Of a DNA stretch of 64,000 bases, positions 1 through 64,000 are shown piece after piece; the first letter of the stretch is position 1; every line of letters starts with the position of its first letter. Made by a program: the position numbers and the translations under genes. Under the pieces are notes generated by a model. The model saw only the letters and a program-made list of their open reading frames with translations, did no database searches and had not been told where the DNA came from. The stretch spans positions 1-64,000 of the forward strand of contig NZ_QNUM01000012.1 of the NCBI RefSeq assembly GCF_003574655.1, given 5' to 3'. Source of the stretch: Cohaesibacter haloalkalitolerans (GTDB taxonomy: Bacteria > Pseudomonadota > Alphaproteobacteria > Rhizobiales > Cohaesibacteraceae).

Positions 1-54
1 GAGAAGCAAGACAAGGCAACGGATTTTGCAGACCTATTCAAGCCTAACTATTAA
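1..54 (+). CDS. 3' end of an unidentified gene cut by the window edge
   Basis: Frame 1 is open from base 1 and stops with TAA at 52-54, encoding 17 residues that end in ..DLFKPNY. A pair of hairpins follows at once (66-80 and 99-119), as expected after a real gene end. The fragment is too short to assign to any family, and it could be a chance open frame. Confidence 0.35.
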   Translation, partial: EKQDKATDFADLFKPNY

Positions 55-65
55 TCCATAACAAA

Positions 66-131
66 ACCACTTCCAGTGGTTCAAGCGTAGCGTTTCAAAC
101 CTCCCCCTCTGGGGGAGGTCATGACTTTTTG
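66..131 (+). terminator. tandem hairpins after the first partial gene
   Basis: Two stem-loops lie side by side. ACCACT/AGTGGT at 66-80 has a 3-base loop. A 9-bp GC-rich perfect stem, ACCTCCCCC/GGGGGAGGT at 99-119, also has a 3-base loop. A short T-run (127-131) follows 7 bases later. It probably ends the gene that stops at 54 and may also act on the opposing gene at 200-712. Confidence 0.5.
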
Positions 132-199
132 CCCTGAGGCAAGAAGCTTGGAGACCTGAAGAGGCGCACCGCACGAACCGGCAGCAGTCGCGCCTTCGA

Positions 200-712
200 T
201 CATAGCCCTCGACGGCAGGCACTGATGGAGGAAAAGATAGGATAGTCGGTGCGCTTCCAATAGAGCCAGTTCTCACAATCCTTCTTGGTCTTGAAACAAC
301 CGATATCATCAAACTGAATACGGCGCGGCCCGACGGAAAAGAACAGGGTGTCGTCCTCCACTTCCTTGGCGCCAACATGGCGCCCCCACCAGACGCGAGA
401 TGCACCGATGGTCTTGGCCAGCATCAGACATTTGGACGGTTTGGGATTGGGACGGACATTCTGGGCATTGCCCGTGGTCACCCTGCTTGCGGACTGTGGC
501 GAGCTGGCGGCCTGCACATAGGCGGACGCGGGCTGGCCATAGACTTCCGGAAGCTCGACCGGGGCGACACTGTTGCTTTCAGGCTGCAACTGTGGCTGTG
601 GGCTGCCGGGTTCTCCACCGGGTTGAAAGGCAAATGCGGTTGCTACGGGCAAGGCACATGCAATCGACAGGCTGGCAACAACAAGAAACGAGGCTGTTCG
701 CTTGCTTTTCAT
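200..712 (-). CDS. secreted hypothetical protein, cysteine-containing
   Basis: A 170-residue protein of no family I recognise. The ATG at 712 was chosen because AGGAG lies 7 bases upstream and it gives a clean signal peptide: a basic start (MKSKR), a hydrophobic core and an A-x-A type cleavage site near residue 26. The next ~60 residues are rich in Pro, Gln and Ser and look disordered. The C-terminal third holds three or four Cys (..SKCLML.., ..DIGCF.., ..DCENW.., ..SACRRG) that could form disulphides in the periplasm. It stands alone, with a terminator-like hairpin on its 3' side. The function is unknown. Confidence 0.6.
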   Translation of the reverse strand: MKSKRTASFLVVASLSIACALPVATAFAFQPGGEPGSPQPQLQPESNSVAPVELPEVYGQPASAYVQAASSPQSASRVTTGNAQNVRPNPKPSKCLMLAKTIGASRVWWGRHVGAKEVEDDTLFFSVGPRRIQFDDIGCFKTKKDCENWLYWKRTDYPIFSSISACRRGL

Positions 713-1077
713 TCTTTTGCTCCTGACGGTGATGATCCTGGAACGAGGGTCGAGGCTGAACTGGCGCCATGCCATTGGCCTCTGAGTAGTGATCGCTGAC
801 GAATGCCCGCACTCCTGTATCGCACGAAATTTCCTGCCAAATCGCAAACCAGAATTTATAGAAGCAGCGAAACAGCCTTCGATTAATAAGCATCATCGCT
901 CGGTCACTATCTAGGCCAGCAGTATGTCAAAAGCAGGGCAATCCGTTTCCGGAAACCACAAATAGTGTCTGCAGAAAAGAAAAGACATCTCCACATTGCC
1001 TGCCCGACAAAAAAGGGGAAGGCAATGGCCCTCCCCTTTCCTGTCTTGTGATGGAATGATCGTTCAACAAACCATCA
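713..1077. other. intergenic region, no gene
   Basis: This stretch holds the promoter side of the secreted protein at 200-712 and the terminator of the aminotransferase at 1078-1935. I see no further coding sequence in it. Confidence 0.5.
1006..1039 (-). terminator. intrinsic terminator of the branched-chain aminotransferase gene
   Basis: Read on the minus strand, an AAGGGGAGGGC / GCCTTCCCCTT stem with one mismatch and a 4-base loop runs straight into TTTTTT. It sits about 40 bases past the stop of the aminotransferase gene. Confidence 0.75.
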
Positions 1078-1935
1078 TTACTTCTTGAACGCGAATTCCC
1101 AATAGAGTTCGCGTGCCTTCTTGGCAATCGGGCCATGATCATACTGGCGGTCGTCAAAGGCGAAGATCGGAACAACCTTCGAATAGTTGCCGGTCGAGAA
1201 CATTTCGTCAGCTTCACGGCAGTCATCAAGCGTCAGGGTACATTCGACAACGGTTTCACCGGCATCGCGCAGCAGCTGGATCGTGCGCTGGCGGGTGATG
1301 CCGTTGAGGAAGCTACCGTTCGGAACGGAGGTCTTGACGACGCCGTCCTTGACGATGAAGAAGTTGGCAGTTGCCAGTTCAGCCACGTTGCCCAGCATGT
1401 CGCAGACAATGGCGTTGTCGAAGCCCTTGTCGAGCGCTTCCTTGAGGCAGCGGGCGTTGTTGATGTAAAGTCCGGATGCCTTTGCGTTGGTCGGCATGGT
1501 CTCAAGGGTCGGGCGGCGGAATTTGGTGGTCGTCACGCGCATACCCTTGTTCGGATCCGGCATCGGTGCATCGAACAGGGTCAGGCAGAAATCGACATCG
1601 TCCGGATCAACGTTGATCACGGAAGACAGGCTGCCAACGCCCCAGTAGGTCGGGCGGATATAGACCGCATTGCCACCGAATTTCTGGCAGCCTTCAGCGG
1701 CCAGTTCCATGATTTCGCCCACCTTCATGGTCGGCTTCATGGCCAGGGTTTCGCAAGAGCGGTTGATACGGGCACAGTGAAGATCAAGGTCAGGCATGAC
1801 GCCTTCAAAATAACGGGCTCCGTCAAATACGGTGGACCCCTGCCAGAAAGCGTGCGAGCGCGGCCCCATCATCGGAGGGTTGCCTTCGTGCCATTCGCCT
1901 TTGAACCAAGTCCATGTTTGTGAAAATTCTGCCAT
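1078..1935 (-). CDS. ilvE: branched-chain amino acid aminotransferase (class IV)
   Basis: 285 residues, the usual size for fold-type IV aminotransferases. The family moves an amino group between Val/Leu/Ile and 2-oxoglutarate using PLP in the cytoplasm. The N-terminal ..SHAFWQGSTVFDGAR.. and the region ..NAKASGLYINN.., which carries the candidate PLP lysine, are typical. So are ..GNVAELATANFF.. and ..LNGITRQRTI.., which bind the phosphate and cofactor. It is a single gene with its own terminator, divergent from the haloacid dehalogenase. Family members include BCAT, D-amino-acid transaminase and ADC lyase. The length and the NGITRQ/GNVAELAT motifs favour BCAT. A second class IV enzyme, more like D-amino-acid transaminase, lies at 36792-37646. 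Confidence 0.85.
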   Translation of the reverse strand: MAEFSQTWTWFKGEWHEGNPPMMGPRSHAFWQGSTVFDGARYFEGVMPDLDLHCARINRSCETLAMKPTMKVGEIMELAAEGCQKFGGNAVYIRPTYWGVGSLSSVINVDPDDVDFCLTLFDAPMPDPNKGMRVTTTKFRRPTLETMPTNAKASGLYINNARCLKEALDKGFDNAIVCDMLGNVAELATANFFIVKDGVVKTSVPNGSFLNGITRQRTIQLLRDAGETVVECTLTLDDCREADEMFSTGNYSKVVPIFAFDDRQYDHGPIAKKARELYWEFAFKK

Positions 1936-2375
1936 TTCAAAATTCCTTGCTTTTATTTCCTCTTACGGGCTCCCTTTACCCATACCGGAAAACAGGCACT
2001 CTCATATCATTGTCTGATGAGGCAAACTGTCTCAATGCAGTGGGAGCGGATTGAACCGGAACAAGGGGCGGGAGCAGTATGACTGCCAGAGATAGAGGAA
2101 ACCAATATGAAGCCTCAGGTCAAGCCATTCCTTACTGAGGGCTCAAATAGATGAGGTTCATTCATATAGTCGCCAATACTGCAAAAAGCGATACAAATAT
2201 TTCAGAAAATCAGTAAATATTTTCCAAAATTCACCGGTTCCTATCCCTGCAAGATACGTTGCATTCTTGCGGGGCTTGTGCAAACTATAATTGCACACTT
2301 CATTCGCAATTTTTGCGATACTTCGCGAACTTCATTCGCGGCCTATCCAAGAGACACTTCAAGGAGACTAAAAGC
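1936..2375. promoter_or_regulatory. divergent promoter region between aminotransferase and dehalogenase
   Basis: 440 AT-rich bases between divergent genes. It contains the 15-base palindrome TCGCAATTTTTGCGA (2304-2318) and two exact copies of ACTTCATTCGC (2297-2307 and 2329-2339) spaced 32 bases apart, about three helical turns. These are plausible regulator sites next to the dehalogenase start. No gene is visible. Confidence 0.4.
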
Positions 2376-3047
2376 ATGGCTGGTTCAGACTCATGCTCGA
2401 TTTTTGTATTTGACGCTTACGGAACGCTCTTCGATGTGCATGCTGCCGTGCGTCGTTATGCGGATCAACTCGGCCCAAATGCGGCGCATCTTTCCGAGAT
2501 CTGGCGCTCCAAGCAGCTCGAATACAGCTGGGTTCGCGCCCTGACTGGCCGCTACGTCGATTTCTGGACCCTCACGGAACGTGCCCTTGATTTTGCCTAT
2601 GAGCGCATTCCCGATGCAGACCGCTCCCTGCGTCAGGCACTGCTTGATGTCTACCACGAAGCTGATGCGTTCGAGGATGTGCGCCCGGTGCTGGAAGAGC
2701 TGAAGAACCGCGATGCGCAGCTGGCAATCCTGTCCAACGGCACCGCGAGCATGCTGGAAGCCGCAGTTGCCAAGAATGGCCTCAACGACCTGTTTGACCA
2801 TATTCTGAGCGCCGATGAGGTTCAGACCTACAAGACCCAATCAGCTGTCTATGATCTGGCCATGACCGCCTTCCGCTGTTTCCCTGAAGCGATTTCCTTC
2901 CAGTCGTCCAACCGCTGGGATGTTGCCGGAGCCACCGCTTATGGCTTCCGCACTGTCTGGATCAACCGCACCGGAGATCTGGACGAATATCGGGATCTTT
3001 CGCCCGTCGCCCAGTTCAAGGATCTCAAGGGCCTTCTGACCCTCTGA
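2376..3047 (+). CDS. haloacid dehalogenase, type II (2-haloacid dehalogenase)
   Basis: 223 residues. The ATG at 2376 has AAGGAG ten bases upstream; longer frames lack a ribosome site. The protein belongs to the HAD superfamily, L-2-haloacid dehalogenase branch. These enzymes hydrolyse (S)-2-haloacids to (R)-2-hydroxyacids through an aspartyl ester. Motif I is FDAYGTLFD with nucleophile Asp13. Motif II is LSNGT, the Lys motif is YKTQ, and motif III is the dehalogenase-type SSNRWDVAGA, which separates this branch from HAD phosphatases. Arg and Asn residues expected around the halide pocket are present. It is a single gene. Physiological substrates in such bacteria are often unclear. Confidence 0.85.
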   Translation: MAGSDSCSIFVFDAYGTLFDVHAAVRRYADQLGPNAAHLSEIWRSKQLEYSWVRALTGRYVDFWTLTERALDFAYERIPDADRSLRQALLDVYHEADAFEDVRPVLEELKNRDAQLAILSNGTASMLEAAVAKNGLNDLFDHILSADEVQTYKTQSAVYDLAMTAFRCFPEAISFQSSNRWDVAGATAYGFRTVWINRTGDLDEYRDLSPVAQFKDLKGLLTL

Positions 3048-3148
3048 TGCAACAAGGCCCTGCCCCCTGTCTCATGCACTTTGTGTCATGCGACGCGGGA
3101 CAGGGCCATGTCTTGAGCAAAGCCTGATCCTGAGCTTGAGGAAGGAAA

Positions 3149-3631
3149 TCAGATTTCCTTGCCCTGAATGTAAAAGCGCGCATCTCCAGCCAGATGCTCA
3201 TCGCCATCCTGATAGCCCAGAGCCCGGAAAAGCTCCGGTGATCGGGAGTGGACAAACAGCCCTTCCTCGCCAAATTCCCGCGCCAGATTCTCCGTTTCGG
3301 CAACGAGACGCCGGGCAAGGCCCTGCCCTCGATAGGCCGGAGCGACAATCAGGCTGGCAAGCCATGGCCCCAAGTCCGGAAAATCGGGAAAATCATTCTC
3401 GATCAGGATACAAAGACCGGCGAGCTCACCATTTTCCGCCAGACACAGGATTGCATCTTCATTGTCTGCCGCAAAGGCCAGACGACGAAAGCCGGCCCGA
3501 CGCATTTCCAGCGACTCATCGGACCCGTCTCCCCATTCTGCCTCATTGAGGACGGCACAGGCATCGACCATGTGCGGCAGATCGGTGAGTCGGGCGAATT
3601 CAAACTGCGGTGCAGCAGGCTCTCTGGTCAT
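3149..3631 (-). CDS. GNAT-family N-acetyltransferase
   Basis: 160 residues. The start at 3631 is fixed by an ATGA overlap (3628-3631) with the stop of the upstream LOG gene, so the two are translationally coupled. The acetyl-CoA pyrophosphate loop is visible as ..VAPAYRGQGLARRLV.. (the Q/RxxGxG/A motif), preceded by the strand ..WLASLIV... The C-terminal ..LFRALGYQ.. is typical of the GNAT fold. The substrate cannot be told from sequence. Being co-translated with a LOG-type nucleotide phosphoribohydrolase is suggestive, but it gives no substrate. Confidence 0.8.
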   Translation of the reverse strand: MTREPAAPQFEFARLTDLPHMVDACAVLNEAEWGDGSDESLEMRRAGFRRLAFAADNEDAILCLAENGELAGLCILIENDFPDFPDLGPWLASLIVAPAYRGQGLARRLVAETENLAREFGEEGLFVHSRSPELFRALGYQDGDEHLAGDARFYIQGKEI

Positions 3632-4215
3632 ATGATTGACCCCTCTTTTGGAATCCACTTGCCAACCTTCGGAGCAACATAGCCTTCCAGCCGTTCGAAC
3701 AGCCTGTCAATGTCGGTCTCGACGATCAGCATGTCGCGATGCTCCTGCCTGACGAAGGCATCTTCGGCGGTTCTATCGAGAAAACGGATGAGATCGTCAT
3801 AATATCCGGCGACATTGAACAGGGCAGATGGCTTTTCATGCCAGCCAAGCGAAGCCCAGGTCCACATCTCGAACAGCTCGTCCATGGTCCCGATGCCGCC
3901 CGGAATGGAAATGAAGCCATCAGAGAGCTGTTCCATCATCGCCTTGCGTTCATGCATGCTCTCGACCAGATGCAGCTCGGTGAGGCCCTTGTGGTCGATT
4001 TCCTTGGCTTTTAGCGCGTTGGGGAGAATGCCGATGACCCGCCCGCCTTCGGCAAGGGCTGCATCGGCGCAGGCTCCCATCAGCCCCGCGGACGATCCGC
4101 CATAGACCAGGCCATAGCCGCGCCGGGCAATTTCAGTCGACAAAGCAATGGCAGCGTCTTCAAATTCTTTCCGGCGCCCCCAACTTGAGCCGCAGAAAAT
4201 GCACAAATTTTTCAT
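3628..4215 (-). CDS. LOG family protein (nucleoside 5'-monophosphate phosphoribohydrolase, TIGR00730)
   Basis: 195 residues starting at MKNLCIFCGSS; this ATG (4215) gives the exact family N-terminus. The defining motif PGGIGTMDE is present (..FISIPGGIGTMDELFEMW..), along with the upstream nucleotide-binding ..GLVYGGSSAGLMG... LOG proteins cleave N6-modified AMP (cytokinin ribotides) or AMP to free base and ribose 5-phosphate; older annotations call them lysine decarboxylases. It is the first gene of a two-gene unit with the GNAT protein (4-base overlap). Its activity in bacteria is often general nucleotide salvage. Confidence 0.85.
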   Translation of the reverse strand: MKNLCIFCGSSWGRRKEFEDAAIALSTEIARRGYGLVYGGSSAGLMGACADAALAEGGRVIGILPNALKAKEIDHKGLTELHLVESMHERKAMMEQLSDGFISIPGGIGTMDELFEMWTWASLGWHEKPSALFNVAGYYDDLIRFLDRTAEDAFVRQEHRDMLIVETDIDRLFERLEGYVAPKVGKWIPKEGSII

Positions 4216-4297
4216 CTGATTCACTCGTATGAAAAGCGCCACCCCCGTTCGGAGCAAGGCGCCTTGTAAAAAGTCTGACGAGAGTATCGGCGATTCG

Positions 4298-4618
4298 CTA
4301 CTTAATGACGACAGCCGTTCCAGAGGCAGCAACCATCAGCATCGATCCCCTGTCGCCAACAGTTTCGTAGTCGACATCAACACCGATAATGGCGTTTGCG
4401 CCGAGGCGCTGCGCATATTGCGTCATTTCATCAACCGCAATCTCTCTTGCGCGCTGCAACTCCGACTCATAGGCACCAGACCGCCCGCCAACGATATCGC
4501 GGATACCGGCAAAGAAGTCCTTGAAAACATTGGCTCCGAGAATAGCCTCACCATTCACGAGGCCCTTGTACTCAACAATGGCGTGGCCTTCAACATTGGG
4601 GGTGGTGGTAATAAGCAT
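4298..4618 (-). CDS. ybjQ: YbjQ / UPF0145 heavy-metal-binding-like protein
   Basis: 106 residues. The ATG at 4618 has AGGAAAG 7 bases upstream. The family pattern is clear: N-terminal ..ITTTPNVEG.., a central ..[21 protein letters not shown].. and C-terminal ..[14 protein letters not shown]... These small cytoplasmic proteins form pentamers. Their role is unknown, although the domain is named heavy-metal-binding. It is a stand-alone gene. Confidence 0.85.
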
Positions 4619-4693
4619 GATGGTCTTTCCTATGGTTTCAGCACTCTCAAAGAGGTAGGCCGTTGCGCGCAATAGTCAAGAACAACAAATGAA

Positions 4694-4735
4694 TTGAGGG
4701 GCAAGCCAGCAGGCTCACCCCTCTTTTCTTTTGCT
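4694..4735. repeat. hairpin in the gap before ybjQ
   Basis: The inverted repeat GAGGGG-CA-AGCC / GGCT-CA-CCCCTC is followed by TTTTCTTTT on the plus strand. It lies downstream of the minus-strand acyltransferase and may serve as its end, although the T-run is on the other strand. Confidence 0.3.
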
Positions 4736-4806
4736 CTCTCATGGTCTTGGCTTTTACCGGTTGTCCTCTATTGCAGGCAACAGGCTCTGTTCATCACCAT
4801 CACGGC

Positions 4807-5904
4807 TCAATGAGCCCGCAATATCCCGAACCGTTCCTGCATGAATTTCGGTGCGGCCAACCCCAGAACCAGCCACCGGCCGAGCGGTATCTTGAGGATG
4901 AACCAGCTCAGGATGATCGGTCCAAGCAGCCCAGCGGCAAGGAAAACAACGAAGCCAAAATGGATATCCGGCGCGGGAAGCAGTTTGCGCCAGACCATTT
5001 CCGATGCACCGGTAAAGAAGATATGGAACAGGTAAATCGCGTAGGATTTATCGCCGACCCACGCCAGAAGATTCATCCGCGGCGCAAGGACGAACAGGCA
5101 AAAGGCAGTCAAAATGCCCACAGGCACACAAATAGCGCGGCGAGTGGCCGTCTCGAAACCGTTGCCGCCGTCTACCATTGTCCACCCCAGGCCGACGAAG
5201 CCGCCGATCAGGAGAGCCGCCAGCGCCTTGTGACCAAGCTTTACCCTTGAGGCATATACCTCAGCCACCTGACCGAACAGATAGCCAGACATAAAGAAGG
5301 GCATCAGATAGAAGACCTTCTGAATGGATATGAACTGCGTGACATAGGGGAACTGGAAAATATGGATATACGCCCCTAGCACACCGAGCCCGATCGCATT
5401 CATGTTGGCAATGCTTTGATATTCGCGCGGGTCGGCCTTTCGCATGGCAAAGAAGTTCACCAGCAGGAAGAGCGACATCATGAGAAAAGTCGACTGCAGA
5501 TACCAATAGACATTGTAGGGGGAGAAATAGACCATATAGAGCGGCTCGCTCTCGATCCCAATCAGCGCGCGGGAAAGCCAGCAGAGTGAGCCAACGGTCA
5601 GCAGCGGCAACAGCAGCCTGCGGGCCTTTTTGCCAATAAGCCGGTGAAAACTGCTTCCGGTTCTCGGAAACGAAAAGAAGACAATCCCCGAAATGAAGCT
5701 GAAAAGCGGCATGCGCATATCCGTGAAGGAATGCATTAACCTGTACAGCCAATCGTTGACCCCAAGAGCCATCCCCTGGTCAGGCTCTCCTCCCACGACA
5801 TGAAAGGCGACGAGCGCAATACATGCGATGCCCCGAATGGTGTCGACGGTGAGATCTCTCTTGGTGTTGAGCGAGAAAAACGCGCTCTTGGTGAAGTGAA
5901 ACAT
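4807..5904 (-). CDS. acyltransferase 3 family membrane protein (OafA/YrhL type)
   Basis: About 365 residues from the ATG at 5904 (GGAA 6 bases upstream); an in-frame TTG lies 33 bases earlier. It has roughly ten hydrophobic segments. The N-terminal signature ..TVDTIRGIACIALVAFHVV.. carries the R and H expected at the catalytic site of membrane acyltransferases. A further conserved patch, ..SFISGIVFF.., follows near residue 95. Such proteins O-acylate sugars of surface polysaccharides or other envelope molecules. There is no neighbouring polysaccharide cluster, so the substrate is open. Confidence 0.8.
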   Translation of the reverse strand: MFHFTKSAFFSLNTKRDLTVDTIRGIACIALVAFHVVGGEPDQGMALGVNDWLYRLMHSFTDMRMPLFSFISGIVFFSFPRTGSSFHRLIGKKARRLLLPLLTVGSLCWLSRALIGIESEPLYMVYFSPYNVYWYLQSTFLMMSLFLLVNFFAMRKADPREYQSIANMNAIGLGVLGAYIHIFQFPYVTQFISIQKVFYLMPFFMSGYLFGQVAEVYASRVKLGHKALAALLIGGFVGLGWTMVDGGNGFETATRRAICVPVGILTAFCLFVLAPRMNLLAWVGDKSYAIYLFHIFFTGASEMVWRKLLPAPDIHFGFVVFLAAGLLGPIILSWFILKIPLGRWLVLGLAAPKFMQERFGILRAH

Positions 5905-6052
5905 GGTTTCCGCTTTACTAAAGGTTGTACTTAACAAAACGTTACTTCACGGCCTCTTCTTTTAAAATGCGATGCATATTGCAAGAGTGCACTTTCGAAG
6001 AACAGGGTTAACCAAGGTGGTTAATCTGCACCGGTTTCTTTCTGCCCAGACA

Positions 6053-6084
6053 CAAAAAAAGAGGCTGCCGGTTGGGCAGCCTCT
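6053..6084 (-). terminator. intrinsic terminator of the mutAB operon
   Basis: A perfect 10-bp stem (AGAGGCTGCC / GGCAGCCTCT, 6060-6069 with 6075-6084) and 5-base loop is followed on the minus strand by seven T residues. It sits 36 bases past the mutB stop. Confidence 0.85.
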
Positions 6085-6120
6085 CAATTTCTTCAGTTGG
6101 GCGTCTATGCCCCGGTCAGC

Positions 6121-8280
<2,160 letters not shown>

Positions 8281-8298
8281 TCTTCAAATTCCTTATGC

Positions 8299-10149
8299 TT
8301 ATGCCTTGGCGACCGGGGCAATGCCCAGAGCGTCATGAATTTTGTTGAGTTCGGCGAGCACGTCGCAGCTTTCGAAGGCGAAAGCATCAACACCGGCGGC
8401 AGAAAGTGCCTCCATGATCTCTTTCGGACGACCTGCAACATAGACCATCTTCGCGCCAGCTTCCTTGAGAGCCTTGGCAAACTCGGTGCCCTTTTCTTCA
8501 TACAGGGCGTCGGGGCCTACGATGGCTGCAATGGCTGCACCGGATGCCTTGAAGTCGGCAGCGGCTTCAGCAGCTTCGGCATAGCCCTTGTCGGACAGAG
8601 ACCGGATGCCGCCAGCTTCGAAGAAGTTCTTCGTCCAGGTTGCACGTGCCGTGAAGTCGGCGATGCGGCCCATGTTGGCAAAGAAGATCGGCGGGTTGCC
8701 AGCAGCCTTGGCTGCGTCACGCAGAGCTTCATATGGCTCGGAGAGACGGACAGCCTTCAGTGGTGTGCAGCTTTCGCCAGCAGCCGGAACGGCCAGAGCG
8801 ATCGGAGCCACGTCAAGCACGGCAACGTCTTTTTCGTCGATGTTCGGGAATGCGGAAGCACCGGTCAGAGCAGCACGGCGGGTTGCAAGAAGCTTGCCGC
8901 GTACTTCGTTCGACTTGGCGATCACATCAGCGAACAGACCAGCCTTGAGAGCAGCAACTGCACCACCAGCCTTTTCAGCGTCCTGGAACAGAGCCCATGC
9001 CTTGGCGCCGGTTTCGTCGGTCAGGCTTTCAACATAGCCCGAACCCGCTGCAGGGTCGGTGACGCGATAGAGGTTTGATTCCTCCAGCAGCATCGTCTGC
9101 AGGTTGCGAGAAATGCGACGGTCATGAGCCCCAGGCAGGCCAAGAGCGATGGTATGCGGAACGACGCAGATGCTGTCAGCACCGCCAACACCGGCAGCAA
9201 AGCAGGCAGTGGTTTCGCGCAGAATGTTCACATACGGGTCAAGGCGGGTCATCATCGCCCAGGAGGTTTCTGCATGAACCGTCAGAGGCACGAAGTCAAC
9301 GCCAGCAGCTTCGAGCAGGTTTGCCCAGAGATGACGGATCGCACGCATTTTGGCCAGAGAAGCAAACTGGTCAGCTTCTACGGACAGAACCACATCGATC
9401 ATGCCAAGGGCTTCGGCAGCTTCAAAACCGGCGTCTTCCAGCGCACGCCAGTAGGCGACGATGGTTGCCACAACGGCGCCCAGTTCCTGAGCATCGGTTG
9501 CACCGGCATCGTGATAAGGGCGGCCATCAGCGGTAACGAACGGACCCTTGAAGCCTTTGGCTTTCAGATCCTTGATCGTGCCTGCAAGGGTAGCAGCCCA
9601 ATCGGCAGGCAGCGCACCGGTGCTTGCAAAGCAACCAATCGGGTCGAGACCGAAAGAAACCTTTACAGAGGCAGCATCTGCCCCCTTGTCGGCGACCACA
9701 CCCGCGAAAGCCTTTGCTGCAGCATCACCAGCAGCACCGGTTTCCAGACGGAATGCGATGAGGTCAACGACGACCTCGTTCAACGCCTTTGCCAAAACTT
9801 CCTTGTCTGCTGCGAGGCCAAAGCCCCTTGCAGACGCGCTACCGGCGAACGGAATGCAAACCATGTTGACGCCGTTCACAAGGTCGTTCAACACCTGCTC
9901 GTTTGCCTTGGCAGCATCAGGATGATCCATCCGCTGGCAAACTGCCCATGTCGTATCCTTGGGACGCATTGCCAAAGGCGCTTTTCCAACGGCCCGTTCG
10001 AAAATCGGAGGGATTTCCGCACCGTCTACTGTTTTCGTTGTGAGGCGAGAAATAGGCTGGCCCTTGAGCGCCTTTTCAACCATCGCGGCCCAGTCCTCAC
10101 GGGAATAGCCTGGAAATGTCTCGGCTATCCTCAACGCTTCGCTCATCAT
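8299..10149 (-). CDS. mutA: methylmalonyl-CoA mutase small subunit
   Basis: 616 residues from the ATG at 10149, which has GGGAG a few bases upstream; an in-frame TTG 12 bases earlier is less likely. It is the non-catalytic partner of MutB in the heterodimeric mutase. It keeps the barrel and a degenerate C-terminal B12-type domain but lacks the DxHxxG cobalamin motif, as is normal for this subunit. It is the first gene of the operon with mutB (18-base gap). The 840-base upstream region is shared with a divergent LuxR-type gene. Confidence 0.92.
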   Translation of the reverse strand: MMSEALRIAETFPGYSREDWAAMVEKALKGQPISRLTTKTVDGAEIPPIFERAVGKAPLAMRPKDTTWAVCQRMDHPDAAKANEQVLNDLVNGVNMVCIPFAGSASARGFGLAADKEVLAKALNEVVVDLIAFRLETGAAGDAAAKAFAGVVADKGADAASVKVSFGLDPIGCFASTGALPADWAATLAGTIKDLKAKGFKGPFVTADGRPYHDAGATDAQELGAVVATIVAYWRALEDAGFEAAEALGMIDVVLSVEADQFASLAKMRAIRHLWANLLEAAGVDFVPLTVHAETSWAMMTRLDPYVNILRETTACFAAGVGGADSICVVPHTIALGLPGAHDRRISRNLQTMLLEESNLYRVTDPAAGSGYVESLTDETGAKAWALFQDAEKAGGAVAALKAGLFADVIAKSNEVRGKLLATRRAALTGASAFPNIDEKDVAVLDVAPIALAVPAAGESCTPLKAVRLSEPYEALRDAAKAAGNPPIFFANMGRIADFTARATWTKNFFEAGGIRSLSDKGYAEAAEAAADFKASGAAIAAIVGPDALYEEKGTEFAKALKEAGAKMVYVAGRPKEIMEALSAAGVDAFAFESCDVLAELNKIHDALGIAPVAKA

Positions 10150-10989
10150 ATTCACTCCCAATTATAGAAGGCCCAATTCGAATGGGCGGAGAGCCCACCC
10201 ATCAAGCCTTCAAATCGTCTTATTAAGTGCATCACTTCCTTTTCGATATGCTGATACACTTCACTTGTTTTGCATCTGATCGCAAGGATATACACTTTGC
10301 TTTGCCATTCTTTGTCCTATCTCATTATCCTAAGCCAATATTTAAACTGGTTTTCTGACATGGGACTTTCTCAGGACATATTTCTGCATCGACATCGAGA
10401 ATGTCACGGTGCATGCATTAATGTGGTCTGAGAGCTCATGAACAGTTCGGAAAAATGACTAGTCCGGAAGAATGATGAAGAAAGTGCAGCTAAGTCACTT
10501 CATTGCTTAGACTAAAGCCTAAAGCCCCCTCTTCGCAAGCTCTCCGAATGGCGCGGTTGATCGAAAAGGGATAAATGTGGGTGTTTTCATCCATCATCGT
10601 CCACAAGGCCACTGCCCGGCGTCCACATATCGAGGTGACCGGCAACATATGCATGGCTGCCCCTATCGAGAATCATACACTCATGAACTGCCGTCAAGGC
10701 ATTACGTACAGATTCCGGCCTCCATGTCCCCTATAGGAGCGCCCTTGGGGAAATTTTACCTAACAAATGTCACCGTTTGCGAAAAAATGACAATGACAAA
10801 CGTGTCTCGTTACTTTTTCCCTTGCCGAGAATTGTACAATAGTCCAAAATCTAGAGTGGGTCTAAGTGGGAAAGCGACGGTTGTTCGTTTCAGTTCATTC
10901 TGAAACGGCATTCTGTTGCGACAATTTTTGTCCGTCAGGCATCACTGTTGTCTGGCATCGTAGCAACAACAAACACGCAGTTACTATCC
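10150..10989. promoter_or_regulatory. long divergent control region between mutA and the LuxR-type gene
   Basis: 840 AT-rich bases with no convincing gene; a 108-codon open frame at 10577-10903 has no ribosome site or family features. GCCCAATTCGAATGGGC at 10171-10187 is an inverted repeat just ahead of mutA and could be an operator or a leader hairpin. A perfect 8-6-8 inverted repeat, CGTTTCAG-N6-CTGAAACG, lies at 10886-10907, 83 bases ahead of the LuxR-type start. It has the size of a LuxR-family binding site. Confidence 0.45.
10886..10907. promoter_or_regulatory. 22-bp inverted repeat, candidate LuxR-type operator
   Basis: CGTTTCAG and CTGAAACG are exact reverse complements separated by TTCATT. 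The size and position upstream of the regulator gene suit an autoregulatory lux-box-like site. This is inferred from symmetry only. Confidence 0.4.
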
Positions 10990-11730
10990 ATGACTGATTC
11001 CCATTGGGGGCTCGCAGACAAGGCTATTGCCGTGTCTCAACCAGCCAAAAATCCCGATTCCTTTTTTGAAAACGTCGTCTCCCGTTTCAGATCTTTTGGT
11101 GCAGAACATATTCTCATCACGGGCCTTCCGCTGCCTGGCCGAGATCTGGGTAAGCTGGTGCTGTATCAACACTGGGGTGATTCCATCTTGTCCAGCGCGC
11201 ATCTTGCGCAGGTTCGCGGCAGCGATGCCTTGTTGCGCCGGATCGCCGTTCTTTCCAAGCCGACCTACTGGAACCTTGATGACAAGGACAACAGTTGGAT
11301 CCGGGAGTCTTCTCTTATCGGTCTTCTGCAGAGAAGCGGTTCCAGCCCCCGCTCCTATCGGTCTCTGATCGGCATTCACGTGCATCACTTCAATGTCATG
11401 CAGGTTGCCATTTGTGTGGCCGGGCAGGAGTTGAACGTGTCGGAAAGGGAACTGACCTCGCTGTCAACGACCATCCAGCATGAACTGGCCGAGATGCAGT
11501 CGGTTCATCCGATCCTTGCCAGCCGCCCGGGAGAGCTTTCGACGCGCGAGAAGCTCGTTCTGAGCATGACGGCTGAAGGCAAGACCGCAGGCGACATTGC
11601 CGAGGAGCTGCACATTTCCCAGAGGACCGTTCACGCTCATCTGCAGAACGCTTCGGAAAAAATGCAGGCTGCCAACAAGACGCAAACGGTAGTCGAAGCC
11701 ATGCGCTATGGACAAATTCAGCTGCGCTGA
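10990..11730 (+). CDS. LuxR-family transcriptional regulator
   Basis: 246 residues from the ATG at 10990; a TTG at 10948 would add 14 residues, and neither has a strong ribosome site. Residues ~20-170 resemble an autoinducer-binding domain, weakly: several Trp/Tyr expected in the acyl-homoserine-lactone pocket are present (..LYQHWGDS.., ..TYWNLDD..). The C-terminal 60 residues are a clear LuxR HTH: ..LSTREKLVLSMTAEGKTAGDIAEELHIS.. then QRTVHAHLQNASEKM. No luxI-type synthase is in the window, so it may be an orphan or respond to another ligand. It is divergent from mutAB and may regulate it. Confidence 0.8.
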   Translation: MTDSHWGLADKAIAVSQPAKNPDSFFENVVSRFRSFGAEHILITGLPLPGRDLGKLVLYQHWGDSILSSAHLAQVRGSDALLRRIAVLSKPTYWNLDDKDNSWIRESSLIGLLQRSGSSPRSYRSLIGIHVHHFNVMQVAICVAGQELNVSERELTSLSTTIQHELAEMQSVHPILASRPGELSTREKLVLSMTAEGKTAGDIAEELHISQRTVHAHLQNASEKMQAANKTQTVVEAMRYGQIQLR

Positions 11731-11814
11731 CAATCGCAGGTGACAGGAAGACACTCTTTTTCGGGCCGATTGACATCCAAACCAAAAAACGTCGGTGTGA
11801 AGAATTGTGGTAAT

Positions 11815-11834
11815 CGGAACAGTCTTTTGTTCCG
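11815..11834. repeat. 20-bp inverted repeat after the LuxR-type gene
   Basis: CGGAACA and TGTTCCG are exact reverse complements with a 6-base spacer. The geometry is close to the repeat upstream of the same gene, but the bases differ. It lies in the 290-base gap before the EF-hand gene and could be a regulator site. Confidence 0.3.
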
Positions 11835-12020
11835 TTTCAAATGAGCCAAAACAGCCACGGACAGAAACAATTGTAATCAATTGTAGCAAGCCTCGCTTTC
11901 GATACATTGGAATACTTTAAAAGTGGGGTTTAACAATCCTGTTTTGCGCTCACTCATGCTTGCCGTTCCCAGCGGGCTGATAAGCTGACCTCAGCTTTCA
12001 TTCCAAAGGGAGAAACCAGC

Positions 12021-12812
12021 ATGAGATTTGTTACCGCAGCAGCAGTCGTCGCCACACTGGCCCTGACGTCATCCGCCCTTGCCTTTGGCAACGGCTATGG
12101 CATGAGGCAGGGCTTTTGGGGGCAAGGTCAATCTGGCCAGAGCATGGGAGGCGGAGGACATGGCCGCTGGATGATGCAGCAACAGGCTGGTGCCACTACC
12201 CAAACAGGCGCTCAATTAGCCGCCCCCCGGCAGACGTGGGGGCCCGGTGGAGGACGTGGACGTGGCATGGGGCAAGGCATGGGGCAAGGTATTGGCTTGG
12301 GAATGGGGTTAGGCATGGCTCCGTCAACCACTCAGGGGGGACCTGCCGCAGAAGCCAGTCAGCCAGCAGCACAACCGGGCTTCGGACGCGGCAATCGCAC
12401 GGGTGACCCTGTCTTTGTCGGCAGTTGGGATGGTGACGAAGACGGTGTCGTGACCCTCAAGGAAGCACAGGAGCGCCGTGGCGACTATTTTGACTCGCTC
12501 GATGAAAACGAGGATGGGGTGATCGTGGCCGCCGAATTCACGGAATTCCTCAACAACACCCGGATGCCCCCGGCAGAAGCAACCAACGGCCAGCGTGGAC
12601 TGTTCGGCATGACCCTTGACTTCAATGATGCCAACCGGGACGGCAAGGTCGACCGGGAGGAATTCCTCGCCCAGACAGCGCGCTGGCTGAATGGCATGGA
12701 TCGCAATGGCGATGGCAAGGTCTCGAATGATGACTTCGGTCCCCGCCAAGCTCAGATGGGCCGGGGGATGGGCCGGGGGATGGGCACGCGCTGGATGCAA
12801 CAACAGAGCTGA
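12021..12812 (+). CDS. secreted Met/Gly-rich EF-hand calcium-binding protein
   Basis: 263 residues. AAAGGGAG lies just upstream of the ATG. A Sec signal peptide ends near residue 21 (..SSALA/F). Residues ~25-125 are low-complexity, rich in Gly, Met and Gln, with repeated GMGQGMGQG-like and GLGMGLGM units around 82-100. Four EF-hand loops follow: DGDEDGVVTLKE (~137), DENEDGVIVAAE (~161), DANRDGKVDREE (~203) and DRNGDGKVSNDD (~227). The C-terminal tail repeats MGRGMGRGMG. It is probably a periplasmic or secreted Ca2+-binding protein, and the Met-rich part might bind metals such as Cu. A terminator follows. No partner gene is evident. Confidence 0.8.
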   Translation: MRFVTAAAVVATLALTSSALAFGNGYGMRQGFWGQGQSGQSMGGGGHGRWMMQQQAGATTQTGAQLAAPRQTWGPGGGRGRGMGQGMGQGIGLGMGLGMAPSTTQGGPAAEASQPAAQPGFGRGNRTGDPVFVGSWDGDEDGVVTLKEAQERRGDYFDSLDENEDGVIVAAEFTEFLNNTRMPPAEATNGQRGLFGMTLDFNDANRDGKVDREEFLAQTARWLNGMDRNGDGKVSNDDFGPRQAQMGRGMGRGMGTRWMQQQS

Positions 12813-12915
12813 CCGCTCCACACAGATGGCATGGCCCGCACATGAGGACCCGATGCGGTTCTGTGCTGACAGACCAGAGAAAGTCCCAGCCTTCCCCAAG
12901 CCATTACCACATTAC

Positions 12916-12952
12916 AAAAAAGCCAGCGACGGCTTCGCTGGCTTTTGCTTTT
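12916..12952 (+). terminator. intrinsic terminator after the EF-hand gene
   Basis: An 11-bp stem AAAAGCCAGCG / CGCTGGCTTTT (12918-12928 with 12936-12946) with a 7-base loop continues into a T-rich run. The A-run on the left side makes it potentially bidirectional. Confidence 0.8.
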
Positions 12953-13058
12953 GATACGACAACAAAGGGAAACGCACTCTGCATGATCAACGGCTGCACA
13001 GAGCCAAATTGATCGCAATCACAGCATTCGAGGGTTAGCCTCCGTTCAGCCCCCCCTA

Positions 13059-13078
13059 GCGTCTTGCGTCTTGCGTCT
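13059..13078. repeat. short tandem repeat GCGTCTT x ~3
   Basis: Nearly three direct copies of the heptamer GCGTCTT in a 398-base gap that otherwise holds no gene (12813-13210). Confidence 0.6.
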
Positions 13079-13177
13079 CTGTTTCCTTGTCCGGTTTCCG
13101 GTTTGACCCCTAGAGCTTGTCGTTCATTTGCATTCACTTGACTTGCTCTATCTATTTGTTTGGGCGCGAATTCCTTT

Positions 13178-13201
13178 CGTTAAATCGTGGTCGATTTAAC
13201 G
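13178..13201. repeat. perfect 10-bp hairpin downstream of the DUF4332 gene
   Basis: CGTTAAATCG / CGATTTAACG with a 4-base loop, 10 bases past the stop of the minus-strand DUF4332 gene. There is no T-run, so it may be a processing or stability structure rather than a classic terminator. Confidence 0.5.
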
Positions 13202-13210
13202 GAACGCGCG

Positions 13211-13621
13211 CTAGTAGGTCATCATCGGAGGCAATTCCTTGGCCTGCGCCACCCAATCTTCCACATTGCTCTGAGCCGGAACCTGACGCACAAGCTTCTT
13301 CTCGGCGTTGGCATCCCGCATGGCGACGGTCAGGTTGGCTGCGTTACGGTTGCGCAGTTCCTTGACGGTATCGACACCAGCCGCTTCCAGAAGCTCGGAA
13401 TACTCCTCGCCGACGCCATTGATGCGCATCAGATCAGCCATATTGGCCCATTTCAGAATACGGGCATGATCGATACCCGTCTTTTCTTCCAGTTCCTTGC
13501 GGCCCGCAGGGTCCTTGGCTTTTTCGAGATAGCTTTTCGTATTGGTAATGCCAACCTCCTTGAGCTTTGCTGCATAGGTTGGTCCGATACCTTCAATTTT
13601 CGCGATTGGGTAAGAAGTCAT
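13211..13621 (-). CDS. DUF4332 helix-hairpin-helix protein
   Basis: 136 residues. The ATG at 13621 has GGAGG 6 bases upstream. Two helix-hairpin-helix-like units can be seen: ..IEGIGPTYAAKLKEVGITN.. (residues ~8-26) and ..INGVGEEYSELLEAAGVDT.. (~70-88). This is the DUF4332 arrangement. HhH units bind DNA or act as protein contacts; the function of this family is unknown. It is a single gene followed by a perfect hairpin. Confidence 0.75.
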   Translation of the reverse strand: MTSYPIAKIEGIGPTYAAKLKEVGITNTKSYLEKAKDPAGRKELEEKTGIDHARILKWANMADLMRINGVGEEYSELLEAAGVDTVKELRNRNAANLTVAMRDANAEKKLVRQVPAQSNVEDWVAQAKELPPMMTY

Positions 13622-13777
13622 GTTTTGCCTCCACATAATTCTTGTAAGTGATTGAGCCTTTGTCCCCCGACAAACGCGCACATAAATCCTGAAAAGATCG
13701 GTTGCGAGCATAGGGCATAACCACACACAATAGAGTGTAGTAAAAAGGCAATGTTCGCAACTATTGCTTTAATGCAG

Positions 13778-14179
13778 TCACAAGATCTGGCTAAGGGCCG
13801 GAACAGAATTGACCACATCATCCACAAGGCTCTCGTCTGCATTTTCTTTCGCAGCGGAAATGAGTTCTGTGGCAACGGTTTGAACTTCCCCCATGCTGAG
13901 GCCTTCGCTGGTCAACTGGTTGAGAGCAGCCATGGCACCGCCGATACCGCCCATGCCCCCCATTGCGCCCATCAGGCCACCGAGCAATCCGCCGCCACTG
14001 TTGCCGGCTTCAGCTGCCTGATCCATCAGTTTCTGTGCGCCCAGGGCATTCACCAGCATGTTCATCTTGTCTTCCGGTGCTTCCTTGGCCAGAAAATTGA
14101 GAATGATCTTGACGGCTGTCATGGCCAGATCCTCAGAAATGCCCGCTGCCGATGCAATCCGCGCAATGATTTGTTCCAT
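13778..14179 (-). CDS. small hypothetical protein with Gly/Met-rich centre
   Basis: 133 residues. The ATG at 14179 has GGGAGA 7 bases upstream. The N-terminal half (MEQIIARIASAAGISEDLA..) is helical and looks like DUF2267/YidB-type bundles. A ~25-residue Gly/Met stretch (..GGGLLGGLMGAMGGMGG..) links to a second helical region ending ..NSVPALSQIL. There is no signal peptide and no catalytic motif. It is a single gene; the resemblance to DUF2267 is an impression, not a firm assignment. Confidence 0.6.
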   Translation of the reverse strand: MEQIIARIASAAGISEDLAMTAVKIILNFLAKEAPEDKMNMLVNALGAQKLMDQAAEAGNSGGGLLGGLMGAMGGMGGIGGAMAALNQLTSEGLSMGEVQTVATELISAAKENADESLVDDVVNSVPALSQIL

Positions 14180-14554
14180 AATGGTCTCCCGAATAAAGCG
14201 TGTTGGCCTTGTAATGCGTTTGAATAGTGTCATAGCAGGCAAGAGCAGGAAAAAGCTATCCCGGATATCGCTGCCTTTGCCCCAGCCAGCATGACAGACT
14301 GAAAAGCTTCGATAATTGTCGCTATTTGAGCCTATCCGGTTGCAGCCTTTCGCCATCCAACGTAAAAAGAATCCAGAAGGCCGGATCCTGTTTGCGCAAG
14401 AGAATTATAGGTTTGCACATGAACCTTTGGTGAATGGAACCTTTGGTGAATGGATCCTGCCTTATCGGGGCGCGGCTATTGCAATTTGATCAATCCGTCC
14501 GGCTTTAGGCTGCCAAGCCTTGCCTGACGAGGGAAAACAGGATCCGGGGGCATC
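14180..14554. other. divergent intergenic region with a 16-bp tandem duplication
   Basis: 375 bases between divergent genes. No gene is seen. The unit GAACCTTTGGTGAATG occurs twice, head to tail, at 14421-14452. Confidence 0.5.
14421..14452. repeat. 16-bp perfect tandem duplication
   Basis: GAACCTTTGGTGAATG at 14421-14436 is repeated exactly at 14437-14452, about 100 bases ahead of the HerA-like gene. It could be a recent slippage event or paired regulator sites. Confidence 0.7.
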
Positions 14555-16144
14555 ATGTTACAAGACGGGAAAGTCTATCTCGGCACGTCTTTTCTGACCA
14601 ACAAAGACGGCACGCAGTCCAGTCAGGAGGAATATCTTGACCTTGCGCTGGCCAACCGGCATGGCCTGATCACCGGCGCAACCGGAACCGGCAAGACCGT
14701 TTCGCTGCAGATCCTGACGGAAGGCTTCTCCAATGCCGGGGTGCCGGTGTTCTGTGCCGACGTCAAAGGCGATCTTTCCGGTCTGGCGGCGGAAGGGGAG
14801 CCGAAGGACTTCCTGTTCAAACGCGCTGAACAGATCGGCCTTGGCGATGACTATTCCTTTGCCGCCGTGCCGACCATTTTCTGGGACCTGTTTGGCCAAC
14901 AGGGCCACCCGGTGCGCACAACGATCAGCGACATGGGACCGCTTCTGCTGTCGCGCCTGCTCGGGCTCAATGACACGCAGGAAGGCATTCTCAATATTGC
15001 CTTCAAGCTGGCCGATGACGAAGGACTGCTGCTGCTTGATCTCAAGGATCTGCGCGCCCTTCTGGTGAACATGGAAGAGCGGCGCAAGGAACTGTCCGCC
15101 GCCTATGGCAATATTTCCACCACCTCGATCGGCGCCATTCAGCGCGATCTGCTGGTACTCGAGCAGCAGGGCGCTGACCAGTTCTTCGGCGAGACCGCAC
15201 TCGATATCCTCGACATGATGCGCACCACCCGCGACGGACGCGGCGTTGTGTCCATTCTGGCCGCCGACAAACTGATGCAGTCCCCTCGCCTCTATGCCAC
15301 CTTCCTCTTGTGGCTGCTGTCGGAACTTTTCGAGGAACTGCCGGAAGTGGGCGACCGCGACAAGCCGCGGCTTGTCTTCTTCTTTGATGAGGCTCACCTG
15401 CTGTTCGAGGATGCCCCCAAGATCCTCGTGGACAAGGTGGAACAAGTCGTCAAGCTCATCCGCTCCAAGGGCGTGGGCGTCTATTTCGTCACGCAGAACC
15501 CGCTTGATGTCCCTGACGACGTGCTGTCCCAGTTGGGCAACCGGGTGCAACATGCCTTGCGCGCCTATACCCCAAGGGACCAGAAAGCCGTCAAGGTGGC
15601 CGCGGATACCTTCCGGCCCAATCCGGGGCTTGATACCCGTCAGGTCATCATGGAATTGGGGGTCGGCGAAGCGCTGGTCTCCACGCTGATGAAAAAAGGC
15701 GTGCCCTCTATGGTACAGCGGACACTCATCCGGCCGCCAAGCTCGCGCATCGGGCCGCTGTCGGTTGCCGAGCGCGAGGCCATCATCAACGAAAGCCCGC
15801 TCCTTGGTGTCTATGACAAGGTTGTCGACAGGGAGAGCGCTTATGAAGTGCTGCTCAAACGGGCAGAAGACAAGGCAATGCGGGAAGAGATGCAGCGCGA
15901 GGAAGAGGATCGCCAGCGCGAAGAAACCGGGCGCATGAAGAAGGGCCGTACCGGCTTCACCCTGCCCGACTTCGACCGCGATGACCGCCCGACCACCAAG
16001 GCACGGCGCAGCACCGGCGCACGCAGGTCGAACCGGCAGACAGTGGCAGAAGCGGCTCTCAAATCAGCAGCACGTTCCGTTGCCTCTTCGCTTGGACGAG
16101 CACTGGTTCGCGGCATTCTTGGCAGCCTTAAAAGCGGTCGCTAG
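14555..16144 (+). CDS. HerA-like helicase / DUF853 ATPase (YjgR type)
   Basis: 529 residues, the family length. Walker A is ..[13 protein letters not shown].. at about residue 40. Walker B is ..[12 protein letters not shown].. near residue 275, with ..[22 protein letters not shown].. as the sensor/arginine-finger region. The C-terminal ~100 residues are charged and probably disordered (Glu/Arg-rich, then Ala/Arg-rich). Proteins of this group are AAA+-like relatives of HerA/FtsK; their cell role is not settled. It is a single gene with no toxin or nuclease partner, so it is probably the housekeeping YjgR type rather than a defence HerA. Confidence 0.85.
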
Positions 16145-16356
16145 GAAGATTATTCTTTTGGCGCAAGTCTTCGTTAACCCCCACTTATGCAAAAGCTTGA
16201 ATTTTTAGTAGTTGCAAGGGATTGTTAGGGAAATTGGGCCATTCCTTGAGGAGTGGCCCATTTTGTACGTCCATGAGGACTAAGGGTCAAATGCAAGACT
16301 TGCAGGAGCGGACAACTGGGGGTTCGCAGACTGCACAACAAACAAGAAAAGAATAA

Positions 16357-17271
16357 GTGAGGCCAGCATTGTCGCGTCGCTTGATACCAGTCAAAAATCT
16401 GTCTGTCATGATCCTTGCCCCAAGACGCCACGACCGTCAGCTATGGGCAAACCTGCTCAAGAATTGTGACATCGAGCATCCGCTTTCCATGTCAGACATA
16501 GAACAGGCCACGTCGATCGTCGGCGCGGGCCAGATCGACGTCGTGTTCGTTGATGAGAGCTATGGCCCCCACGATATTGCCAACATCCTCATTCCCGCCC
16601 GTCAGATCGAGTTTTCCGGCGGACGTGGCGTGTGTCTCATTCTCTGCTCAAAGAAGGCCACCGCACAAGACGTGCTGAATGCACGCAAGCTCGGCTTTGC
16701 TTCGCTGGTGATCCTGCCAGCCTCGATTGATACCGTGCGCAAGCATCTGGAACTCGCCGCCCGCTATATCCCGCTTTCCGACGAAGAACTGGGATGGTCG
16801 AAACCGAAGATCAAGGCCTTGCAGGAAGAACGGGCGGAAGCCAAACGCCAGCTTGCCCAGTCGGCAACGGGTCAGAATGGCAACGGTACAGCGGGTCCGT
16901 CTGATCAGGACAGCGCCACCCCTTCCCGGTCTGCACCGACCACTGTAGTCGGCGACATCAATACGCCTGACCAGTCGACGGCCCAAAGCGATGAGCGTGG
17001 GCAACAACGTGCCACAAATCATCCATCCGGCGCAGGCACTGGTGTTGCGGCAGCCTCAGCTCAGAATGGCCCTTCTGCCGGCCGTTCATCTTCTGCAACA
17101 GGGATCCAGTCAGATCCCGGCTCGTTCGAACCACACAAGGCAAAGGGGCCAGAAACCCCGCTTCTGCGGCCCCGCAACAACCGCAATTCCGACATGGACA
17201 ATGACATGCCCTCCTTGATGGCTCCAGGGCGGTCCGGTCGCTCGGCAGAGGAAGAGGTCGTCTTCCTCTGA
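16357..17271 (+). CDS. degenerate receiver-domain protein with disordered tail
   Basis: 304 residues from a GTG at 16357; the start is uncertain. Residues ~15-150 look like a CheY receiver fold. One Asp stands at the expected phospho-site (..VVFVDESYGP..) and a Ser at the Thr/Ser switch (..LILCSKKAT..). The acidic pair at the first strand is missing (..VMILAPRRH..) and the switch Lys is replaced (..LVILPAS..), so phosphorylation is doubtful. Residues ~165-290 are low-complexity (Gln, Ser, Asn, Gly, Pro). The protein ends ..SAEEEVVFL, similar to the end of the protein at 23450-24337 (..GNCEIVWL). It may be a scaffold or localisation factor. Confidence 0.6.
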   Translation: MRPALSRRLIPVKNLSVMILAPRRHDRQLWANLLKNCDIEHPLSMSDIEQATSIVGAGQIDVVFVDESYGPHDIANILIPARQIEFSGGRGVCLILCSKKATAQDVLNARKLGFASLVILPASIDTVRKHLELAARYIPLSDEELGWSKPKIKALQEERAEAKRQLAQSATGQNGNGTAGPSDQDSATPSRSAPTTVVGDINTPDQSTAQSDERGQQRATNHPSGAGTGVAAASAQNGPSAGRSSSATGIQSDPGSFEPHKAKGPETPLLRPRNNRNSDMDNDMPSLMAPGRSGRSAEEEVVFL

Positions 17272-17463
17272 GCGCTTCCCGACTTGTTTCAACACCCCCG
17301 ATAGCGCCTGCCCCTTTCTCGACCAGTTAGGGGGGATCATATGTGAAAGTTCCCCGGCAAGGCTGGCGCCCCATGGCCGAAGCTGATAGCGTCTGGCTAT
17401 CAGCATGACGCATCGGCGCATGCTTCTTCCGATCCGACTCTTCCGATCCGACAAGGGTATTTC

Positions 17464-18855
17464 ATGACAAAGCTTGATTCTGTTCTGGCGCAAATTGACG
17501 CCAACTTCGACGATTCCCTCAAACGTCTTTTCACATTCGTTGGGTTCAAATCCGTTTCCACCGACCCCGCCTACAAGGACGAGTGCAAGAAAGCCGCCGA
17601 GTGGCTTGCCAATGAACTGAACGGGATCGGGATCGACGCAAAGGCGCACGAAACCATTGGCCATCCGATGGTCATGGGCCATGACAGCGACACCTCTGAA
17701 AAGCCCGGCCCGAACGTCCTGTTCTACGGTCACTATGACGTGCAGCCAGTCGATCCTGTGGAGCTGTGGGACGATGATCCCTTCACTGCCAAGATTTTCG
17801 AAAAAGACGGCGTGAAAATGATCTTCGGTCGCGGCTCTTCCGACGACAAGGGGCAGGTGCTGACCTTCGTTGAAGCATGCCGCGCCTACAAGGAAGTGCA
17901 TGGCGCGCTGCCGATCAATGTCTCCATTCTGGTGGAAGGCGAGGAAGAAAGCGCTTCGCCGAGTCTGTTGCCATTCCTCAACAAGCACAAGGAAGAGCTG
18001 TCCAAGGATCTGGCTCTGGTCTGCGACACCACCATGTGGGATGCAGATACTCCGGCGATCACCACCATGTTGCGCGGACTGATGGCACAGGAAGTCGTCA
18101 TCACGGCGGCCAATCGCGATCTGCACTCCGGTGCCTACGGCGGCCCGGCTGCCAACCCGGTGCGGATTCTGGCCAAGGTGCTGGCAGACATCCACGACGA
18201 CAACGGCCGCGTGACCATTCCGGGCTTTTATGACGGCGTCGAAGAGTTGACACCAGAGATGAAGGCCCAGTGGGATGCCCTGCCCTATGATGCGGAAGGC
18301 TTCCTTGCCGAGGTTGGCCTTTCTATCCCAGCCGGGGAAACCGGCTACAGCGTCTATGAGCAGCTCAACGCCCGTCCGACCTGCGAATTCAACGGCATCA
18401 TCGGCGGTTACACTGGCGAAGGCTTCAAGACCGTCATCGCGTCCAAGGCCTCTGCCAAGATCTCCTGCCGTCTGGTTGGCAAGCAGGATCCGGAAGCCAT
18501 CCGCGCCAACATGCAGGCCTTTATCCGGGCACGCGTCCCGGCTGACTGCATGGTTGAATTCATCGATCATGGTGACGCACCCGGCCACAGTCTGTCTCCC
18601 GACTTCCCGCCGCTCAAAAAAGGCGCTCAGGCGCTCAAGGACGAATGGGGCAAGGAAACCATTCTCTCCGGCATGGGTGGTTCCATTCCCATCGTTGGCG
18701 AATTCAAGGAAATCCTTGGCATGGATTCGATGATGATCGGTTACGCTCTGGAGAATGACAACATCCATTCGCCGAACGAGAAATACAATCTGGAGAGCTA
18801 CCACCGGGGCATCCGTTCCTGGGCACGCGTACTGGCCGCTCTCGCCGAGGAATAG
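17464..18855 (+). CDS. M20 family metallopeptidase (dipeptidase)
   Basis: 463 residues. It is a cytoplasmic zinc dipeptidase of the M20 (PepV/CNDP-like) group. The metal site motifs are complete: ..FYGHYDVQPVDP.. (His and Asp), ..GRGSSDDKGQ.. (bridging Asp), ..VEGEEESASP.. (catalytic Glu pair), ..LVCDTTMWD.. (Asp) and a C-terminal His (..NDNIHSPNEKY..). The dimerisation lid domain sits between residues ~200 and 330. It is followed by a strong terminator, so it is monocistronic. The substrate is most likely dipeptides or similar amides. Confidence 0.88.
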   Translation: MTKLDSVLAQIDANFDDSLKRLFTFVGFKSVSTDPAYKDECKKAAEWLANELNGIGIDAKAHETIGHPMVMGHDSDTSEKPGPNVLFYGHYDVQPVDPVELWDDDPFTAKIFEKDGVKMIFGRGSSDDKGQVLTFVEACRAYKEVHGALPINVSILVEGEEESASPSLLPFLNKHKEELSKDLALVCDTTMWDADTPAITTMLRGLMAQEVVITAANRDLHSGAYGGPAANPVRILAKVLADIHDDNGRVTIPGFYDGVEELTPEMKAQWDALPYDAEGFLAEVGLSIPAGETGYSVYEQLNARPTCEFNGIIGGYTGEGFKTVIASKASAKISCRLVGKQDPEAIRANMQAFIRARVPADCMVEFIDHGDAPGHSLSPDFPPLKKGAQALKDEWGKETILSGMGGSIPIVGEFKEILGMDSMMIGYALENDNIHSPNEKYNLESYHRGIRSWARVLAALAEE

Positions 18856-19325
18856 GCGATCATCATCGCCCGATATCTGACAGTTCGTCTGGCCGGATCC
18901 GCAAGAGTCCGGCCAGACGCTTTTTGTGCGGGAAGGACTGCCTGTCCTTCTATCCGGGCCATGCTCTTGCCTCACTTAGGCCCTTTTGTCGGTTCAGTAT
19001 TCTGCTTCGTTCAGGAGCAGGCCAGAGCGGGAAAGTTATCATCCTCGCAAGCGCCTGAGTGAAGATGTGTGAGCGTTTAAATGGCTGCTTTTAAGCTGGA
19101 AAACCCGACCAACGCTGCCTGTTAGACGATTTGGTCAAAGATATACACTTTTGCCACCATATCTTCGGTGTTAGGCTTCGCCGCAATTGGGAGGGGTGAA
19201 GGTTATTTGGAAGCACTGACTGGCCTTGCCATCCGAATCTGCTATGCATTCATCTTGTTGATCTGTCGATCATCTGTCGAGCGCGGTCAGCTGCGCTTGT
19301 TCCTCTGTCTACATCGGTTTATTTG
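18856..19325. other. intergenic region
   Basis: 470 bases. A terminator occupies 18886-18925. The rest is AT-richer sequence in which I see no gene or clear repeat; the lipoprotein promoter should lie here. Confidence 0.5.
18886..18925 (+). terminator. intrinsic terminator of the M20 peptidase gene
   Basis: A perfect 12-bp stem CGTCTGGCCGGA / TCCGGCCAGACG (18886-18897 with 18908-18919), a 10-base loop and a T-run directly after. Confidence 0.9.
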
Positions 19326-19919
19326 ATGCACACCAATTTGCTTAAGTCCGTTTTGCGTTTTCTTCCGGGTCTTGCCGTTCTCGCCACCGTTGCCGGATGC
19401 AGCGTTCCCATGGGGTCGATTGCAGATTCCAATGGCGCTCCACCGCCAAGAGCCGTTCTGGCCATCACTGACGCAGGCGTCAGCGGTCTGACACCCGAGA
19501 CGGGATACGGTCCGAAGGCCATCGGAGCAGCCTTGCCGGGTTTCACCATCGAGACCATCCAGACAGCGGGTGAAAACGACACGCAGTGGACCTATGCGGC
19601 CTTCCGTGACGGTTTGCAGATGGTGCAGATTTTCAAGGGAACCGATGGCAAGATCGGCGTGGTCCATGGCGTTGGTGATGCCGTGGCCGGACCGAATGGC
19701 GAACGACTGGGCATGACCTTTGCCCAAGTGCGCCTGCCACGCCGCGCCTGTCGGGTCGGCAAGAATCTCTGGCGAGGCATGGCCATCTGCAAGGCAGCCA
19801 ACACCGAGAAGGTTTCGCTCGTCTTTGCGATTTCCGAGTATCGTGGGCCGTTTGACCAGCTGCCTTCGCCCTCTGAACTGCAACAGGCAACACTGCAAAG
19901 AATTCTCTGGACGCCGTGA
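19326..19919 (+). CDS. DUF1131 family lipoprotein (RpoE-regulated lipoprotein, YfeY type)
   Basis: 197 residues from the ATG at 19326. A lipoprotein signal peptide ends at the lipobox LATVAGC, so the mature protein starts at a lipidated Cys near residue 25. The middle, ..ITDAGVSGLTPETGYGPKAIGAALPGF.. followed by ..DTQWTYAAFRDG.. and ..IFKGTDGKIGVVHGVG.., matches the pattern of the YfeY/DUF1131 group, whose E. coli member is controlled by sigma-E. The function is unknown. The large secreted protein at 20067 follows in the same direction 147 bases later. Confidence 0.7.
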   Translation: MHTNLLKSVLRFLPGLAVLATVAGCSVPMGSIADSNGAPPPRAVLAITDAGVSGLTPETGYGPKAIGAALPGFTIETIQTAGENDTQWTYAAFRDGLQMVQIFKGTDGKIGVVHGVGDAVAGPNGERLGMTFAQVRLPRRACRVGKNLWRGMAICKAANTEKVSLVFAISEYRGPFDQLPSPSELQQATLQRILWTP

Positions 19920-20066
19920 GCCGTTTCAAGTCATTGTTTTGTTGCCTGTAACGGGCAAACATGTCCAGGACCACATGACGATGCGCGAGTCTGCAGTTGT
20001 CATGAACCGGGGATGACCTTGAGGGTTCCCGCCTTCACTCTGTGATTTGTTAGAAGAGTATCCGAA

Positions 20067-21953
20067 ATGACAATGCAAACTGGCAGGCCTCGCCTCATTT
20101 GCCTTGAAAACAGCCGCAGGATCAGCCGCTCGACCGCGCGGTTGCTCATTCTGACGTCTGCCTGTCTTGTCGCTTCGAATGCCTTTTCCCAGCAGTTTCT
20201 GACGCAGGGCACCCCTATCGCCAACGTTCCGGTGATCTACAGTCCTTCGGGCAACACGACCCCCTGGCTGCTGAACTCCGACATTCATGCGACCCCGGCC
20301 CAGATCAAGGTTACCGGATCCTCCACGCCCGCCACAATCGTTGCCTCGGGCGCCCCGAGCGAAGACAGCAAGCCAAGCGCGGTGGAGATCATCGTCCCCG
20401 GCGCGACGAGCATGCCGCCTTCGATGACAAGCCCGCTGCTGCCCAATGTTCCGTCCTCGCTCAGTGAGGACAAGGTGAAGGTGCCGGCACAGACCGGCAC
20501 TCCGACCATTGGAGCGCCCATTGCGCTGCCCGCCCCGATGGCCATCCCGGACGCCCCGGTTTCGGTGCCAGAGGTGCCCGCGACCGATCCAGAGCCTGCG
20601 GCACCGAAGAATGCAGCCCTTGAGGGCAAGGCCGCCTCCGATCTTGAAGAGAGCGCCCGGTCCGGGCCAGCCCTTCGCAAGAGTTTCTCGGCGCTTTTCA
20701 CCCAGCAGCGGCCGTTCCTGCTCTATTCACAGGATGCCTCCATCACCTATCTAATGCCGAATGCTCTGGTGGATCATCCCAAACTGAGCCGCTATTTGCG
20801 CGACATCCTAGAAGAGCGCGCTCTGCAACAGTGGCAGTCCCAGCGGCAGGCCCCTCAGGCAGCGGCAGCGGCAACAACTCCCGCTTCGGCCCCGACGGCC
20901 GCAACTCCGGCAACAGAGGCCGCCGCACCATTGGCAAGTGCCCCTTCGACGGAGAAGGCAGCCGCAACACCCGAGCCCGATCGCATTGCCCTCACGGATC
21001 CCGATCTGCTTGAGGAACGTCCGGCGCTTGTCATCACGGGAAGAGTGGAAGATCGCTTCTATTCCCCGACCTTCACATCTCTCTATCTTGAAGAGATCAA
21101 GAGTGTCGACGGCCAGAAGCGCCCGACCCAGATCCTGAGTTTCAATTTCGACAACACGACAGACAGCGCATTCGGCCTGCAGGATCTGTTTCTTGCCAAG
21201 GACGAGAAGGAACTGGCAGGAACGATTGAGCTGATCGACGCCTATATCCAGACTGATATCGTGAGGCAGAAATCCATCCGCCTTGGCACGCTGGTGCGCC
21301 CGGATCAGGACGCCTGGCTCAAGGACCTCAAGCCAAGTCTGGCGCTGCTGCAGAATTTCACGCTGGTGCCTTCACGCGAGGCCAGCAAGATCGCAGGTCT
21401 GTCTTTCCACTTCAACCCCGGTCTGCTGGGTGCTGAAGCCGATGGGCAGTATGATGTCTATGTCCCCGCGGCCATTTTCAGCGCAGCCCTGTCGCCACGG
21501 TTTGCCGAACATTTCGGCGGTGAGGCTCTGCGGGTCAGCCGCCACAATGCCAAGGGCTTCTCAACTGCCAGTGTCAATGTCGAAGGCCTGCGGTCCGGTG
21601 ATGAACTTGGCGGCGACATGCTGATCGAAGGCGAAGTTCCGGGCAACTGGTGCAACGGCTTCCATATCACGCTGTCCGACAGGGAAAACAGCCAGATCAT
21701 CACCGAGGGTGTGGTCAAGCTGCTGCCCGATCTGCCAACCTATGGCCTTGCCAGCAACATGATGCGCTTCCGGGCGGAGCTGTCTGTTTCGGGGGACGGA
21801 GAAAAACCGGGTTCTCTTGTGTTCGAACCCTATGCGGTGGAAGTTAAGGACGATCATGTGCTGCTGCAGAAGAACAGTGCCTGCGATCCTGTAAAGCCCA
21901 TTTCCATGCCAGACCCCTTGCGGGATCTGATCACCATCGATGTAAACTACTGA
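20067..21953 (+). CDS. large secreted protein with Pro/Ala-rich linker and DUF3298/RsiV-like C-terminal half
   Basis: 628 residues. There is a basic N-terminus then a Sec signal ending around residue 45 (..SNAFSQQ). Residues ~75-190 and ~255-315 are Pro/Ala/Thr-rich and look unstructured. Residues ~330-500 contain ..DRFYSPTFTSLYLEEIKSVDG.. and later ..GLSFHFNPGLLGAEADGQYDVYVPAAIF... These resemble the DUF4163/DUF3298 fold found in RsiV, where the domain binds lysozyme. A final beta-rich region has two Cys (..NWCNGF.., ..NSACDP..). It is probably a periplasmic or surface protein; a role in envelope sensing is inference from the weak fold resemblance. Confidence 0.6.
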   Translation: MTMQTGRPRLICLENSRRISRSTARLLILTSACLVASNAFSQQFLTQGTPIANVPVIYSPSGNTTPWLLNSDIHATPAQIKVTGSSTPATIVASGAPSEDSKPSAVEIIVPGATSMPPSMTSPLLPNVPSSLSEDKVKVPAQTGTPTIGAPIALPAPMAIPDAPVSVPEVPATDPEPAAPKNAALEGKAASDLEESARSGPALRKSFSALFTQQRPFLLYSQDASITYLMPNALVDHPKLSRYLRDILEERALQQWQSQRQAPQAAAAATTPASAPTAATPATEAAAPLASAPSTEKAAATPEPDRIALTDPDLLEERPALVITGRVEDRFYSPTFTSLYLEEIKSVDGQKRPTQILSFNFDNTTDSAFGLQDLFLAKDEKELAGTIELIDAYIQTDIVRQKSIRLGTLVRPDQDAWLKDLKPSLALLQNFTLVPSREASKIAGLSFHFNPGLLGAEADGQYDVYVPAAIFSAALSPRFAEHFGGEALRVSRHNAKGFSTASVNVEGLRSGDELGGDMLIEGEVPGNWCNGFHITLSDRENSQIITEGVVKLLPDLPTYGLASNMMRFRAELSVSGDGEKPGSLVFEPYAVEVKDDHVLLQKNSACDPVKPISMPDPLRDLITIDVNY

Positions 21954-22212
21954 CAAAGGATGAGCTGCGACAGGGCTCTTTTTGAGACTTCCGCCATCAA
22001 CCTGTTTTAGGTATTTCCCCTTCCCTTTGGGGATACATCGGAAATCAACAGCCCATTTTGGCAAGCAGACAACAGGCTTTCAGTGCGCTAGGCATGGTTC
22101 CGGTCTTGTCCCCGCGCGACTCGCGTGGCAAAAAGGCCTCTGAATTCCGTCCGTTTGAACCATCGAAACATGATTAGAGATCGCCCACTCCTCCGGGCGA
22201 AGGAAAGACGTT

Positions 22213-23214
22213 ATGGTACCTGCTCATTTGAATGCTGATCTTCTGGCCAAACAAATTCTCGAAGGGAACAGAGCGTCCCTTGCAAGAGCCATAACGCTCG
22301 TGGAAAGCCGCAAGCCTGATCACCGGGCCATCGCCCGCGACCTGTTGACCCAATTGCTGCCCTACGCAGGCAAGGCCCATCGGGTGGGGATCACCGGCGT
22401 TCCGGGGGTTGGCAAGTCAACCACCATCGACCAGTTGGGCAAGAATCTGACGGATGCAGGCAAACGTGTCGCCGTTTTGGCCGTTGACCCCTCTTCCACC
22501 CGTACGGGCGGATCCATCCTCGGCGACAAGACGCGCATGGAACAGCTTTGCACCGACCCCAACGCCTTTATCCGCCCGTCCCCTTCGGCTGGCACGCTGG
22601 GTGGTGTTGCGGCCCGGACGCGCGAAACCATGTTTCTTTGTGAAGCAGCTGGCTATGACGTGATCCTCGTCGAAACCGTCGGGATCGGTCAGTCGGAAAC
22701 CACCGTCGCCGACATGGTCGACTTCTTCCTCGTCCTTATGCTGCCGGGTGCCGGTGATGAGCTGCAGGGTATCAAGAAGGGCGTGCTTGAGATTGCCGAC
22801 ATGATCGCGGTCAACAAGGCAGACGGGGACGGCTGGGCACGGGCCCGCAAGGCCGCGGCCCAATATCGCGCCGCCCTGCATATCATGACGCCGGTCAGCA
22901 AGAACTGGACACCACCGGTCATGACCATTTCGGGCCTCGCAAACGAGAGCCTCGACAAAATGTGGAAGCAGGTTGAAGAACATCAACAAAAGCTGTCCGC
23001 AACCGGCGAATTGCAGGAAAAGCGCAGTGGCCAGCAGGTGCGCTGGATGTGGTCGATGCTCGAAGACCGTATGCGCGCCCTGTTGCATGAAAACGCCAGC
23101 GTCAAGGAACTGTTGCATCAGGTTGAGGGACAGGTCGAAGGCGGCACCTTGCCAGCCTCCGTGGCGGTGGAAGACGTCATGGCACAGCTTTTGAGCAACC
23201 TCAAGAACAGTTGA
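22213..23214 (+). CDS. meaB: methylmalonyl-CoA mutase-associated GTPase MeaB
   Basis: 333 residues, the family size. MeaB is a G3E GTPase that gates cofactor loading and protects the mutase from inactivation. The P-loop is ..GVPGVGKSTTIDQLG... The MeaB-specific switch region ..AVDPSSTRTGGSILGDKTRM.. and ..FIRPSPSAGTLGGVA.. are present. The G-motif Glu (..VETVGIGQSE..) and NKAD base-recognition motif follow. The C-terminal arm is a dimerisation helix. It stands 12 kb from mutAB, whereas many genomes keep them adjacent. It ends at a clear terminator. Confidence 0.93.
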   Translation: MVPAHLNADLLAKQILEGNRASLARAITLVESRKPDHRAIARDLLTQLLPYAGKAHRVGITGVPGVGKSTTIDQLGKNLTDAGKRVAVLAVDPSSTRTGGSILGDKTRMEQLCTDPNAFIRPSPSAGTLGGVAARTRETMFLCEAAGYDVILVETVGIGQSETTVADMVDFFLVLMLPGAGDELQGIKKGVLEIADMIAVNKADGDGWARARKAAAQYRAALHIMTPVSKNWTPPVMTISGLANESLDKMWKQVEEHQQKLSATGELQEKRSGQQVRWMWSMLEDRMRALLHENASVKELLHQVEGQVEGGTLPASVAVEDVMAQLLSNLKNS

Positions 23215-23256
23215 TGCCCGTATCCGGAGATCCTCTCCGGCTTCGCAAGCAACTCC

Positions 23257-23297
23257 AAAGGCCGTGCGCGCTTGTGTCACGGCCTTTGTCATTTTTT
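23257..23297 (+). terminator. intrinsic terminator of meaB
   Basis: A perfect 10-bp stem AAAGGCCGTG / CACGGCCTTT (23257-23266 with 23278-23287), then GTCATTTTTT. Confidence 0.85.
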
Positions 23298-23449
23298 ACA
23301 GGTTTGACTTTACGTGTCGTATATTTTTGCGCGCTATTATCATTGACCATATTACCCATAGAATCATTTTTTACCACTTGGGACATATCATTTTAACCAC
23401 TTCGGCTTACAGTGGTACAAATTGAACTGCAGATTGGGGACCAGGTTCA

Positions 23450-24337
23450 ATGCGCAAAACCAGAAGAACCGTTCTGGTTGCAGAGTCATCTGCCAAAGGA
23501 CGTGAAGGAATCCTGCAAAGCCTTTTGATGATCGATCCAGACCTGTCGATCATGCAAGCCGACTCGCCCGCCTCCCTCGGCAACATATTGAGCAATACTG
23601 CTATCGATGTCGTTCTCATCGGAGAACAATTCGCGGGAATGGATGGGCTGGACGTCATCGAGCAGTTGGGCCCATTGCGATACTCAAGCCTGACCGTGCT
23701 GCTCGCCGAGCATTTCAATACCGCCACCCTTGAGCGCAGTCGCAAACTCAGCCTTTACGATTGCATCCAGACGCCGCTTCGACAATCAGATCTGCAGCGC
23801 ATCCTGATGAGGCGAGAAGCGCAATTCAACAAGCTATCGGCATTGATCGTCGATTCCCAGCCAGCAGCGCGCCGGATTATCTTCAAGCTGCTCTCTGATT
23901 GCCGGTTCCAGCTGATGATATCCGAGGCCGAAAGCGGGCCACTTGCGGTCTCTCTGACCAAGGCCATCCCCTATCATCTTCTGCTGGTCGATCCTGAAAC
24001 CGAAGGCTGGCAAGGGTCGGATATGGTCAAGAAGATCACCGCAAGGCAGCAACAATGCCTCATCGTGCTGATGAGCGCCAGAGACGAAGCCTCCATACTC
24101 GCCCAGCATGAAGATGCAGACGTGGCAGGTTTTCTCAAAAAGCCCTTCTACCCCAATGATCTGGAACGGCTGATGCACCAATTATTGGGCATCCCTCCCA
24201 GCAATCTGCTCAACAAGAATTTCTTTGAAGAACAAGCCCTGCCGTCACCTGCATTATCTGATGTCCAGCAGCCGCCCTCAGACATTGACCAGGCTGCGCA
24301 ATCGGAAGACGGGAACTGCGAGATTGTCTGGCTCTGA
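23450..24337 (+). CDS. double receiver-domain response regulator
   Basis: 295 residues with two CheY-like domains and no output domain. The first (~6-120) is degenerate: ..VLVAESSAKG.. lacks the acidic pair, the phospho-Asp is replaced by Gly (..VVLIGEQFAG..) and the Lys by Thr (..IQTPLRQ..). The second (~125-245) looks active: ..ALIVDSQPAA.., phospho-Asp in ..LLLVDPETEG.., Ser in ..VLMSARDE.. and the Lys-Pro of ..FLKKPFYPNDL... A disordered Pro/Ser tail ends ..GNCEIVWL, which resembles the end of the protein at 16357-17271. No histidine kinase is adjacent. It may be a phosphorelay or polarity scaffold. Confidence 0.75.
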   Translation: MRKTRRTVLVAESSAKGREGILQSLLMIDPDLSIMQADSPASLGNILSNTAIDVVLIGEQFAGMDGLDVIEQLGPLRYSSLTVLLAEHFNTATLERSRKLSLYDCIQTPLRQSDLQRILMRREAQFNKLSALIVDSQPAARRIIFKLLSDCRFQLMISEAESGPLAVSLTKAIPYHLLLVDPETEGWQGSDMVKKITARQQQCLIVLMSARDEASILAQHEDADVAGFLKKPFYPNDLERLMHQLLGIPPSNLLNKNFFEEQALPSPALSDVQQPPSDIDQAAQSEDGNCEIVWL

Positions 24338-24352
24338 TCGGAGCAAACTCCC

Positions 24353-25390
24353 TCAGGCTTTCATTTTCTGCATGAGATGGGACAACACGCCGTCCACAAG
24401 CTTGATTTCGCCAACCTTGATTCCGTTCCAGTTGACCAGCTTGCGCTCGCGCCAGTCTTCCATGGCGACAGCCTCACCTTCGCTCATTGGCAGGAAAGCA
24501 TCGATCACCGCTGCCATCATGACTTCCGAGGCCCGCGCCGCACCGTCCCAGCATTTGAGGGCTATGCCCAACCCCTGATCGGGCAGACTGGCGCAGAAGA
24601 CCCCTTCTGCTCCGGTCTTGACGAAGGCGCGCTCGCCGAAAATCTCCATAATTGAGGTGCAGAAGCGATCATGCCCAGCCACCATGTAGGGGGCCTTGGC
24701 AACGGCTTGCCGCAACCTTTGGGCGGCCTTGGCCCGTTCCGGCGCAAAATCCGTTCCGGTTCCAAAACGAGCAAAGGCATGAGCCAGATTTTTCAAGGGG
24801 ACCGCATAGGTCGGGATCGAGCAACCATCGACACCGCAGAGGTCCATGCCTCTTTCTCCCTCCAGCGAAAAGCCGGTGGACTGCTCCAGAACAGCCCTCA
24901 CCTCCCGTTGCACGGGATGGTCCGGCTTGACATAGCCGTGATGATCAAATCCGGCCTGTTGCGAAAAGCACAGGAACCCGGCGTGTTTGCCGGAGCAATT
25001 GTTGTTGGCAGCAGTGGGATCAACACCGCGTAGATGCAGGATCGCCTGATCCTTTTCATAGCGCGGGCTGTGTGCCCCACATTCCAGCGCGCCTTCAGTG
25101 AGGCCGCAGGCCTGCAGCATCGCCTTCACGGTATCAACGTGAATCTCTTCGCCATTGTGCGAGGCGCAGGCAATGGACAGCGCTTCGGTTGGCAGATGGA
25201 AGTGATCGGCCGCGCCGGATTCGATCAGCGGCAGCGCCTGCAGGCCCTTGATGGCAGATCTTGGAAACACGGGGCTTTCGATATCCCCAATCGATGAAAC
25301 GAGTTCGCCCGCAGCATCCACCACGGCAATTGCCCCCATGTGCCAGCTTTCAACCCGCACGCCCCGCGTCACTTCAACCAGAACAGCCAT
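24353..25390 (-). CDS. L-asparaginase, ReAV (rhizobial type II) family
   Basis: 345 residues. The ATG at 25390 has GGGGA 7 bases upstream. It belongs to the rhizobial-type asparaginases (class 3, ReAV-like), unrelated to the E. coli enzymes. It hydrolyses Asn to Asp and ammonia. The catalytic S-x-x-K pair is seen as ..PRSAIKGLQ.. (Ser45, Lys48), and the metal-binding C-S-G-K segment as ..NNNCSGKHAGFLC... Further family marks are ..ASHNGE.., ..SPRYEKDQ.. and ..DLCGVDGCSIP... It is a single minus-strand gene ending 15 bases from the convergent double-receiver gene. Confidence 0.88.
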   Translation of the reverse strand: MAVLVEVTRGVRVESWHMGAIAVVDAAGELVSSIGDIESPVFPRSAIKGLQALPLIESGAADHFHLPTEALSIACASHNGEEIHVDTVKAMLQACGLTEGALECGAHSPRYEKDQAILHLRGVDPTAANNNCSGKHAGFLCFSQQAGFDHHGYVKPDHPVQREVRAVLEQSTGFSLEGERGMDLCGVDGCSIPTYAVPLKNLAHAFARFGTGTDFAPERAKAAQRLRQAVAKAPYMVAGHDRFCTSIMEIFGERAFVKTGAEGVFCASLPDQGLGIALKCWDGAARASEVMMAAVIDAFLPMSEGEAVAMEDWRERKLVNWNGIKVGEIKLVDGVLSHLMQKMKA

Positions 25391-25580
25391 CTTGTTCCCC
25401 AACTCTCTCATTTTGTTTGCACCGCTCGTCAGTGCGGCAACTTTAGTTGAAGGAAGCCTATCGGCTGCCTACCTCAGGGACAAGGGTGAACTTGCTGGGC
25501 GCATCCGTTGAGAACAGCTTGAGCTCGCGGCACCCATTGTCTAGGGTCGGCAAGTTGCTTGACTAAACAGGACAGATCTG

Positions 25581-26642
25581 ATGACCACCAGAAACGCCAG
25601 AGACCACGGCATCACAACGGGAACGCTGGAAACAGGCCCGACCAACAGCCTCGCCGATGTCCCCGGGGTCTCCTTCGGTCAGGTCACACTGTCCAATGGC
25701 CCAGTGCAGACCGGGGTCACGGTCATTCACCCGACGGAAGACTCGGCCTTTGAGCGGAAGTGCATTGCGGCCTGCCACGTCATCAACGGCTTTGGCAAGA
25801 GCGTCGGCCTGATGCAACTGTCCGAGCTGGGGCAATTGGAAACCCCGATCGTTTTGACCAATACGCTTTCGGTTGGCACGGCATCAACCGCCCTTGTACG
25901 GCACATGCTCGCCGGGCACCCGGCCATTGGCGACACCACGGGCACGGTCAATCCGGTTGTCATGGAATGCAATGACGGCGCCTATCTCAACGACATCCGA
26001 GGGCTTCATGTCACCGAAGACCACGTTCTGAAAGCGTTGCAGCAGCACGTCGCCACTTTGGAACAGGGGGCAAGGGGCGCGGGAACGGGTATGAGCTGTT
26101 ACGGCCTCAAGGGCGGCATTGGGTCGGCCTCGCGGCGGGTGCCGCTGGCTGACCGGACCTTCACGCTCGGCGCGGCGACGCTGTGCAACATGGGCCGCCT
26201 GCCCAATCTGATTGTAGGCGGTCGTCCGGTCGGAGCCGAGATCGTAGCGCTTGAGAACAGCAAGGCGGGCGCCGTGGCCGAGCTTGGCTCCATCATCATC
26301 ATCCTTGGCACCAATGCACCGCTTACCGCGCGCCAGATGGAGCGCATCTGCAAACGTGCGACCGCCGGTCTTGCCCGCACAGGGACACAGTTCGGCTCAG
26401 GCAGCGGAGATGTTGTTCTTGGCTTCACCACAGCCAACCGCCAGCCCCATTCGGCTCCGTCAAATCCGGTCATGGCTGTCGAGATGCTGCATGAGGAAAG
26501 TCTCGATGGCCTTTTCAGCGCGACCATCGAAGTGGTGGAAGAGGCAATCCTCAATGCGCTGTTTGCAGCGGAAACCACCCACGGCAAGCAGGGGCGTAGC
26601 CGCAAGAGCCTTTCTGACTGGTGGAAAGAGCTGGAAGCCTGA
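25581..26642 (+). CDS. P1 family peptidase (DmpA / L-aminopeptidase D-esterase type)
   Basis: 353 residues. These Ntn-fold enzymes (family S58) self-cleave and then remove N-terminal L-residues from small peptides or hydrolyse D-amino acid esters. Visible hallmarks are N-terminal ..NSLADVPGVSFG.., ..GVTVIHP.., a mid-section ..AGTGMSCYGLKGGIGSASR.. and the conserved ..LGAATLCNMGRLPNLIVGG... The expected nucleophile region is around ..QFGSGSGDVVLGFTTANR... It is a single gene; its partner convergent gene is the SDR-DoxX protein. Confidence 0.85.
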   Translation: MTTRNARDHGITTGTLETGPTNSLADVPGVSFGQVTLSNGPVQTGVTVIHPTEDSAFERKCIAACHVINGFGKSVGLMQLSELGQLETPIVLTNTLSVGTASTALVRHMLAGHPAIGDTTGTVNPVVMECNDGAYLNDIRGLHVTEDHVLKALQQHVATLEQGARGAGTGMSCYGLKGGIGSASRRVPLADRTFTLGAATLCNMGRLPNLIVGGRPVGAEIVALENSKAGAVAELGSIIIILGTNAPLTARQMERICKRATAGLARTGTQFGSGSGDVVLGFTTANRQPHSAPSNPVMAVEMLHEESLDGLFSATIEVVEEAILNALFAAETTHGKQGRSRKSLSDWWKELEA

Positions 26643-26690
26643 GAACAGGCGCCTACTTGTTACACATCATGAGAAGAGTTGGCGACAGCA

Positions 26691-27989
26691 TCAGCGGCTG
26701 CCCAGCAGCGCCCGTGTAACCAGTGCCAGCATCATCGCCGGGACAGCCTTGATCAAAGCCCCTGCCGGATCCATCCAGAGGGCGGGAACCAGCAAACTGG
26801 CGGTGCACAGATAGATCACCGTCATGATCACCATCGCCATGCAGATCTGATGGGCCAATCGGCGAACAAGAATCGCTATGCCCAGCGCAATGTCAATGAA
26901 GGCAGCACTCGCCAGCAGGAATTGCACCTGCAGGACAGTAGCCCCAGAATCGGCCAGATTTTGCGCAGCCCACTGCATGTCAAACAGCGTCAGCACACCG
27001 GTCAGGATCCAGAACAGCGACAGCGTGGCCACAAGAACCGGCAGCAACAGGGCCAGCCGGGAAAACCAGCGCTCCTGCGTCGTGCTCGGCATCATCGCCA
27101 GCGTTTCTTCATAGGAGCGGCAATAGCGGCCGGAGATCGAGTGCCAGAGGGTCGGATCACCGTTGACATGACCTTCCAGCACCTGAAGCGCGGTGGTACG
27201 CATCGGCGACCGCCAGCCAAGCCGACCGAGACCATTGGCAATGCTGGTGAGCAGATTGGAAGTGCGCGTTGAAAACCGGAATGTCTTCCAGGCGGGCGAA
27301 AAGCCCAGCCAGTTGCGCATGCCCACGACCAGCTCTTCAAAGGTGTGGCTTTCCGCTTCAACCAGATCGATATCGGCATGGGCAGGAATGCGCCCTTCCA
27401 CGGCCATCAGGGCCGCTTCCGTCAGTTCATCGATATGAATGGTCTGGATGCGGCGATCGGCCATGACGAGAGGCTGGATATAGGGAAAGCCGGCCAACAT
27501 ACGCAGCAGCGCAGTGCCACTGTAGGCAGAGGGGGCGAGAACGAGACCGGGACGCAACACCACCCACTCGATGGACGAATCCATCACCACATCATCACCA
27601 ACGGCCTTGGTGCGCATGAAGGCAGTCGGGGCGTTGGGCTCCGCACCGGTAGAAGAGATCTGGACAAAGCGCAGGATGCCTCGCTCGACACAGGCATCCA
27701 GGCAAGCCTTGACCGACAGATGATGAACGGCTTCCAGATCGGCCATCAGACCATCCTGAAGTGCGCTGGCGGCATTGACCACGGCGTCAACATCATCAAG
27801 CAGATGCATCCATTCGCCCGGATCCAGCATCCGGCGCATGTCGCCCGTGAACCACTCGACCTGAGGAAGGAGTTTTGCCGCCTCCCTCGGTGTCCGCGAC
27901 AGGCTGACCACCTCATGGTCTGCACGGAGCAAGGCTCGGCATATTTCCGATCCGATCAGGCCAAAACCACCAAGAACCAGAATGCGCAT
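26691..27989 (-). CDS. two-domain protein: NAD-dependent epimerase-like SDR fused to DoxX-like membrane domain
   Basis: 432 residues. The N-terminal ~280 residues are an atypical/extended SDR: ..ILVLGGFGLIGSEICRAL.. is the nucleotide-binding GxxGxxG, followed by ..VEWFTGDMR.., ..VVNAASALQ.. and ..FVQISSTGAE... The usual catalytic YxxxK is not obvious (..AFMRTKAVGDD.. has the Lys with Phe-Met-Arg in place of Tyr), as in NmrA/complex-I NDUFA9-like members. The C-terminal ~130 residues carry four membrane segments of DoxX-like type. It is probably a membrane-anchored NAD(P)-binding protein. The substrate is unknown. Confidence 0.8.
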   Translation of the reverse strand: MRILVLGGFGLIGSEICRALLRADHEVVSLSRTPREAAKLLPQVEWFTGDMRRMLDPGEWMHLLDDVDAVVNAASALQDGLMADLEAVHHLSVKACLDACVERGILRFVQISSTGAEPNAPTAFMRTKAVGDDVVMDSSIEWVVLRPGLVLAPSAYSGTALLRMLAGFPYIQPLVMADRRIQTIHIDELTEAALMAVEGRIPAHADIDLVEAESHTFEELVVGMRNWLGFSPAWKTFRFSTRTSNLLTSIANGLGRLGWRSPMRTTALQVLEGHVNGDPTLWHSISGRYCRSYEETLAMMPSTTQERWFSRLALLLPVLVATLSLFWILTGVLTLFDMQWAAQNLADSGATVLQVQFLLASAAFIDIALGIAILVRRLAHQICMAMVIMTVIYLCTASLLVPALWMDPAGALIKAVPAMMLALVTRALLGSR

Positions 27990-28445
27990 AACTGCCCTGT
28001 CCGCTCCCTAACACAATTCCAAAACAAAAAAGCAAATTGAACCGATCGCGGCTATCACACCCAATGCAGTAAATCAGCCAGATGAATCCGCATCCTAAGT
28101 CAGTGTGCGGCAAATTTCGTGCCGACTTTAGTCGCCCCCATGTGTGAGGTCATCTTCACAATTAGCATTACATATTTGTACCGAAATGTATCAAATGCCA
28201 AACGGAGGGTAAATACGGCAACAGTGCTTAATTGCCCTTGTTCTGGAAGGGATTAGGCTGAAGGTCTGGCCAGCCCGCGCGATGGTTAGCAATCGCTGCT
28301 TTCGGGCTGGTTTAAAAGCCTTGTCAATTGTCTGGGGATATCTTCAGAGAAATAGGAACCGATGCCTCGGCTTGCCGCTATTCGCGCTGTCGATGCAGCA
28401 AGAGGCAACTGGCTATCGGATCGCTTCCCGCCCCTCACAATCCCG
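27990..28445. other. intergenic region, no gene
   Basis: 456 bases between the SDR-DoxX start (minus) and the NsrR-like stop (minus). I see no supported gene. It is AT-rich around 28140-28220, where the SDR-DoxX promoter may lie. Confidence 0.4.
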
Positions 28446-28925
28446 TCAGCCACAGTTGGGCCGATGGACTTCGCTCAGATTTCCGATCTGTTCGCTCATC
28501 CCGAGCAACGGTTTAAGACAGTCGGGATGGGAAACCATGTCGGCGAGCGTATAGGCATCCAGCACCTTGAGGAAAGCTGCAAGAGCGTCCTGCAGCAGCA
28601 TCCGGAACTTGCACTGGGAGATCAACGGACAGGTGTTCGTCTCCTCGGAAAAACATTCCACAATGATCATGTTTTCTTCGGTCTGGCGGATGATTTCCCC
28701 GATATTGATGTCCTTGGGATCCTTGGCCAGCCTTATACCACCGTTTCGACCGCGGATAGCCTGAATGGCGCCGATATGCACCAGACGCTGGGCGATCTTG
28801 TTCAGGTGGTGACCTGAAATGTCGTAGGCGCCAGCGATTTCGGCAAGGCGAACCGTATGCTCGGGCTTCAGCGCGCAATACATCAGCAGGCGCATTGCAT
28901 AATTTGAGTGCTGGGTAAGACGCAT
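28446..28925 (-). CDS. nsrR: Rrf2 family regulator, NsrR-like
   Basis: 159 residues. The N-terminal winged HTH (MRLTQHSNYAMRLLMYCAL..) with ..LAEIAGAYDISGHHLNKIAQRL.. is typical of Rrf2 proteins. Three Cys in ..ECFSEETNTCPLISQCKF.. (spacing C-x7-C-x5-C) match the Fe-S ligand pattern of NsrR, the nitric oxide sensor and repressor. It is divergent from a SLAC1/TehA-type channel gene, a likely target. A long terminator-like hairpin sits in its own upstream region. It could also be an IscR-like member, but the Cys spacing fits NsrR better. Confidence 0.82.
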   Translation of the reverse strand: MRLTQHSNYAMRLLMYCALKPEHTVRLAEIAGAYDISGHHLNKIAQRLVHIGAIQAIRGRNGGIRLAKDPKDINIGEIIRQTEENMIIVECFSEETNTCPLISQCKFRMLLQDALAAFLKVLDAYTLADMVSHPDCLKPLLGMSEQIGNLSEVHRPNCG

Positions 28926-29069
28926 GAAACCTCCGAGCCTTGGCCAAGGGACGAGACATCCCCTTTGCGATGCCTCATTCCACCGAGTGACGCACCAATA
29001 ACGCTATACATAAGTATAACATTTTGGGGCACATAGCCAACAATGACAGATTCATATTCGATCGAACAT

Positions 29070-29130
29070 AAAAAATGCACTGCTGCCCATATCGATTAGA
29101 GACCGGGGTGATCGATACGGGCAGCAGTGC
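29070..29130 (-). terminator. long terminator-like hairpin upstream of nsrR
   Basis: GCACTGCTGCCC-A-TATCGAT pairs with ATCGATA-C-GGGCAGCAGTGC (12 + 7 bp, one mismatch) around a 14-base loop. On the minus strand it is followed by ATTTTTTA, so it looks like an intrinsic terminator pointing towards nsrR, about 150 bases ahead of its start. It may be an attenuator, a transcription barrier or the end of a small RNA. Confidence 0.6.
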
Positions 29131-29248
29131 CATCAGCACTCCGCGCTGGAGTGCGATGAACGGAGAGAGCTCATCTTACATGTTCATATTTTCGAATATA
29201 CAAATTCCAGAGGTTTCCCGGAAATCATTTGTTGGTTATGTTGTAACA

Positions 29249-29269
29249 CTTGTGATAAGAAGTATCAAG
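29249..29269. promoter_or_regulatory. imperfect palindrome ahead of the SLAC1-type gene
   Basis: CTTGTGATAAGAAGTATCAAG has GATA/TATC and CTTG/CAAG symmetry, 42 bases upstream of the ATG. It is a possible operator for the adjacent Rrf2 regulator; inference only. Confidence 0.3.
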
Positions 29270-29310
29270 TTTACTTGTTTAAATTCCCCCGCCTATTTTG
29301 GAGAGGCAGA

Positions 29311-30348
29311 ATGACGCAGATGAGCACCTCGACTGGTCCCGGCGCATCGTCGACCAACACCCCGAATACCGCCCCGATGCACAGCATGGGCGTACGCGCC
29401 CCTTCCCGCCTCGAGCATTTCCCCAACGCATTCTTTGCCATGGTCATGGGGTTGGCAGGCTTCACCCTGGCCACGGAACGCATTGAGAAAAGCCTCGGCG
29501 CAGAGCACTCTACCAGTCTGTTTTTATTGATCTTTACCGGAATTGTCTTTGCGCTTCTGCTCGGCTTCTATCTGGCCAAGGCGGTGCGCTACCCTCAAGC
29601 CATCCGCTGGGAATGGAACCATCCCGTGCGGCTGTGCTTTTTCCCCGCAGCCTCCATCGGCCTGATCCTCATGGGGACGGCCCTTGCACCGTTTTCGCCT
29701 CAGCTTTCATTTGGCTTCTGGGCTGTTGGTGCAGCGCTCCACCTGTTCGGAACCCTTGCTGTTCTGTCCACCTGGATCGGCCACAGGAACTTTGAATTGA
29801 TGCATCTCAATCCGGCATGGTTCATTCCGGTGGTCGGCAATATCCTCGTTCCCATTGCCGGTGCCAGACAGGGTTACATGGAGATTTCGTGGTTCTTCTT
29901 TGCCATTGGCATCCTGTTCTGGATCGTTCTTCTGACACTGGTTTTCAACCGGCTGGTTTTCCACAATCCGCTGCCACAACGGCTTCTGCCGACCCTGATG
30001 ATCCTGATTGCACCGCCAGCAGTCGGGTTTGTCTCCTTCGTGACCATGACCGGAGAGATCGGTCCCTTCGCGCGCGTTCTCTATTATACCGGGGTCTTCT
30101 TTTTCCTGATCATCCTGCTGCAGCTGCCAAAGCTGTCGCGGATCTCATTTGCCATGTCATGGTGGGCCTATAGCTTCCCCATGGCAGCCCTGACGATCTC
30201 GACCATGCTCTATGCGGAAAAAAGCCAGTCTCCCTTCCATGAGACGCTCGGCCTTGCGTTGTTTGCCCTGCTGGTTCTGGTGATCATCGGTCTGCTTTAC
30301 AGAACCGCCAGAGCGATCATCGGCAACGAGATCTGCCAGCCCGAATAA
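29311..30348 (+). CDS. SLAC1 / TehA family anion channel or transporter
   Basis: 345 residues. The ATG at 29311 follows GGAGAGGCAG. Ten hydrophobic segments can be traced, starting with ..FPNAFFAMVMGLAGFTLATE... The ..PVVGNILVPIAG.. and ..FFFAIGILFWIVLLTLVFNRL.. patches are typical of the tellurite-resistance/dicarboxylate transporter (TDT) and SLAC1 family. The pore Phe of SLAC1-type channels may be in ..EISWFFFAIG... It is divergent from the NsrR-like gene, so nitric-oxide-dependent control is likely. The transported anion is unknown. It ends at a terminator. Confidence 0.85.
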   Translation: MTQMSTSTGPGASSTNTPNTAPMHSMGVRAPSRLEHFPNAFFAMVMGLAGFTLATERIEKSLGAEHSTSLFLLIFTGIVFALLLGFYLAKAVRYPQAIRWEWNHPVRLCFFPAASIGLILMGTALAPFSPQLSFGFWAVGAALHLFGTLAVLSTWIGHRNFELMHLNPAWFIPVVGNILVPIAGARQGYMEISWFFFAIGILFWIVLLTLVFNRLVFHNPLPQRLLPTLMILIAPPAVGFVSFVTMTGEIGPFARVLYYTGVFFFLIILLQLPKLSRISFAMSWWAYSFPMAALTISTMLYAEKSQSPFHETLGLALFALLVLVIIGLLYRTARAIIGNEICQPE

Positions 30349-30998
30349 CGGCAACCTCCTTGGGGTGCTCACATAGTGAGAGCGCAAAATCGGTAAACCG
30401 ACTCGCGCTCTTATTTTGGGGCGTTCATCTGTGCATTTACGATCAAAATCCGGAGAGGAATTTTCAGTCAGATTTTGGCTGATTTCAGCCCCAAAACAGG
30501 CTATCACTCAAACTTCATTGACTCAGAACAAAAGGAAAAGCAAATCGCATTTTTTCCTCATGTTTATTGCCAAAAAATTTACAAATTTTCGTCAATAGTT
30601 CACCGTTGGTCCGAATTCCCGCTATCCTTTGTTGGTGTTACACTTTAGGATAAAGAGAGCCAGACATTTTGCGGTTCTTAATCAGGGAATACCCTCAAGA
30701 CAATGCATGTCAACCTGCAGCAAGATCAGATGACGCCAGACCCTTGCTCTGCCTTGTGCGGAGTTGCGCGCGTTCTGGCCAATTCGCCTTTTCCGAACAG
30801 CCCGAACAACCATGACCCGCATCAGATCATTTCGACCGGTGCCCAGGCCCTGTTGTCCGAACGGGATACTTGCGCGGGGACGTCCGGCTGGCTGAAACAT
30901 TCCCCTCGTCATTCCCGGATTTCGCCCACTATCCTCCCGCTCGGATCGATGGGCAGACCCGAAACATGAAAAGCAGATCCTCACAGGAGAAAACAAGA
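30349..30998. other. intergenic region upstream of the CoA-transferase
   Basis: 650 bases with a terminator at the left end and the CoA-transferase promoter and leader at the right. Short frames occur but none has a ribosome site or family features. Confidence 0.5.
30379..30417 (+). terminator. terminator of the SLAC1-type gene
   Basis: AGAGCGC / GCGCTCT (30379-30385 with 30405-30411) encloses a second small stem CGGT-AA-ACCG, and TATTTT follows. Confidence 0.7.
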
Positions 30999-32594
30999 AT
31001 GGGTAAGTATGGAACACTGGAAGAACGAGTCCGCTGTCCATTCCTTATGAACAGAGTCATGAAGGTGGAAGACACCATTGACATGTTCAAGGATGGCATG
31101 AACTTGGGCTGGTCCGGCTTTACGCCAGCAGGGTATCCAAAGGCTGTGCCAATCGCGCTGGCCGAGCATGTCGAGAAGAACAACCTTCAGGGCAAACTGA
31201 AATTCAACCTCTTCATCGGCGCTTCCGTGGGAGCTGAAACCGAAGGCCGCTGGGCGGACAACGACATGATCGACCGTCGTTGGCCTTACCAGACCGGCAA
31301 GAACATCGCAAAAGCCATCAACGAAGGCCGCATCCGCATGGGCGACAAGCATCTGTCGCTGTTTGCACAGGATCTTGCCTACGGCTTCTACACCAAGGAT
31401 TCCAAGTCAGGCAAACTGGACCTGGCCATCATCGAAGTGTCTGCAGTGACCGAAGACGGCTGTCTGGTTCCGTCCGCCTCTGTCGGCGTGATCCCGGAAA
31501 TCATCCAGACCTGCGACAACATCATCCTCGAAGTCAACACCGCGATGCCTTCCTATGAAGGCATGCATGACATCATGGTCCTGCATGCTCCTCCGCATCG
31601 TGAAATCATCGGTATCACCAAGGCAAACAGTCGCATCGGCATGCCATGCATTCCGTGTGACCCGAGCAAGATCGTTGCCATCGTCGAATCCGAATATTCC
31701 GACAAGGGCCGTTCTCTGGCAGATCCGGACGAAGGCTCCGTTGCCATCGCCAACTACCTGCTCGACTTCTTCCAGAACGAAGTGAAGCATCACCGCCTCC
31801 CGCCAAACCTGCTGCCACTGCAGTCCGGTGTGGGCTCCATCGCCAACGCCGTTGTTGGCGGGCTGGCCAGCGGTCCGTTCTATAACCTCAGCGTTTACAC
31901 CGAAGTGCTTCAGGACGGTATGCTCGATCTGTTCGACAGTGGCCGCCTTGACTATGCTTCGTCCTGCTCGCTGTCGCTGTCTCAGGACAACGGCATGCCG
32001 CGCTTCATCGAGCGCCGCGAGTTCTATCAAGACAAGATCATCCTGCGTCCGCTGTCCATTTCCAACAACCCGGAAGTGGCTCGCCGTCTCGGCGTGATTG
32101 CCATGAACACGCCGATCGAAATCGACATGTATGGTCACGCCAACTCCACGCTGATCAGCGGCACCCGTATCGTCAACGGTATCGGCGGCTCGGGTGACTT
32201 CCTGCGCTCTGGCTTCCTGAAGATCATGCATACGCCGTCCGTCCGTCCGTCCAAGACCGACCCGACCGGCATTTGCTGCGTTGTTCCACACGCCCAGCAT
32301 ATCGACCACACCGAGCATGACCTCGACGTGGTGGTAACCGAACAGGGTCTGGCCGACCTTCGCGGTCTGGCTCCGCGCGACCGCGCTCACTGCATCATCA
32401 ACAACTGCGTCCATCCGGATTACAAGGACATCATGAACGAGTATTTCGACATGGCCGAAAGGGAATGTATCCGTCGCGGCGTTGGTCACGAACCACAGCT
32501 GTGGGATCGCGTCTTCAAGATGCAGCTCAATCTTGCTCAGAATGGCACGATGAAAATCAAGAACTGGGACATCAAGGTAGACCTTTGCGAATAG
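30999..32594 (+). CDS. succinate/acetyl-CoA CoA-transferase (acetyl-CoA hydrolase/transferase family)
   Basis: 531 residues. The ATG at 30999 has AGGAGA 9 bases upstream and matches the family N-terminus. The class I CoA-transferase fold is seen with ..LQSGVGSIANAVVGGL.. (CoA-binding Gly loop) and the following ..YTEVLQDGMLDLFDSG.., whose Glu fits the catalytic residue of succinyl-CoA:acetate CoA-transferases. The C-terminal ..HVVPHAQHIDHTEHD../..VVTEQGLADLRG.. is conserved in this group. It probably moves CoA between succinate and acetate or propionate, which complements methylmalonyl-CoA mutase (6-10 kb) and MeaB (22 kb). It is monocistronic. Confidence 0.87.
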   Translation: MGKYGTLEERVRCPFLMNRVMKVEDTIDMFKDGMNLGWSGFTPAGYPKAVPIALAEHVEKNNLQGKLKFNLFIGASVGAETEGRWADNDMIDRRWPYQTGKNIAKAINEGRIRMGDKHLSLFAQDLAYGFYTKDSKSGKLDLAIIEVSAVTEDGCLVPSASVGVIPEIIQTCDNIILEVNTAMPSYEGMHDIMVLHAPPHREIIGITKANSRIGMPCIPCDPSKIVAIVESEYSDKGRSLADPDEGSVAIANYLLDFFQNEVKHHRLPPNLLPLQSGVGSIANAVVGGLASGPFYNLSVYTEVLQDGMLDLFDSGRLDYASSCSLSLSQDNGMPRFIERREFYQDKIILRPLSISNNPEVARRLGVIAMNTPIEIDMYGHANSTLISGTRIVNGIGGSGDFLRSGFLKIMHTPSVRPSKTDPTGICCVVPHAQHIDHTEHDLDVVVTEQGLADLRGLAPRDRAHCIINNCVHPDYKDIMNEYFDMAERECIRRGVGHEPQLWDRVFKMQLNLAQNGTMKIKNWDIKVDLCE

Positions 32595-33157
32595 GTCTCT
32601 TTCGGGGCGGGCGCACAGTGGTCAGCTACGCTGAGCGCCCTTCCTTTCCCGGTTCGATCAGGAGCGGTGGTTTCGACCATCGCTCTTTTTTTATGTGCCC
32701 CACCAGGCCTAAGGGAGCGTCCCCCTGCGAAAAACGGCGCTGATCGCGTGACAGAAACCACTTTAAGAACAGCATGATTTCGCGATTCATTTGAGCAGGT
32801 TAGACATATATCCTGACAAAATGATTCTGCATCTTCAGAAACTGATTCAGCGAAGTTCAGAGATTGATTCATGCGCTTCACACATTGATTCATGTTGCTG
32901 GAGGCTTGATTCAGAAAACCACCTCATCTCCCCGCCAACAGACGCAAGACTGGATCGGCGGCCTGAATGGTTCCGGTGGCAAATCCCCAAGTCCTTCCCG
33001 CACCTCATGGAGCGTGCCGGAAAACCTCCCCATCGGAAAATGGCGACGGCCGTTAGAATTTGAACAATCCGTTTAAATGCGATTAAAGCAGTTTCTGCTA
33101 GTCTTGTTTTCAAGGCGCACAGGCGCCAGGCTGCTTCACTCTATCAGGCATACAATC
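32595..33157. other. intergenic region, no gene
   Basis: 563 bases. A hairpin at 32609-32640 (GGGCGC / GCGCCC with a partly paired interior) may end the CoA-transferase transcript. The rest holds no supported gene. Confidence 0.45.
32609..32650 (+). terminator. probable terminator of the CoA-transferase gene
   Basis: GGGCGC-A-CAGTG / CGCTG-A-GCGCCC stem with one mismatch, followed by TTCCTTTCCC. It is only weakly T-rich. Confidence 0.4.
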
Positions 33158-33388
33158 ATGAGATTCACCATCTCCACAAAGGCACTTCTGGGTTTACTGG
33201 TTACGGTCATCTTCTTCTGGGAGACTCTGTCGATGCTTGGCAGTCATGGTGAATTCAGCAACTTCCATTTTGAAGCCAACAGCGAACGGTTTCTGCTTGT
33301 CGTTCCGGCGCTCGCCATTCTGTGGCTGCTGCGCCATCTTCTGCCCGGTGAGGGCACCCGGTCTGATGACCATTGGCAAGACCAGTAG
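33158..33388 (+). CDS. small two-helix membrane protein
   Basis: 76 residues from the ATG at 33158 with a weak ribosome site. Two hydrophobic segments are predicted: residues ~9-29 (..LLGLLVTVIFFWETLSML..) and ~46-60 (..FLLVVPALAILWLL..). The tail is charged. No family is recognised and it stands alone between long gaps, so it may be a real small membrane protein or a chance frame. Confidence 0.4.
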   Translation: MRFTISTKALLGLLVTVIFFWETLSMLGSHGEFSNFHFEANSERFLLVVPALAILWLLRHLLPGEGTRSDDHWQDQ

Positions 33389-33840
33389 ACGAACCGCCAC
33401 CCGACGGTCTGTCGCTTGCCAAAGAGCCCGCCTGCCACTCTCTCTCGCATGCTTATCTTCGGCTTGAGCAAAGCCCTCTAAGACTGTATGATTTTTTTCA
33501 ATCTCCCCTGCGCTTTCGCTGAGGGTGACATCACAATTGTCACCAACAAGGCACAACTTTCTTGTCGTTTTTGACTCTTTCCAGCAAGGCTCTTGAGGAA
33601 TGCCCCATCCTTTCCGACTGCTTAACAGGATCCAACAGCAAGTCTGAAAGCCCTATTCCTTCAATCGCATTGTTCAGGACGGGTCGTCCTTCGCCTTGCC
33701 CGGCAAAACGAATCGAGCAAAACCCACCACTCAAGGTTAATTATTCGTTTATAATTGATTTCAATTCCCCCATAATTTCAAACGCCTTGTTCAGGCGCCG
33801 TGCGTAAGCTCTGAACAGAGGTTTTCATAAGGGGGTTCTC
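33389..33840. other. intergenic region, no gene
   Basis: 452 AT-rich bases before the BTLCP gene. I see no supported gene or strong repeat. Confidence 0.4.
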
Positions 33841-34485
33841 TTGTTTCGGCATTCACATCTGACAGTCTTTGCAAAAGGAAGTCTGTTGGCCAGCATGATG
33901 ACAATCGGCCTGATCGCCAGCTTCGCGCCGCAGAGCGCAGTTGCAGCGATGACCGGTAGCATGCGCGTGACGGAACGAACCAGCCCCCCAGCCGGTCATG
34001 TCTATTATTGCGCAAGCAACCCGGTTGCCTGCCAGCGCTATGGACAAGGAGCGGTTGCCCTGACGCAGGAAAGCTGGAAGCAGCTGCTTGACGTCAACGC
34101 ATCGGTCAACAGAAGCATCAAGGCAAAGGCTGATGGCCAGATCGATGAATGGTCTGCCTATGTCCGTGAAGGGGATTGCGAGGACTATGCCCTGACCAAG
34201 CAGCAGGAGCTGCTCCGACGGGGCTGGCCCTCCGATGCGCTGCTGATCACAACAGCATTTCTGGAAGACGGCACCTATCATGCGGTGCTTATTGCACGCA
34301 CTGACCGCGGCGAATTCGTGCTGGACAATCTCAATCAACGCGTTCTGCCCTGGCAGGAGGTGAACTACCGCTGGAACAAGCGTCAGGCGGTTGGCAACCC
34401 GCAAATGTGGCAGCGCGTCGCCGGAGCGCCGCAGCCAACGACCCAACGGCCCGTGGCCGGGTTCCGATTGCGCGGCAACCAGTAG
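33841..34485 (+). CDS. bacterial transglutaminase-like cysteine proteinase (BTLCP), secreted
   Basis: 214 residues from a TTG at 33841 backed by AAGGGGG 7 bases upstream. A signal peptide ends near residue 36 (..SAVAA/M). The catalytic triad of the BTLCP family is visible: Cys in ..REGDCEDYALTK.., His in ..TYHAVLIART.. and Asp in ..FVLDNLNQ... These periplasmic proteases cleave adhesins in other bacteria (the LapG type). No lapD-like receptor or large adhesin is in the window, so a different target is possible. Confidence 0.82.
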   Translation: MFRHSHLTVFAKGSLLASMMTIGLIASFAPQSAVAAMTGSMRVTERTSPPAGHVYYCASNPVACQRYGQGAVALTQESWKQLLDVNASVNRSIKAKADGQIDEWSAYVREGDCEDYALTKQQELLRRGWPSDALLITTAFLEDGTYHAVLIARTDRGEFVLDNLNQRVLPWQEVNYRWNKRQAVGNPQMWQRVAGAPQPTTQRPVAGFRLRGNQ

Positions 34486-34789
34486 CCCCGAATATCTAGG
34501 CTGATTGCGGTCCAACCGCAGCCTCTCACTCCCGGAGGCAAATAAAGCCGCAGTCTTGCGCTGCGTCATGAACATGAGCCCACTGCCCAGCACAGTGGAG
34601 GAGGCAATACCAAGGCCATGTTCAGGGAGACCAATTCAGCTTGAGCCGGACAGCCCGCTCACACAGCTGTCCCAACTGGCCTCGAACAGGGATTCGAGGC
34701 CTTTTTCTGTTAGGCTCGCGATTTCTCTGGCTATCGTGGCCGCGCGGATGTAGGTCTCTGCCATTGAACTCATCCGGAAAGACAGACGC
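34486..34789. other. intergenic region with terminator
   Basis: 304 bases. A strong terminator lies at 34678-34706 and a small hairpin TGCGGT-CCA-ACCGCA at 34506-34520. No gene is seen. Confidence 0.5.
34678..34706 (+). terminator. intrinsic terminator
   Basis: A perfect 9-bp stem GGCCTCGAA / TTCGAGGCC with a 6-base loop is followed by TTTTT. It lies 190 bases past the BTLCP stop and 80 bases before the flavoprotein start. Confidence 0.8.
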
Positions 34790-36070
34790 ATGAACACCCC
34801 AGGAAAAACCGTTGCAATTATCGGCGCAGGCGCTGCCGGACTGATGGCAGCCGACCATTTGTCGGAAACCCGTCCGGATCTCGCCATCCGGATTTACGAT
34901 GCCATGCCCAGCCCGGCCCGCAAGGTGCTGATGGCGGGCAAGAGCGGCCTCAACATTTCCCATCAGTCAGGCCTCAGTCATCCGGAAGACTTTGCGGCGC
35001 AGTATGGGGAGGCATCGGAGTGGATGGAACCGCTGCTGTCAGCCTTCGGCACCCGTGACATCATCGAATGGATGCAGGCGCTTGGTCAGGAGGCCTTCAC
35101 CGGATCATCGGGCAAGATCTTTCCAAGAACGATGAAAGCCTCCCCCCTGTTGCGCGCCCTCATGAAGCGTCTGGAACAGCGCGGGGTGCAGCTTGTCACC
35201 CGCCATCGCTGGACCGGCTGGTCAGAGGATGGAGCGCTCCGGTTCATGACACCGGACGGTGCAGTGTCAGTAAAAGCAGATGCCTGCCTTCTGGCCCTTG
35301 GAGGCCCGAGCTGGCCGCGTCTTGGAACCGATGGTGCGGCACTGGCTACACTTTCTGAGCGGGGCATAGAGAGCCGCCCATACCGCCCGGCCAACTGCGG
35401 TTTCGATGTTGACTGGCCGGAAGATTTTGTCAGCCCGTGGGCCGGGGCACCGGTCAAATCCGTGCGCCTCAAATTCGGCGACCAGTCAGCCAATGGCGAC
35501 TTCGTCATCTCCAGCCATGCCGACCACTCTGGTGAGGAAATGCATGGCAAGAGCTGCGGCAGCATAGAGGGCGGCGCGGTCTATGCGCTTTCCGCCCCGT
35601 TGCGGGATGCCATTGAACGGGATGGAACAGCGACCCTTCTGGTCGATCTGCGCCCACACCTGACGCTGGCCCAGCTCAAGACCCGCCTTGATCGGCCCAA
35701 AGGCAAGCAATCGCTTTCCAACCACCTGCGCAAAAGCCTCAAGCTGCAGGGTTTGAAGGCGGCTCTTCTCAAGATTGCGACGGACAAGGCGGTGATGAGT
35801 GACATGGACCGGCTGGCAGAAAGCATCAAGGCCCTGCCCGTGACGCTGACGCGCCCACGCCCCATCGCCGAAGCGATCAGCACCGCTGGCGGCGTCCTGT
35901 TGGATGAACTTGATGACGGCTTGATGGTCAAACGCCTGCCCGGCCTGTTCATGGCGGGCGAAATGCTGGATTGGGAGGCACCGACCGGCGGCTATCTGCT
36001 CACGGGCTGCCTGTCACAGGGTTATCGCGCAGCAGAGGGAATCGGGCGTTATCTGACGCTGGACGAGTGA
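34790..36070 (+). CDS. TIGR03862 family flavoprotein (HI0933-like FAD oxidoreductase)
   Basis: 426 residues. The FAD-binding Rossmann motif is ..VAIIGAGAAGLMAADHL.. at the N-terminus. ..KVLMAGKSGLNISHQ.. is the BaiN/HI0933 signature (usually GGGRCN in relatives, SGLN in this subgroup). A mid ..LLALGGPSWPRLGTDG.. and C-terminal ..LPGLFMAGEMLDWEAPTGGYLL.. complete the two-part FAD site. It is probably cytoplasmic. The reaction is unknown; relatives have been linked to tRNA or flavin metabolism. It is convergent with the set of membrane microprotein frames. Confidence 0.85.
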   Translation: MNTPGKTVAIIGAGAAGLMAADHLSETRPDLAIRIYDAMPSPARKVLMAGKSGLNISHQSGLSHPEDFAAQYGEASEWMEPLLSAFGTRDIIEWMQALGQEAFTGSSGKIFPRTMKASPLLRALMKRLEQRGVQLVTRHRWTGWSEDGALRFMTPDGAVSVKADACLLALGGPSWPRLGTDGAALATLSERGIESRPYRPANCGFDVDWPEDFVSPWAGAPVKSVRLKFGDQSANGDFVISSHADHSGEEMHGKSCGSIEGGAVYALSAPLRDAIERDGTATLLVDLRPHLTLAQLKTRLDRPKGKQSLSNHLRKSLKLQGLKAALLKIATDKAVMSDMDRLAESIKALPVTLTRPRPIAEAISTAGGVLLDELDDGLMVKRLPGLFMAGEMLDWEAPTGGYLLTGCLSQGYRAAEGIGRYLTLDE

Positions 36071-36089
36071 GGCTCAGGCAGCAAAAAGC

Positions 36090-36218
36090 TTAGCTGGCTG
36101 CAAACCAGAGTCCTTCGAAGAGATCGGCCTTGGCTGCCAATGCCACCAGCACAAAGAAGACGATCGCTGATGGGCTCAGCCAACGCTTCCAGCCCTGTTC
36201 ATTGTGTTTATCTTGCAT
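36090..36218 (-). CDS. membrane microprotein, 42 residues
   Basis: Open frame ATG 36218 to TAA 36090, 42 residues: a hydrophilic start (MQDKHNEQGWKRWLSP) and one hydrophobic helix (..SAIVFFVLVALAA..), then ..FEGLWFAAS. The ribosome site is weak. It is the last of four similar tiny frames on this strand, 33 bases after the 21-residue one. I do not recognise it; the lengths recall accessory subunits of respiratory enzymes. Confidence 0.45.
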   Translation of the reverse strand: MQDKHNEQGWKRWLSPSAIVFFVLVALAAKADLFEGLWFAAS

Positions 36219-36251
36219 AATGGGATATCTGCCTTTTATCGGTTGTGCCGA

Positions 36252-36317
36252 TCAGCCAGTGAACAGCCGGAAAAGAACGAGGGTCGCCAGGATCAGGTAA
36301 GAGAGCGGGATGCCCAT
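36252..36317 (-). CDS. membrane microprotein, 21 residues
   Basis: ATG 36317 to TGA 36252, with GGGAGA placed 5 bases upstream. It encodes only 21 residues (MGIPLSYLILATLVLFRLFTG), essentially one membrane helix. It begins 13 bases after the stop of the 47-residue frame, as in an operon. The ribosome site and spacing are the best evidence that this set is translated. Confidence 0.5.
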   Translation of the reverse strand: MGIPLSYLILATLVLFRLFTG

Positions 36318-36330
36318 GCATCTCTCCCTA

Positions 36331-36474
36331 TCAGAAGCCCTGCATCAGATTGCCGAAAACAAATGACAGCATCACGATGCCGGACAGGGTGTAGACCAGA
36401 ATTTTCAGCCAGCCACGATAGCCGCTCATCCGGTCCTTGAGATAGACATGGTCGGTTGTCGTCTTGTCAGTCAT
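36331..36474 (-). CDS. membrane microprotein, 47 residues
   Basis: ATG 36474 to TGA 36331, 47 residues: a hydrophilic 20-residue N-terminus with Thr, Asp, Lys and Arg, then a hydrophobic helix (..ILVYTLSGIVMLSFVFG..) and ..LMQGF. The layout is like aa3-type cytochrome oxidase subunit IV (soluble N-terminus plus one helix), but the sequence is not clearly that family. The ribosome site is weak (GGGAT 13 bases upstream). Confidence 0.45.
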   Translation of the reverse strand: MTDKTTTDHVYLKDRMSGYRGWLKILVYTLSGIVMLSFVFGNLMQGF

Positions 36475-36614
36475 GAGTGCCGTCGATCCCTTCAGTTGAA
36501 ACCTGAACGGTCTCCCTTTGGGGATCGGGTCGGTTCAGGTGGTGCGCGATAAAAGCCCTCTGTCTCCGGTCTTTGATTTTGCCAGAGAGAGGAAACAATG
36601 TATGGTCAGGGAAA

Positions 36615-36710
36615 TCAGATCACCCAGATCAGCATCATTGTCACGATGATCAAGAGGCCAACGAGCAAACTCATGACCGGTTCAAAGGACGGCTTGTTGA
36701 GGTTTCGCAT
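36615..36710 (-). CDS. membrane microprotein, 31 residues
   Basis: ATG 36710 to TGA 36615, 31 residues: ten polar residues (MRNLNKPSFE) then one helix (..SLLVGLLIIVTMMLIWVI). It is the first of the set, 81 bases downstream of the D-amino-acid aminotransferase stop on the same strand, so they may share a transcript. The ribosome site is poor (GAGAAG). Confidence 0.4.
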   Translation of the reverse strand: MRNLNKPSFEPVMSLLVGLLIIVTMMLIWVI

Positions 36711-36791
36711 GACAGGATCTTCTCTTCGAACGCCACTATTGCCCAACCAAGATGGGATGGGAGAGCCGCCCCTTCAAGGGGCGGCCCCTGT

Positions 36792-37646
36792 TCAGCTAAG
36801 GCTCTTCTTGGCAAAGTCGATGTAAAGCTCACGCAGACGTTTGGTGAACGGGCCCGGTTTGCCATCTCCAATCGCAGTGCCATCGAACGATACCACAGGG
36901 GCCACGAACATGGTCGCAGAGGTGACAAAAGCTTCCGCCGCTGCCTTGACTTCGTCTGGCGTGAAACTGCGTTCCTCGACCGTAAGACCAGCCTCGTCGG
37001 CGAGCGCCAGAACGGCCTTGCGGGTGATACCGTGCAGGATCTTGTTGGACAGGGCACGGGTGATCAGCTTGCCATCCCTGGTGATGATGTGGGCATTGTT
37101 GGACGTGCCCTCGGTGATGAACCCATCCTCAACCAGCCATGCATCATTGGCACCGTCAGCAATGGCCTTCTTCTTGGCCATGGAGGCAGGCAACAGGGCA
37201 ACCGTCTTGATGTCCCGGCGCTGCCAGCGGATATCCGGTTGAGAGACCACATTGAGGCCAACCTCGGCAACACTGTCCATCTTGGCGCCGCGTGTCTGGG
37301 TGAACAGGACCAGCGAGGGTTTCAATCCTTCCGACCAAAGGAAGTTGCGGTCTTCCGCGCCGCGGGTTACCTGAATATAGACGCTGCCAGCGTCAATATT
37401 GTTGCGTTTGATCAGCTCGTGCTGGATGGCTTCCAGCTCCTCCATGGTGCATGGAAGAGGAATGGCCAGCTCACCAAGCGAGCGTTGCAGGCGCGCCAGA
37501 TGGGCCGCATTGTCCACCAGCTTGCCATCAAGGATGGTGGAAACCTCATAAACCCCGTCGGCAAACAGGAAGCCACGATCAAAGATGGAGATCTTGGCAT
37601 CTTCCTCGGGCAGGAATTCTCCGTTGACATAGACAGTGCGCGACAT
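36792..37646 (-). CDS. dat: D-amino-acid aminotransferase (class IV)
   Basis: 284 residues. The ATG at 37646 has AAGGG 6 bases upstream. The start ..VYVNGEFLPEEDAKISIFDRGFLFADGVYEV.. is the D-amino-acid transaminase form of the class IV fold. ..SVYIQVTRG.. and ..FITEGTSNNAHII.. bind the cofactor and substrate. The PLP lysine is probably in ..LLPASMAKKKA... It makes D-Ala/D-Glu from 2-oxo acids for peptidoglycan or degrades D-amino acids. The paralogous branched-chain enzyme is at 1078-1935. The four membrane microprotein frames follow on the same strand. Confidence 0.85.
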   Translation of the reverse strand: MSRTVYVNGEFLPEEDAKISIFDRGFLFADGVYEVSTILDGKLVDNAAHLARLQRSLGELAIPLPCTMEELEAIQHELIKRNNIDAGSVYIQVTRGAEDRNFLWSEGLKPSLVLFTQTRGAKMDSVAEVGLNVVSQPDIRWQRRDIKTVALLPASMAKKKAIADGANDAWLVEDGFITEGTSNNAHIITRDGKLITRALSNKILHGITRKAVLALADEAGLTVEERSFTPDEVKAAAEAFVTSATMFVAPVVSFDGTAIGDGKPGPFTKRLRELYIDFAKKSLS

Positions 37647-38063
37647 GAGGGACCCTTTCTTATCATATTTTTGCTCCGTTATCCGACTATAAAGACGATC
37701 TGTTGTAAGAAGAACAGGGTCCGCGACGGCCGGACAGCAAGGAACAGAATGGAATGGCCAAGGTTGAATGGCCGGAAGACCATGCAATCGACGCGTGCTC
37801 GACGGAGCATCCCTCGCGTGCAATTTCATGGAGAATTGGAACGACATTAGGCCGCTCAAAGGCGCAATACAATCGCTCTTAGAGGAAGACCAACAGGCAC
37901 GTTCAGTTATACACGGCAAAGCCGATGGGACAAAATCGCATCTGGGAATCACCTTAGGGCTATGCGAAAAGCACATCAGCATTTCCACTCGCTCCTGCGG
38001 GTTTCTTCCTGTTGCCACTTTTCCCCGAGTAGCTTCCCCTATCAAGGACAAACCTGATACATC
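37647..38063. other. divergent intergenic region, no gene
   Basis: 417 bases between dat (minus) and the CDF transporter (plus). Both promoters should lie here. No supported gene or repeat is seen. Confidence 0.4.
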
Positions 38064-38996
38064 ATGACAGACAAGGCCACCGCAATGCAAAAGAAGAGTC
38101 TTTTGTCAGCCCAACAGCTTGCCGTCGGCTCCGTGCTCATCGCCGTCGTCGTCCTGGCACTGAAATATGCCGCCTATGCGATGACCAACTCCGTCGGCCT
38201 CTATTCGGACGCACTGGAAACGCTGATCAATCTTGCGGCAGCTTTTGCGGTGCTTGTGGCGTTGAGGCTGGGCGAAAAGCCGGCAGACCATAACCACCAG
38301 TTCGGGCATCACAAGGCGGAATATCTTTCTGCCGTTGCCGAGGGTGTTCTGGTCGTGCTGGCCGCGATCACCATTTTCATGGAAGCGCTTGATGTATTCC
38401 AGGCACCCCGCGATCTGTCCGTGCCGATCATCGGTCTGGTGCTCAACGGCCTTGCCGGGGTGATCAACGCGGTGTGGGCCTATGCGCTGGTTCACATCGG
38501 ACGCCAGCTGCGATCCCCTGCCCTTGTGGCAGACGGGCGCCATCTGTTTACCGATGTCGTCACCTCGATCGGCGTTCTGGCAGGCGTTGGCTTGGCCAAG
38601 CTCACCGGGCTCAACTGGCTTGACCCGCTGTTGGCGATGTTCGTCGGGGTATCGATCCTGTGGACGGGCTGGCAACTGATCCGCGGGTCCCTCAGCGGCC
38701 TGATGGACGAAGCCATCGATCAGGAAGAGTTGCAACAGCTGCGCCAGACGATCATGGACAATGCCGATGGTGCCATCGAAGCACACGACATCAGGACACG
38801 CCATGCAGGACGGGTTATTTTCGTCGAGTTCCATCTGGTGGTGCCGAGCAAGATGACGGTCTATGCGGCCCACGCCATCTGCGACCGGATCGAGAATGCC
38901 CTCAAGCAGGAAATGCCGCACGCCGTCGTTACGATCCATGTCGAGCCCGAATATATGGCCAATGAATCCGTTTTCGACGACATCCTGCCGATCTGA
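38064..38996 (+). CDS. cation diffusion facilitator (CDF) metal exporter
   Basis: 310 residues. Six membrane segments are followed by a cytoplasmic metal-binding domain. The divalent-metal site uses ..LYSDALETLINL.. in helix 2 and ..ADGRHLFTDVVTSI.. (HxxxD) in helix 5. The first pair is D-x-x-x-T rather than the DxxxD or HxxxD of some groups. ..HQFGHHKAEYLSAVAEG.. supplies the loop histidines. The C-terminal ..EFHLVVPSKMTVYAAHAICDRIE.. is the usual dimer domain. It ends 12 bases from the convergent hypE gene. Zn, Fe, Mn, Co or Ni could be exported; the closeness to NiFe maturation genes is suggestive only. Confidence 0.85.
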   Translation: MTDKATAMQKKSLLSAQQLAVGSVLIAVVVLALKYAAYAMTNSVGLYSDALETLINLAAAFAVLVALRLGEKPADHNHQFGHHKAEYLSAVAEGVLVVLAAITIFMEALDVFQAPRDLSVPIIGLVLNGLAGVINAVWAYALVHIGRQLRSPALVADGRHLFTDVVTSIGVLAGVGLAKLTGLNWLDPLLAMFVGVSILWTGWQLIRGSLSGLMDEAIDQEELQQLRQTIMDNADGAIEAHDIRTRHAGRVIFVEFHLVVPSKMTVYAAHAICDRIENALKQEMPHAVVTIHVEPEYMANESVFDDILPI

Positions 38997-39008
38997 CGCC
39001 AGAACCCT

Positions 39009-40043
39009 TCAGCAGATACGGGGCAATTGCTCCCCGACCAGCATATCGACAATCCTTCCGCCGCCAAACAGCGTCTGCATGACCACCCGTTTCGGATGTT
39101 CGCTGACGGCGCATCCTATGATCGCGGCCCCCTGCCCGGCTGGCGTGGCCTTCATGGCCGCAAGCGCCGCGTCCGCCTCCTCTTCGGGCACGAACAGTAC
39201 CAGAGTGCCCTCGTTGGCCAGATAAAGCGGATCAAGGCCGAGAATTTCGGAGACGCCGCGCACCTCGGGGTGGATGGGCAGCAACTGTTCCTCGATCTCG
39301 ATCCCGACGCCCGCCTCCTGCGCGATCTCATTAAGGCAGGACGCCAGCCCGCCCCTTGTTGCGTCTCGCGCCGCACGCACGCCGGGCGCGGCAGCGAGCA
39401 CGGCTTCCATCAAACCGTTGAGCGGCTGGCAGTCGCTCTCAATGGAGGCCGACAAGGCCAAATCGCCCCGCGCCGCCAGAATGGCCGCCCCATGGTCGCC
39501 GAGCCGGTGATTGACAATCGCCACGTCTCCCGCCCTGACCGAAGAGGCCAGCAGGGTACGGCCCGGCGGAATGACCCCGACCCCGGCGGTGTTGATGAAC
39601 ACACCATCCCCCTTGCCCTTGTCCACCACCTTGGTGTCGCCAGTCACGATCCTCACCCCGGCTTCCTCTGCGGTGCCAACCATGCTGTCGACAATGCGCA
39701 CGAGGGTGGCCACCTCAAAGCCTTCTTCAAGGATAAAGCCAACCGATAGCCAGAGCGGTCGGGCGCCGCCAACCGCCAGGTCATTGACCGTTCCGCAGAC
39801 CGCGATCCTGCCAATGTCACCGCCGGGGAATTCCAGCGGCGAGACGACGAAACTGTCGGTGGTGAAGGCGAGTTGCGCGCCCGGCTCGGCCAGCGCAGGG
39901 TGGGACAGGCGGGCCTGATCTTCCCGGCTGTCCGGTTTGAAACGGGCGGCGAAAATCTGGTCAATCAGATCGTGCATGGCCTTACCGCCGCCGCCATGGG
40001 CGAGCGATATCCGTCCTTCAAGAAGCTTGTTCAGAGCATTCAT
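39009..40043 (-). CDS. hypE: hydrogenase maturation protein HypE
   Basis: 344 residues. HypE takes the carbamoyl group from HypF on its C-terminal Cys, dehydrates it with ATP to thiocyanate and donates the CN ligand of the NiFe site. The C-terminus is the classic ..LPRIC. The PurM-like ATP fold shows ..ISLAHGGGGKAMHDLI.., ..TTDSFVVSPLEFPGGDIG.. and ..RDATRGGLASCLNEIA... It is the last gene of the hypBFCDE run, overlapping hypD by 4 bases (ATGA). Confidence 0.96.
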   Translation of the reverse strand: MNALNKLLEGRISLAHGGGGKAMHDLIDQIFAARFKPDSREDQARLSHPALAEPGAQLAFTTDSFVVSPLEFPGGDIGRIAVCGTVNDLAVGGARPLWLSVGFILEEGFEVATLVRIVDSMVGTAEEAGVRIVTGDTKVVDKGKGDGVFINTAGVGVIPPGRTLLASSVRAGDVAIVNHRLGDHGAAILAARGDLALSASIESDCQPLNGLMEAVLAAAPGVRAARDATRGGLASCLNEIAQEAGVGIEIEEQLLPIHPEVRGVSEILGLDPLYLANEGTLVLFVPEEEADAALAAMKATPAGQGAAIIGCAVSEHPKRVVMQTLFGGGRIVDMLVGEQLPRIC

Positions 40044-41179
40044 TCCGCCACCTCCGGCCTTACATCGGCATATTGATAATAGGCCGCGCAGGCCCCTTCT
40101 GATGAGACCATCAGCGCGCCCAACGGATGCTCCGGCGTGCAGCCCTTGCCGAATTCAGGGCAGACAAAGGGCTTCATACGCCCGGTCATTACCGCACCAC
40201 AGGCAAAGCTCTCGGTGTCCGGCACATGTGGCTTCGATGATCCATAGCCGACATCGAACTTGCGTTCGGCGTCATAGGCGGCATAGGCCTCGCGGATGCG
40301 CAGACCAGACTTGTCGATCTCGCCAAGGCCACGCCACTCGAAGGTCGGGCGTGGTTCATAAACCTGTTCAATGGCCGCAAGAGATGCCGGGTTGCCCTCC
40401 TCGGGCACGATACGGGCATACTGGTTCTCGATTTCAGCGCGCCCCTCGACCCGTTGCCTGAGCAGCATGAGCACCGACTGCAAAAGGTCGAGCGGTTCAA
40501 ATCCCGCCACCACCAGCGGCTTGCCAAACTCCCGGGCAATGAACTCATAGGGGCGCGTGCCGATGACCATGGAAACATGGCCCGGTCCGATAAAGCCGTC
40601 GAGCTTCATTTCGGGATCCTCGAGCAACAGCCTCAGCGGTGGAGTCACCGTGATGTGATTGCAGAAGAGCGAGAAATTGCCGATACCCTCCGAAGCAGCC
40701 TGCAGGATCGTCAGCGCCGTGGACGGTGTCGTCGTCTCGAAACCGAGACCGAAGAAGACCACCTCACGGTCGGGATTGCAGCGCGCCAGTTCAAGCGCAT
40801 CAAGGGGCGAATAGACCATGCGCACATCAGCCCCTTCCGACTTGGAGTCGAGCAGCGATTTCCTCCGCCCGGGAACCCGCATGGCATCGCCGAATGTGGT
40901 GAAAATCACCTCAGGCCGCATGGCGATCTCGACACATTCATCCACCCGCCTCATGGGTAGAACACAAACCGGACAGCCCGGCCCATGAATGAATTCCAGA
41001 CCCGGCGGGGTAAGACGATCCAGTCCGTAACGGAAGATCGCGTGGGTGTGCCCGCCGCAGATTTCCATCAGACGGACCGGGTTGTCTTTCGTTGCGCCGA
41101 TCTGGTCGACAGTATGGCTGATGGCCGCTAGCAGTTGCCTTGCCGCCACCGGGTCGCGGAATTCCGTCACATATTTCAT
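40040..41179 (-). CDS. hypD: hydrogenase maturation protein HypD
   Basis: 379 residues. HypD is a [4Fe-4S] scaffold that, with HypC, assembles Fe(CN)2CO. The conserved motifs are all there: ..MEICGGHTHAIFRYG.., ..HGPGCPVCVLP.., ..CNHITVTPPLR.. and the Fe-S cluster cysteines in ..FACGAVMTGRMKPFVCPEFG.. and ..KGCTPEHPLGALMVSSEGACAAYYQY... It overlaps both neighbours by ATGA, so HypC, D and E are translationally coupled. Confidence 0.96.
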   Translation of the reverse strand: MKYVTEFRDPVAARQLLAAISHTVDQIGATKDNPVRLMEICGGHTHAIFRYGLDRLTPPGLEFIHGPGCPVCVLPMRRVDECVEIAMRPEVIFTTFGDAMRVPGRRKSLLDSKSEGADVRMVYSPLDALELARCNPDREVVFFGLGFETTTPSTALTILQAASEGIGNFSLFCNHITVTPPLRLLLEDPEMKLDGFIGPGHVSMVIGTRPYEFIAREFGKPLVVAGFEPLDLLQSVLMLLRQRVEGRAEIENQYARIVPEEGNPASLAAIEQVYEPRPTFEWRGLGEIDKSGLRIREAYAAYDAERKFDVGYGSSKPHVPDTESFACGAVMTGRMKPFVCPEFGKGCTPEHPLGALMVSSEGACAAYYQYADVRPEVAE

Positions 41180-41493
41180 TGCACGGGCCCTTGTCCGGTT
41201 TCCGCCCCGGTGCGCATCATGGCCTCGGTTCTGGTGATGGTTTCTAGCTCGCCGGAGACCTCGTCAAGTTCATGCAAGGCCTTGAGGGTCAGGGCGGCCT
41301 CGGCCTCGTCAATCAGGCTCATGGCGAAGCCCACATGGATAAGCGCCCATCGGCCAATCAGGTCGTCAAGCGACCTGTTGGTCGTGACACAGGCGACATT
41401 GACCACGCGCCGAACCCCGGAAATATCAACCGTTGCCAATTTGCGTTCAGAATCCGTGATTTCAACGATCTGTCCAGGAATACCCAAGCACAT
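41176..41493 (-). CDS. hypC: hydrogenase assembly chaperone HypC
   Basis: 105 residues. The ATG at 41493 has AAGGA 6 bases upstream and gives the essential N-terminal Met-Cys (MCLGIPGQIVEI), whose Cys2 binds the iron precursor and the large-subunit apo-site. ..GDWALIHVGFAMS-type.. is represented by ..GRWALIHVGFAMSLID... The C-terminal ~30 residues are a longer, polar tail than in many HypC. It overlaps hypD by 4 bases. Confidence 0.93.
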   Translation of the reverse strand: MCLGIPGQIVEITDSERKLATVDISGVRRVVNVACVTTNRSLDDLIGRWALIHVGFAMSLIDEAEAALTLKALHELDEVSGELETITRTEAMMRTGAETGQGPVQ

Positions 41494-41554
41494 GTCGCTT
41501 CCTTTCTTCGCTACAAACCAGCCTCGCCACATCGGGCTGGGCCGGGGTCGTTCT

Positions 41555-43876
41555 TTATCCGTTTGCCCGCTGTCGACTGCGCGCCATGGCGATGGCCGCC
41601 TGCCCCAGCGACAGCCCCCCGTCATTGCACGGAACTTTGGAGTGGCTGAGAACAACAAGCCCAGCCGCCTCCAGCCGCTGGTGCAACAGGGTGAACAGGG
41701 TCACATTCTGAAAACAGCCACCGGACAGGGCGACGGTGTTGATTGCCTGCCGGTGCGCCAGTATCAGCGTCAGCTCTTCGAGCGCATCGACAAGCCCGAG
41801 ATGGAACCGTGCCGACAGCACCCCGGGGGCTGATCCGTTCAACCGATCCACAAGCAAGGCTTCCAGTGCCGGTGCGGGATCGAGCTGCAGCGGGTCTCCG
41901 GCGCGGATGACAAACGGATAGGCTGAACTCTCCTCGTCGCAAAGCGCCCCGCGTTCGATTGCTGCCTCGAACCGCATGGCTGCCTCGCCCTCATAGCTCT
42001 GGCGCTCCCATGCGAAACCGCAAAGAGCGGCCGCCGCATCAAACAGGCGACCGCAAGACGAGCTCAACGGCGCGTTCATGCCGCTTCGCATCATGGCATC
42101 CAGTGTTGCCAGTGGCTGGGCCTTGAAACGCGCCACCAGATCGGACGCAGCATGGCGGGCACAAAACTGTTGCCACCCCATGGCAGCAACAATCTGCGCA
42201 TAGGCATTGCGCCATGGCTCACGCACGGCGGCAGCTCCGCCGGGCAAGGGCACTGGCTTCAGGCAGGCCAGACGGCGATAGCCCAGATAGTCAGCCAGCA
42301 GAAACTCGCCGCCCCAGATGGTGCCGTCATCGCCCAAACCCAGCCCATCAAGGGCAATGCCCAGAACAGGGCCATCCGACAGTTTCACCCCATTCTCGGT
42401 CATGCAGGCGGCGATATGAGCATGATGATGCTGAACCTCCTCCACCGGGCGTCCCTTGGCTATTTCGTAGCCAAACCGGGTGGACAGGTAATCGGGATGG
42501 GCATCGACAACGATCCGCTCTGCCTGATGGCTGAACAGCGATTGGAACAGGGTCAGATTGTGCCTCTGCTCTTCATTGGTAGCGGCGTCTTCCAGATCGC
42601 CCATATGCTGGCTAAGGATTGCCTGTCCTTTGCGGGTGAGGCAGAAGGTGTTCTTGAGCTCTGAGCCCATGGCCAGCATGGCTGGCTCCTCAGGGAAGTC
42701 ATCCGGCAAGGTAATCGCCTGTGGTGCATAGCCCCGCGCCCTGCGCAGCAGGCGCGTCCGGCCCAGTTCCACCACAGCAACGCTGTCATCGATGCGGTTG
42801 GCGATATCCCGGTCGTGCATCAGGGTAAAATCGGCGATCTCGGAAAGCCTGTCGCGGATTTCCTCATTGGTTGTGCATTGAGGCTGGCCGGAAAGATTGC
42901 CCGAGGTCATGATAAGCGGCCGGTCCAGATGCTCGAACATCAGATGATGCAGTGGCGTGTGGGGCAACATGAAACCGAGACGCGAGAGCCCAGGGGCCAC
43001 CGCATCCGGCAGCCTCTCTCCCGCTCCATAGAGCAGCACGATGGGAGCCGCCGGGCTGGTGAGCAGCGCCTCCTCCGCCGTGGAGAGGGATGCATAGCGC
43101 CGGATGACTTCCAGATCCCGCGCCATCATGGCAAAGGCCTTGGCCTTGCGCCGCTTGCGGGCACGCAATGCGGCCACCGTTTGCGCGTTGGTCGCATCAC
43201 AGGCCAGATGGACGCCGCCAAGCCCCCGGATGGCCACGATGTGGCCGTCAAGGATCAACTCGGCCAGTGTTTTCGGACAATCCGCGCTTTCCAAACAAGC
43301 GCCGGTTTGCAAGTCTTCAAGCCACACCCGAGGGCCGCAGTCCGGGCAGGCAACCGGCTGCGCGTGAAACCGGCGATCAGCGGGATTGGCAAATTCATCA
43401 GCGCACTCAGCACACATAACAAAGGGGGCCATAGTGGTTCTGGCCCGGTCGTAGGGGCCTGATTGCACGATGGTAAAGCGCGGTCCGCAGTTGGTGCAGT
43501 TGTTGAAAGGATAACGATAGCGGCGATCCGCCGGATCCCTGATTTCTCGGAGGCAATCGGGACAGGTCGCCACATCTGGCGTGACGGCAAGTTGGGCGAG
43601 GCCTCCCGCCTTGCTGGTCACGATTTCAAACGTCCGGGGCGCGGCACCCGAAAGAGTGGTCCGGACGACGCTGTCGATCCTTGCCAACCCGGGCAGATTG
43701 TCTCTGAGGATGGCTTCAAAGCGTTCGGCCATTTCCCCCCACAGCCGGACCTCGACCCCCTCGCTGGTGTTTTTCACATCCCCCGTCAAGCCGCACTCAC
43801 GCGCAAGCCGCCAGACGGTGGGGCGAAACCCCACGCCCTGCACCTGGCCGCGAATGATGAGCGATACTGCCGACAT
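41555..43876 (-). CDS. hypF: carbamoyltransferase HypF
   Basis: 773 residues, full length. Domains in order: acylphosphatase (..IIRGQVQGVGFRPTVWRLA.., 1-90); two zinc-finger units (..CPDCLREI..CTNCGPRF.. and ..CAECADEF..CPDCGPR.., 105-190); a YrdC-like ATP/carbamoyl-phosphate domain (..GGVHLACDATN.., ..MTSGNLSGQP.., 200-380); and a Kae1-like transferase domain (..VQHHHAHIAACM.., ..LSGGCFQN.., 390-773). It supplies the carbamoyl group that becomes cyanide on HypE. It lies between hypB (82 bases) and hypC (61 bases) on one strand. Confidence 0.95.
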   Translation of the reverse strand: MSAVSLIIRGQVQGVGFRPTVWRLARECGLTGDVKNTSEGVEVRLWGEMAERFEAILRDNLPGLARIDSVVRTTLSGAAPRTFEIVTSKAGGLAQLAVTPDVATCPDCLREIRDPADRRYRYPFNNCTNCGPRFTIVQSGPYDRARTTMAPFVMCAECADEFANPADRRFHAQPVACPDCGPRVWLEDLQTGACLESADCPKTLAELILDGHIVAIRGLGGVHLACDATNAQTVAALRARKRRKAKAFAMMARDLEVIRRYASLSTAEEALLTSPAAPIVLLYGAGERLPDAVAPGLSRLGFMLPHTPLHHLMFEHLDRPLIMTSGNLSGQPQCTTNEEIRDRLSEIADFTLMHDRDIANRIDDSVAVVELGRTRLLRRARGYAPQAITLPDDFPEEPAMLAMGSELKNTFCLTRKGQAILSQHMGDLEDAATNEEQRHNLTLFQSLFSHQAERIVVDAHPDYLSTRFGYEIAKGRPVEEVQHHHAHIAACMTENGVKLSDGPVLGIALDGLGLGDDGTIWGGEFLLADYLGYRRLACLKPVPLPGGAAAVREPWRNAYAQIVAAMGWQQFCARHAASDLVARFKAQPLATLDAMMRSGMNAPLSSSCGRLFDAAAALCGFAWERQSYEGEAAMRFEAAIERGALCDEESSAYPFVIRAGDPLQLDPAPALEALLVDRLNGSAPGVLSARFHLGLVDALEELTLILAHRQAINTVALSGGCFQNVTLFTLLHQRLEAAGLVVLSHSKVPCNDGGLSLGQAAIAMARSRQRANG

Positions 43877-43958
43877 GGCGAATGTGTCTCCCTGACCTCT
43901 GCCGTGCGCCCCCTTGACGGTAGCCCGGCGTCCTCCTCACAAACCGGTTAAAGACCGA

Positions 43959-44834
43959 CTAGGCGGCGGCAAGCTCCCGTTTCAGTGTTGCCAGATAGTC
44001 GAGCCACTCGGCCATCCCCTCACCGCTACGCGCCGACAGCATGAAGATGCGAGCGTGCGGGTTGACCTTCAGGATATTGGTGGTCATCCGGTCCGGATCG
44101 AAATCGACATAAGGGGCCAGATCGATCTTGTTGACGATCACCACCTCGGAAGCGCGGAACATGTAGGGATATTTCAGCGGCTTGTCGTCGCCTTCGGTCG
44201 TCGAGACGATTGCGATTTTCATGCGCTCCCCAAGATCGAACATCGCCGGGCAAACCAGATTGCCGACATTCTCGATCATTACGATGGACCCGGGTGCAGG
44301 GTTCAGCTTTTGGGTCGCCGCGGCGATCATGTCGGCTTCCAGATGGCAGCCCGCGCCGGTGTTGATCTGCAGCGCATTGGCACCGGCAGCACGGATCCGG
44401 TCGGCATCATTGGTGGTCATCTGGTCGCCTTCGATCACCGTCAGCTCCACGGAGGGCGACAGGGCCTCGATGGTTTTTTCCAGCAGGGTTGTCTTGCCCG
44501 CCCCCGGAGAGCTCACCAGATTGAGCGCCAGCACGCCACGCCCCTCGAACCAGCCGCGATTGCGCTGCGCCAGACGATCGTTTTCGGCCAGAACAGCCTG
44601 CTCGACAGATATGATCCGGCCGCCATGATCATGATCATGATCGTGGTTATGGTCGTGGTGATGATCGTCGTGGCTATGGTCATGAGCATGATGCGCGTGA
44701 TCATGGTGATGATGGTCATGACCATGATGATGGTGATGCTCATGGCCCGCTCGGAGCAAGGAAGTCTCCCCGGTTGCCGGATCGATTATTGAAACAGCGG
44801 TGTCGGGATCGGAACAGCCACAGGTGCCGCACAT
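43959..44834 (-). CDS. hypB: hydrogenase nickel incorporation GTPase HypB, His-rich form
   Basis: 291 residues from the ATG at 44834, 8 bases past AAAGG; an ATG 6 bases earlier has poor spacing. It opens with the high-affinity Ni site MCGTCGCSD. Residues ~31-70 are a very His/Asp-rich stretch (over 25 His) able to store nickel. The GTPase core follows: P-loop ..LVSSPGAGKTTLLEKT.., metal-site ..GAGCHLEADMI.., ..IENVGNLVCPAMFDLGE.. and base motif ..VNKIDL... It heads the hyp run 189 bases after the AcoR/CRP hybrid regulator. hypA, its usual partner, is not in the window. Confidence 0.95.
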   Translation of the reverse strand: MCGTCGCSDPDTAVSIIDPATGETSLLRAGHEHHHHHGHDHHHHDHAHHAHDHSHDDHHHDHNHDHDHDHGGRIISVEQAVLAENDRLAQRNRGWFEGRGVLALNLVSSPGAGKTTLLEKTIEALSPSVELTVIEGDQMTTNDADRIRAAGANALQINTGAGCHLEADMIAAATQKLNPAPGSIVMIENVGNLVCPAMFDLGERMKIAIVSTTEGDDKPLKYPYMFRASEVVIVNKIDLAPYVDFDPDRMTTNILKVNPHARIFMLSARSGEGMAEWLDYLATLKRELAAA

Positions 44835-44982
44835 TGTCATATCCTTTCGAAAGCTGAACGATTGCCGCATGTTAGAGGAGATGCGGAACCGGTTCGTTCA
44901 TGTCGCTTGTCATGTCTTTGGACATCAGCCGCCAGTGCCGGCTGAAATCGCAGCAGGGTTTCAGGTCTTGCAGTGTTGCCGG

Positions 44983-45013
44983 AAGCCTTTTCGAGACAGG
45001 GTCGAAAAGGCTT
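44983..45013. repeat. perfect 12-bp hairpin between the regulator and hypB
   Basis: AAGCCTTTTCGA / TCGAAAAGGCTT with a 7-base loop, 10 bases past the regulator stop. There is no T-run on the minus strand, so partial termination or mRNA processing before hypB is more likely than a full stop. Confidence 0.6.
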
Positions 45014-45023
45014 GAGCGGAGGT

Positions 45024-46730
45024 CTATTTCTTGTCCAGAAGCGCCTTGAGCTTGCCGAGATCGCGCACCAGAAACTCCTTGGAACCCAGTCTCTCGACAT
45101 AGCCGTCGCGGATCAGACCGGCGATGGCTGTCGAGACCGTTTGACGGGTAACGCCGAGCCGCATCGCGATTTCCTCTCCGTTCGACTGCATCTGGACAGA
45201 CATCCCGCGCGCTGTCGGACGTCCCGATTTCTCGACGCGATCCACCACCATGCGCACCAGCCGGAACTTGACGCTGTGAAAGACCATGTCCTCGATCAAC
45301 TCTATGGATTTTCTGAGTAGATGCTCGACAACGGGTATGACCGACAGGGCAAATTCCGTACTCATCCCCAAAGCGGTCTCGAACTCCTTGTGGCGCAGGA
45401 TATAGACCTCGCCTTCAGACCGCATTTCCATCTGCAGATGATCGCGCAGGATCATGGCATCACCCGGCCCGAGGGAAAACAGAGTGAGCTCCTTGCCTTC
45501 AAAGGAGGTAAAGCACCGCACCTCGCCCTTGACGACGATCAGAACAGCTTCGCCGCTGTCGTCCCGCTCGTCCGAAGCCGCCAGCATGGCACCTGTCGCG
45601 GGTTTGCGCCGCGAGATTGGCCCAACGATCCGATCCTTCTGCAAATCATCAAGGATTTCATGAGGTTGCCGCGGAACATCTGTAACCTTTCTGTGCTGCC
45701 TTAGCGGTTCATGGCTGGCCGATTGTCGGCGACGCTCCGGCTTGGCCTGCACCATGCGGGCAAAGAAGGTCTGGCCGTTGAGGGTCTGCACGATGCATTC
45801 GTCAGAGGAAGCCGTCCGGTTGACACTGCCATGCTGCACCGAGAACAGATCATTGAAGCGTAGCCCGCCGATTGCACTCCATGGCAATCCGAGCAGGGTC
45901 ATCGCGATTCGGTTGGCTCCGACCAAACGGTCACCATCGAAGGCCAGCACACCCTCATGCGGGCTACCCAGAAGACTGGGATTGCTATGGATGACCATCC
46001 GCTCCCAGCTGTCGCTGTTGTAATGGAAGATGTTGCGCTCGATATGCGTGACGGCGCGCCCGAGCAGCGCCAGCAGATGATCATGTGGAATATTGGCCGG
46101 GGTACTGAGATCAAGGGTGCCCAGAATGCTGCCTTGCGGGTTGAGAATGGGGATCGCGGAACAGCTCAGCACGCCATTGGGGTCAAGAAAATGCTCGGTG
46201 CCGCAAATGGACAACGGACTGCTTTCCTGAAGGGCCGTGCCGATGGCATTGGTCCCCATCAGCCGTTCATTCCAAGAGGCCCCCGGCATCAGAGCCAGTC
46301 GATTGGCTGCCTGCATGAAGGTGTCGTTGCCGACCCGCATCAGAATCTGCCCCTCCGGATCCGTCAGGATCACCACTCCTTCAGACTGGCCGATGTCGCG
46401 CCGCAAGGCCTCCACTTCCCCCCAGGATGCCTGCACGAGAGACTCGTTGCGCTCGATCAGTGCACTCAGCTCGGCCCGGGTCGGAATTTCAACCTTGGCG
46501 GGAGCGTCCATGGCCACGCCATAGTCGGCACTTCGTCGCCAGGACTGGAGAATTGTCACAGGGATGTTGCCTTCGACATTGCCCGTATCCAGAAAGAACC
46601 GTCGCGCACGCGCCATCGCGACATCATAGGATCCCGCAATCGAGTTCATCTGAGCCAAGTTGAATTTTTGCATGGGCGAGGACGCACGATGGTCATCCCC
46701 GTCCGAGTCATCATTCCCGGTAGTCATCAT
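45024..46730 (-). CDS. hybrid regulator: AcoR-type GAF/PAS sensor fused to CRP/FNR-type effector and HTH
   Basis: 568 residues. Residues ~25-230 match the N-terminal sensor of AcoR-type activators (..ILQSWRRSADYGVAMDAP.., ..NERLMGTNAIGTALQE.., ..CSAIPILNPQGSILGTLDLS..), normally followed by a sigma-54 AAA+ domain. Here a PAS-like part (~250-330) and a linker follow instead. A CRP-type cyclic-nucleotide-like barrel (~375-455, ..GEVRCFTSFEGKELTLFSLGPGDAM..) comes next, then a winged HTH (..GEEIAMRLGVTRQTVSTAIAGLIRDG..). No Walker motifs exist, so it should act with sigma-70. It lies between the aldehyde oxidoreductase/hydrogenase operon and hypB and is the likely switch for both. Confidence 0.8.
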   Translation of the reverse strand: MMTTGNDDSDGDDHRASSPMQKFNLAQMNSIAGSYDVAMARARRFFLDTGNVEGNIPVTILQSWRRSADYGVAMDAPAKVEIPTRAELSALIERNESLVQASWGEVEALRRDIGQSEGVVILTDPEGQILMRVGNDTFMQAANRLALMPGASWNERLMGTNAIGTALQESSPLSICGTEHFLDPNGVLSCSAIPILNPQGSILGTLDLSTPANIPHDHLLALLGRAVTHIERNIFHYNSDSWERMVIHSNPSLLGSPHEGVLAFDGDRLVGANRIAMTLLGLPWSAIGGLRFNDLFSVQHGSVNRTASSDECIVQTLNGQTFFARMVQAKPERRRQSASHEPLRQHRKVTDVPRQPHEILDDLQKDRIVGPISRRKPATGAMLAASDERDDSGEAVLIVVKGEVRCFTSFEGKELTLFSLGPGDAMILRDHLQMEMRSEGEVYILRHKEFETALGMSTEFALSVIPVVEHLLRKSIELIEDMVFHSVKFRLVRMVVDRVEKSGRPTARGMSVQMQSNGEEIAMRLGVTRQTVSTAIAGLIRDGYVERLGSKEFLVRDLGKLKALLDKK

Positions 46731-46752
46731 TGAACAAATTCTATACCTCCAG

Positions 46753-46773
46753 CAGAACCCTCCTCAGGTTCTG
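46753..46773. promoter_or_regulatory. inverted repeat upstream of the hybrid regulator
   Basis: CAGAACC-N7-GGTTCTG, a perfect 7-7-7 repeat located 23-43 bases ahead of the regulator start. It fits a dimeric CRP-type binding site for autoregulation; inference from symmetry and position. Confidence 0.4.
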
Positions 46774-46869
46774 TCCTCCCGTTGAAGTAAATTGTCGCTC
46801 AGTCACGCAGGGGTGCTTTGATGTAAAACAATTGTTGGCACCCGGTGGCCTGATTAAGCCGGTTTCGCT

Positions 46870-48876
46870 TTAGTCCTTTAGATAGGCCTTCAAGTCATTC
46901 AGACTTTCGATTACCCTCCTTTCTTCATTTCCCGAGGTTTCATCGATCCAAGGCAAAATCTCCCTCTTGATATTGCCACGATCTATGAGGAGTGCGGGCA
47001 TAGTGAGCCGTTCTGCCGCACTCAGATCTTCAGGGCCATCGCCCACGAAAAGACAGTCTCGAGCATCGAGTTCCAGATGGCGACAGGCCATCATCAGAAG
47101 GTCTGGTCTTGGTTTCGGTGACAGGGTTTTCTGCCTGCCAAACACCGCTTCTGTCAACGGGGCAAGGCCGAGCCTTTTGACCAGCGCTTCGGCGTCGTTC
47201 TGGCGCTTGTTGGTTACAACCACAAGGCGACAGGACTGCCCTGAAAGCGCCTCGAGAACCGGCATGACGTCTGGATAGAGACGGGCCAGACGGTCTTCAT
47301 GCCGTTGATAGCAAGACAGATAGTGGTCAAGCTGTGCCTGTTGCTCCTCATTGTCTGGCGCTTCTCCTGATTGCTCTGAAATCCTCCGGATCAGCCGTCG
47401 GGCCCCACCGCCCAGACAGCTGGCCACCAGAGTCTCGGAAACCGGGGGGCGCCCGACAACGGCCCGGGCCTCATTCAGCGCCGCATGGACGGCAGGCAAC
47501 GTGTGGGCCAGCGTGCCATCAAGATCGAAAAGCACCGCTTTTGGTCCTGCCCCATTGTCGTGGCAAACCGGAACCCTTTTGCTCTTGTGGGGTAGCAACA
47601 ATATATCTGCCCGTTGCAGGCGGATCGTCAGATGGCCCTTTTCTGTTGCATGCATGAACGCGGGTAAGCTGTGCAGTTGCACAAGGACACTCTCTGCCAA
47701 ACTGTCATTTTTCGCAATGGGAACAGCTGCGACATTCAGCTGCAATTCCACACGGCCTCGTCCATCGCTGGTCAACACAGCGGCATAGTCCGTCACTCCA
47801 CTCGTCGCGAACAGGGCCTCATCAAGCGCCCCGCGCGTCAGCATCCCGCCGCCCGGAAGCTTCAGGGCCGTGTTCAGCCGGTCATCTGGGCCATAGAGGC
47901 GCCGCGTGACGTTGCCGCAAGCGCAGGGCTCATCGATCAGGCATCCCAAATCGCCGGTGCGATAGCGGATCAGCGGCAGGGTTTCCCTGCGCAGCGTGGT
48001 GATCGTGATTTCTCCTCTGGCCCCGGCTGGCAACACCGCGCCGGAAAGCGGGTCGATGATTTCCAGATACAGATCGGACTCCCGCACATGCAGGCCGTCG
48101 TGACAGACGCATTCGAGCGCCCCGCCGTAGCCGGTTTCCGTCATGCCCCAATGATTGAAGACCTTGGTGTGCCACATGGTTTCAAGGCCAGTTATGACGG
48201 CACGGGCGGCATGGTCGGCGCTGATGAGGATAGCGCGCGGATGCGGCACCAGGCCGCCATCCGAGAGAGAAAGGCGTGCTGCGGCGAAGAAGGGAACGGG
48301 GATACCGAACAGCACGTCGGGCTGTTCGGTGCGAAGCCAGCCAAGCAATGCGTCTGCCGATGACACATCCGGTGCCGTCAGTGGCGTTGCGCCCAACCGT
48401 CGTGTCGCTTCGCACAGGCCCTGCCCGATGCTACCGGACCGCACCGCCGGAAAGGCAATGCCGACCCGATCACCCGGGCGGGCAAACTGGCTCATGCCGC
48501 GATGGAAATAGTCGATGGTGTTTTCCAGATCCTCATCAGAGAAAGCCATGCGCTTGGGCGCTCCCGTGGTGCCCGAGCTTTCCAGCGTCACCATACGCGC
48601 CACCCGGCGGCGCGGCGCAGCCATGAGCGGAGGATCATTCCGCGCAAGATCCTCCGGCCATGTGAAGGGCAGATCCGCCAGATCCTCAAGGCTCTGAGGC
48701 AGGTCTTCGGGCCAATGGGCAAACTGGCGATAGAAGGGACTGTTGGCCCGAGCGTGGCGGATCGTCTGCCGCATGTGGTCAAGCTGATAGGCGTCGCGCT
48801 CCTCAAGGGTTTCAAAGGGACAGAAGCCGCGCACATCGATCATTGCGCCCTCGCTCTGCAAGATGATGTTCAGCAT
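46870..48876 (-). CDS. AMP-dependent CoA ligase-like protein (DVU_1553 family) fused to HAD phosphatase
   Basis: 668 residues. The start at 48876 has AAGGAGG 5 bases upstream and overlaps the radical-SAM stop by 7 bases (ATGCTGA). Residues ~10-435 resemble phenylacetate-CoA ligase: ..MVTLESSGTTGAPKRMAFS.. (ATP loop), ..FNHWGMTETGYGGALEC.. and ..LIRYRTGDLGCL... Residues ~450-668 are a phosphoglycolate-phosphatase-like HAD: ..VLFDLDGTLAHT.. (nucleophile), ..VVVTNKRQ.., ..KPRPDLLMMA.. and ..CLFVGDGPEDLSAAE... It is the last gene of the long operon. An activated acid may be attached to something and a phosphate removed, but the substrates are unknown. Confidence 0.82.
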   Translation of the reverse strand: MLNIILQSEGAMIDVRGFCPFETLEERDAYQLDHMRQTIRHARANSPFYRQFAHWPEDLPQSLEDLADLPFTWPEDLARNDPPLMAAPRRRVARMVTLESSGTTGAPKRMAFSDEDLENTIDYFHRGMSQFARPGDRVGIAFPAVRSGSIGQGLCEATRRLGATPLTAPDVSSADALLGWLRTEQPDVLFGIPVPFFAAARLSLSDGGLVPHPRAILISADHAARAVITGLETMWHTKVFNHWGMTETGYGGALECVCHDGLHVRESDLYLEIIDPLSGAVLPAGARGEITITTLRRETLPLIRYRTGDLGCLIDEPCACGNVTRRLYGPDDRLNTALKLPGGGMLTRGALDEALFATSGVTDYAAVLTSDGRGRVELQLNVAAVPIAKNDSLAESVLVQLHSLPAFMHATEKGHLTIRLQRADILLLPHKSKRVPVCHDNGAGPKAVLFDLDGTLAHTLPAVHAALNEARAVVGRPPVSETLVASCLGGGARRLIRRISEQSGEAPDNEEQQAQLDHYLSCYQRHEDRLARLYPDVMPVLEALSGQSCRLVVVTNKRQNDAEALVKRLGLAPLTEAVFGRQKTLSPKPRPDLLMMACRHLELDARDCLFVGDGPEDLSAAERLTMPALLIDRGNIKREILPWIDETSGNEERRVIESLNDLKAYLKD

Positions 48877-50546
48877 CCCCCCTCCTTCCGGTAAAGGGAG
48901 CGCCCTTCGCGGTCAGTCAGATTGAAGGCGCAGAAAGGTACCGCTCTCTGGTCAGGCATCATGACATGGATATAGCACTGGCGCAGCCGGTCGAGATCCA
49001 GCGTCCAGGCATCCTGAAACACCATCGCCGATAAGCCGAGCGTGTGCGCCCGCCGCTTCAACACCGCGTCAAATGCCGCAAAGGCAGGGTCGTCGGTGCC
49101 CTCGTCCGCCTCGGCGTTGCTCCACTGGTCGGCGACATAGCGCCGGGCACGGGCAACATCAGCACCGGGCGCAGTCTCCCGCCCCGCTTCAGAGCCGCAA
49201 CAGCAGCTGTCATTGGCCGGGTCTGCAAGCGTCTCGGTTCCGGAGGAGCAGCAGCAATCTTCATGGGAATGGTTATGCGCCTCAGACGCGACAGGAGCCG
49301 GTTGCATCACCAGCAGATCCTTAGCGGGCGCACCGCAGCCGCAGGACCCGTGCGGATGAGGTGCCGGTTCCGATGAGCCCGAGCAACAGCCTTCGGACGC
49401 CGGTTTTTCCACTTGTGGCAGCGCAAGCAGATCTTCTCCCGGAACGCCACAGCCGCAAGATTGACCATGGCCCTTGTCGGCATCGGCGTCCCCCGAACAA
49501 CAAGACGTCTGGGCGAGCTGATCCGGCATCAGGCGGCCATCTTCCTCAACAATGAAGCGGCCGCTGAAGGAACAGAAGGGATTTTCCGCAGACCCGGGAT
49601 GGAAATCATCGAGCAGTATCCCGCCCTTCTCATGCGCGATCAGGGCATCCATGACTTCCGGCAATGTGAAGCGGGTTTCGGGCCGGGGTGGCTCCGGTGT
49701 CCGACCGAAATAGCTGACCGGCTGGAAATGCACCGCGCGGACGGTCGGCATATGGGCCTTGGCATAGTCCACGATTGCGCCGATCTGATCGGTGTTGATG
49801 CCCGGAACAAGGGTTGGCACCAACACCACCCCGACACGGGCCTTCTCGCAGGCGGCAATTGCCTCTTCCTTGACCCGGGCCAGTTTGGCGCCGCGCAGGG
49901 CCTTGTGGACGGTATCGGAGACGCCATCGAACTGCAGGAAAACACAATCCAGACCGGCATCGGCCAGCGCCCTGACATAGTCAGGCTCTTTTGACAGACG
50001 CACACCATTGGTGTTGAGCTGGACAAAGGAGAAGCCCTTCGAGCGCACAAGGCTGATGATTTCCGGCAAGTCATCCCGTACCGTCGGTTCGCCGCCGGAC
50101 AGCTGGATATGCACCCTGCCGCCTGCGCGCTGCATGAGCGTATCGAGCCATTGGCTGATCGTCTCGATCGGCACATCCGTGCCCTCCCGCTCGGCCGAGG
50201 CAAAGCAGAAAGGACAGGCAATGTTGCAGCGGGATGTTACTTCGAGCAGGACACAGCAGCTCTGCTGCTGATGATCTGCGCAGATACCGCAGTCATGCGG
50301 GCACCCCTTGTCAACCGGGGTTGCCGGGTTGAGGATTGCCGAGCGGTTGCGCGGTGACCGATCCCAGTGAAAATAGCTCTTGAGGCCACGCCAGATGGGT
50401 GTACTGACGGTTCCATGGTCCGGGCAGCTCTTCTCCAGATAGACCGTATCCCCTTCGGCATATCGAATGGCGGGCACGGTTTTGAGGCAATCCGGGCAGA
50501 CGCTTTCCGTCGTGCTCAAAACCAGTCGACTGTCTGAACAGGTCAT
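48870..50546 (-). CDS. trsS: radical SAM protein of the TrsS type with Cys-rich repeat insert
   Basis: 558 residues. The start overlaps the NTP-transferase stop (ATGA). N-terminal Cys pairs (C17/C20, C41, C82/C86/C89) precede the radical-SAM cluster ..SRCNIACPFCFAS.. (C107, C111, C114), followed by ..LSGGEPTVRDDLPEI.. and ..QLNTNGVRL... From ~349 to 450 lies an insert with two 30-residue repeats, each CCSG-x10-SCGCG-x4-DLL-x4 (349-378, 387-416), then two CCC clusters. The protein ends in Cys. From memory, relatives are listed as a radical SAM (seleno)protein TrsS in the DVU_155x neighbourhood; here all sites are Cys. The role is probably modification or maturation of the neighbouring oxidoreductase or its cofactor. 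Confidence 0.85.
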   Translation of the reverse strand: MTCSDSRLVLSTTESVCPDCLKTVPAIRYAEGDTVYLEKSCPDHGTVSTPIWRGLKSYFHWDRSPRNRSAILNPATPVDKGCPHDCGICADHQQQSCCVLLEVTSRCNIACPFCFASAEREGTDVPIETISQWLDTLMQRAGGRVHIQLSGGEPTVRDDLPEIISLVRSKGFSFVQLNTNGVRLSKEPDYVRALADAGLDCVFLQFDGVSDTVHKALRGAKLARVKEEAIAACEKARVGVVLVPTLVPGINTDQIGAIVDYAKAHMPTVRAVHFQPVSYFGRTPEPPRPETRFTLPEVMDALIAHEKGGILLDDFHPGSAENPFCSFSGRFIVEEDGRLMPDQLAQTSCCSGDADADKGHGQSCGCGVPGEDLLALPQVEKPASEGCCSGSSEPAPHPHGSCGCGAPAKDLLVMQPAPVASEAHNHSHEDCCCSSGTETLADPANDSCCCGSEAGRETAPGADVARARRYVADQWSNAEADEGTDDPAFAAFDAVLKRRAHTLGLSAMVFQDAWTLDLDRLRQCYIHVMMPDQRAVPFCAFNLTDREGRSLYRKEGGC

Positions 50547-51730
50547 GATGCGGCCTCCAACATGTTTCTGATTTCCATCGGTACGCCTGGGACCTCAACA
50601 CCCTCAGCTGTGATTGCGGCAACGATGGCAAGGGTATCGTTGAGGCGTCGGCGGACGCCTGCCAAGGCTGCGGCGTCGTCCGCAAAGCGCGAGAAAGCCG
50701 GAGCAAAGCGCGCTTCAAGACCAACGATCTGCTCCCCCGAGACGAGCTTGTCGGCGAGATAGACAAGGGCGACTTCATCAAGCCGCCGGTATCCCTCAGA
50801 AAGCGCCATGTGCTGACCGACGAGATCGGCAACAGCGGGGAAGCCCCAGTCTGAGAGCAGGTTCGCCCCTGCAGTTGCATGATGGGGCTGACCCTTGGCG
50901 ATGTCATGCAGCAATGCTGCGGCACCGACCAGAGCGATGTCCAGCGCCCTGCCATGTTCGTTGAGATTTTCCGCCAGCAAGACGGCCAATTTGGCCACCG
51001 CCTGCCCGTGACGGCGCACCGTTTGCGGCGTTCCCGCCGCATCGAACAGCGCTTCGCATTCCCGTCCGTCCGGCAGATGGTGATTTTCCAGAGCGGCCAG
51101 TTGAGCAACGTGATCCTGCGGGAAGTCCATATCCCTGAGGCAGCCGGAATCAAACACGGCGATCGTATCCGAGCCATGGCGCGACAGGATCGCGGCGGCT
51201 CCACCCTCCTGCCCGTCAGACGCCAGCAGTTCGCCAAACAGGGCCCGCCCGATAAAGGGAGGATGACCAGTGGTGCCGTCGAACAGCGGATGGACCAGCA
51301 TGGACTGGTTGCGCCGCGCTTTTGCCATGACACGCCGAAGGGTCGTTGGCCTGACCAGCGGGATATCGACGGGCATCAGCAGACAGCCGGACGTCTCACT
51401 TGGCAGAGAGGCGATCCCGGCCCTGATGGAACTGAACATGCCATCTTCAAAATGAGGATTGATCACGGCAACAGCACCAAGGTGCTCGACATGGGGGCGA
51501 AGCTGGTCCGCCTTGTGGCCGATCACGACATGAACGGGATCGGCTCCCGCTTGCTGCGCCACCTGCACGACATGGCTCAATATTGTGCCCTCTCCGAACG
51601 GCAACAGAGGTTTGAACGCCCCCATGCGTGAGGACAGCCCGGCGGCCAGGATGACAGCCGCGATCGGGGCCTCGTTGTCGCTTGTCTGGGCTTGTCTTTC
51701 GAGCGTTTCGATTTGCGCAAGATCCATCAT
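50543..51730 (-). CDS. NTP transferase (MobA-like) fused to HD domain, DVU_1551 family
   Basis: 395 residues. The N-terminal ~200 residues are a MobA/MocA-type nucleotidyltransferase: ..AVILAAGLSSRMGAFKPLLPFG.. and ..LLMPVDIPLVRP... This group usually attaches CMP or GMP to molybdopterin. The C-terminal ~170 residues hold an HD domain (..AALLHDIAKGQPHHATAG..), a metal-dependent phosphohydrolase. The fusion fits making the cytosine dinucleotide form of Moco used by MOP-type enzymes, as MocA does, with the HD part removing some nucleotide. It overlaps both neighbours by ATGA. Confidence 0.85.
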   Translation of the reverse strand: MMDLAQIETLERQAQTSDNEAPIAAVILAAGLSSRMGAFKPLLPFGEGTILSHVVQVAQQAGADPVHVVIGHKADQLRPHVEHLGAVAVINPHFEDGMFSSIRAGIASLPSETSGCLLMPVDIPLVRPTTLRRVMAKARRNQSMLVHPLFDGTTGHPPFIGRALFGELLASDGQEGGAAAILSRHGSDTIAVFDSGCLRDMDFPQDHVAQLAALENHHLPDGRECEALFDAAGTPQTVRRHGQAVAKLAVLLAENLNEHGRALDIALVGAAALLHDIAKGQPHHATAGANLLSDWGFPAVADLVGQHMALSEGYRRLDEVALVYLADKLVSGEQIVGLEARFAPAFSRFADDAAALAGVRRRLNDTLAIVAAITAEGVEVPGVPMEIRNMLEAAS

Positions 51731-52215
51731 GAGAGGAACCCCAATGTGTCCGCTTCCTCGCCCGCTTCCCCACCACGCGGCGGGTGCGTGATATCAAGGT
51801 CATAGCGTTCGAGTATCTCGTTGAGCTTCTGCCAGCTCTCAGAAATCAGGGCCGGACAACGCTGGGCTCGGAGATTGAGGTCAAACTGCATGATGTCGCT
51901 ACAATTGCAGCCGCCATATTCCTCGCTACAGCGATGCTTGAACCAGCCACCGAACTCCTCGAGAATGTCGACAAATCGGCTGTCTTCGCTTTCTTCCTCG
52001 CTGGCCTTGCCCGCCAGCATGCCGACAACGCAGCATCCGGCGGAAAGGATACCGCAGGTCATGCCCTGCCCCATGCCGACAGCAAGACCGGACATGGCGC
52101 GCACGAGGTTCGGGTCCTGTCGACCTGCCGCTTCCAGCGCCAGGATCATCATGATGTGGCTGCATTTGAGATCGGCGAGCAGCAGCTCGGCCACGCGAAA
52201 GGAGTCTTCGGTCAT
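51727..52215 (-). CDS. C-GCAxxG-C-C family protein (DVU_1555 type)
   Basis: 162 residues. The ATG at 52215 overlaps the methyltransferase stop by 4 bases. The redox/Fe-S type C-GCAxxG-C-C pattern is visible: Cys18 in ..LKCSHIMM.., ..MTCGILSAGCCVVG.. (C54, C61, C62), and later ..HRCSEEYGGCNCSDI.. (C96, C103, C105) and C-terminal ..RCPALIS... The family is of unknown function; such proteins are thought to bind a cluster or to do thiol redox chemistry. Its position inside the coupled accessory run suggests a role in maturing the aldehyde oxidoreductase. Confidence 0.85.
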   Translation of the reverse strand: MTEDSFRVAELLLADLKCSHIMMILALEAAGRQDPNLVRAMSGLAVGMGQGMTCGILSAGCCVVGMLAGKASEEESEDSRFVDILEEFGGWFKHRCSEEYGGCNCSDIMQFDLNLRAQRCPALISESWQKLNEILERYDLDITHPPRGGEAGEEADTLGFLS

Positions 52216-53009
52216 ATCCCTGCCTCCTGACAGTTTCCCCTTGGCGGAGTGGCCACCCGGCCGGTCGGCTTGACCGCAATAGCCATGTAATATCCGGGTT
52301 TTACGGCGCGCATTCGGGCGCCGGTGCGCGCATCCCCCCACAAGGCATCAAGCGAGCCGAAACGGAAGATGAAGCGGGCCACAAAGCTGCGCAGGCATTC
52401 GGAGCGATCTTCGAAAGCCAGCAGTTGGAACCCCGCCAGACCGATTGCCTTTCTTATCCTTTCCGCGGAAAGAAGGCGGATCGCCCTTGTCGTGTCTTCG
52501 CTGTCCGCTGCCTCGGGGTTGCGGGCATAGACATCGCAAAGGGCCAGCCGCCCCCCGCCACGCAAAACCCTGAACCACTCGGCAAGGGCGGCGCGATGAT
52601 CGGGCATGACCGTCAGCACACATTCGGACAACACCCCGTCCATGGAGCCGGTCCCAAGTGGCATGGCCGCACCGCTGCAGCAGAAAAGATCCACATCCGG
52701 CAGCAGGTTTCGGGCCATTGCGAGAGGGGCCGCATCAGTGTCGACACCCACCACGTTCAATCCGCGGCGGATCATGTCGCCAAGGCTGCGGCCCTGCCCA
52801 CACCCCACATCGACCACACGGTCTCCGTCTCGAAAGCCCGCCCGATCAAGCAGCTCCCCGGTCAGTTGCGGTCCACCGGGGCTCAGAGGATCGCCATTCC
52901 GATCGGTAACAAGGCCATACCCGAACAGGCCCGAGCAGCCATTGGCATGCTGCCCCACGCTCTGCTGGGGTTCCGGTTCAGTCACACCGTGGGGACTGTA
53001 GATCTTCAT
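52212..53009 (-). CDS. trsM: SAM-dependent methyltransferase (DVU_1556 family, TrsM)
   Basis: 265 residues. Class I methyltransferase: ..VVDVGCGQGRSLGDMI.. (SAM loop), ..VVGVDTDAAPLAMARN.. and ..LSECVLTVMPDHRAAL.., a UbiE/ArsM-like set. Two Cys in ..DLFCCSGAA.. and one in ..LSECVL.. are unusual. It is coupled by ATGA to the small redox protein before it and the C-GCAxxG-C-C gene after it. The target of methylation is unknown. Conserved pairing with the TrsS radical SAM gene in other genomes (family knowledge, from memory) implies a joint product. Confidence 0.85.
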   Translation of the reverse strand: MKIYSPHGVTEPEPQQSVGQHANGCSGLFGYGLVTDRNGDPLSPGGPQLTGELLDRAGFRDGDRVVDVGCGQGRSLGDMIRRGLNVVGVDTDAAPLAMARNLLPDVDLFCCSGAAMPLGTGSMDGVLSECVLTVMPDHRAALAEWFRVLRGGGRLALCDVYARNPEAADSEDTTRAIRLLSAERIRKAIGLAGFQLLAFEDRSECLRSFVARFIFRFGSLDALWGDARTGARMRAVKPGYYMAIAVKPTGRVATPPRGNCQEAGI

Positions 53010-53224
53010 TTGTCCTCCAGCGCCTGTTCGACTTTCAGCATCCGACCATAGGCCAGCTCTTCGGAAATATAGACAAAGCCGCAGGTCGGGCAGATCGGCA
53101 GGTCCACAGGAAAGGTCTGGCCCATATAGCTGGCCAGAACCTTGCCCTGTTTGAGCGGCGTATCACATCGGGCGCACATCAGATCGTCCACCTGCGGTAT
53201 TTCAAAGTCGCCGGGAGTTGTCAT
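53006..53224 (-). CDS. small redox / zinc-ribbon protein (DVU_1557 family)
   Basis: 72 residues with two Cys pairs, ..LMCARCDTPL.. (C17, C20) and ..LPICPTCGFVY.. (C45, C48), forming a rubredoxin-like or zinc-ribbon knuckle. The rest is helical and charged. It is too short for an enzyme; a metal- or electron-carrier role is likely. It is coupled by ATGA to the FAD-CCG oxidoreductase before it and the methyltransferase after it. Confidence 0.85.
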   Translation of the reverse strand: MTTPGDFEIPQVDDLMCARCDTPLKQGKVLASYMGQTFPVDLPICPTCGFVYISEELAYGRMLKVEQALEDK

Positions 53225-55560
53225 TTTTGTGCCTCCACATCCATGCGATGGCCATAGGCGCGGTGGATGAGCGCCCCTTCATCGGTCAGTTCATATTCCA
53301 CCCAGGTGGTCACCGGCCCGGTGCGCAGGGTCGCGATCAGATGACCGCTCTTGCGGTCCTTCAGCTTCTGGCCGCTTGTTTCCGCATGAGCCACGACGGC
53401 GCAAACCTCGTCGGTGAGGATCAACTTGCGCTCCATGTCGGCGCGAACGGCATCTGAAATCAGGATGGTCCATTCAGGATCCGGGTCTTGCATGGTTTCT
53501 CCCCATAACTCTCGCAGCAATCGGCTTTTCAAACGGGCCCTGTTGTCTCGTCGGTTGGAGAAACCCGGATCCGGACGGGCAGCCGGATCGGTATCTCCCT
53601 CAACCGGGAACAGGAAGTCGAGCAGGTGAGCGGAGCGTTTGCCACGCCGGGCGAAATTGTCCCGGCACATGGCGCAGTAGGCCAGATAGTCCTCGGGGCG
53701 TTCCGCGGCCCGCTTGTCGACGATGGCGTCAGCCACCTCCCGATTGGCAAAAGTCACCAGACCGCCATAACCGCAGCAGGTTGTCAGCTCCGGCCCGGAT
53801 ATTTCCCGCACCGTCAGGCCTATATCGGCGGCGATGGATCGGACTGCAGTGTGAACCTCGCTCTCGTGACGGCCTGTGCATGGATCGTGAATGGCAAATA
53901 CCGTTCCGGGCGCAACGGGCCTCGTTGACTTCGGTAACGGGGCCTCGGCAAGAAGTGGCCAGAGGGATCGCACGGGAAGATCGGGCATCGTCTTCCGGAA
54001 CATCGACAGGCAGGTGGCGCAGGCCGTGATGATCTCCGGTTGGCCAGCAGCCTGCCAGCTTTCACGCAGGTGAGCCACCACCTCATCATGCAGAGCCTTG
54101 CGTCCGGCCCAATGGGCGGGCGCTCCACAGCAATCCATCATCAGGCCAACACCACCGGCGAGTGTTTCGCCCAGATGCTGATAGAGCTTCTGGACCTGCT
54201 CAGGCGCCGATGCAGCCAACTGGCAACCGGGAAAGAACAGATAGGCGCTGGCGTCATGACCGGGCTGGTGGCGGACAAAGGCGGAGCGGTGCGAGCGACT
54301 GTCAGCCATGTCCCGCAAGGCAAAGTCGTGATGGGAGGCAGGCATGTGGCCGTTGTCCACCATCTCCCGGCGCGCCTCAAGGCAGACATCGCCCATGGCC
54401 AGATCTGTCGGACAGACCGTCTCGCACAATCCGCAAAGCGTGCAGCTATCGATCATGCGGTTGGCCTTGCGATTGCCCATGACGATGCTGAGATTGTTAT
54501 GGATTTCGCGAACAGCCCGCTTTGGATAGGTCTTGTAATGAGTGAGATAGGCGCAGGCCTTGGTGCACTCAAGGCAATTGCAAGGGAAGCAACGGTCCGC
54601 TTCTGCTATGGCCTCATCGGGGGTGTAGCCGATCTTGCTGTTGGCGGCCTCGACGGGAGGGACGGCAGGGTGCGCTTCGATATTGACGTAGAGGCAGGAG
54701 GTCGTTGCCTTGGTGCCGTCCCGGTTGGCCATCAGGGAGGCGCCTTGAAGGAAGCGGTCTATGGACCCGGCGGCCCGCCGTCCGTCATAGATGGACTTCA
54801 CCGGAGAATAGACCTCGCCCAACGCCCCGTGATAACCGCCACCGAAGATCTTCGGGTGGCTGGTCGCGCGGCTGTCGGGGTCGATTTCAATGCGGCCATT
54901 GTCGCTGAGCTTTATGGTCGGGGCAAAGGCTGCGGCAACGCCCGGCCCGAGGGCGAGCAGAATGGCGTCCTGGTCTTCGATCAGGCTTGCAAGGCCCAGC
55001 GGTCCCTCGCCGCCAGTCACCCGGCTGCGACAGCGGATGTCAACGCCAAGGGCGGCAAGACTACCCAGATCAAGGGCAATCGCAGACGGCGGAAGAATGT
55101 GCGGTTCATAATCGTGATGCAACCGTTCGAGCGGATGGGCGTCCGCTTCCAGAACGGTGACCTTGTGGCCCTTCATGGCCAGATCGAATGCTGCAGTCAA
55201 TCCGGACAACCCGGCCCCGACGACGGTCACGTGCTTGGGTCTGGCGATCCGTTGAGCCTGTCGGCGCAGGGTGGAACAAGTCTCATCGACCAGTGTCCGC
55301 TCGATTTGGGAAATGCGCACAGCACCACCAGCCTCGGCCCGGCGACAACCTGCCTCGCAGGGGTGATCACAGATATGGCCAAGGATGGCCGGAAATGGCA
55401 CAACGCGGGAATATAGGGCGAATGCCGCCGGAAAATCCCCCAGTTTCACCTTGGCCAGCATCGCCCTGACATCGACATGCAAGGGACAGGACACCTCGCA
55501 GGCGGGAGGTTGTTCTTCGATGCATCTTGCTTCCAGTCGCTTTACCTGATCGCTATCCAT
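53221..55560 (-). CDS. FAD and multi-FeS oxidoreductase with HdrB-like CCG domains
   Basis: 779 residues from the ATG at 55560 (GGGGC upstream). Order: GltD-like N-terminal Fe-S bundle (..CIEEQPPACEVSCPLHVDV.., ..CDHPCEAGCRRAE..); FAD Rossmann ..VTVVGAGLSGLTAAFDL.. (~108); two ferredoxin-type clusters (..CFPCNCLECTKACAY.., ..CTLCGLCETVCPTD..); then a GlpC/HdrB-like part with CCG (..FFPGCQLAAS..MMDCCGAP.., ..HDPCTGRHE..TTCCGYGG..); a C-terminal ~90-residue domain closes it. I cannot find the second GxGxxG expected for NAD(P) binding in GltD. Family name from memory: pyridine nucleotide-disulfide oxidoreductase/dicluster-binding protein. It is the likely electron hub next to the aldehyde oxidoreductase. 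Confidence 0.85.
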   Translation of the reverse strand: MDSDQVKRLEARCIEEQPPACEVSCPLHVDVRAMLAKVKLGDFPAAFALYSRVVPFPAILGHICDHPCEAGCRRAEAGGAVRISQIERTLVDETCSTLRRQAQRIARPKHVTVVGAGLSGLTAAFDLAMKGHKVTVLEADAHPLERLHHDYEPHILPPSAIALDLGSLAALGVDIRCRSRVTGGEGPLGLASLIEDQDAILLALGPGVAAAFAPTIKLSDNGRIEIDPDSRATSHPKIFGGGYHGALGEVYSPVKSIYDGRRAAGSIDRFLQGASLMANRDGTKATTSCLYVNIEAHPAVPPVEAANSKIGYTPDEAIAEADRCFPCNCLECTKACAYLTHYKTYPKRAVREIHNNLSIVMGNRKANRMIDSCTLCGLCETVCPTDLAMGDVCLEARREMVDNGHMPASHHDFALRDMADSRSHRSAFVRHQPGHDASAYLFFPGCQLAASAPEQVQKLYQHLGETLAGGVGLMMDCCGAPAHWAGRKALHDEVVAHLRESWQAAGQPEIITACATCLSMFRKTMPDLPVRSLWPLLAEAPLPKSTRPVAPGTVFAIHDPCTGRHESEVHTAVRSIAADIGLTVREISGPELTTCCGYGGLVTFANREVADAIVDKRAAERPEDYLAYCAMCRDNFARRGKRSAHLLDFLFPVEGDTDPAARPDPGFSNRRDNRARLKSRLLRELWGETMQDPDPEWTILISDAVRADMERKLILTDEVCAVVAHAETSGQKLKDRKSGHLIATLRTGPVTTWVEYELTDEGALIHRAYGHRMDVEAQK

Positions 55561-55674
55561 CTTGTTGCCCCGTTGGTCGGTCTCTATTGCCGGGCCCGGA
55601 GGATCCGGGTCCAGCAAGCTTGGCGGGGAGGAACAGGGTCGAGTAAGAGGCATACCCGACCCCGCGCCCACTGA

Positions 55675-55711
55675 AACGGACGTGGCTGCGGAAGAAGTAA
55701 GCCACGCCGTT
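55675..55711 (-). repeat. hairpin between the aldehyde oxidoreductase and FAD oxidoreductase genes
   Basis: AACGG-(A)-CGTGGCT pairs with AGCCACG-CCGTT (12 bp with one bulged base, 12-base loop), 12 bases past the oxidoreductase stop. There is no T-run. It may protect the abundant mop message at its 3' end or reduce read-through into the accessory genes. Confidence 0.55.
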
Positions 55712-55722
55712 CCGATTCAGAC

Positions 55723-58476
55723 TCAGGCGAACTCTTTAGGGGCTTTTTCCCTTGCTGCCTTTGCCTCGAGTTCCGTTCTGATGATTTCCGGAAGGGCCGG
55801 AACACGGAAGATGCGCACGCCACAGGCGTTGTAGATGGCGTTCAGGATGGCCGGATGAGCCGCAGTCAGCGGCGCTTCACCGACACCAGCTGCCCCGAAC
55901 GGTCCGTCAGCACGTGGCGTTTCCAGATACAGGATCTCGATGTCATCGGGGATGTCCTTCGGATAAGGAATGCCGCAATCCATCAGATTGGTATGAAGCT
56001 CCAGATCCTCGAAGTCTTCGGACAGGGCCAAACCGATACCCTGCGCCAGACCGCCATAAATCTGACCATCCACGGTGGCCTTGTTGATGATGGTGCCAAC
56101 GTCGACGGACGTGGTGAACTTGACCACCCGAACTTCGCCGGTCTCGACCTCGACCTCAACCTCAGGCATGAACACTTCATACATGTAGATCGGGAACGGA
56201 TTGCCCTGAGCGGTTTCGGAAGAACAATCGGTGCAGGCGGCTGCAACCCAGTTACCGTCATAGACGAGCGGGATGCCATCGGCGACCATCTCGTCGTAGG
56301 TCCGGTAAGTGCCATCCTCTTTCTTCATCGCATTGAGCAGCATCTCTGCTGCGACGCGGGTGGCGTTGCCGGTGAAGACGTTGGAACGGCTGCCGCCAGC
56401 GGGACCGGAGTTCGGACCGTTGGTGTCATTCATGACCAGAGAGATCTGTTCCGGCTTGATGCCGGTTGGCCGCAGCACTTCATGGGCCATGGTCAGTGTG
56501 CCGAGATCAGCCCCCTGCCCGTGATCTTCCCAGGCGTTGTAGATGGTGACCCCGTCCTTGGTCAGTTCGGCACGGGCGTTGGAGCTATCCGGACCATCAA
56601 GACCGCAGCCATAGATGCCCAGAGCGATACCGACGCCGCGTTTGACTTCATCGGTGGACAGCTCTGCGCAACGCTTCTTGGCTTCCTGATATTTCGGCCG
56701 CAGCATGTCGAACAGCTGAGGCAGAACCAGCACTTCAGGCTTCTGTCCGGTCGGGGTTGTCGAGTTTTCGTTATAAAGGTTCTTGTAGCGGAACTCGAAC
56801 GGATCCTCGCCCATCTTCTCGGCCAGAATGTCCATCGCCGTTTCAGAAGCAAGGAAGGCCTGCGGCGACCCATAACCGCGGAAGGCGGAGCCCCATGCGT
56901 GGTTGGTGGCAACCGTGAGGCCCTTGCCACGGATGTTTTCCAGATGGTAGCCCGCACCGGTGAACTGGGCCTGACGCAGGGTGACCAGATCACCGAATTC
57001 GGAATATGGACCGTGATCGAGCCACCAGTCGGTTTCCATCGCGGTCAACTTGCCATCGGCGTTGCAGCCAAGCTTGATGTTGATGTTGACCGGGCTGCGT
57101 TTGCCTGTGTAGGTGATGTTCTGATACTGGTCATAGACCAGAGATACCGGCTTGCCGGTGGCAAGGGCAGCAACGCCCAGCAGGGCTTCCATGGTCGGGG
57201 AGAACTTGTAGCCGAAGGTGCCACCGGTCGGGTTCTGGATCAGGCGCAGTTTGTCCGGCTCCAGGCCAAGGCCCGGACAGATCATGGCATGATGCAGATG
57301 CACGCCGATGGATTTCGACAGGATTGTCAGAACGCCATCTTCATCGACATAGGCCTCCCCGCAGTCCGGCTCCAGATGCAGATGTGGCTGGCGGCTGCAA
57401 TAGGTGGTGATGTCAACCAGTTGGGAAGCGCTCGCCAGCAGCGGCTTGGTGTCCGCCCCCTTGACGACGCCCTGTTCATAGTAGGCATTCGGCGTGCCTG
57501 GATGAATTTCGATGGCGTCCGGCGCAAGAGCCGCAAAGCCTGACATGTAGGCAGGCAGAACCTCGACATCGACCTTCACCTTCTTGGCTGCCGCGCGGGC
57601 ATGCTCTTCGGTGTCGGCCGCAACGATTGCAATGGCGTCCCCATACTGGAAGATCTTTTCCTTGCAGAGGATCGGACGGTCCCAACCATCGCCCTTGTTG
57701 TCCGGGAAGGTGATGAGACCGGTGATGGCGTTCCGGCCCTTGACGTCTTCCCAGGTGATGACCTTGGCAACGCCGGGCATGGTTTCGGCTTCAGCGGTAT
57801 CGATGCCCTTGATCAGGCCATGCGGCACTTCGGCCTGAACCAGCGCCAGGCGCAAAGTGCCTTCCGGCATGCGCAGGGCAATGTCGGCACCGAAGTCCCA
57901 TGTGCCGGTAACCTTGGCTTCTGCCGACGGGCGAATATGGGATGTCCCGAGGATCGAGCCGTCTTCCTTCGGTTTCGGCATGATCTGGGCAACCGTCTTT
58001 TCACCGCGCATGACGGCGGCGGCATCCATTACCGCGTCGACCAGCGGCTTGTAACCGGTGCAGCGGCAGAGGTTGCGGTTCCGGTTGAACCATTTGCGGA
58101 CCTCTTCGCGGGTCGGGTTGATGTTCTTTTCCAGCAGCGCCTTGGAAGACATGATGAAGCCGGACGTGCAGATACCGCACTGTGCGCCACCATGGGTCAT
58201 CCAGGCGATCTGGATCGGGTGCAGGTTGCCCGGTGTGCCGACGCCCTCGATTGTCGTGATTCTGGCGCCTTCGCGCACATCACCGATCTTCTTGTTGCAA
58301 GAACGGATCGGCTTGTCATCGATGATGACGGTGCACGAGCCGCACTGGCCGTCGTCGCAGCAGACCTTGCAGCCGGTCAGCATCATCTGTTTGCGCAATA
58401 CATCAGCAAGGGAGGCTTCTGGCTCGGCAACGATCCAGCGATCCACTCCGTTGACGTTCAGTTGTATTCTCTTCAT
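55723..58476 (-). CDS. mop: molybdenum aldehyde oxidoreductase, MOP type (DVU_1559 family)
   Basis: 917 residues; AGGAG precedes the ATG at 58476. It belongs to the xanthine oxidase family as a single chain without FAD, oxidising aldehydes to acids. The plant-type [2Fe-2S] ligands are C40, C45, C48, C60 (..VCCDDGQCGSCTV..) and the second cluster C100, C103, C137, C139 (..AQCGICTSG.., ..NLCRCTGY..), numbers equal to those in D. gigas MOP. Glu867 in ..GVGEAPLTAAHP.. fits the catalytic Glu869 there. The cofactor would be molybdopterin cytosine dinucleotide. It is placed between xdhC (57-base gap) and the FAD-CCG gene in the long operon. Confidence 0.92.
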   Translation of the reverse strand: MKRIQLNVNGVDRWIVAEPEASLADVLRKQMMLTGCKVCCDDGQCGSCTVIIDDKPIRSCNKKIGDVREGARITTIEGVGTPGNLHPIQIAWMTHGGAQCGICTSGFIMSSKALLEKNINPTREEVRKWFNRNRNLCRCTGYKPLVDAVMDAAAVMRGEKTVAQIMPKPKEDGSILGTSHIRPSAEAKVTGTWDFGADIALRMPEGTLRLALVQAEVPHGLIKGIDTAEAETMPGVAKVITWEDVKGRNAITGLITFPDNKGDGWDRPILCKEKIFQYGDAIAIVAADTEEHARAAAKKVKVDVEVLPAYMSGFAALAPDAIEIHPGTPNAYYEQGVVKGADTKPLLASASQLVDITTYCSRQPHLHLEPDCGEAYVDEDGVLTILSKSIGVHLHHAMICPGLGLEPDKLRLIQNPTGGTFGYKFSPTMEALLGVAALATGKPVSLVYDQYQNITYTGKRSPVNINIKLGCNADGKLTAMETDWWLDHGPYSEFGDLVTLRQAQFTGAGYHLENIRGKGLTVATNHAWGSAFRGYGSPQAFLASETAMDILAEKMGEDPFEFRYKNLYNENSTTPTGQKPEVLVLPQLFDMLRPKYQEAKKRCAELSTDEVKRGVGIALGIYGCGLDGPDSSNARAELTKDGVTIYNAWEDHGQGADLGTLTMAHEVLRPTGIKPEQISLVMNDTNGPNSGPAGGSRSNVFTGNATRVAAEMLLNAMKKEDGTYRTYDEMVADGIPLVYDGNWVAAACTDCSSETAQGNPFPIYMYEVFMPEVEVEVETGEVRVVKFTTSVDVGTIINKATVDGQIYGGLAQGIGLALSEDFEDLELHTNLMDCGIPYPKDIPDDIEILYLETPRADGPFGAAGVGEAPLTAAHPAILNAIYNACGVRIFRVPALPEIIRTELEAKAAREKAPKEFA

Positions 58477-58533
58477 CACTCTTCTCCTAATCCTGCGGCT
58501 GGAAAGCTCCATCCGCCTGCTGGTTCCCGAGAG

Positions 58534-59400
58534 CTAGGCACTCGCGTGCACTAGATCCTCCCCATTTTCAGTCCCTGAATTGGCTGTTAGGTACAAATCA
58601 CCTATGGTCCTCGATTGTCCGTCCAATTCTTCAGCGCCCCGGACATGAGCGATCATTTGGGCAACCACCGAAACGGCGATTTCCTCCGGGTTGTCGGCAC
58701 CGATCTCCAATCCCACCGGTGCTCGGACACGGCTCAGCTGTTGGGCGGAAATTCCGGCCTCCAGCAATTTGCTATTGATGGTGCGGATCTTGCGTTTAGA
58801 GCCGATCATGCCGATGTAGCTCGCAGGGGTATTGACCGCCCAGGCCAGAACCTCCTTGTCGCAAATATGTCCGCGGGTCGCGATGAAGATGATCGAGCGG
58901 GCATTCGGCTCAAGTTCCTTCATCGTCTCCTGCCAGGGTCCCGCAAGGGTCTTCACCGCAAAGGGAAAGCGCTCTGCATTGGCAAATTCGGCACGGTCAT
59001 CGATCACCACAACGTGGTAGCCGACGCGATGGGCCAGTTCGGCTGTCACCAGTCCGACATGGCCGCCACCGAACATGTAGAGCGTTACTGCGGGCAGAAA
59101 GGGTTCGACGAAAATGTCAAGGCTCCCCCCGCACACCATGCCGCTGTCCATCAGCGGGTTGTCATGCAGGTTGAAGGAAATCATCTCCGATTTGCCATTC
59201 TCCATCGCCTTTCTGGCGGCCTCGATGATCTTTCCTTCCGCAAGACCACCGCCGACCGTTCCCACGATCGACCCATCGGCGCGAACAAGCATCTTTGCCT
59301 TGTCCGACGCGGGGATGGAGCCGTTTGTGGTGACGATCGATGCCAGGGCACAGGGCCGTCCGGCCTCGTGCTCCCTGATCAGTTCCTTGAACACCTTCAT
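58534..59400 (-). CDS. xdhC: XdhC family Moco insertion chaperone
   Basis: 288 residues. XdhC proteins bind molybdenum cofactor, support its sulfuration and hand it to xanthine-oxidase-family enzymes. The N-terminal part shows ..CALASIVTTNGSIPAS.. and ..GSIVGTVGGGLAEGKI..; ..DSGMVCGGSLDIFVEP.. carries the conserved Cys. The Rossmann-like C-terminal part is ..LYMFGGGHVGLVTAELAH.., with ..VIDDRAEFANAERFP.. and ..IGMIGSKRK... AGGCGAGG lies upstream of the ATG. It immediately precedes its likely client, the MOP-type enzyme. Confidence 0.92.
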   Translation of the reverse strand: MKVFKELIREHEAGRPCALASIVTTNGSIPASDKAKMLVRADGSIVGTVGGGLAEGKIIEAARKAMENGKSEMISFNLHDNPLMDSGMVCGGSLDIFVEPFLPAVTLYMFGGGHVGLVTAELAHRVGYHVVVIDDRAEFANAERFPFAVKTLAGPWQETMKELEPNARSIIFIATRGHICDKEVLAWAVNTPASYIGMIGSKRKIRTINSKLLEAGISAQQLSRVRAPVGLEIGADNPEEIAVSVVAQMIAHVRGAEELDGQSRTIGDLYLTANSGTENGEDLVHASA

Positions 59401-59555
59401 TGTCCTCGCCTTTCAAATTGGCCTTTCAAGTTGACCCCAATGAAGCGACCTCAGACCTGCCGCCGGCTGGTCCTCTGAGATGGCCACAGGAGGGAGCGGG
59501 CAGCTTGGTCCGTCCTTTCCGGTCACCATTCAGCGGCGGCAGGCCCGCGGTGGCG

Positions 59556-59747
59556 TCACACGTGATAAACCGCGCCCGACTGGCAGACTTCCACACATTG
59601 CGGTTCGTCGAAGTCGCCCTCGCATTCCTTGCATTTGCTTGCGTTGATGGAATAGAGCTTGCCTTTGCGGGTGATGGCCTTGTTCGGGCATTCGTCGATG
59701 CATGCGCCACAGGCTTCACAGATGTCCTGATCGATTGCGTAAGCCAT
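59556..59747 (-). CDS. 2[4Fe-4S] ferredoxin
   Basis: 63 residues. Two cluster motifs: ..CEACGACIDECPNKAI.. (CxxCxxCxxxCP) and ..CKECEGDFDEPQCVEVCQSG.. (CxxC-x8-CxxxC, the long-loop form of Allochromatium-type ferredoxins with very low potential). It is a soluble electron carrier. It lies between the hydrogenase subunits and xdhC/mop, exactly where a carrier from aldehyde oxidoreductase to hydrogenase would be expected. Confidence 0.93.
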   Translation of the reverse strand: MAYAIDQDICEACGACIDECPNKAITRKGKLYSINASKCKECEGDFDEPQCVEVCQSGAVYHV

Positions 59748-59772
59748 TGTTTTCTCCTCTCAGTCTTCTTTG

Positions 59773-59797
59773 GCGGGTCCGACCTCCCGGACCGCCG
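59773..59797. repeat. hairpin ahead of the ferredoxin gene
   Basis: GGCGG-(G)-TCCG / CGGACCGCC stem with one bulge, in the 158-base gap between the hydrogenase large subunit and the ferredoxin. It may stabilise or separate the messages; no T-run. Confidence 0.35.
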
Positions 59798-59905
59798 TTG
59801 CAGGTCATGTCCCGGACCACGATCAAGCGTGGCGCATGGGCATGCCCTGGTCTCCAGTCCCCGCCCTGCCCTTGCCTTGCGGCAAGCGCAGAACCGGGGC
59901 GTGTT

Positions 59906-61006
59906 TCACCGCTCCGTACAGGAAATGCACGGGTCGATACTGTTCACGATGATCGCGATATCGGCGACCTTGGCTTCCTTCAGCATGAAGGTCAGAGCAT
60001 CCCAGTTGGGATAGCTCGGCACGCGCCATTTCAGTCGTTCCGGTTCGGGATTGTCGTTTGTTTTCAGGTAGTAGACCAGCTCGCCGCGCGGAGCCTCCGT
60101 GCGGGCGATGGCCTGTCCCGGCGGGATGTAGGGGTCGCCACCGTCGTTGATTGGCCCCTCGGGCAGCTGATCGAGGCAAACCCGGAGGATCTCGATCGAA
60201 TTGACCGCCTCGCTAAGGCGGATCATCGCACGGGACCAGACATCGCATCCGTCCAGCACCGGCACATTCACGGGCAGCCGGTCATAGACATGGTAGGGGG
60301 CGGCGGTGCGCACGTCATACTGAATGCCGCTGGCGCGGGCCACCGGACCGACAACACCACAGGCGATGGCGTCGGCATGGGAAAGGATGCCAATCCCTCT
60401 CGTCCGGCGCAGGATCGAGCCATTGGTGCGATAGGTCTTTTCAAGCTCGCGCACATCGGGTTCGAGCTTGTCGAGGGCTGAACGCATATAAGTGATGGCC
60501 TCGTCGTCCATGTCGCAGCGGGTGCCGCCAAGACAATGGGCGCCAAGGTCCATGCGGTTGCCATAGACGGCCTCCTTGAGATCCTGTGCGACTTCACGCA
60601 CCTGCATGGCATGCATGAACAGGGCCTCATAACCGACCAGATGGGCCAGAATGCCGACGTTGAACAGATGGGAAGCAACGCGTTTGACCTCGCCCGCAAT
60701 CACCCTGAGATACTGGGCCCGTTCGGGAACCTCCACCGCGCCGATGGTTTCAGCAGCCATGGCCAGCGCTTCGGGGTGGCTGTTCGAACAGAGCGAGCAG
60801 ATGCGCTCGGTCAGGATCATGTTCTGCAACAGTGTGCGCTTGGTGGCCAGATATTCGACCCCGCGATGAACATGGCCGGCATTGAGTTCGACGGTCTCGA
60901 TGGTTTCCCCCTTGACGGCGACGCGGAAATACATCGGCTCTTCAAGGGCAACATGCAGCGGGCCGACGGGTATCTTGTAGCTGCAGGCAACGGTGTGATC
61001 GGTCAT
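59906..61006 (-). CDS. group 4 [NiFe]-hydrogenase large subunit (CooH-like)
   Basis: 366 residues. The ATG at 61006 has AAGGAGG at good spacing, 2 bases after the previous stop. Both Ni-Fe ligand pairs are intact: ..LTERICSLCSNSHPEA.. (C70, C73) and the C-terminal ..DPCISCTER (C360, C363). NuoD of complex I lacks these, so this is a hydrogenase. The chain ends right after the last Cys motif, with no extension to be cleaved, as known for CooH/EchE-type subunits. It catalyses 2H+ + 2e- to H2 in the membrane-bound complex. Gene order upstream equals cooMKLXU. Confidence 0.93.
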   Translation of the reverse strand: MTDHTVACSYKIPVGPLHVALEEPMYFRVAVKGETIETVELNAGHVHRGVEYLATKRTLLQNMILTERICSLCSNSHPEALAMAAETIGAVEVPERAQYLRVIAGEVKRVASHLFNVGILAHLVGYEALFMHAMQVREVAQDLKEAVYGNRMDLGAHCLGGTRCDMDDEAITYMRSALDKLEPDVRELEKTYRTNGSILRRTRGIGILSHADAIACGVVGPVARASGIQYDVRTAAPYHVYDRLPVNVPVLDGCDVWSRAMIRLSEAVNSIEILRVCLDQLPEGPINDGGDPYIPPGQAIARTEAPRGELVYYLKTNDNPEPERLKWRVPSYPNWDALTFMLKEAKVADIAIIVNSIDPCISCTER

Positions 61007-61008
61007 GC

Positions 61009-61629
61009 TCATGCCTCCTTGGCTGCGGCCATGACGCGCGCCCACAGCTCATCAGAGGTGGACGCATTTGCCATCTGGGAGAAAGGGATCAACCGGTCGA
61101 GAACGGCACCATCAATGCTCTCGTCGAGGAACAGGCGTCTCGGATCCGGATGGTTGGTGATGGTGACGGAGTAGATCTCCATGATCTCCCGTTCCGGCCA
61201 GTCGGCCGAGCGGAACAAGGGCGTGAGGGAGGCTATGGAACCGCCAGCGGGGAGAAATGCTACGACATTCACATAGTCTCCACCCACGTCGAAGTGATAG
61301 ACCAGTTCATAGGATGTACCGTCTTGCGGCGTACCGCCAAAGCTCATCGATTGTTCGGGTACATGCGCTTCGGCTTCTGCTGCACCTTCATCCTCCTCGT
61401 CCTGTTCCTCCTCTTCTTCTTCGGGAGCGGGTGGTTTGTTAGCGGTGACCATGGCCAGCCGCGCGTGATAGCTGCGCAGGCATTCTCCCACGGCGGAAAG
61501 ATCATCCCTGTCTGCGAGTTCGCACCACATGACCGAGACGCCATGGTCATCAGTCGTGGTCGTCAGATTCACGCCGTGTGGCGCTGCCGCGTTCAGGCTG
61601 GCTTCGAAATTTTCAGGAAAACGTGTCAT
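61009..61629 (-). CDS. hydrogenase subunit, 30-kDa NuoC-like (CooU-like)
   Basis: 206 residues. The start at 61629 is coupled to the previous stop through TGATG. The C-terminal ~100 residues carry the NuoC/HycE N-domain pattern: ..YELVYHFDVGGDYVNVVAFLP.., ..SIASLTPLFRSADWPEREIMEIYSV.. and ..NHPDPRRLFLDESI... Residues ~68-92 are an unusual strongly acidic insert (..PAPEEEEEEQDEEDEGAAEAE..). The subunit contacts the large and small subunits and holds no cofactor. Confidence 0.88.
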   Translation of the reverse strand: MTRFPENFEASLNAAAPHGVNLTTTTDDHGVSVMWCELADRDDLSAVGECLRSYHARLAMVTANKPPAPEEEEEEQDEEDEGAAEAEAHVPEQSMSFGGTPQDGTSYELVYHFDVGGDYVNVVAFLPAGGSIASLTPLFRSADWPEREIMEIYSVTITNHPDPRRLFLDESIDGAVLDRLIPFSQMANASTSDELWARVMAAAKEA

Positions 61630-62126
61630 CACCGGCTCTTTCTGTCTCTGAGATACTTGCCGCGACATTTCGGGCACAGGGCGCGGAATTCGGCGATCTC
61701 CGCTTCACTGAAGCCCTTGACCTTGTTGGCAGGAGCCGCAGTGAAGAGCGCCGGTTTGCCGCAGCTCGGGCACTCGTGGCTGGGGATCACGCCATGGGCG
61801 ACCATGCTGTATTTGTCCTGTTGGACATGGGCCAGATGCCAGTCCTGGGTCTGGTGGATGGCGTTGGTCGGGCAATGGAACTCGCAATTGCCACAGAAGA
61901 CGCAGCTGTCATGCCAGCAGTCGAACTCCAGCCCCTTGTCGGTCTTGGTGAACCGGATGGCGCCCGCCGGGCAGACCTTTTCGCATTTGCGGCAACCTTC
62001 GCAGGTTTCGGGATCGAACTCGATCTTGCCGCGAAAGCGCTTGGCTGTTGGTGCCGGCTGGAAGGGGAACGGATCCGTGAAAGGCCCCTGTGTCAGATTG
62101 TGCGCAAACAATTGCAGGAAATTCAT
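61629..62126 (-). CDS. hydrogenase Fe-S subunit (HycF/NuoI-like, CooX-like)
   Basis: 165 residues. Two [4Fe-4S] motifs: ..CEGCRKCEKVCPAGAI.. and ..CVFCGNCEFHCPTNAI... A C-terminal pair of CxxC knuckles (..HECPSCGKP.., ..ALCPKCRGK..) may bind zinc, a feature of some HycF/MbhN-like subunits. It is the polyferredoxin that would pass electrons from the soluble donor to the small subunit. It overlaps the next gene by one base (TGATG). Confidence 0.9.
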   Translation of the reverse strand: MNFLQLFAHNLTQGPFTDPFPFQPAPTAKRFRGKIEFDPETCEGCRKCEKVCPAGAIRFTKTDKGLEFDCWHDSCVFCGNCEFHCPTNAIHQTQDWHLAHVQQDKYSMVAHGVIPSHECPSCGKPALFTAAPANKVKGFSEAEIAEFRALCPKCRGKYLRDRKSR

Positions 62127-62140
62127 CTCGCTAACCCTCC

Positions 62141-62578
62141 TCACATCCGCTCTCGCCAGATCTCGATTGCCTTGGCCACGCCTTCGATGATGGCTTGCGG
62201 GCGCGGCGGGCAACCGGGAACATTGACGTCGACGGGGAAATACTGATCGATCGGCGCTTTCACCGAATAGCTCTCGCGGAAGATGCCGCCCGAGATCGGG
62301 CAAACGCCCACAGCAACAGTGACCTTGGGGTCCGGGATCTCGTTGAAGACCACCAGCGCAGCCTGCATGACCTTGGTTGTCAACGGGCCGGAGATCAGCA
62401 CGATGTCGGCATGGCGCGGAGAACCGCAATACTGGCAGCCGAGCCGCTCGATGTCATAGCGCGGGATCAGGGCGGTCGTGGCCATTTCGACGTCGCAACC
62501 GTTGCAGGACCCGGCGTTGATGCGATAGATCCATGGAGATTTTGTCGCTATCGACTTGAAGTCGGGGATCATGTTCAT
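62141..62578 (-). CDS. hydrogenase small subunit (NuoB/HycG-like, CooL-like)
   Basis: 145 residues from the ATG at 62578 (GGAG upstream); an in-frame TTG lies 15 bases earlier. The proximal [4Fe-4S] ligands are C25, C28 (..NAGSCNGCDVEM..), C93 (..GVCPISGGIF..) and C123 (..VPGCPPRPQAI..). Further family marks are ..LGCQYCGSPRHADIVLISGPLT... It hands electrons to the Ni-Fe site of the large subunit. It lies 18 bases after the membrane-subunit stop. Confidence 0.93.
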   Translation of the reverse strand: MNMIPDFKSIATKSPWIYRINAGSCNGCDVEMATTALIPRYDIERLGCQYCGSPRHADIVLISGPLTTKVMQAALVVFNEIPDPKVTVAVGVCPISGGIFRESYSVKAPIDQYFPVDVNVPGCPPRPQAIIEGVAKAIEIWRERM

Positions 62579-62596
62579 TTCATCTGTCTCCAAATC

Positions 62597-63556
62597 TCAG
62601 GCCACGATGGTGACGGTGACAACGCTGGCGATGGCGAGCAGCAGCGGCCACTTGAGGAAAAAGCCGAAGGCCTGGTCGATCCGCATGCGGCCCATGGACA
62701 GGCGCACCACGGTGACGCCGATTTCCATCAGCACGGCCAGTTGCACCAGCCAGCCAACCAGACCCCAGATGCCGTCGAAGGGCAGCGGCATGAAGAGGGC
62801 TATGCCGAGGCTAAGAACAACAACGGCCTTGAGTGCGGACATCACCTTGAACAGCCCCAGCGCCGGACCGGAATACTCAAGTAGCGGCCCTTCGAGCACT
62901 TCGGTTTCGGCTTCGGGGATGTCAAAGGGGATGATCCCGAGGTTGGCCGGGAAGAACAGGGCAAAGGCAGCCAGCGCTGGCCACATCACCGGATCGAGCA
63001 GGAACATGCCATGGCTGCGCTGGTAGGCGATGATGTCAGTGAGCGAGAAGGTGATGACACCGCCCTGCCCCATGCCGGTGCGCAGAGCAACGGCCAGCAC
63101 GGCCAGCACGATCGGGGCTTCATAGGCCAGCATCAGGGTCATTTCCCGCGAAAAGCCGAGCGCACCATAGGGAGAGGTCGAGGCCGAGCCTGCGATCATC
63201 AGGACAATGGCCGGAACCATCAACAGGTAAAGCAGCACGATGAGGTTGCCCAGCATCGGGTCCGGGCTGTAGAGCCCGGAAACCGGCACCAGGGCCACAG
63301 CAACCAGCATGGAGACGACACCAACGAGCGGCGCTCCCAGAAAGACCGGCTGACTTGCCGTGGCAGGCACCATCGTGCGCTTGAAGCCGAGCTTGACGAG
63401 GTCAAAGAATGGCTGGGCAAGTGGCGGCCCGATGCGCCCCTGAAGACGAGCGGCGACGCGCCGGTCGAGGCCCTTGAGCGACAGCCCTAGCACCAGAGCG
63501 AACAGGCCGCCGGGGAACAGGAATACCGCAAGAAGTGTAGTGAGTTGCGTGGACAT
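62597..63556 (-). CDS. hydrogenase membrane subunit (NuoH/HycD-like, CooK-like)
   Basis: 319 residues with about eight membrane helices. The NuoH family patterns are clear: ..GRIGPPLAQPFFDLVKLGFKR.., ..AYEAPIVLAVLAVAL.. and ..IPFDIPEAETEVLEGPLLEYSG... The acidic residues in the last are conserved in complex I and group 4 hydrogenases and line the coupling channel. It anchors the catalytic arm to the membrane. The upstream antiporter-like gene ends 14 bases before. Confidence 0.92.
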   Translation of the reverse strand: MSTQLTTLLAVFLFPGGLFALVLGLSLKGLDRRVAARLQGRIGPPLAQPFFDLVKLGFKRTMVPATASQPVFLGAPLVGVVSMLVAVALVPVSGLYSPDPMLGNLIVLLYLLMVPAIVLMIAGSASTSPYGALGFSREMTLMLAYEAPIVLAVLAVALRTGMGQGGVITFSLTDIIAYQRSHGMFLLDPVMWPALAAFALFFPANLGIIPFDIPEAETEVLEGPLLEYSGPALGLFKVMSALKAVVVLSLGIALFMPLPFDGIWGLVGWLVQLAVLMEIGVTVVRLSMGRMRIDQAFGFFLKWPLLLAIASVVTVTIVA

Positions 63557-63570
63557 GGTTGTTCCCTCCC

Positions 63571-64000
63571 TTACGCTTGGGTTCCAGAGCCGATCCCCTT
63601 GGGCAGCAGCCCGTGGATCGCCTTGTCGGGGGTTTCAAAGAGGCTGTTGGCACCAAGCCGGGTCTGACCATCGGAAAGATCGCCGACGCCGCAGACATGG
63701 GCATTGGAGCGGACCACGCCGGCCTTGCGACCAAGGCGCAGCCAGGGCAGCAGGATGAGTCCGAACACCAGTACCAGTACGGACAGCAGCATCGGGCTCC
63801 AGCCATCCAGCCCCGGCAACGGACCGGTCAGCGTGGCGGCAATCGGGGTCATGCCGAGATCGGACATGATGGCGGCGATCGGCACCAGAGCAAGACCGGG
63901 GAAGAGACCAAGCGCCAGACTGCCAAGGCTGAGAACACCCATGGGAATGAGCATCGCAACCGGGGCTTCCCGAGCACTTTCACTGCGCGGGTTCGGTGTC
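63571..64000 (-). CDS. C-terminal part of antiporter-like hydrogenase subunit (HycC/NuoL-like, CooM-like), cut by window
   Basis: The open frame runs past base 64000 without a stop, so only the C-terminal ~142 residues are seen. They contain ..SAREAPVAMLIPMGVLSLGSLALGLFPG.. (typical end of the NuoL/MrpA-type domain, ..REAP..M..PM..L), a further helix ..MLLSVLVLVFGLILLPWL.. and a soluble tail with ..NAHVCGVGDL... The subunit is expected to move H+ or Na+. It is the first visible gene of the operon; its start and any promoter lie outside the window. Confidence 0.85.
   Translation of the reverse strand, partial: TPNPRSESAREAPVAMLIPMGVLSLGSLALGLFPGLALVPIAAIMSDLGMTPIAATLTGPLPGLDGWSPMLLSVLVLVFGLILLPWLRLGRKAGVVRSNAHVCGVGDLSDGQTRLGANSLFETPDKAIHGLLPKGIGSGTQA

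Follow-up and report, generated by a model that had tools for sequence, protein, structure and literature searches.

What supplies electrons to a Coo-type hydrogenase that is encoded without a CO or formate dehydrogenase? This question is raised by a gene run of a marine bacterium, which was read in a 64-kb window (the whole stretch of DNA analysed) and along the rest of its contig to the end at base 74393. Our preferred answer, to which we give a probability of roughly 60%, is that the run encodes a self-contained system in a rewired coo regulon, in which aldehyde oxidation would drive H2 release via ferredoxin.

Layout of the gene run

The run comprises 21 consecutive minus-strand genes, from cooM, which begins at contig base 67431 and is truncated by the window edge, to hypE (39009). 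The first-pass annotation had recognised its single direction but ended it at 46870, where the regulator, hypB, hypF, hypC, hypD, and hypE in fact continue it. From cooM to the ligase-HAD gene, 15 genes were counted rather than the 16 claimed, and the six accessory genes became five, one of them the ligase-HAD fusion itself. The described series of CooMKLXUH group 4 hydrogenase, ferredoxin, xdhC, molybdopterin-dependent aldehyde oxidoreductase (MOP), and FAD/CCG oxidoreductase was borne out by open reading frame and family calls. The features are as follows.

63571-64000, minus: 3' end of cooM (full gene 63571-67431 on the contig, 1286 aa); two antiporter-like modules in one chain, Glu/Lys motifs in both
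62597-63556, minus: cooK, NuoH-like membrane subunit, 319 aa
62141-62593, minus: cooL, NuoB-like hydrogenase small subunit, 150 aa
61629-62192, minus: cooX, 2x[4Fe-4S] subunit, 187 aa
61009-61677, minus: cooU, NuoC-like subunit with acidic insert, 222 aa
59906-61045, minus: cooH, group 4 [NiFe] hydrogenase large subunit, 379 aa; both CxxC motifs, without C-terminal extension
59556-59747, minus: small 2x[4Fe-4S] ferredoxin, 63 aa
58534-59400, minus: xdhC-type maturation factor, 288 aa (NF045664, 286 bits, under the cut-off of 350)
55723-58512, minus: MOP, 929 aa (NF045668, 1564 bits, cut-off 1100)
53221-55671, minus: FAD/dicluster/CCG oxidoreductase (NF045663)
52212-53009, minus: DVU_1556-family methyltransferase
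51727-52341, minus: DVU_1555-family C-GCAxxG-C-C protein
50543-51730, minus: DVU_1551-family NTP transferase (MocA-like) with HD domain
48870-50546, minus: TrsS radical SAM protein (NF045646, 597 bits, cut-off 490) with HMPTM-type zinc ribbon
46870-48876, minus: DVU_1553-family AMP-dependent ligase fused to a HAD phosphatase
45024-46730, minus: GAF-CRP regulator with CooA-like DNA-binding half
43959-44870, minus: hypB
41555-43876, minus: hypF
41176-41658, minus: hypC
40040-41179, minus: hypD
39009-40043, minus: hypE (AIRS domains; named from position)

Intergenic distances range from -130 to +211 bases. Because five gaps exceed 130 bases (139, 153, 155, 158, and 211), one transcript for the 21 genes is only putative. 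At the contig end, predicted promoters and terminators numbered 5 and 9, compared with 5.4 and 13.1 in shuffles, and were not relied on; an Rfam scan of bases 36000-64000 gave no match, and PADLOC assigned no family to three unrelated window proteins.

The hydrogenase and the aldehyde oxidoreductase

The six subunits in MKLXUH order, together with a CooH that carries its CxxC motifs and lacks the C-terminal extension, identify a CooMKLXUH-type hydrogenase; the cooH stop codon directly follows the motif in genomes G1249, G1250, and G545 as well. The window CooH is nearer to the CODH-linked type (60% identity to the R. rubrum-like CooH) than to HycE (36-38%) or Azospirillum (40-43%), a placement backed by a 100/100 branch in the CooH tree. 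The antiporter-like and NuoH-like subunits carry channel motifs, as in energy-converting hydrogenases.

Seven of the eight MOP-cluster proteins passed their curated cut-offs, XdhC being the one below, and the models for TrsS, DVU_1551, DVU_1553, DVU_1555, and DVU_1556 were all exceeded, which gives a full Trs/DVU155x accessory set. The MOP assignment is based on the family score, two [2Fe-2S] motifs, and the catalytic Glu. Against the D. gigas aldehyde oxidoreductase (AOR; 1sij), the MOP gave E=0 with 547 of 898 residues identical (61%), and the catalytic and aligned channel residues of the D. gigas enzyme are retained in the alignment. We infer from family, identity, and catalytic residues that the MOP oxidises aldehyde to acid. 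Another substrate, such as an N-heterocycle, with "aldehyde" being annotation only, is very unlikely: the xanthine oxidase family is broad and several kinds appeared among the matches to the MOP, but the D. gigas identity and the conserved channel argue for an aldehyde, as does a Sideroxyarcus MAG in which the hydrogenase has an AOR nearby (see below).

Relatives of the FAD/CCG protein bifurcate electrons. Its alignments skip one stretch found in these relatives, presumably their NAD(P) domain. An AlphaFold model of this protein (5 sequences) had a mean pLDDT of 47 and was not relied on.

Search for CO and formate dehydrogenases

The absence of a CO or formate dehydrogenase, claimed earlier for the run, holds for the rest of the contig, including the region right of base 64000 where such a gene had been named beforehand as counting against an aldehyde donor, and none exceeded its family cut-off genome-wide. 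The CODH model TIGR01702 had no match in this genome and none above the cut-off in the 9 genomes searched; the catalytic subunit for R. rubrum-type CO oxidation was thus not found here. The formate dehydrogenase alpha model TIGR01591 was exceeded in four of the nine, this genome not among them; its best match here is a BisC/TorA-type enzyme, and the dehydrogenase partner of a formate hydrogenlyase was not found.

Conservation of the pairing across genomes

As the first-pass annotation had suggested looking for, the same neighbourhood recurs elsewhere: the hydrogenase-ferredoxin-xdhC-MOP-FAD/CCG-Trs order is present in 7 of the 13 hydrogenase-clade genomes read, and two more hold both parts on separate contigs. 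Among 199 genomes of the order, the MOP (E<=1e-150) occurs in three, exactly those with a close CooH. Given this order and co-occurrence, the hydrogenase-MOP linkage is beyond chance. Hyphomicrobiales show the linked order, as do two genomes of the family to which a Rhodospirillum MAG belongs; the linked genomes do not form one group in the CooH tree (2 changes). CooH and MOP identities correlate across nine genomes (Mantel r 0.82, p 2e-4), the related genomes not being independent. A cluster-type ferredoxin lies behind cooH in all nine close-MOP genomes and in the Sideroxyarcus MAG carrying the AOR; it was not found there in the R. rubrum-like, G1246, Bilophila, G411, and Azospirillum stretches. 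G1246 has the hydrogenase and no MOP within the 34 kb compared. On plasmids, 22 of 72,556 records matched CooH, all below 60% identity, and 4 matched the MOP at 31-33%.

The regulator and its putative boxes

The GAF half of the regulator resembles AcoR/DhaR. At the position of the CooA haem His77 this local regulator has Arg, which does not fit a CooA haem CO sensor. CooA-type boxes lie upstream of cooM, outside the 64-kb window; the box pattern was chosen post hoc, and random windows gave 0-0.07 one-mismatch boxes per region. Within the window, the one-mismatch boxes showed no excess (7 versus 7.1 expected), and an exact box at 59044, inside xdhC, was read as chance. In G545, where hydrogenase and MOP are unlinked, cooM and xdhC lie on different contigs, and each is preceded by the same 25-mer, which encloses a CooA-type box. 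A strict sigma-54 pattern was absent upstream of cooM in two genomes; a loose GG-N10-GC pattern matched 2 and 3 times and was not relied on. The regulator was not found in the G1249 and G1250 stretches read. Among 72,556 plasmid records, 36 matched it; only the match in Azospirillum 4B, which adjoins a group 4 hydrogenase/AOR line, covers at least 80%.

Comparison with known systems

The coo system of R. rubrum (read in an R. rubrum-like genome) shares with this locus the subunit order, CooA-type boxes, and the CooA-like DNA-binding half of the regulator. However, its hydrogenase is accompanied by a CODH (CooS) and a haem CO sensor, with a different ferredoxin after cooH, whereas a MOP and a GAF-CRP regulator are found here. 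The CooMKLXUH-type hydrogenase of Bilophila/Desulfovibrio is also alike (CooH 56% in a Bilophila MAG), and the Bilophila MAG has MOP-family genes on other contigs; in the hydrogenase stretch read, however, there is neither a MOP nor a cluster-type ferredoxin behind cooH. Azospirillum B510 and 4B likewise combine an aldehyde-oxidising enzyme family and a group 4 hydrogenase in one line, in 4B with the same regulator type; there, however, the enzyme is an AOR and not a MOP, the hydrogenase is remoter, and NuoL- and NuoM/N-type subunits are separate.

The betaproteobacterial Sideroxyarcus MAG has a hydrogenase of the same clade (CooH 66%) and the ferredoxin, but in place of the MOP a tungsten-type AOR (PF01314/PF02730) stands 2.8 kb downstream, in a part made up of a second ferredoxin, the AOR, and a TupB-like permease. 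Two other ORFs separate the first ferredoxin from this part, and neither the regulator nor a box of this pattern was found in the MAG.

These comparisons tentatively suggest that a coo regulon may have been rewired from CO to aldehydes: hydrogenase and operator would be kept, while an aldehyde oxidase module would take the place of the CODH, and a GAF sensor of aldehyde or a related carbonyl that of the haem sensor. The product would be an energy-conserving aldehyde-hydrogen lyase whose aldehyde enzyme is of the molybdenum kind in Alphaproteobacteria and tungsten-type elsewhere.

A soluble chain from aldehydes to H2 is already known: according to PMC10223205, it was reconstituted in vitro from D. 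gigas AOR, flavodoxin, cytochrome c3, and NiFe hydrogenase. The present system, with a homologous aldehyde enzyme, is a variant of it, in which a single gene run encodes a ferredoxin and a membrane-bound group 4 hydrogenase instead of four soluble proteins. In the literature titles and abstract openings covered (subscription papers and preprints outside the scope), no MOP/Coo-hydrogenase cluster was seen.

Proposed route from aldehyde to H2

In the route that we favour, the MOP would oxidise aldehyde to acid and pass electrons through its two [2Fe-2S] centres to the 63-residue ferredoxin, directly or via the FAD/CCG protein. The ferredoxin would reduce CooX/CooL/CooH, whose intact motifs are consistent with proton reduction to H2, and CooM/CooK might use part of a drop of about 150 mV for ion export. 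XdhC, the MocA-like protein, and the Trs/DVU155x set would serve maturation of the molybdenum enzyme and HypABCDEF that of the hydrogenase, while the GAF-CRP regulator most likely switches the unit via the boxes before cooM. The [2Fe-2S] potentials of D. gigas AOR are higher than that of H+/H2, so ferredoxin reduction could limit the pathway.

The claim that aldehyde oxidation drives H2 release and ion pumping, with ferredoxin as carrier, is partly supported. Gene order, co-occurrence, the G545 25-mer, and the Sideroxyarcus AOR back the pairing; pumping, read from membrane-subunit motifs, is plausible but less sure, and Consotaella keeps the remaining cluster without adjacent cooM/cooK. The same Consotaella cluster favours aldehyde detoxification with H2 as a mere vent, an explanation that overlaps with ours in keeping the electron coupling and denies only that energy is conserved. 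For a tungsten enzyme of the gut, detoxification is likewise the role put forward in PMC9304861. We regard this explanation as doubtful: cooM and cooK are present in 6 of the 7 linked genomes, and the CooM Glu/Lys patterns tested are kept in 8 of 8 cases in four linked genomes and 7 of 8 in G1249 and G1250.

In principle, both hydrogenases and AORs can work in either direction, and the H+/H2 couple lies at -414 mV. A reverse mode, in which H2 and an ion gradient reduce carboxylic acids to aldehydes, could draw on the DVU_1553-family ligase homologue, which might activate the acid; but it would run uphill, with the aldehyde/acid couple near -560 mV (PMC9304861), and no alcohol dehydrogenase was recognised in the run, making it highly improbable.

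If the aldehyde-to-H2 reading is true, the list of dedicated donors to energy-converting hydrogenases grows from CO and formate to include aldehydes, the old in vitro D. gigas chain gains a physiological setting, and the unexplained Trs genes become approachable. It is directly testable in Cohaesibacter marisflavi CGMCC 1.9157, Breoghania corrubedonensis DSM 23382, and Consotaella salsifontis USBA 369.

Other sources of reduced ferredoxin and of aldehyde

The hydrogenase might instead act as an all-purpose valve for ferredoxin reduced at the expense of pyruvate or other 2-oxoacids, with the MOP adjacent through common metal-cofactor maturation and anaerobic induction, uncoupled from it. This genome encodes a PFOR-like protein of 1663 aa (400 bits, cut-off 911). 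Of the 10 genomes searched, 9 have some PFOR-family match, which exceeds the cut-off in G1249 and G1250; G545 and the Sideroxyarcus MAG carry PFOR-like genes on the same contig as the hydrogenase. In addition, PMC5042321 links lactate oxidation in D. vulgaris to a Coo hydrogenase. The PFOR-like genes on hydrogenase contigs, together with the intervening ORFs in Sideroxyarcus, raise the odds of such a valve and lower those of the aldehyde route. Nevertheless, we consider it unlikely, since the 3 of 199 genomes with a close CooH are also those with the MOP, the gene order is common to Hyphomicrobiales and the Rhodospirillum MAG's family, both G545 promoters share the 25-mer, an AOR lies near the same hydrogenase in Sideroxyarcus, and the search for PFOR gave no match in Breoghania, one of the linked genomes. 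Within the aldehyde-to-H2 reading, the PFOR-like enzyme could be a further feed for ferredoxin.

EutBC was considered as a conserved aldehyde source and rejected as a general one: EutB is missing from three of the five genomes searched, and in C. marisflavi it is on another contig (63% identical). Past cooM on the present contig lie hypA, moaA, and moeA (plus strand), followed by eutC and eutB (minus strand), which beside this cluster are a local hint of an aldehyde source.

Gene run and its borders

The contig is 74,393 bases long, in a genome of 5.0 Mb, and the window covers bases 1-64000. The real, unusual unidirectional unit proposed in the first-pass annotation was borne out by our ORF and family reading of the contig. 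Its sixteen consecutive minus-strand genes down to 46870 do lie on the same strand, but the genes from cooM to a ligase-HAD fusion (46870) number 15, and the run goes on through a regulator gene, hypB, hypF, hypC, hypD and hypE to 39009 (minus strand). The intergenic gaps from cooM to hypE range from -130 to +211 bases. A CO or formate dehydrogenase gene was also looked for just right of base 64000 and is absent; hypA, moaA and moeA (plus strand) follow cooM there, and then eutC and eutB, beyond which the contig ends.

Contig C3 71755-73916 (L002:12755-14916), minus strand: eutC and eutB, ethanolamine ammonia-lyase, just outside the window

The product of ethanolamine ammonia-lyase (EutBC) is acetaldehyde. 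In Cohaesibacter marisflavi (Hyphomicrobiales) they do not adjoin the hydrogenase-MOP cluster. The hydrogenase large subunit CooH of this species shares 95% identity with the window's, which makes a Cohaesibacter the very probable source of the window.

Encoded proteins

The molybdopterin-dependent aldehyde oxidoreductase (MOP) scores 1564 bits against NF045668 (cut-off 1100) and shows 61% identity (547/898 positions) to the D. gigas aldehyde oxidoreductase. That alignment keeps the eight cluster cysteines, the glutamate of the GVGE motif (869) and F425, F494, L497 and Y535 (D. gigas numbers), which we take to form the substrate channel. All ten MOP rows compared contain three cysteine patterns, spanning seven of the eight cysteines, and the catalytic-motif glutamate, counting the GCGE form of Breoghania. 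The FAD/CCG oxidoreductase encoded 3' of MOP is missing a stretch of ~125 residues, on either side of which it aligns with flavoproteins.

Both CxxC motifs are present in CooH, which stops directly past the second, as do the three relatives in which the stop was checked. CooM comprises two modules, each aligning to antiporter-type subunits; among 16 rows, eight of its eight Glu/Lys patterns occur in six (window, C. marisflavi, Rhodospirillum MAG, Breoghania, G560 and Sideroxyarcus MAG), seven in G1249 and G1250 (from the family of the Rhodospirillum MAG), and fewer in the remoter rows. Two proteins contain inserts: a strongly acidic one in CooU (residues 86-104; window 61366-61422) and a repeated, cysteine-rich one in TrsS (residues 349-455; window 49182-49502).

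Joint occurrence of hydrogenase and MOP

The joint neighbourhood was sought in 13 close-clade genomes, picked by CooH similarity, MOP playing no part in the choice. Hydrogenase, ferredoxin, xdhC, MOP, FAD/CCG and Trs genes were found linked, with conserved gene order, in seven (window, C. marisflavi, Breoghania, Consotaella, Rhodospirillum MAG, G1249 and G1250). In Consotaella, cooM and cooK are absent ahead of cooL (L005:1-8459); the genes found there instead encode a member of the aldolase family (DapA-like), a binding protein of DctP type and an FAD-linked oxidase. G545 and G560, from the order of the window genome, encode both enzymes on separate contigs. In G1246, of the hydrogenase clade, no MOP was found within the 34 kb compared, and the hydrogenase of G1260, very probably R. 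rubrum, lies with a CODH (CooS 828 bits). A betaproteobacterial Sideroxyarcus MAG has a tungsten-type aldehyde oxidoreductase (AOR) near a hydrogenase and ferredoxin of the same clade and type:

L007:11479-17173, behind hydrogenase and ferredoxin: ferric-reductase-like ORF, second ferredoxin, AOR and TupB-like tungstate permease (160 bits, cut-off 320)

A 127-residue ORF and the ferric-reductase-like ORF separate cooH-ferredoxin from the second ferredoxin, AOR and permease. A Bilophila MAG has three MOP-family genes (C28, C18 and C29; 60, 48 and 31% identity), none on its Coo hydrogenase contig, the first of them in a Trs-type cluster.

CooH matches were confined to the window genome among 398 phylum genomes (E<=1e-85), to that genome and two at 36-37% identity among 385 class genomes (E<=1e-70), to the Sideroxyarcus MAG itself among 300 genomes of its order, and to 5 of 73 genomes from the Rhodospirillum MAG's family. 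Among 199 order genomes, CooH was matched in the window genome, G560 and G545 (64-67%) and G411 (43%), and MOP (E<=1e-150) in the window genome, G560 and G545; five other genomes of the window's genus in this set matched neither. With the window genome left out, the odds that two close-CooH and two MOP genomes among 198 are the same pair by chance are one in 19,503, with the caveat that relatives are not independent. Across nine genomes, CooH identities are correlated with those of MOP (Mantel r 0.82, p 2e-4).

In the CooH tree, five linked genomes and the unlinked G545 and G560 form a group (99/98), and G1249/G1250 pair with G1246 (98/97). Because linked genomes thus fall in two places, the linkage is either old, with losses, or arose twice. 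The Rhodospirillum MAG groups with Breoghania (99/97) on the Cohaesibacter side, apart from G1249/G1250 of its own family, and the MOP tree likewise places it with Cohaesibacter/Breoghania, with weaker support (86/94). This placement away from its own family suggests that the block was transferred or that the contig is misplaced in the MAG.

Candidate electron donors and probable carrier

The usual donors of such hydrogenases had been reported missing, and indeed neither CODH (TIGR01702) nor FDH (TIGR01591) exceeded its cut-off in the window genome. CODH was above cut-off in none of nine genomes, with no match at all in the window genome; FDH was above it in four of nine and below it in the window genome, whose best match is a BisC/TorA-type enzyme, and in C. 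marisflavi. PFOR is a real alternative donor: among ten genomes it was above cut-off in two and gave some match in nine, Breoghania having none, and the matches in G545 and the Sideroxyarcus MAG include the contig bearing the hydrogenase. The window genome encodes a PFOR-like protein of 1663 residues (G000:C21:195278-200269; L092:779-5770), below the family cut-off. Close to its C-terminus is a weak HdrC-like match.

Each of the nine close-MOP genomes, like the Sideroxyarcus AOR MAG, has a ferredoxin of the window type 3' of cooH (E<=1e-5); at the same threshold none was found in the CODH (G1260), G1246, Bilophila, G411 and Azospirillum stretches. This co-distribution is the clearest single sign that the cluster ferredoxin is the electron carrier. 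Direct coupling of aldehyde oxidation to the hydrogenase is likely, and the use first proposed for the unit, H2 release from aldehydes via ferredoxin, was a good guess. According to PMC10223205, the D. gigas AOR was coupled to H2 in vitro via flavodoxin and cytochrome c3; in the window unit that role would fall to a ferredoxin and a membrane hydrogenase. With potentials of about -560 mV for aldehyde/acid and -414 mV for H+/H2 (PMC9304861), arithmetic gives ~28 kJ per mole under standard conditions, enough for the possible pumping of about one ion.

Regulation

A box, TGTCR-N6-YGACA (at most one mismatch, -260 to +60 of the projected first start), is present in 13 of 19 regions, with ~0.6 expected from summed random-window rates, the pattern having been chosen after viewing these regions. 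It is a looser version of the CooA consensus TGTCGGCNNGCCGACA, as given in PMC545781.

Contig 67457 (start), before cooM: exact box, with a second, one-mismatch site 33 bases more distant from cooM

In G545, the boxes ahead of cooM and of the unlinked xdhC share an identical 25-mer. The six regions with no box are those of Sideroxyarcus cooM, Bilophila cooM and MOP, and the AOR starts of G411 and Azospirillum strains B510 and 4B; in 4B, three sites lie further upstream, between regulator and AOR line.

The regulator combines a GAF half resembling that of DhaR with a half of CRP type; in the latter the recognition helix is RQTVSTA, versus RQTTSTA in CooA. At the position of the CooA haem histidine the window regulator has Arg, and three of seven aligned rows (Consotaella, G560 and 4B) have histidine, because of which CO or haem sensing may be possible in these three. 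On Azospirillum plasmids, genes for an AOR, a member of the MoaD/ThiS family and a group 4 hydrogenase stand in a single line (L069:3791-13083; L070:3905-13529). On plasmids, the GAF half matches AcoR-type regulators for the most part. The regulator itself has matches in 36 plasmid records, of which only that of A. lipoferum 4B covers at least 80% of it, and this match adjoins the AOR-hydrogenase line.
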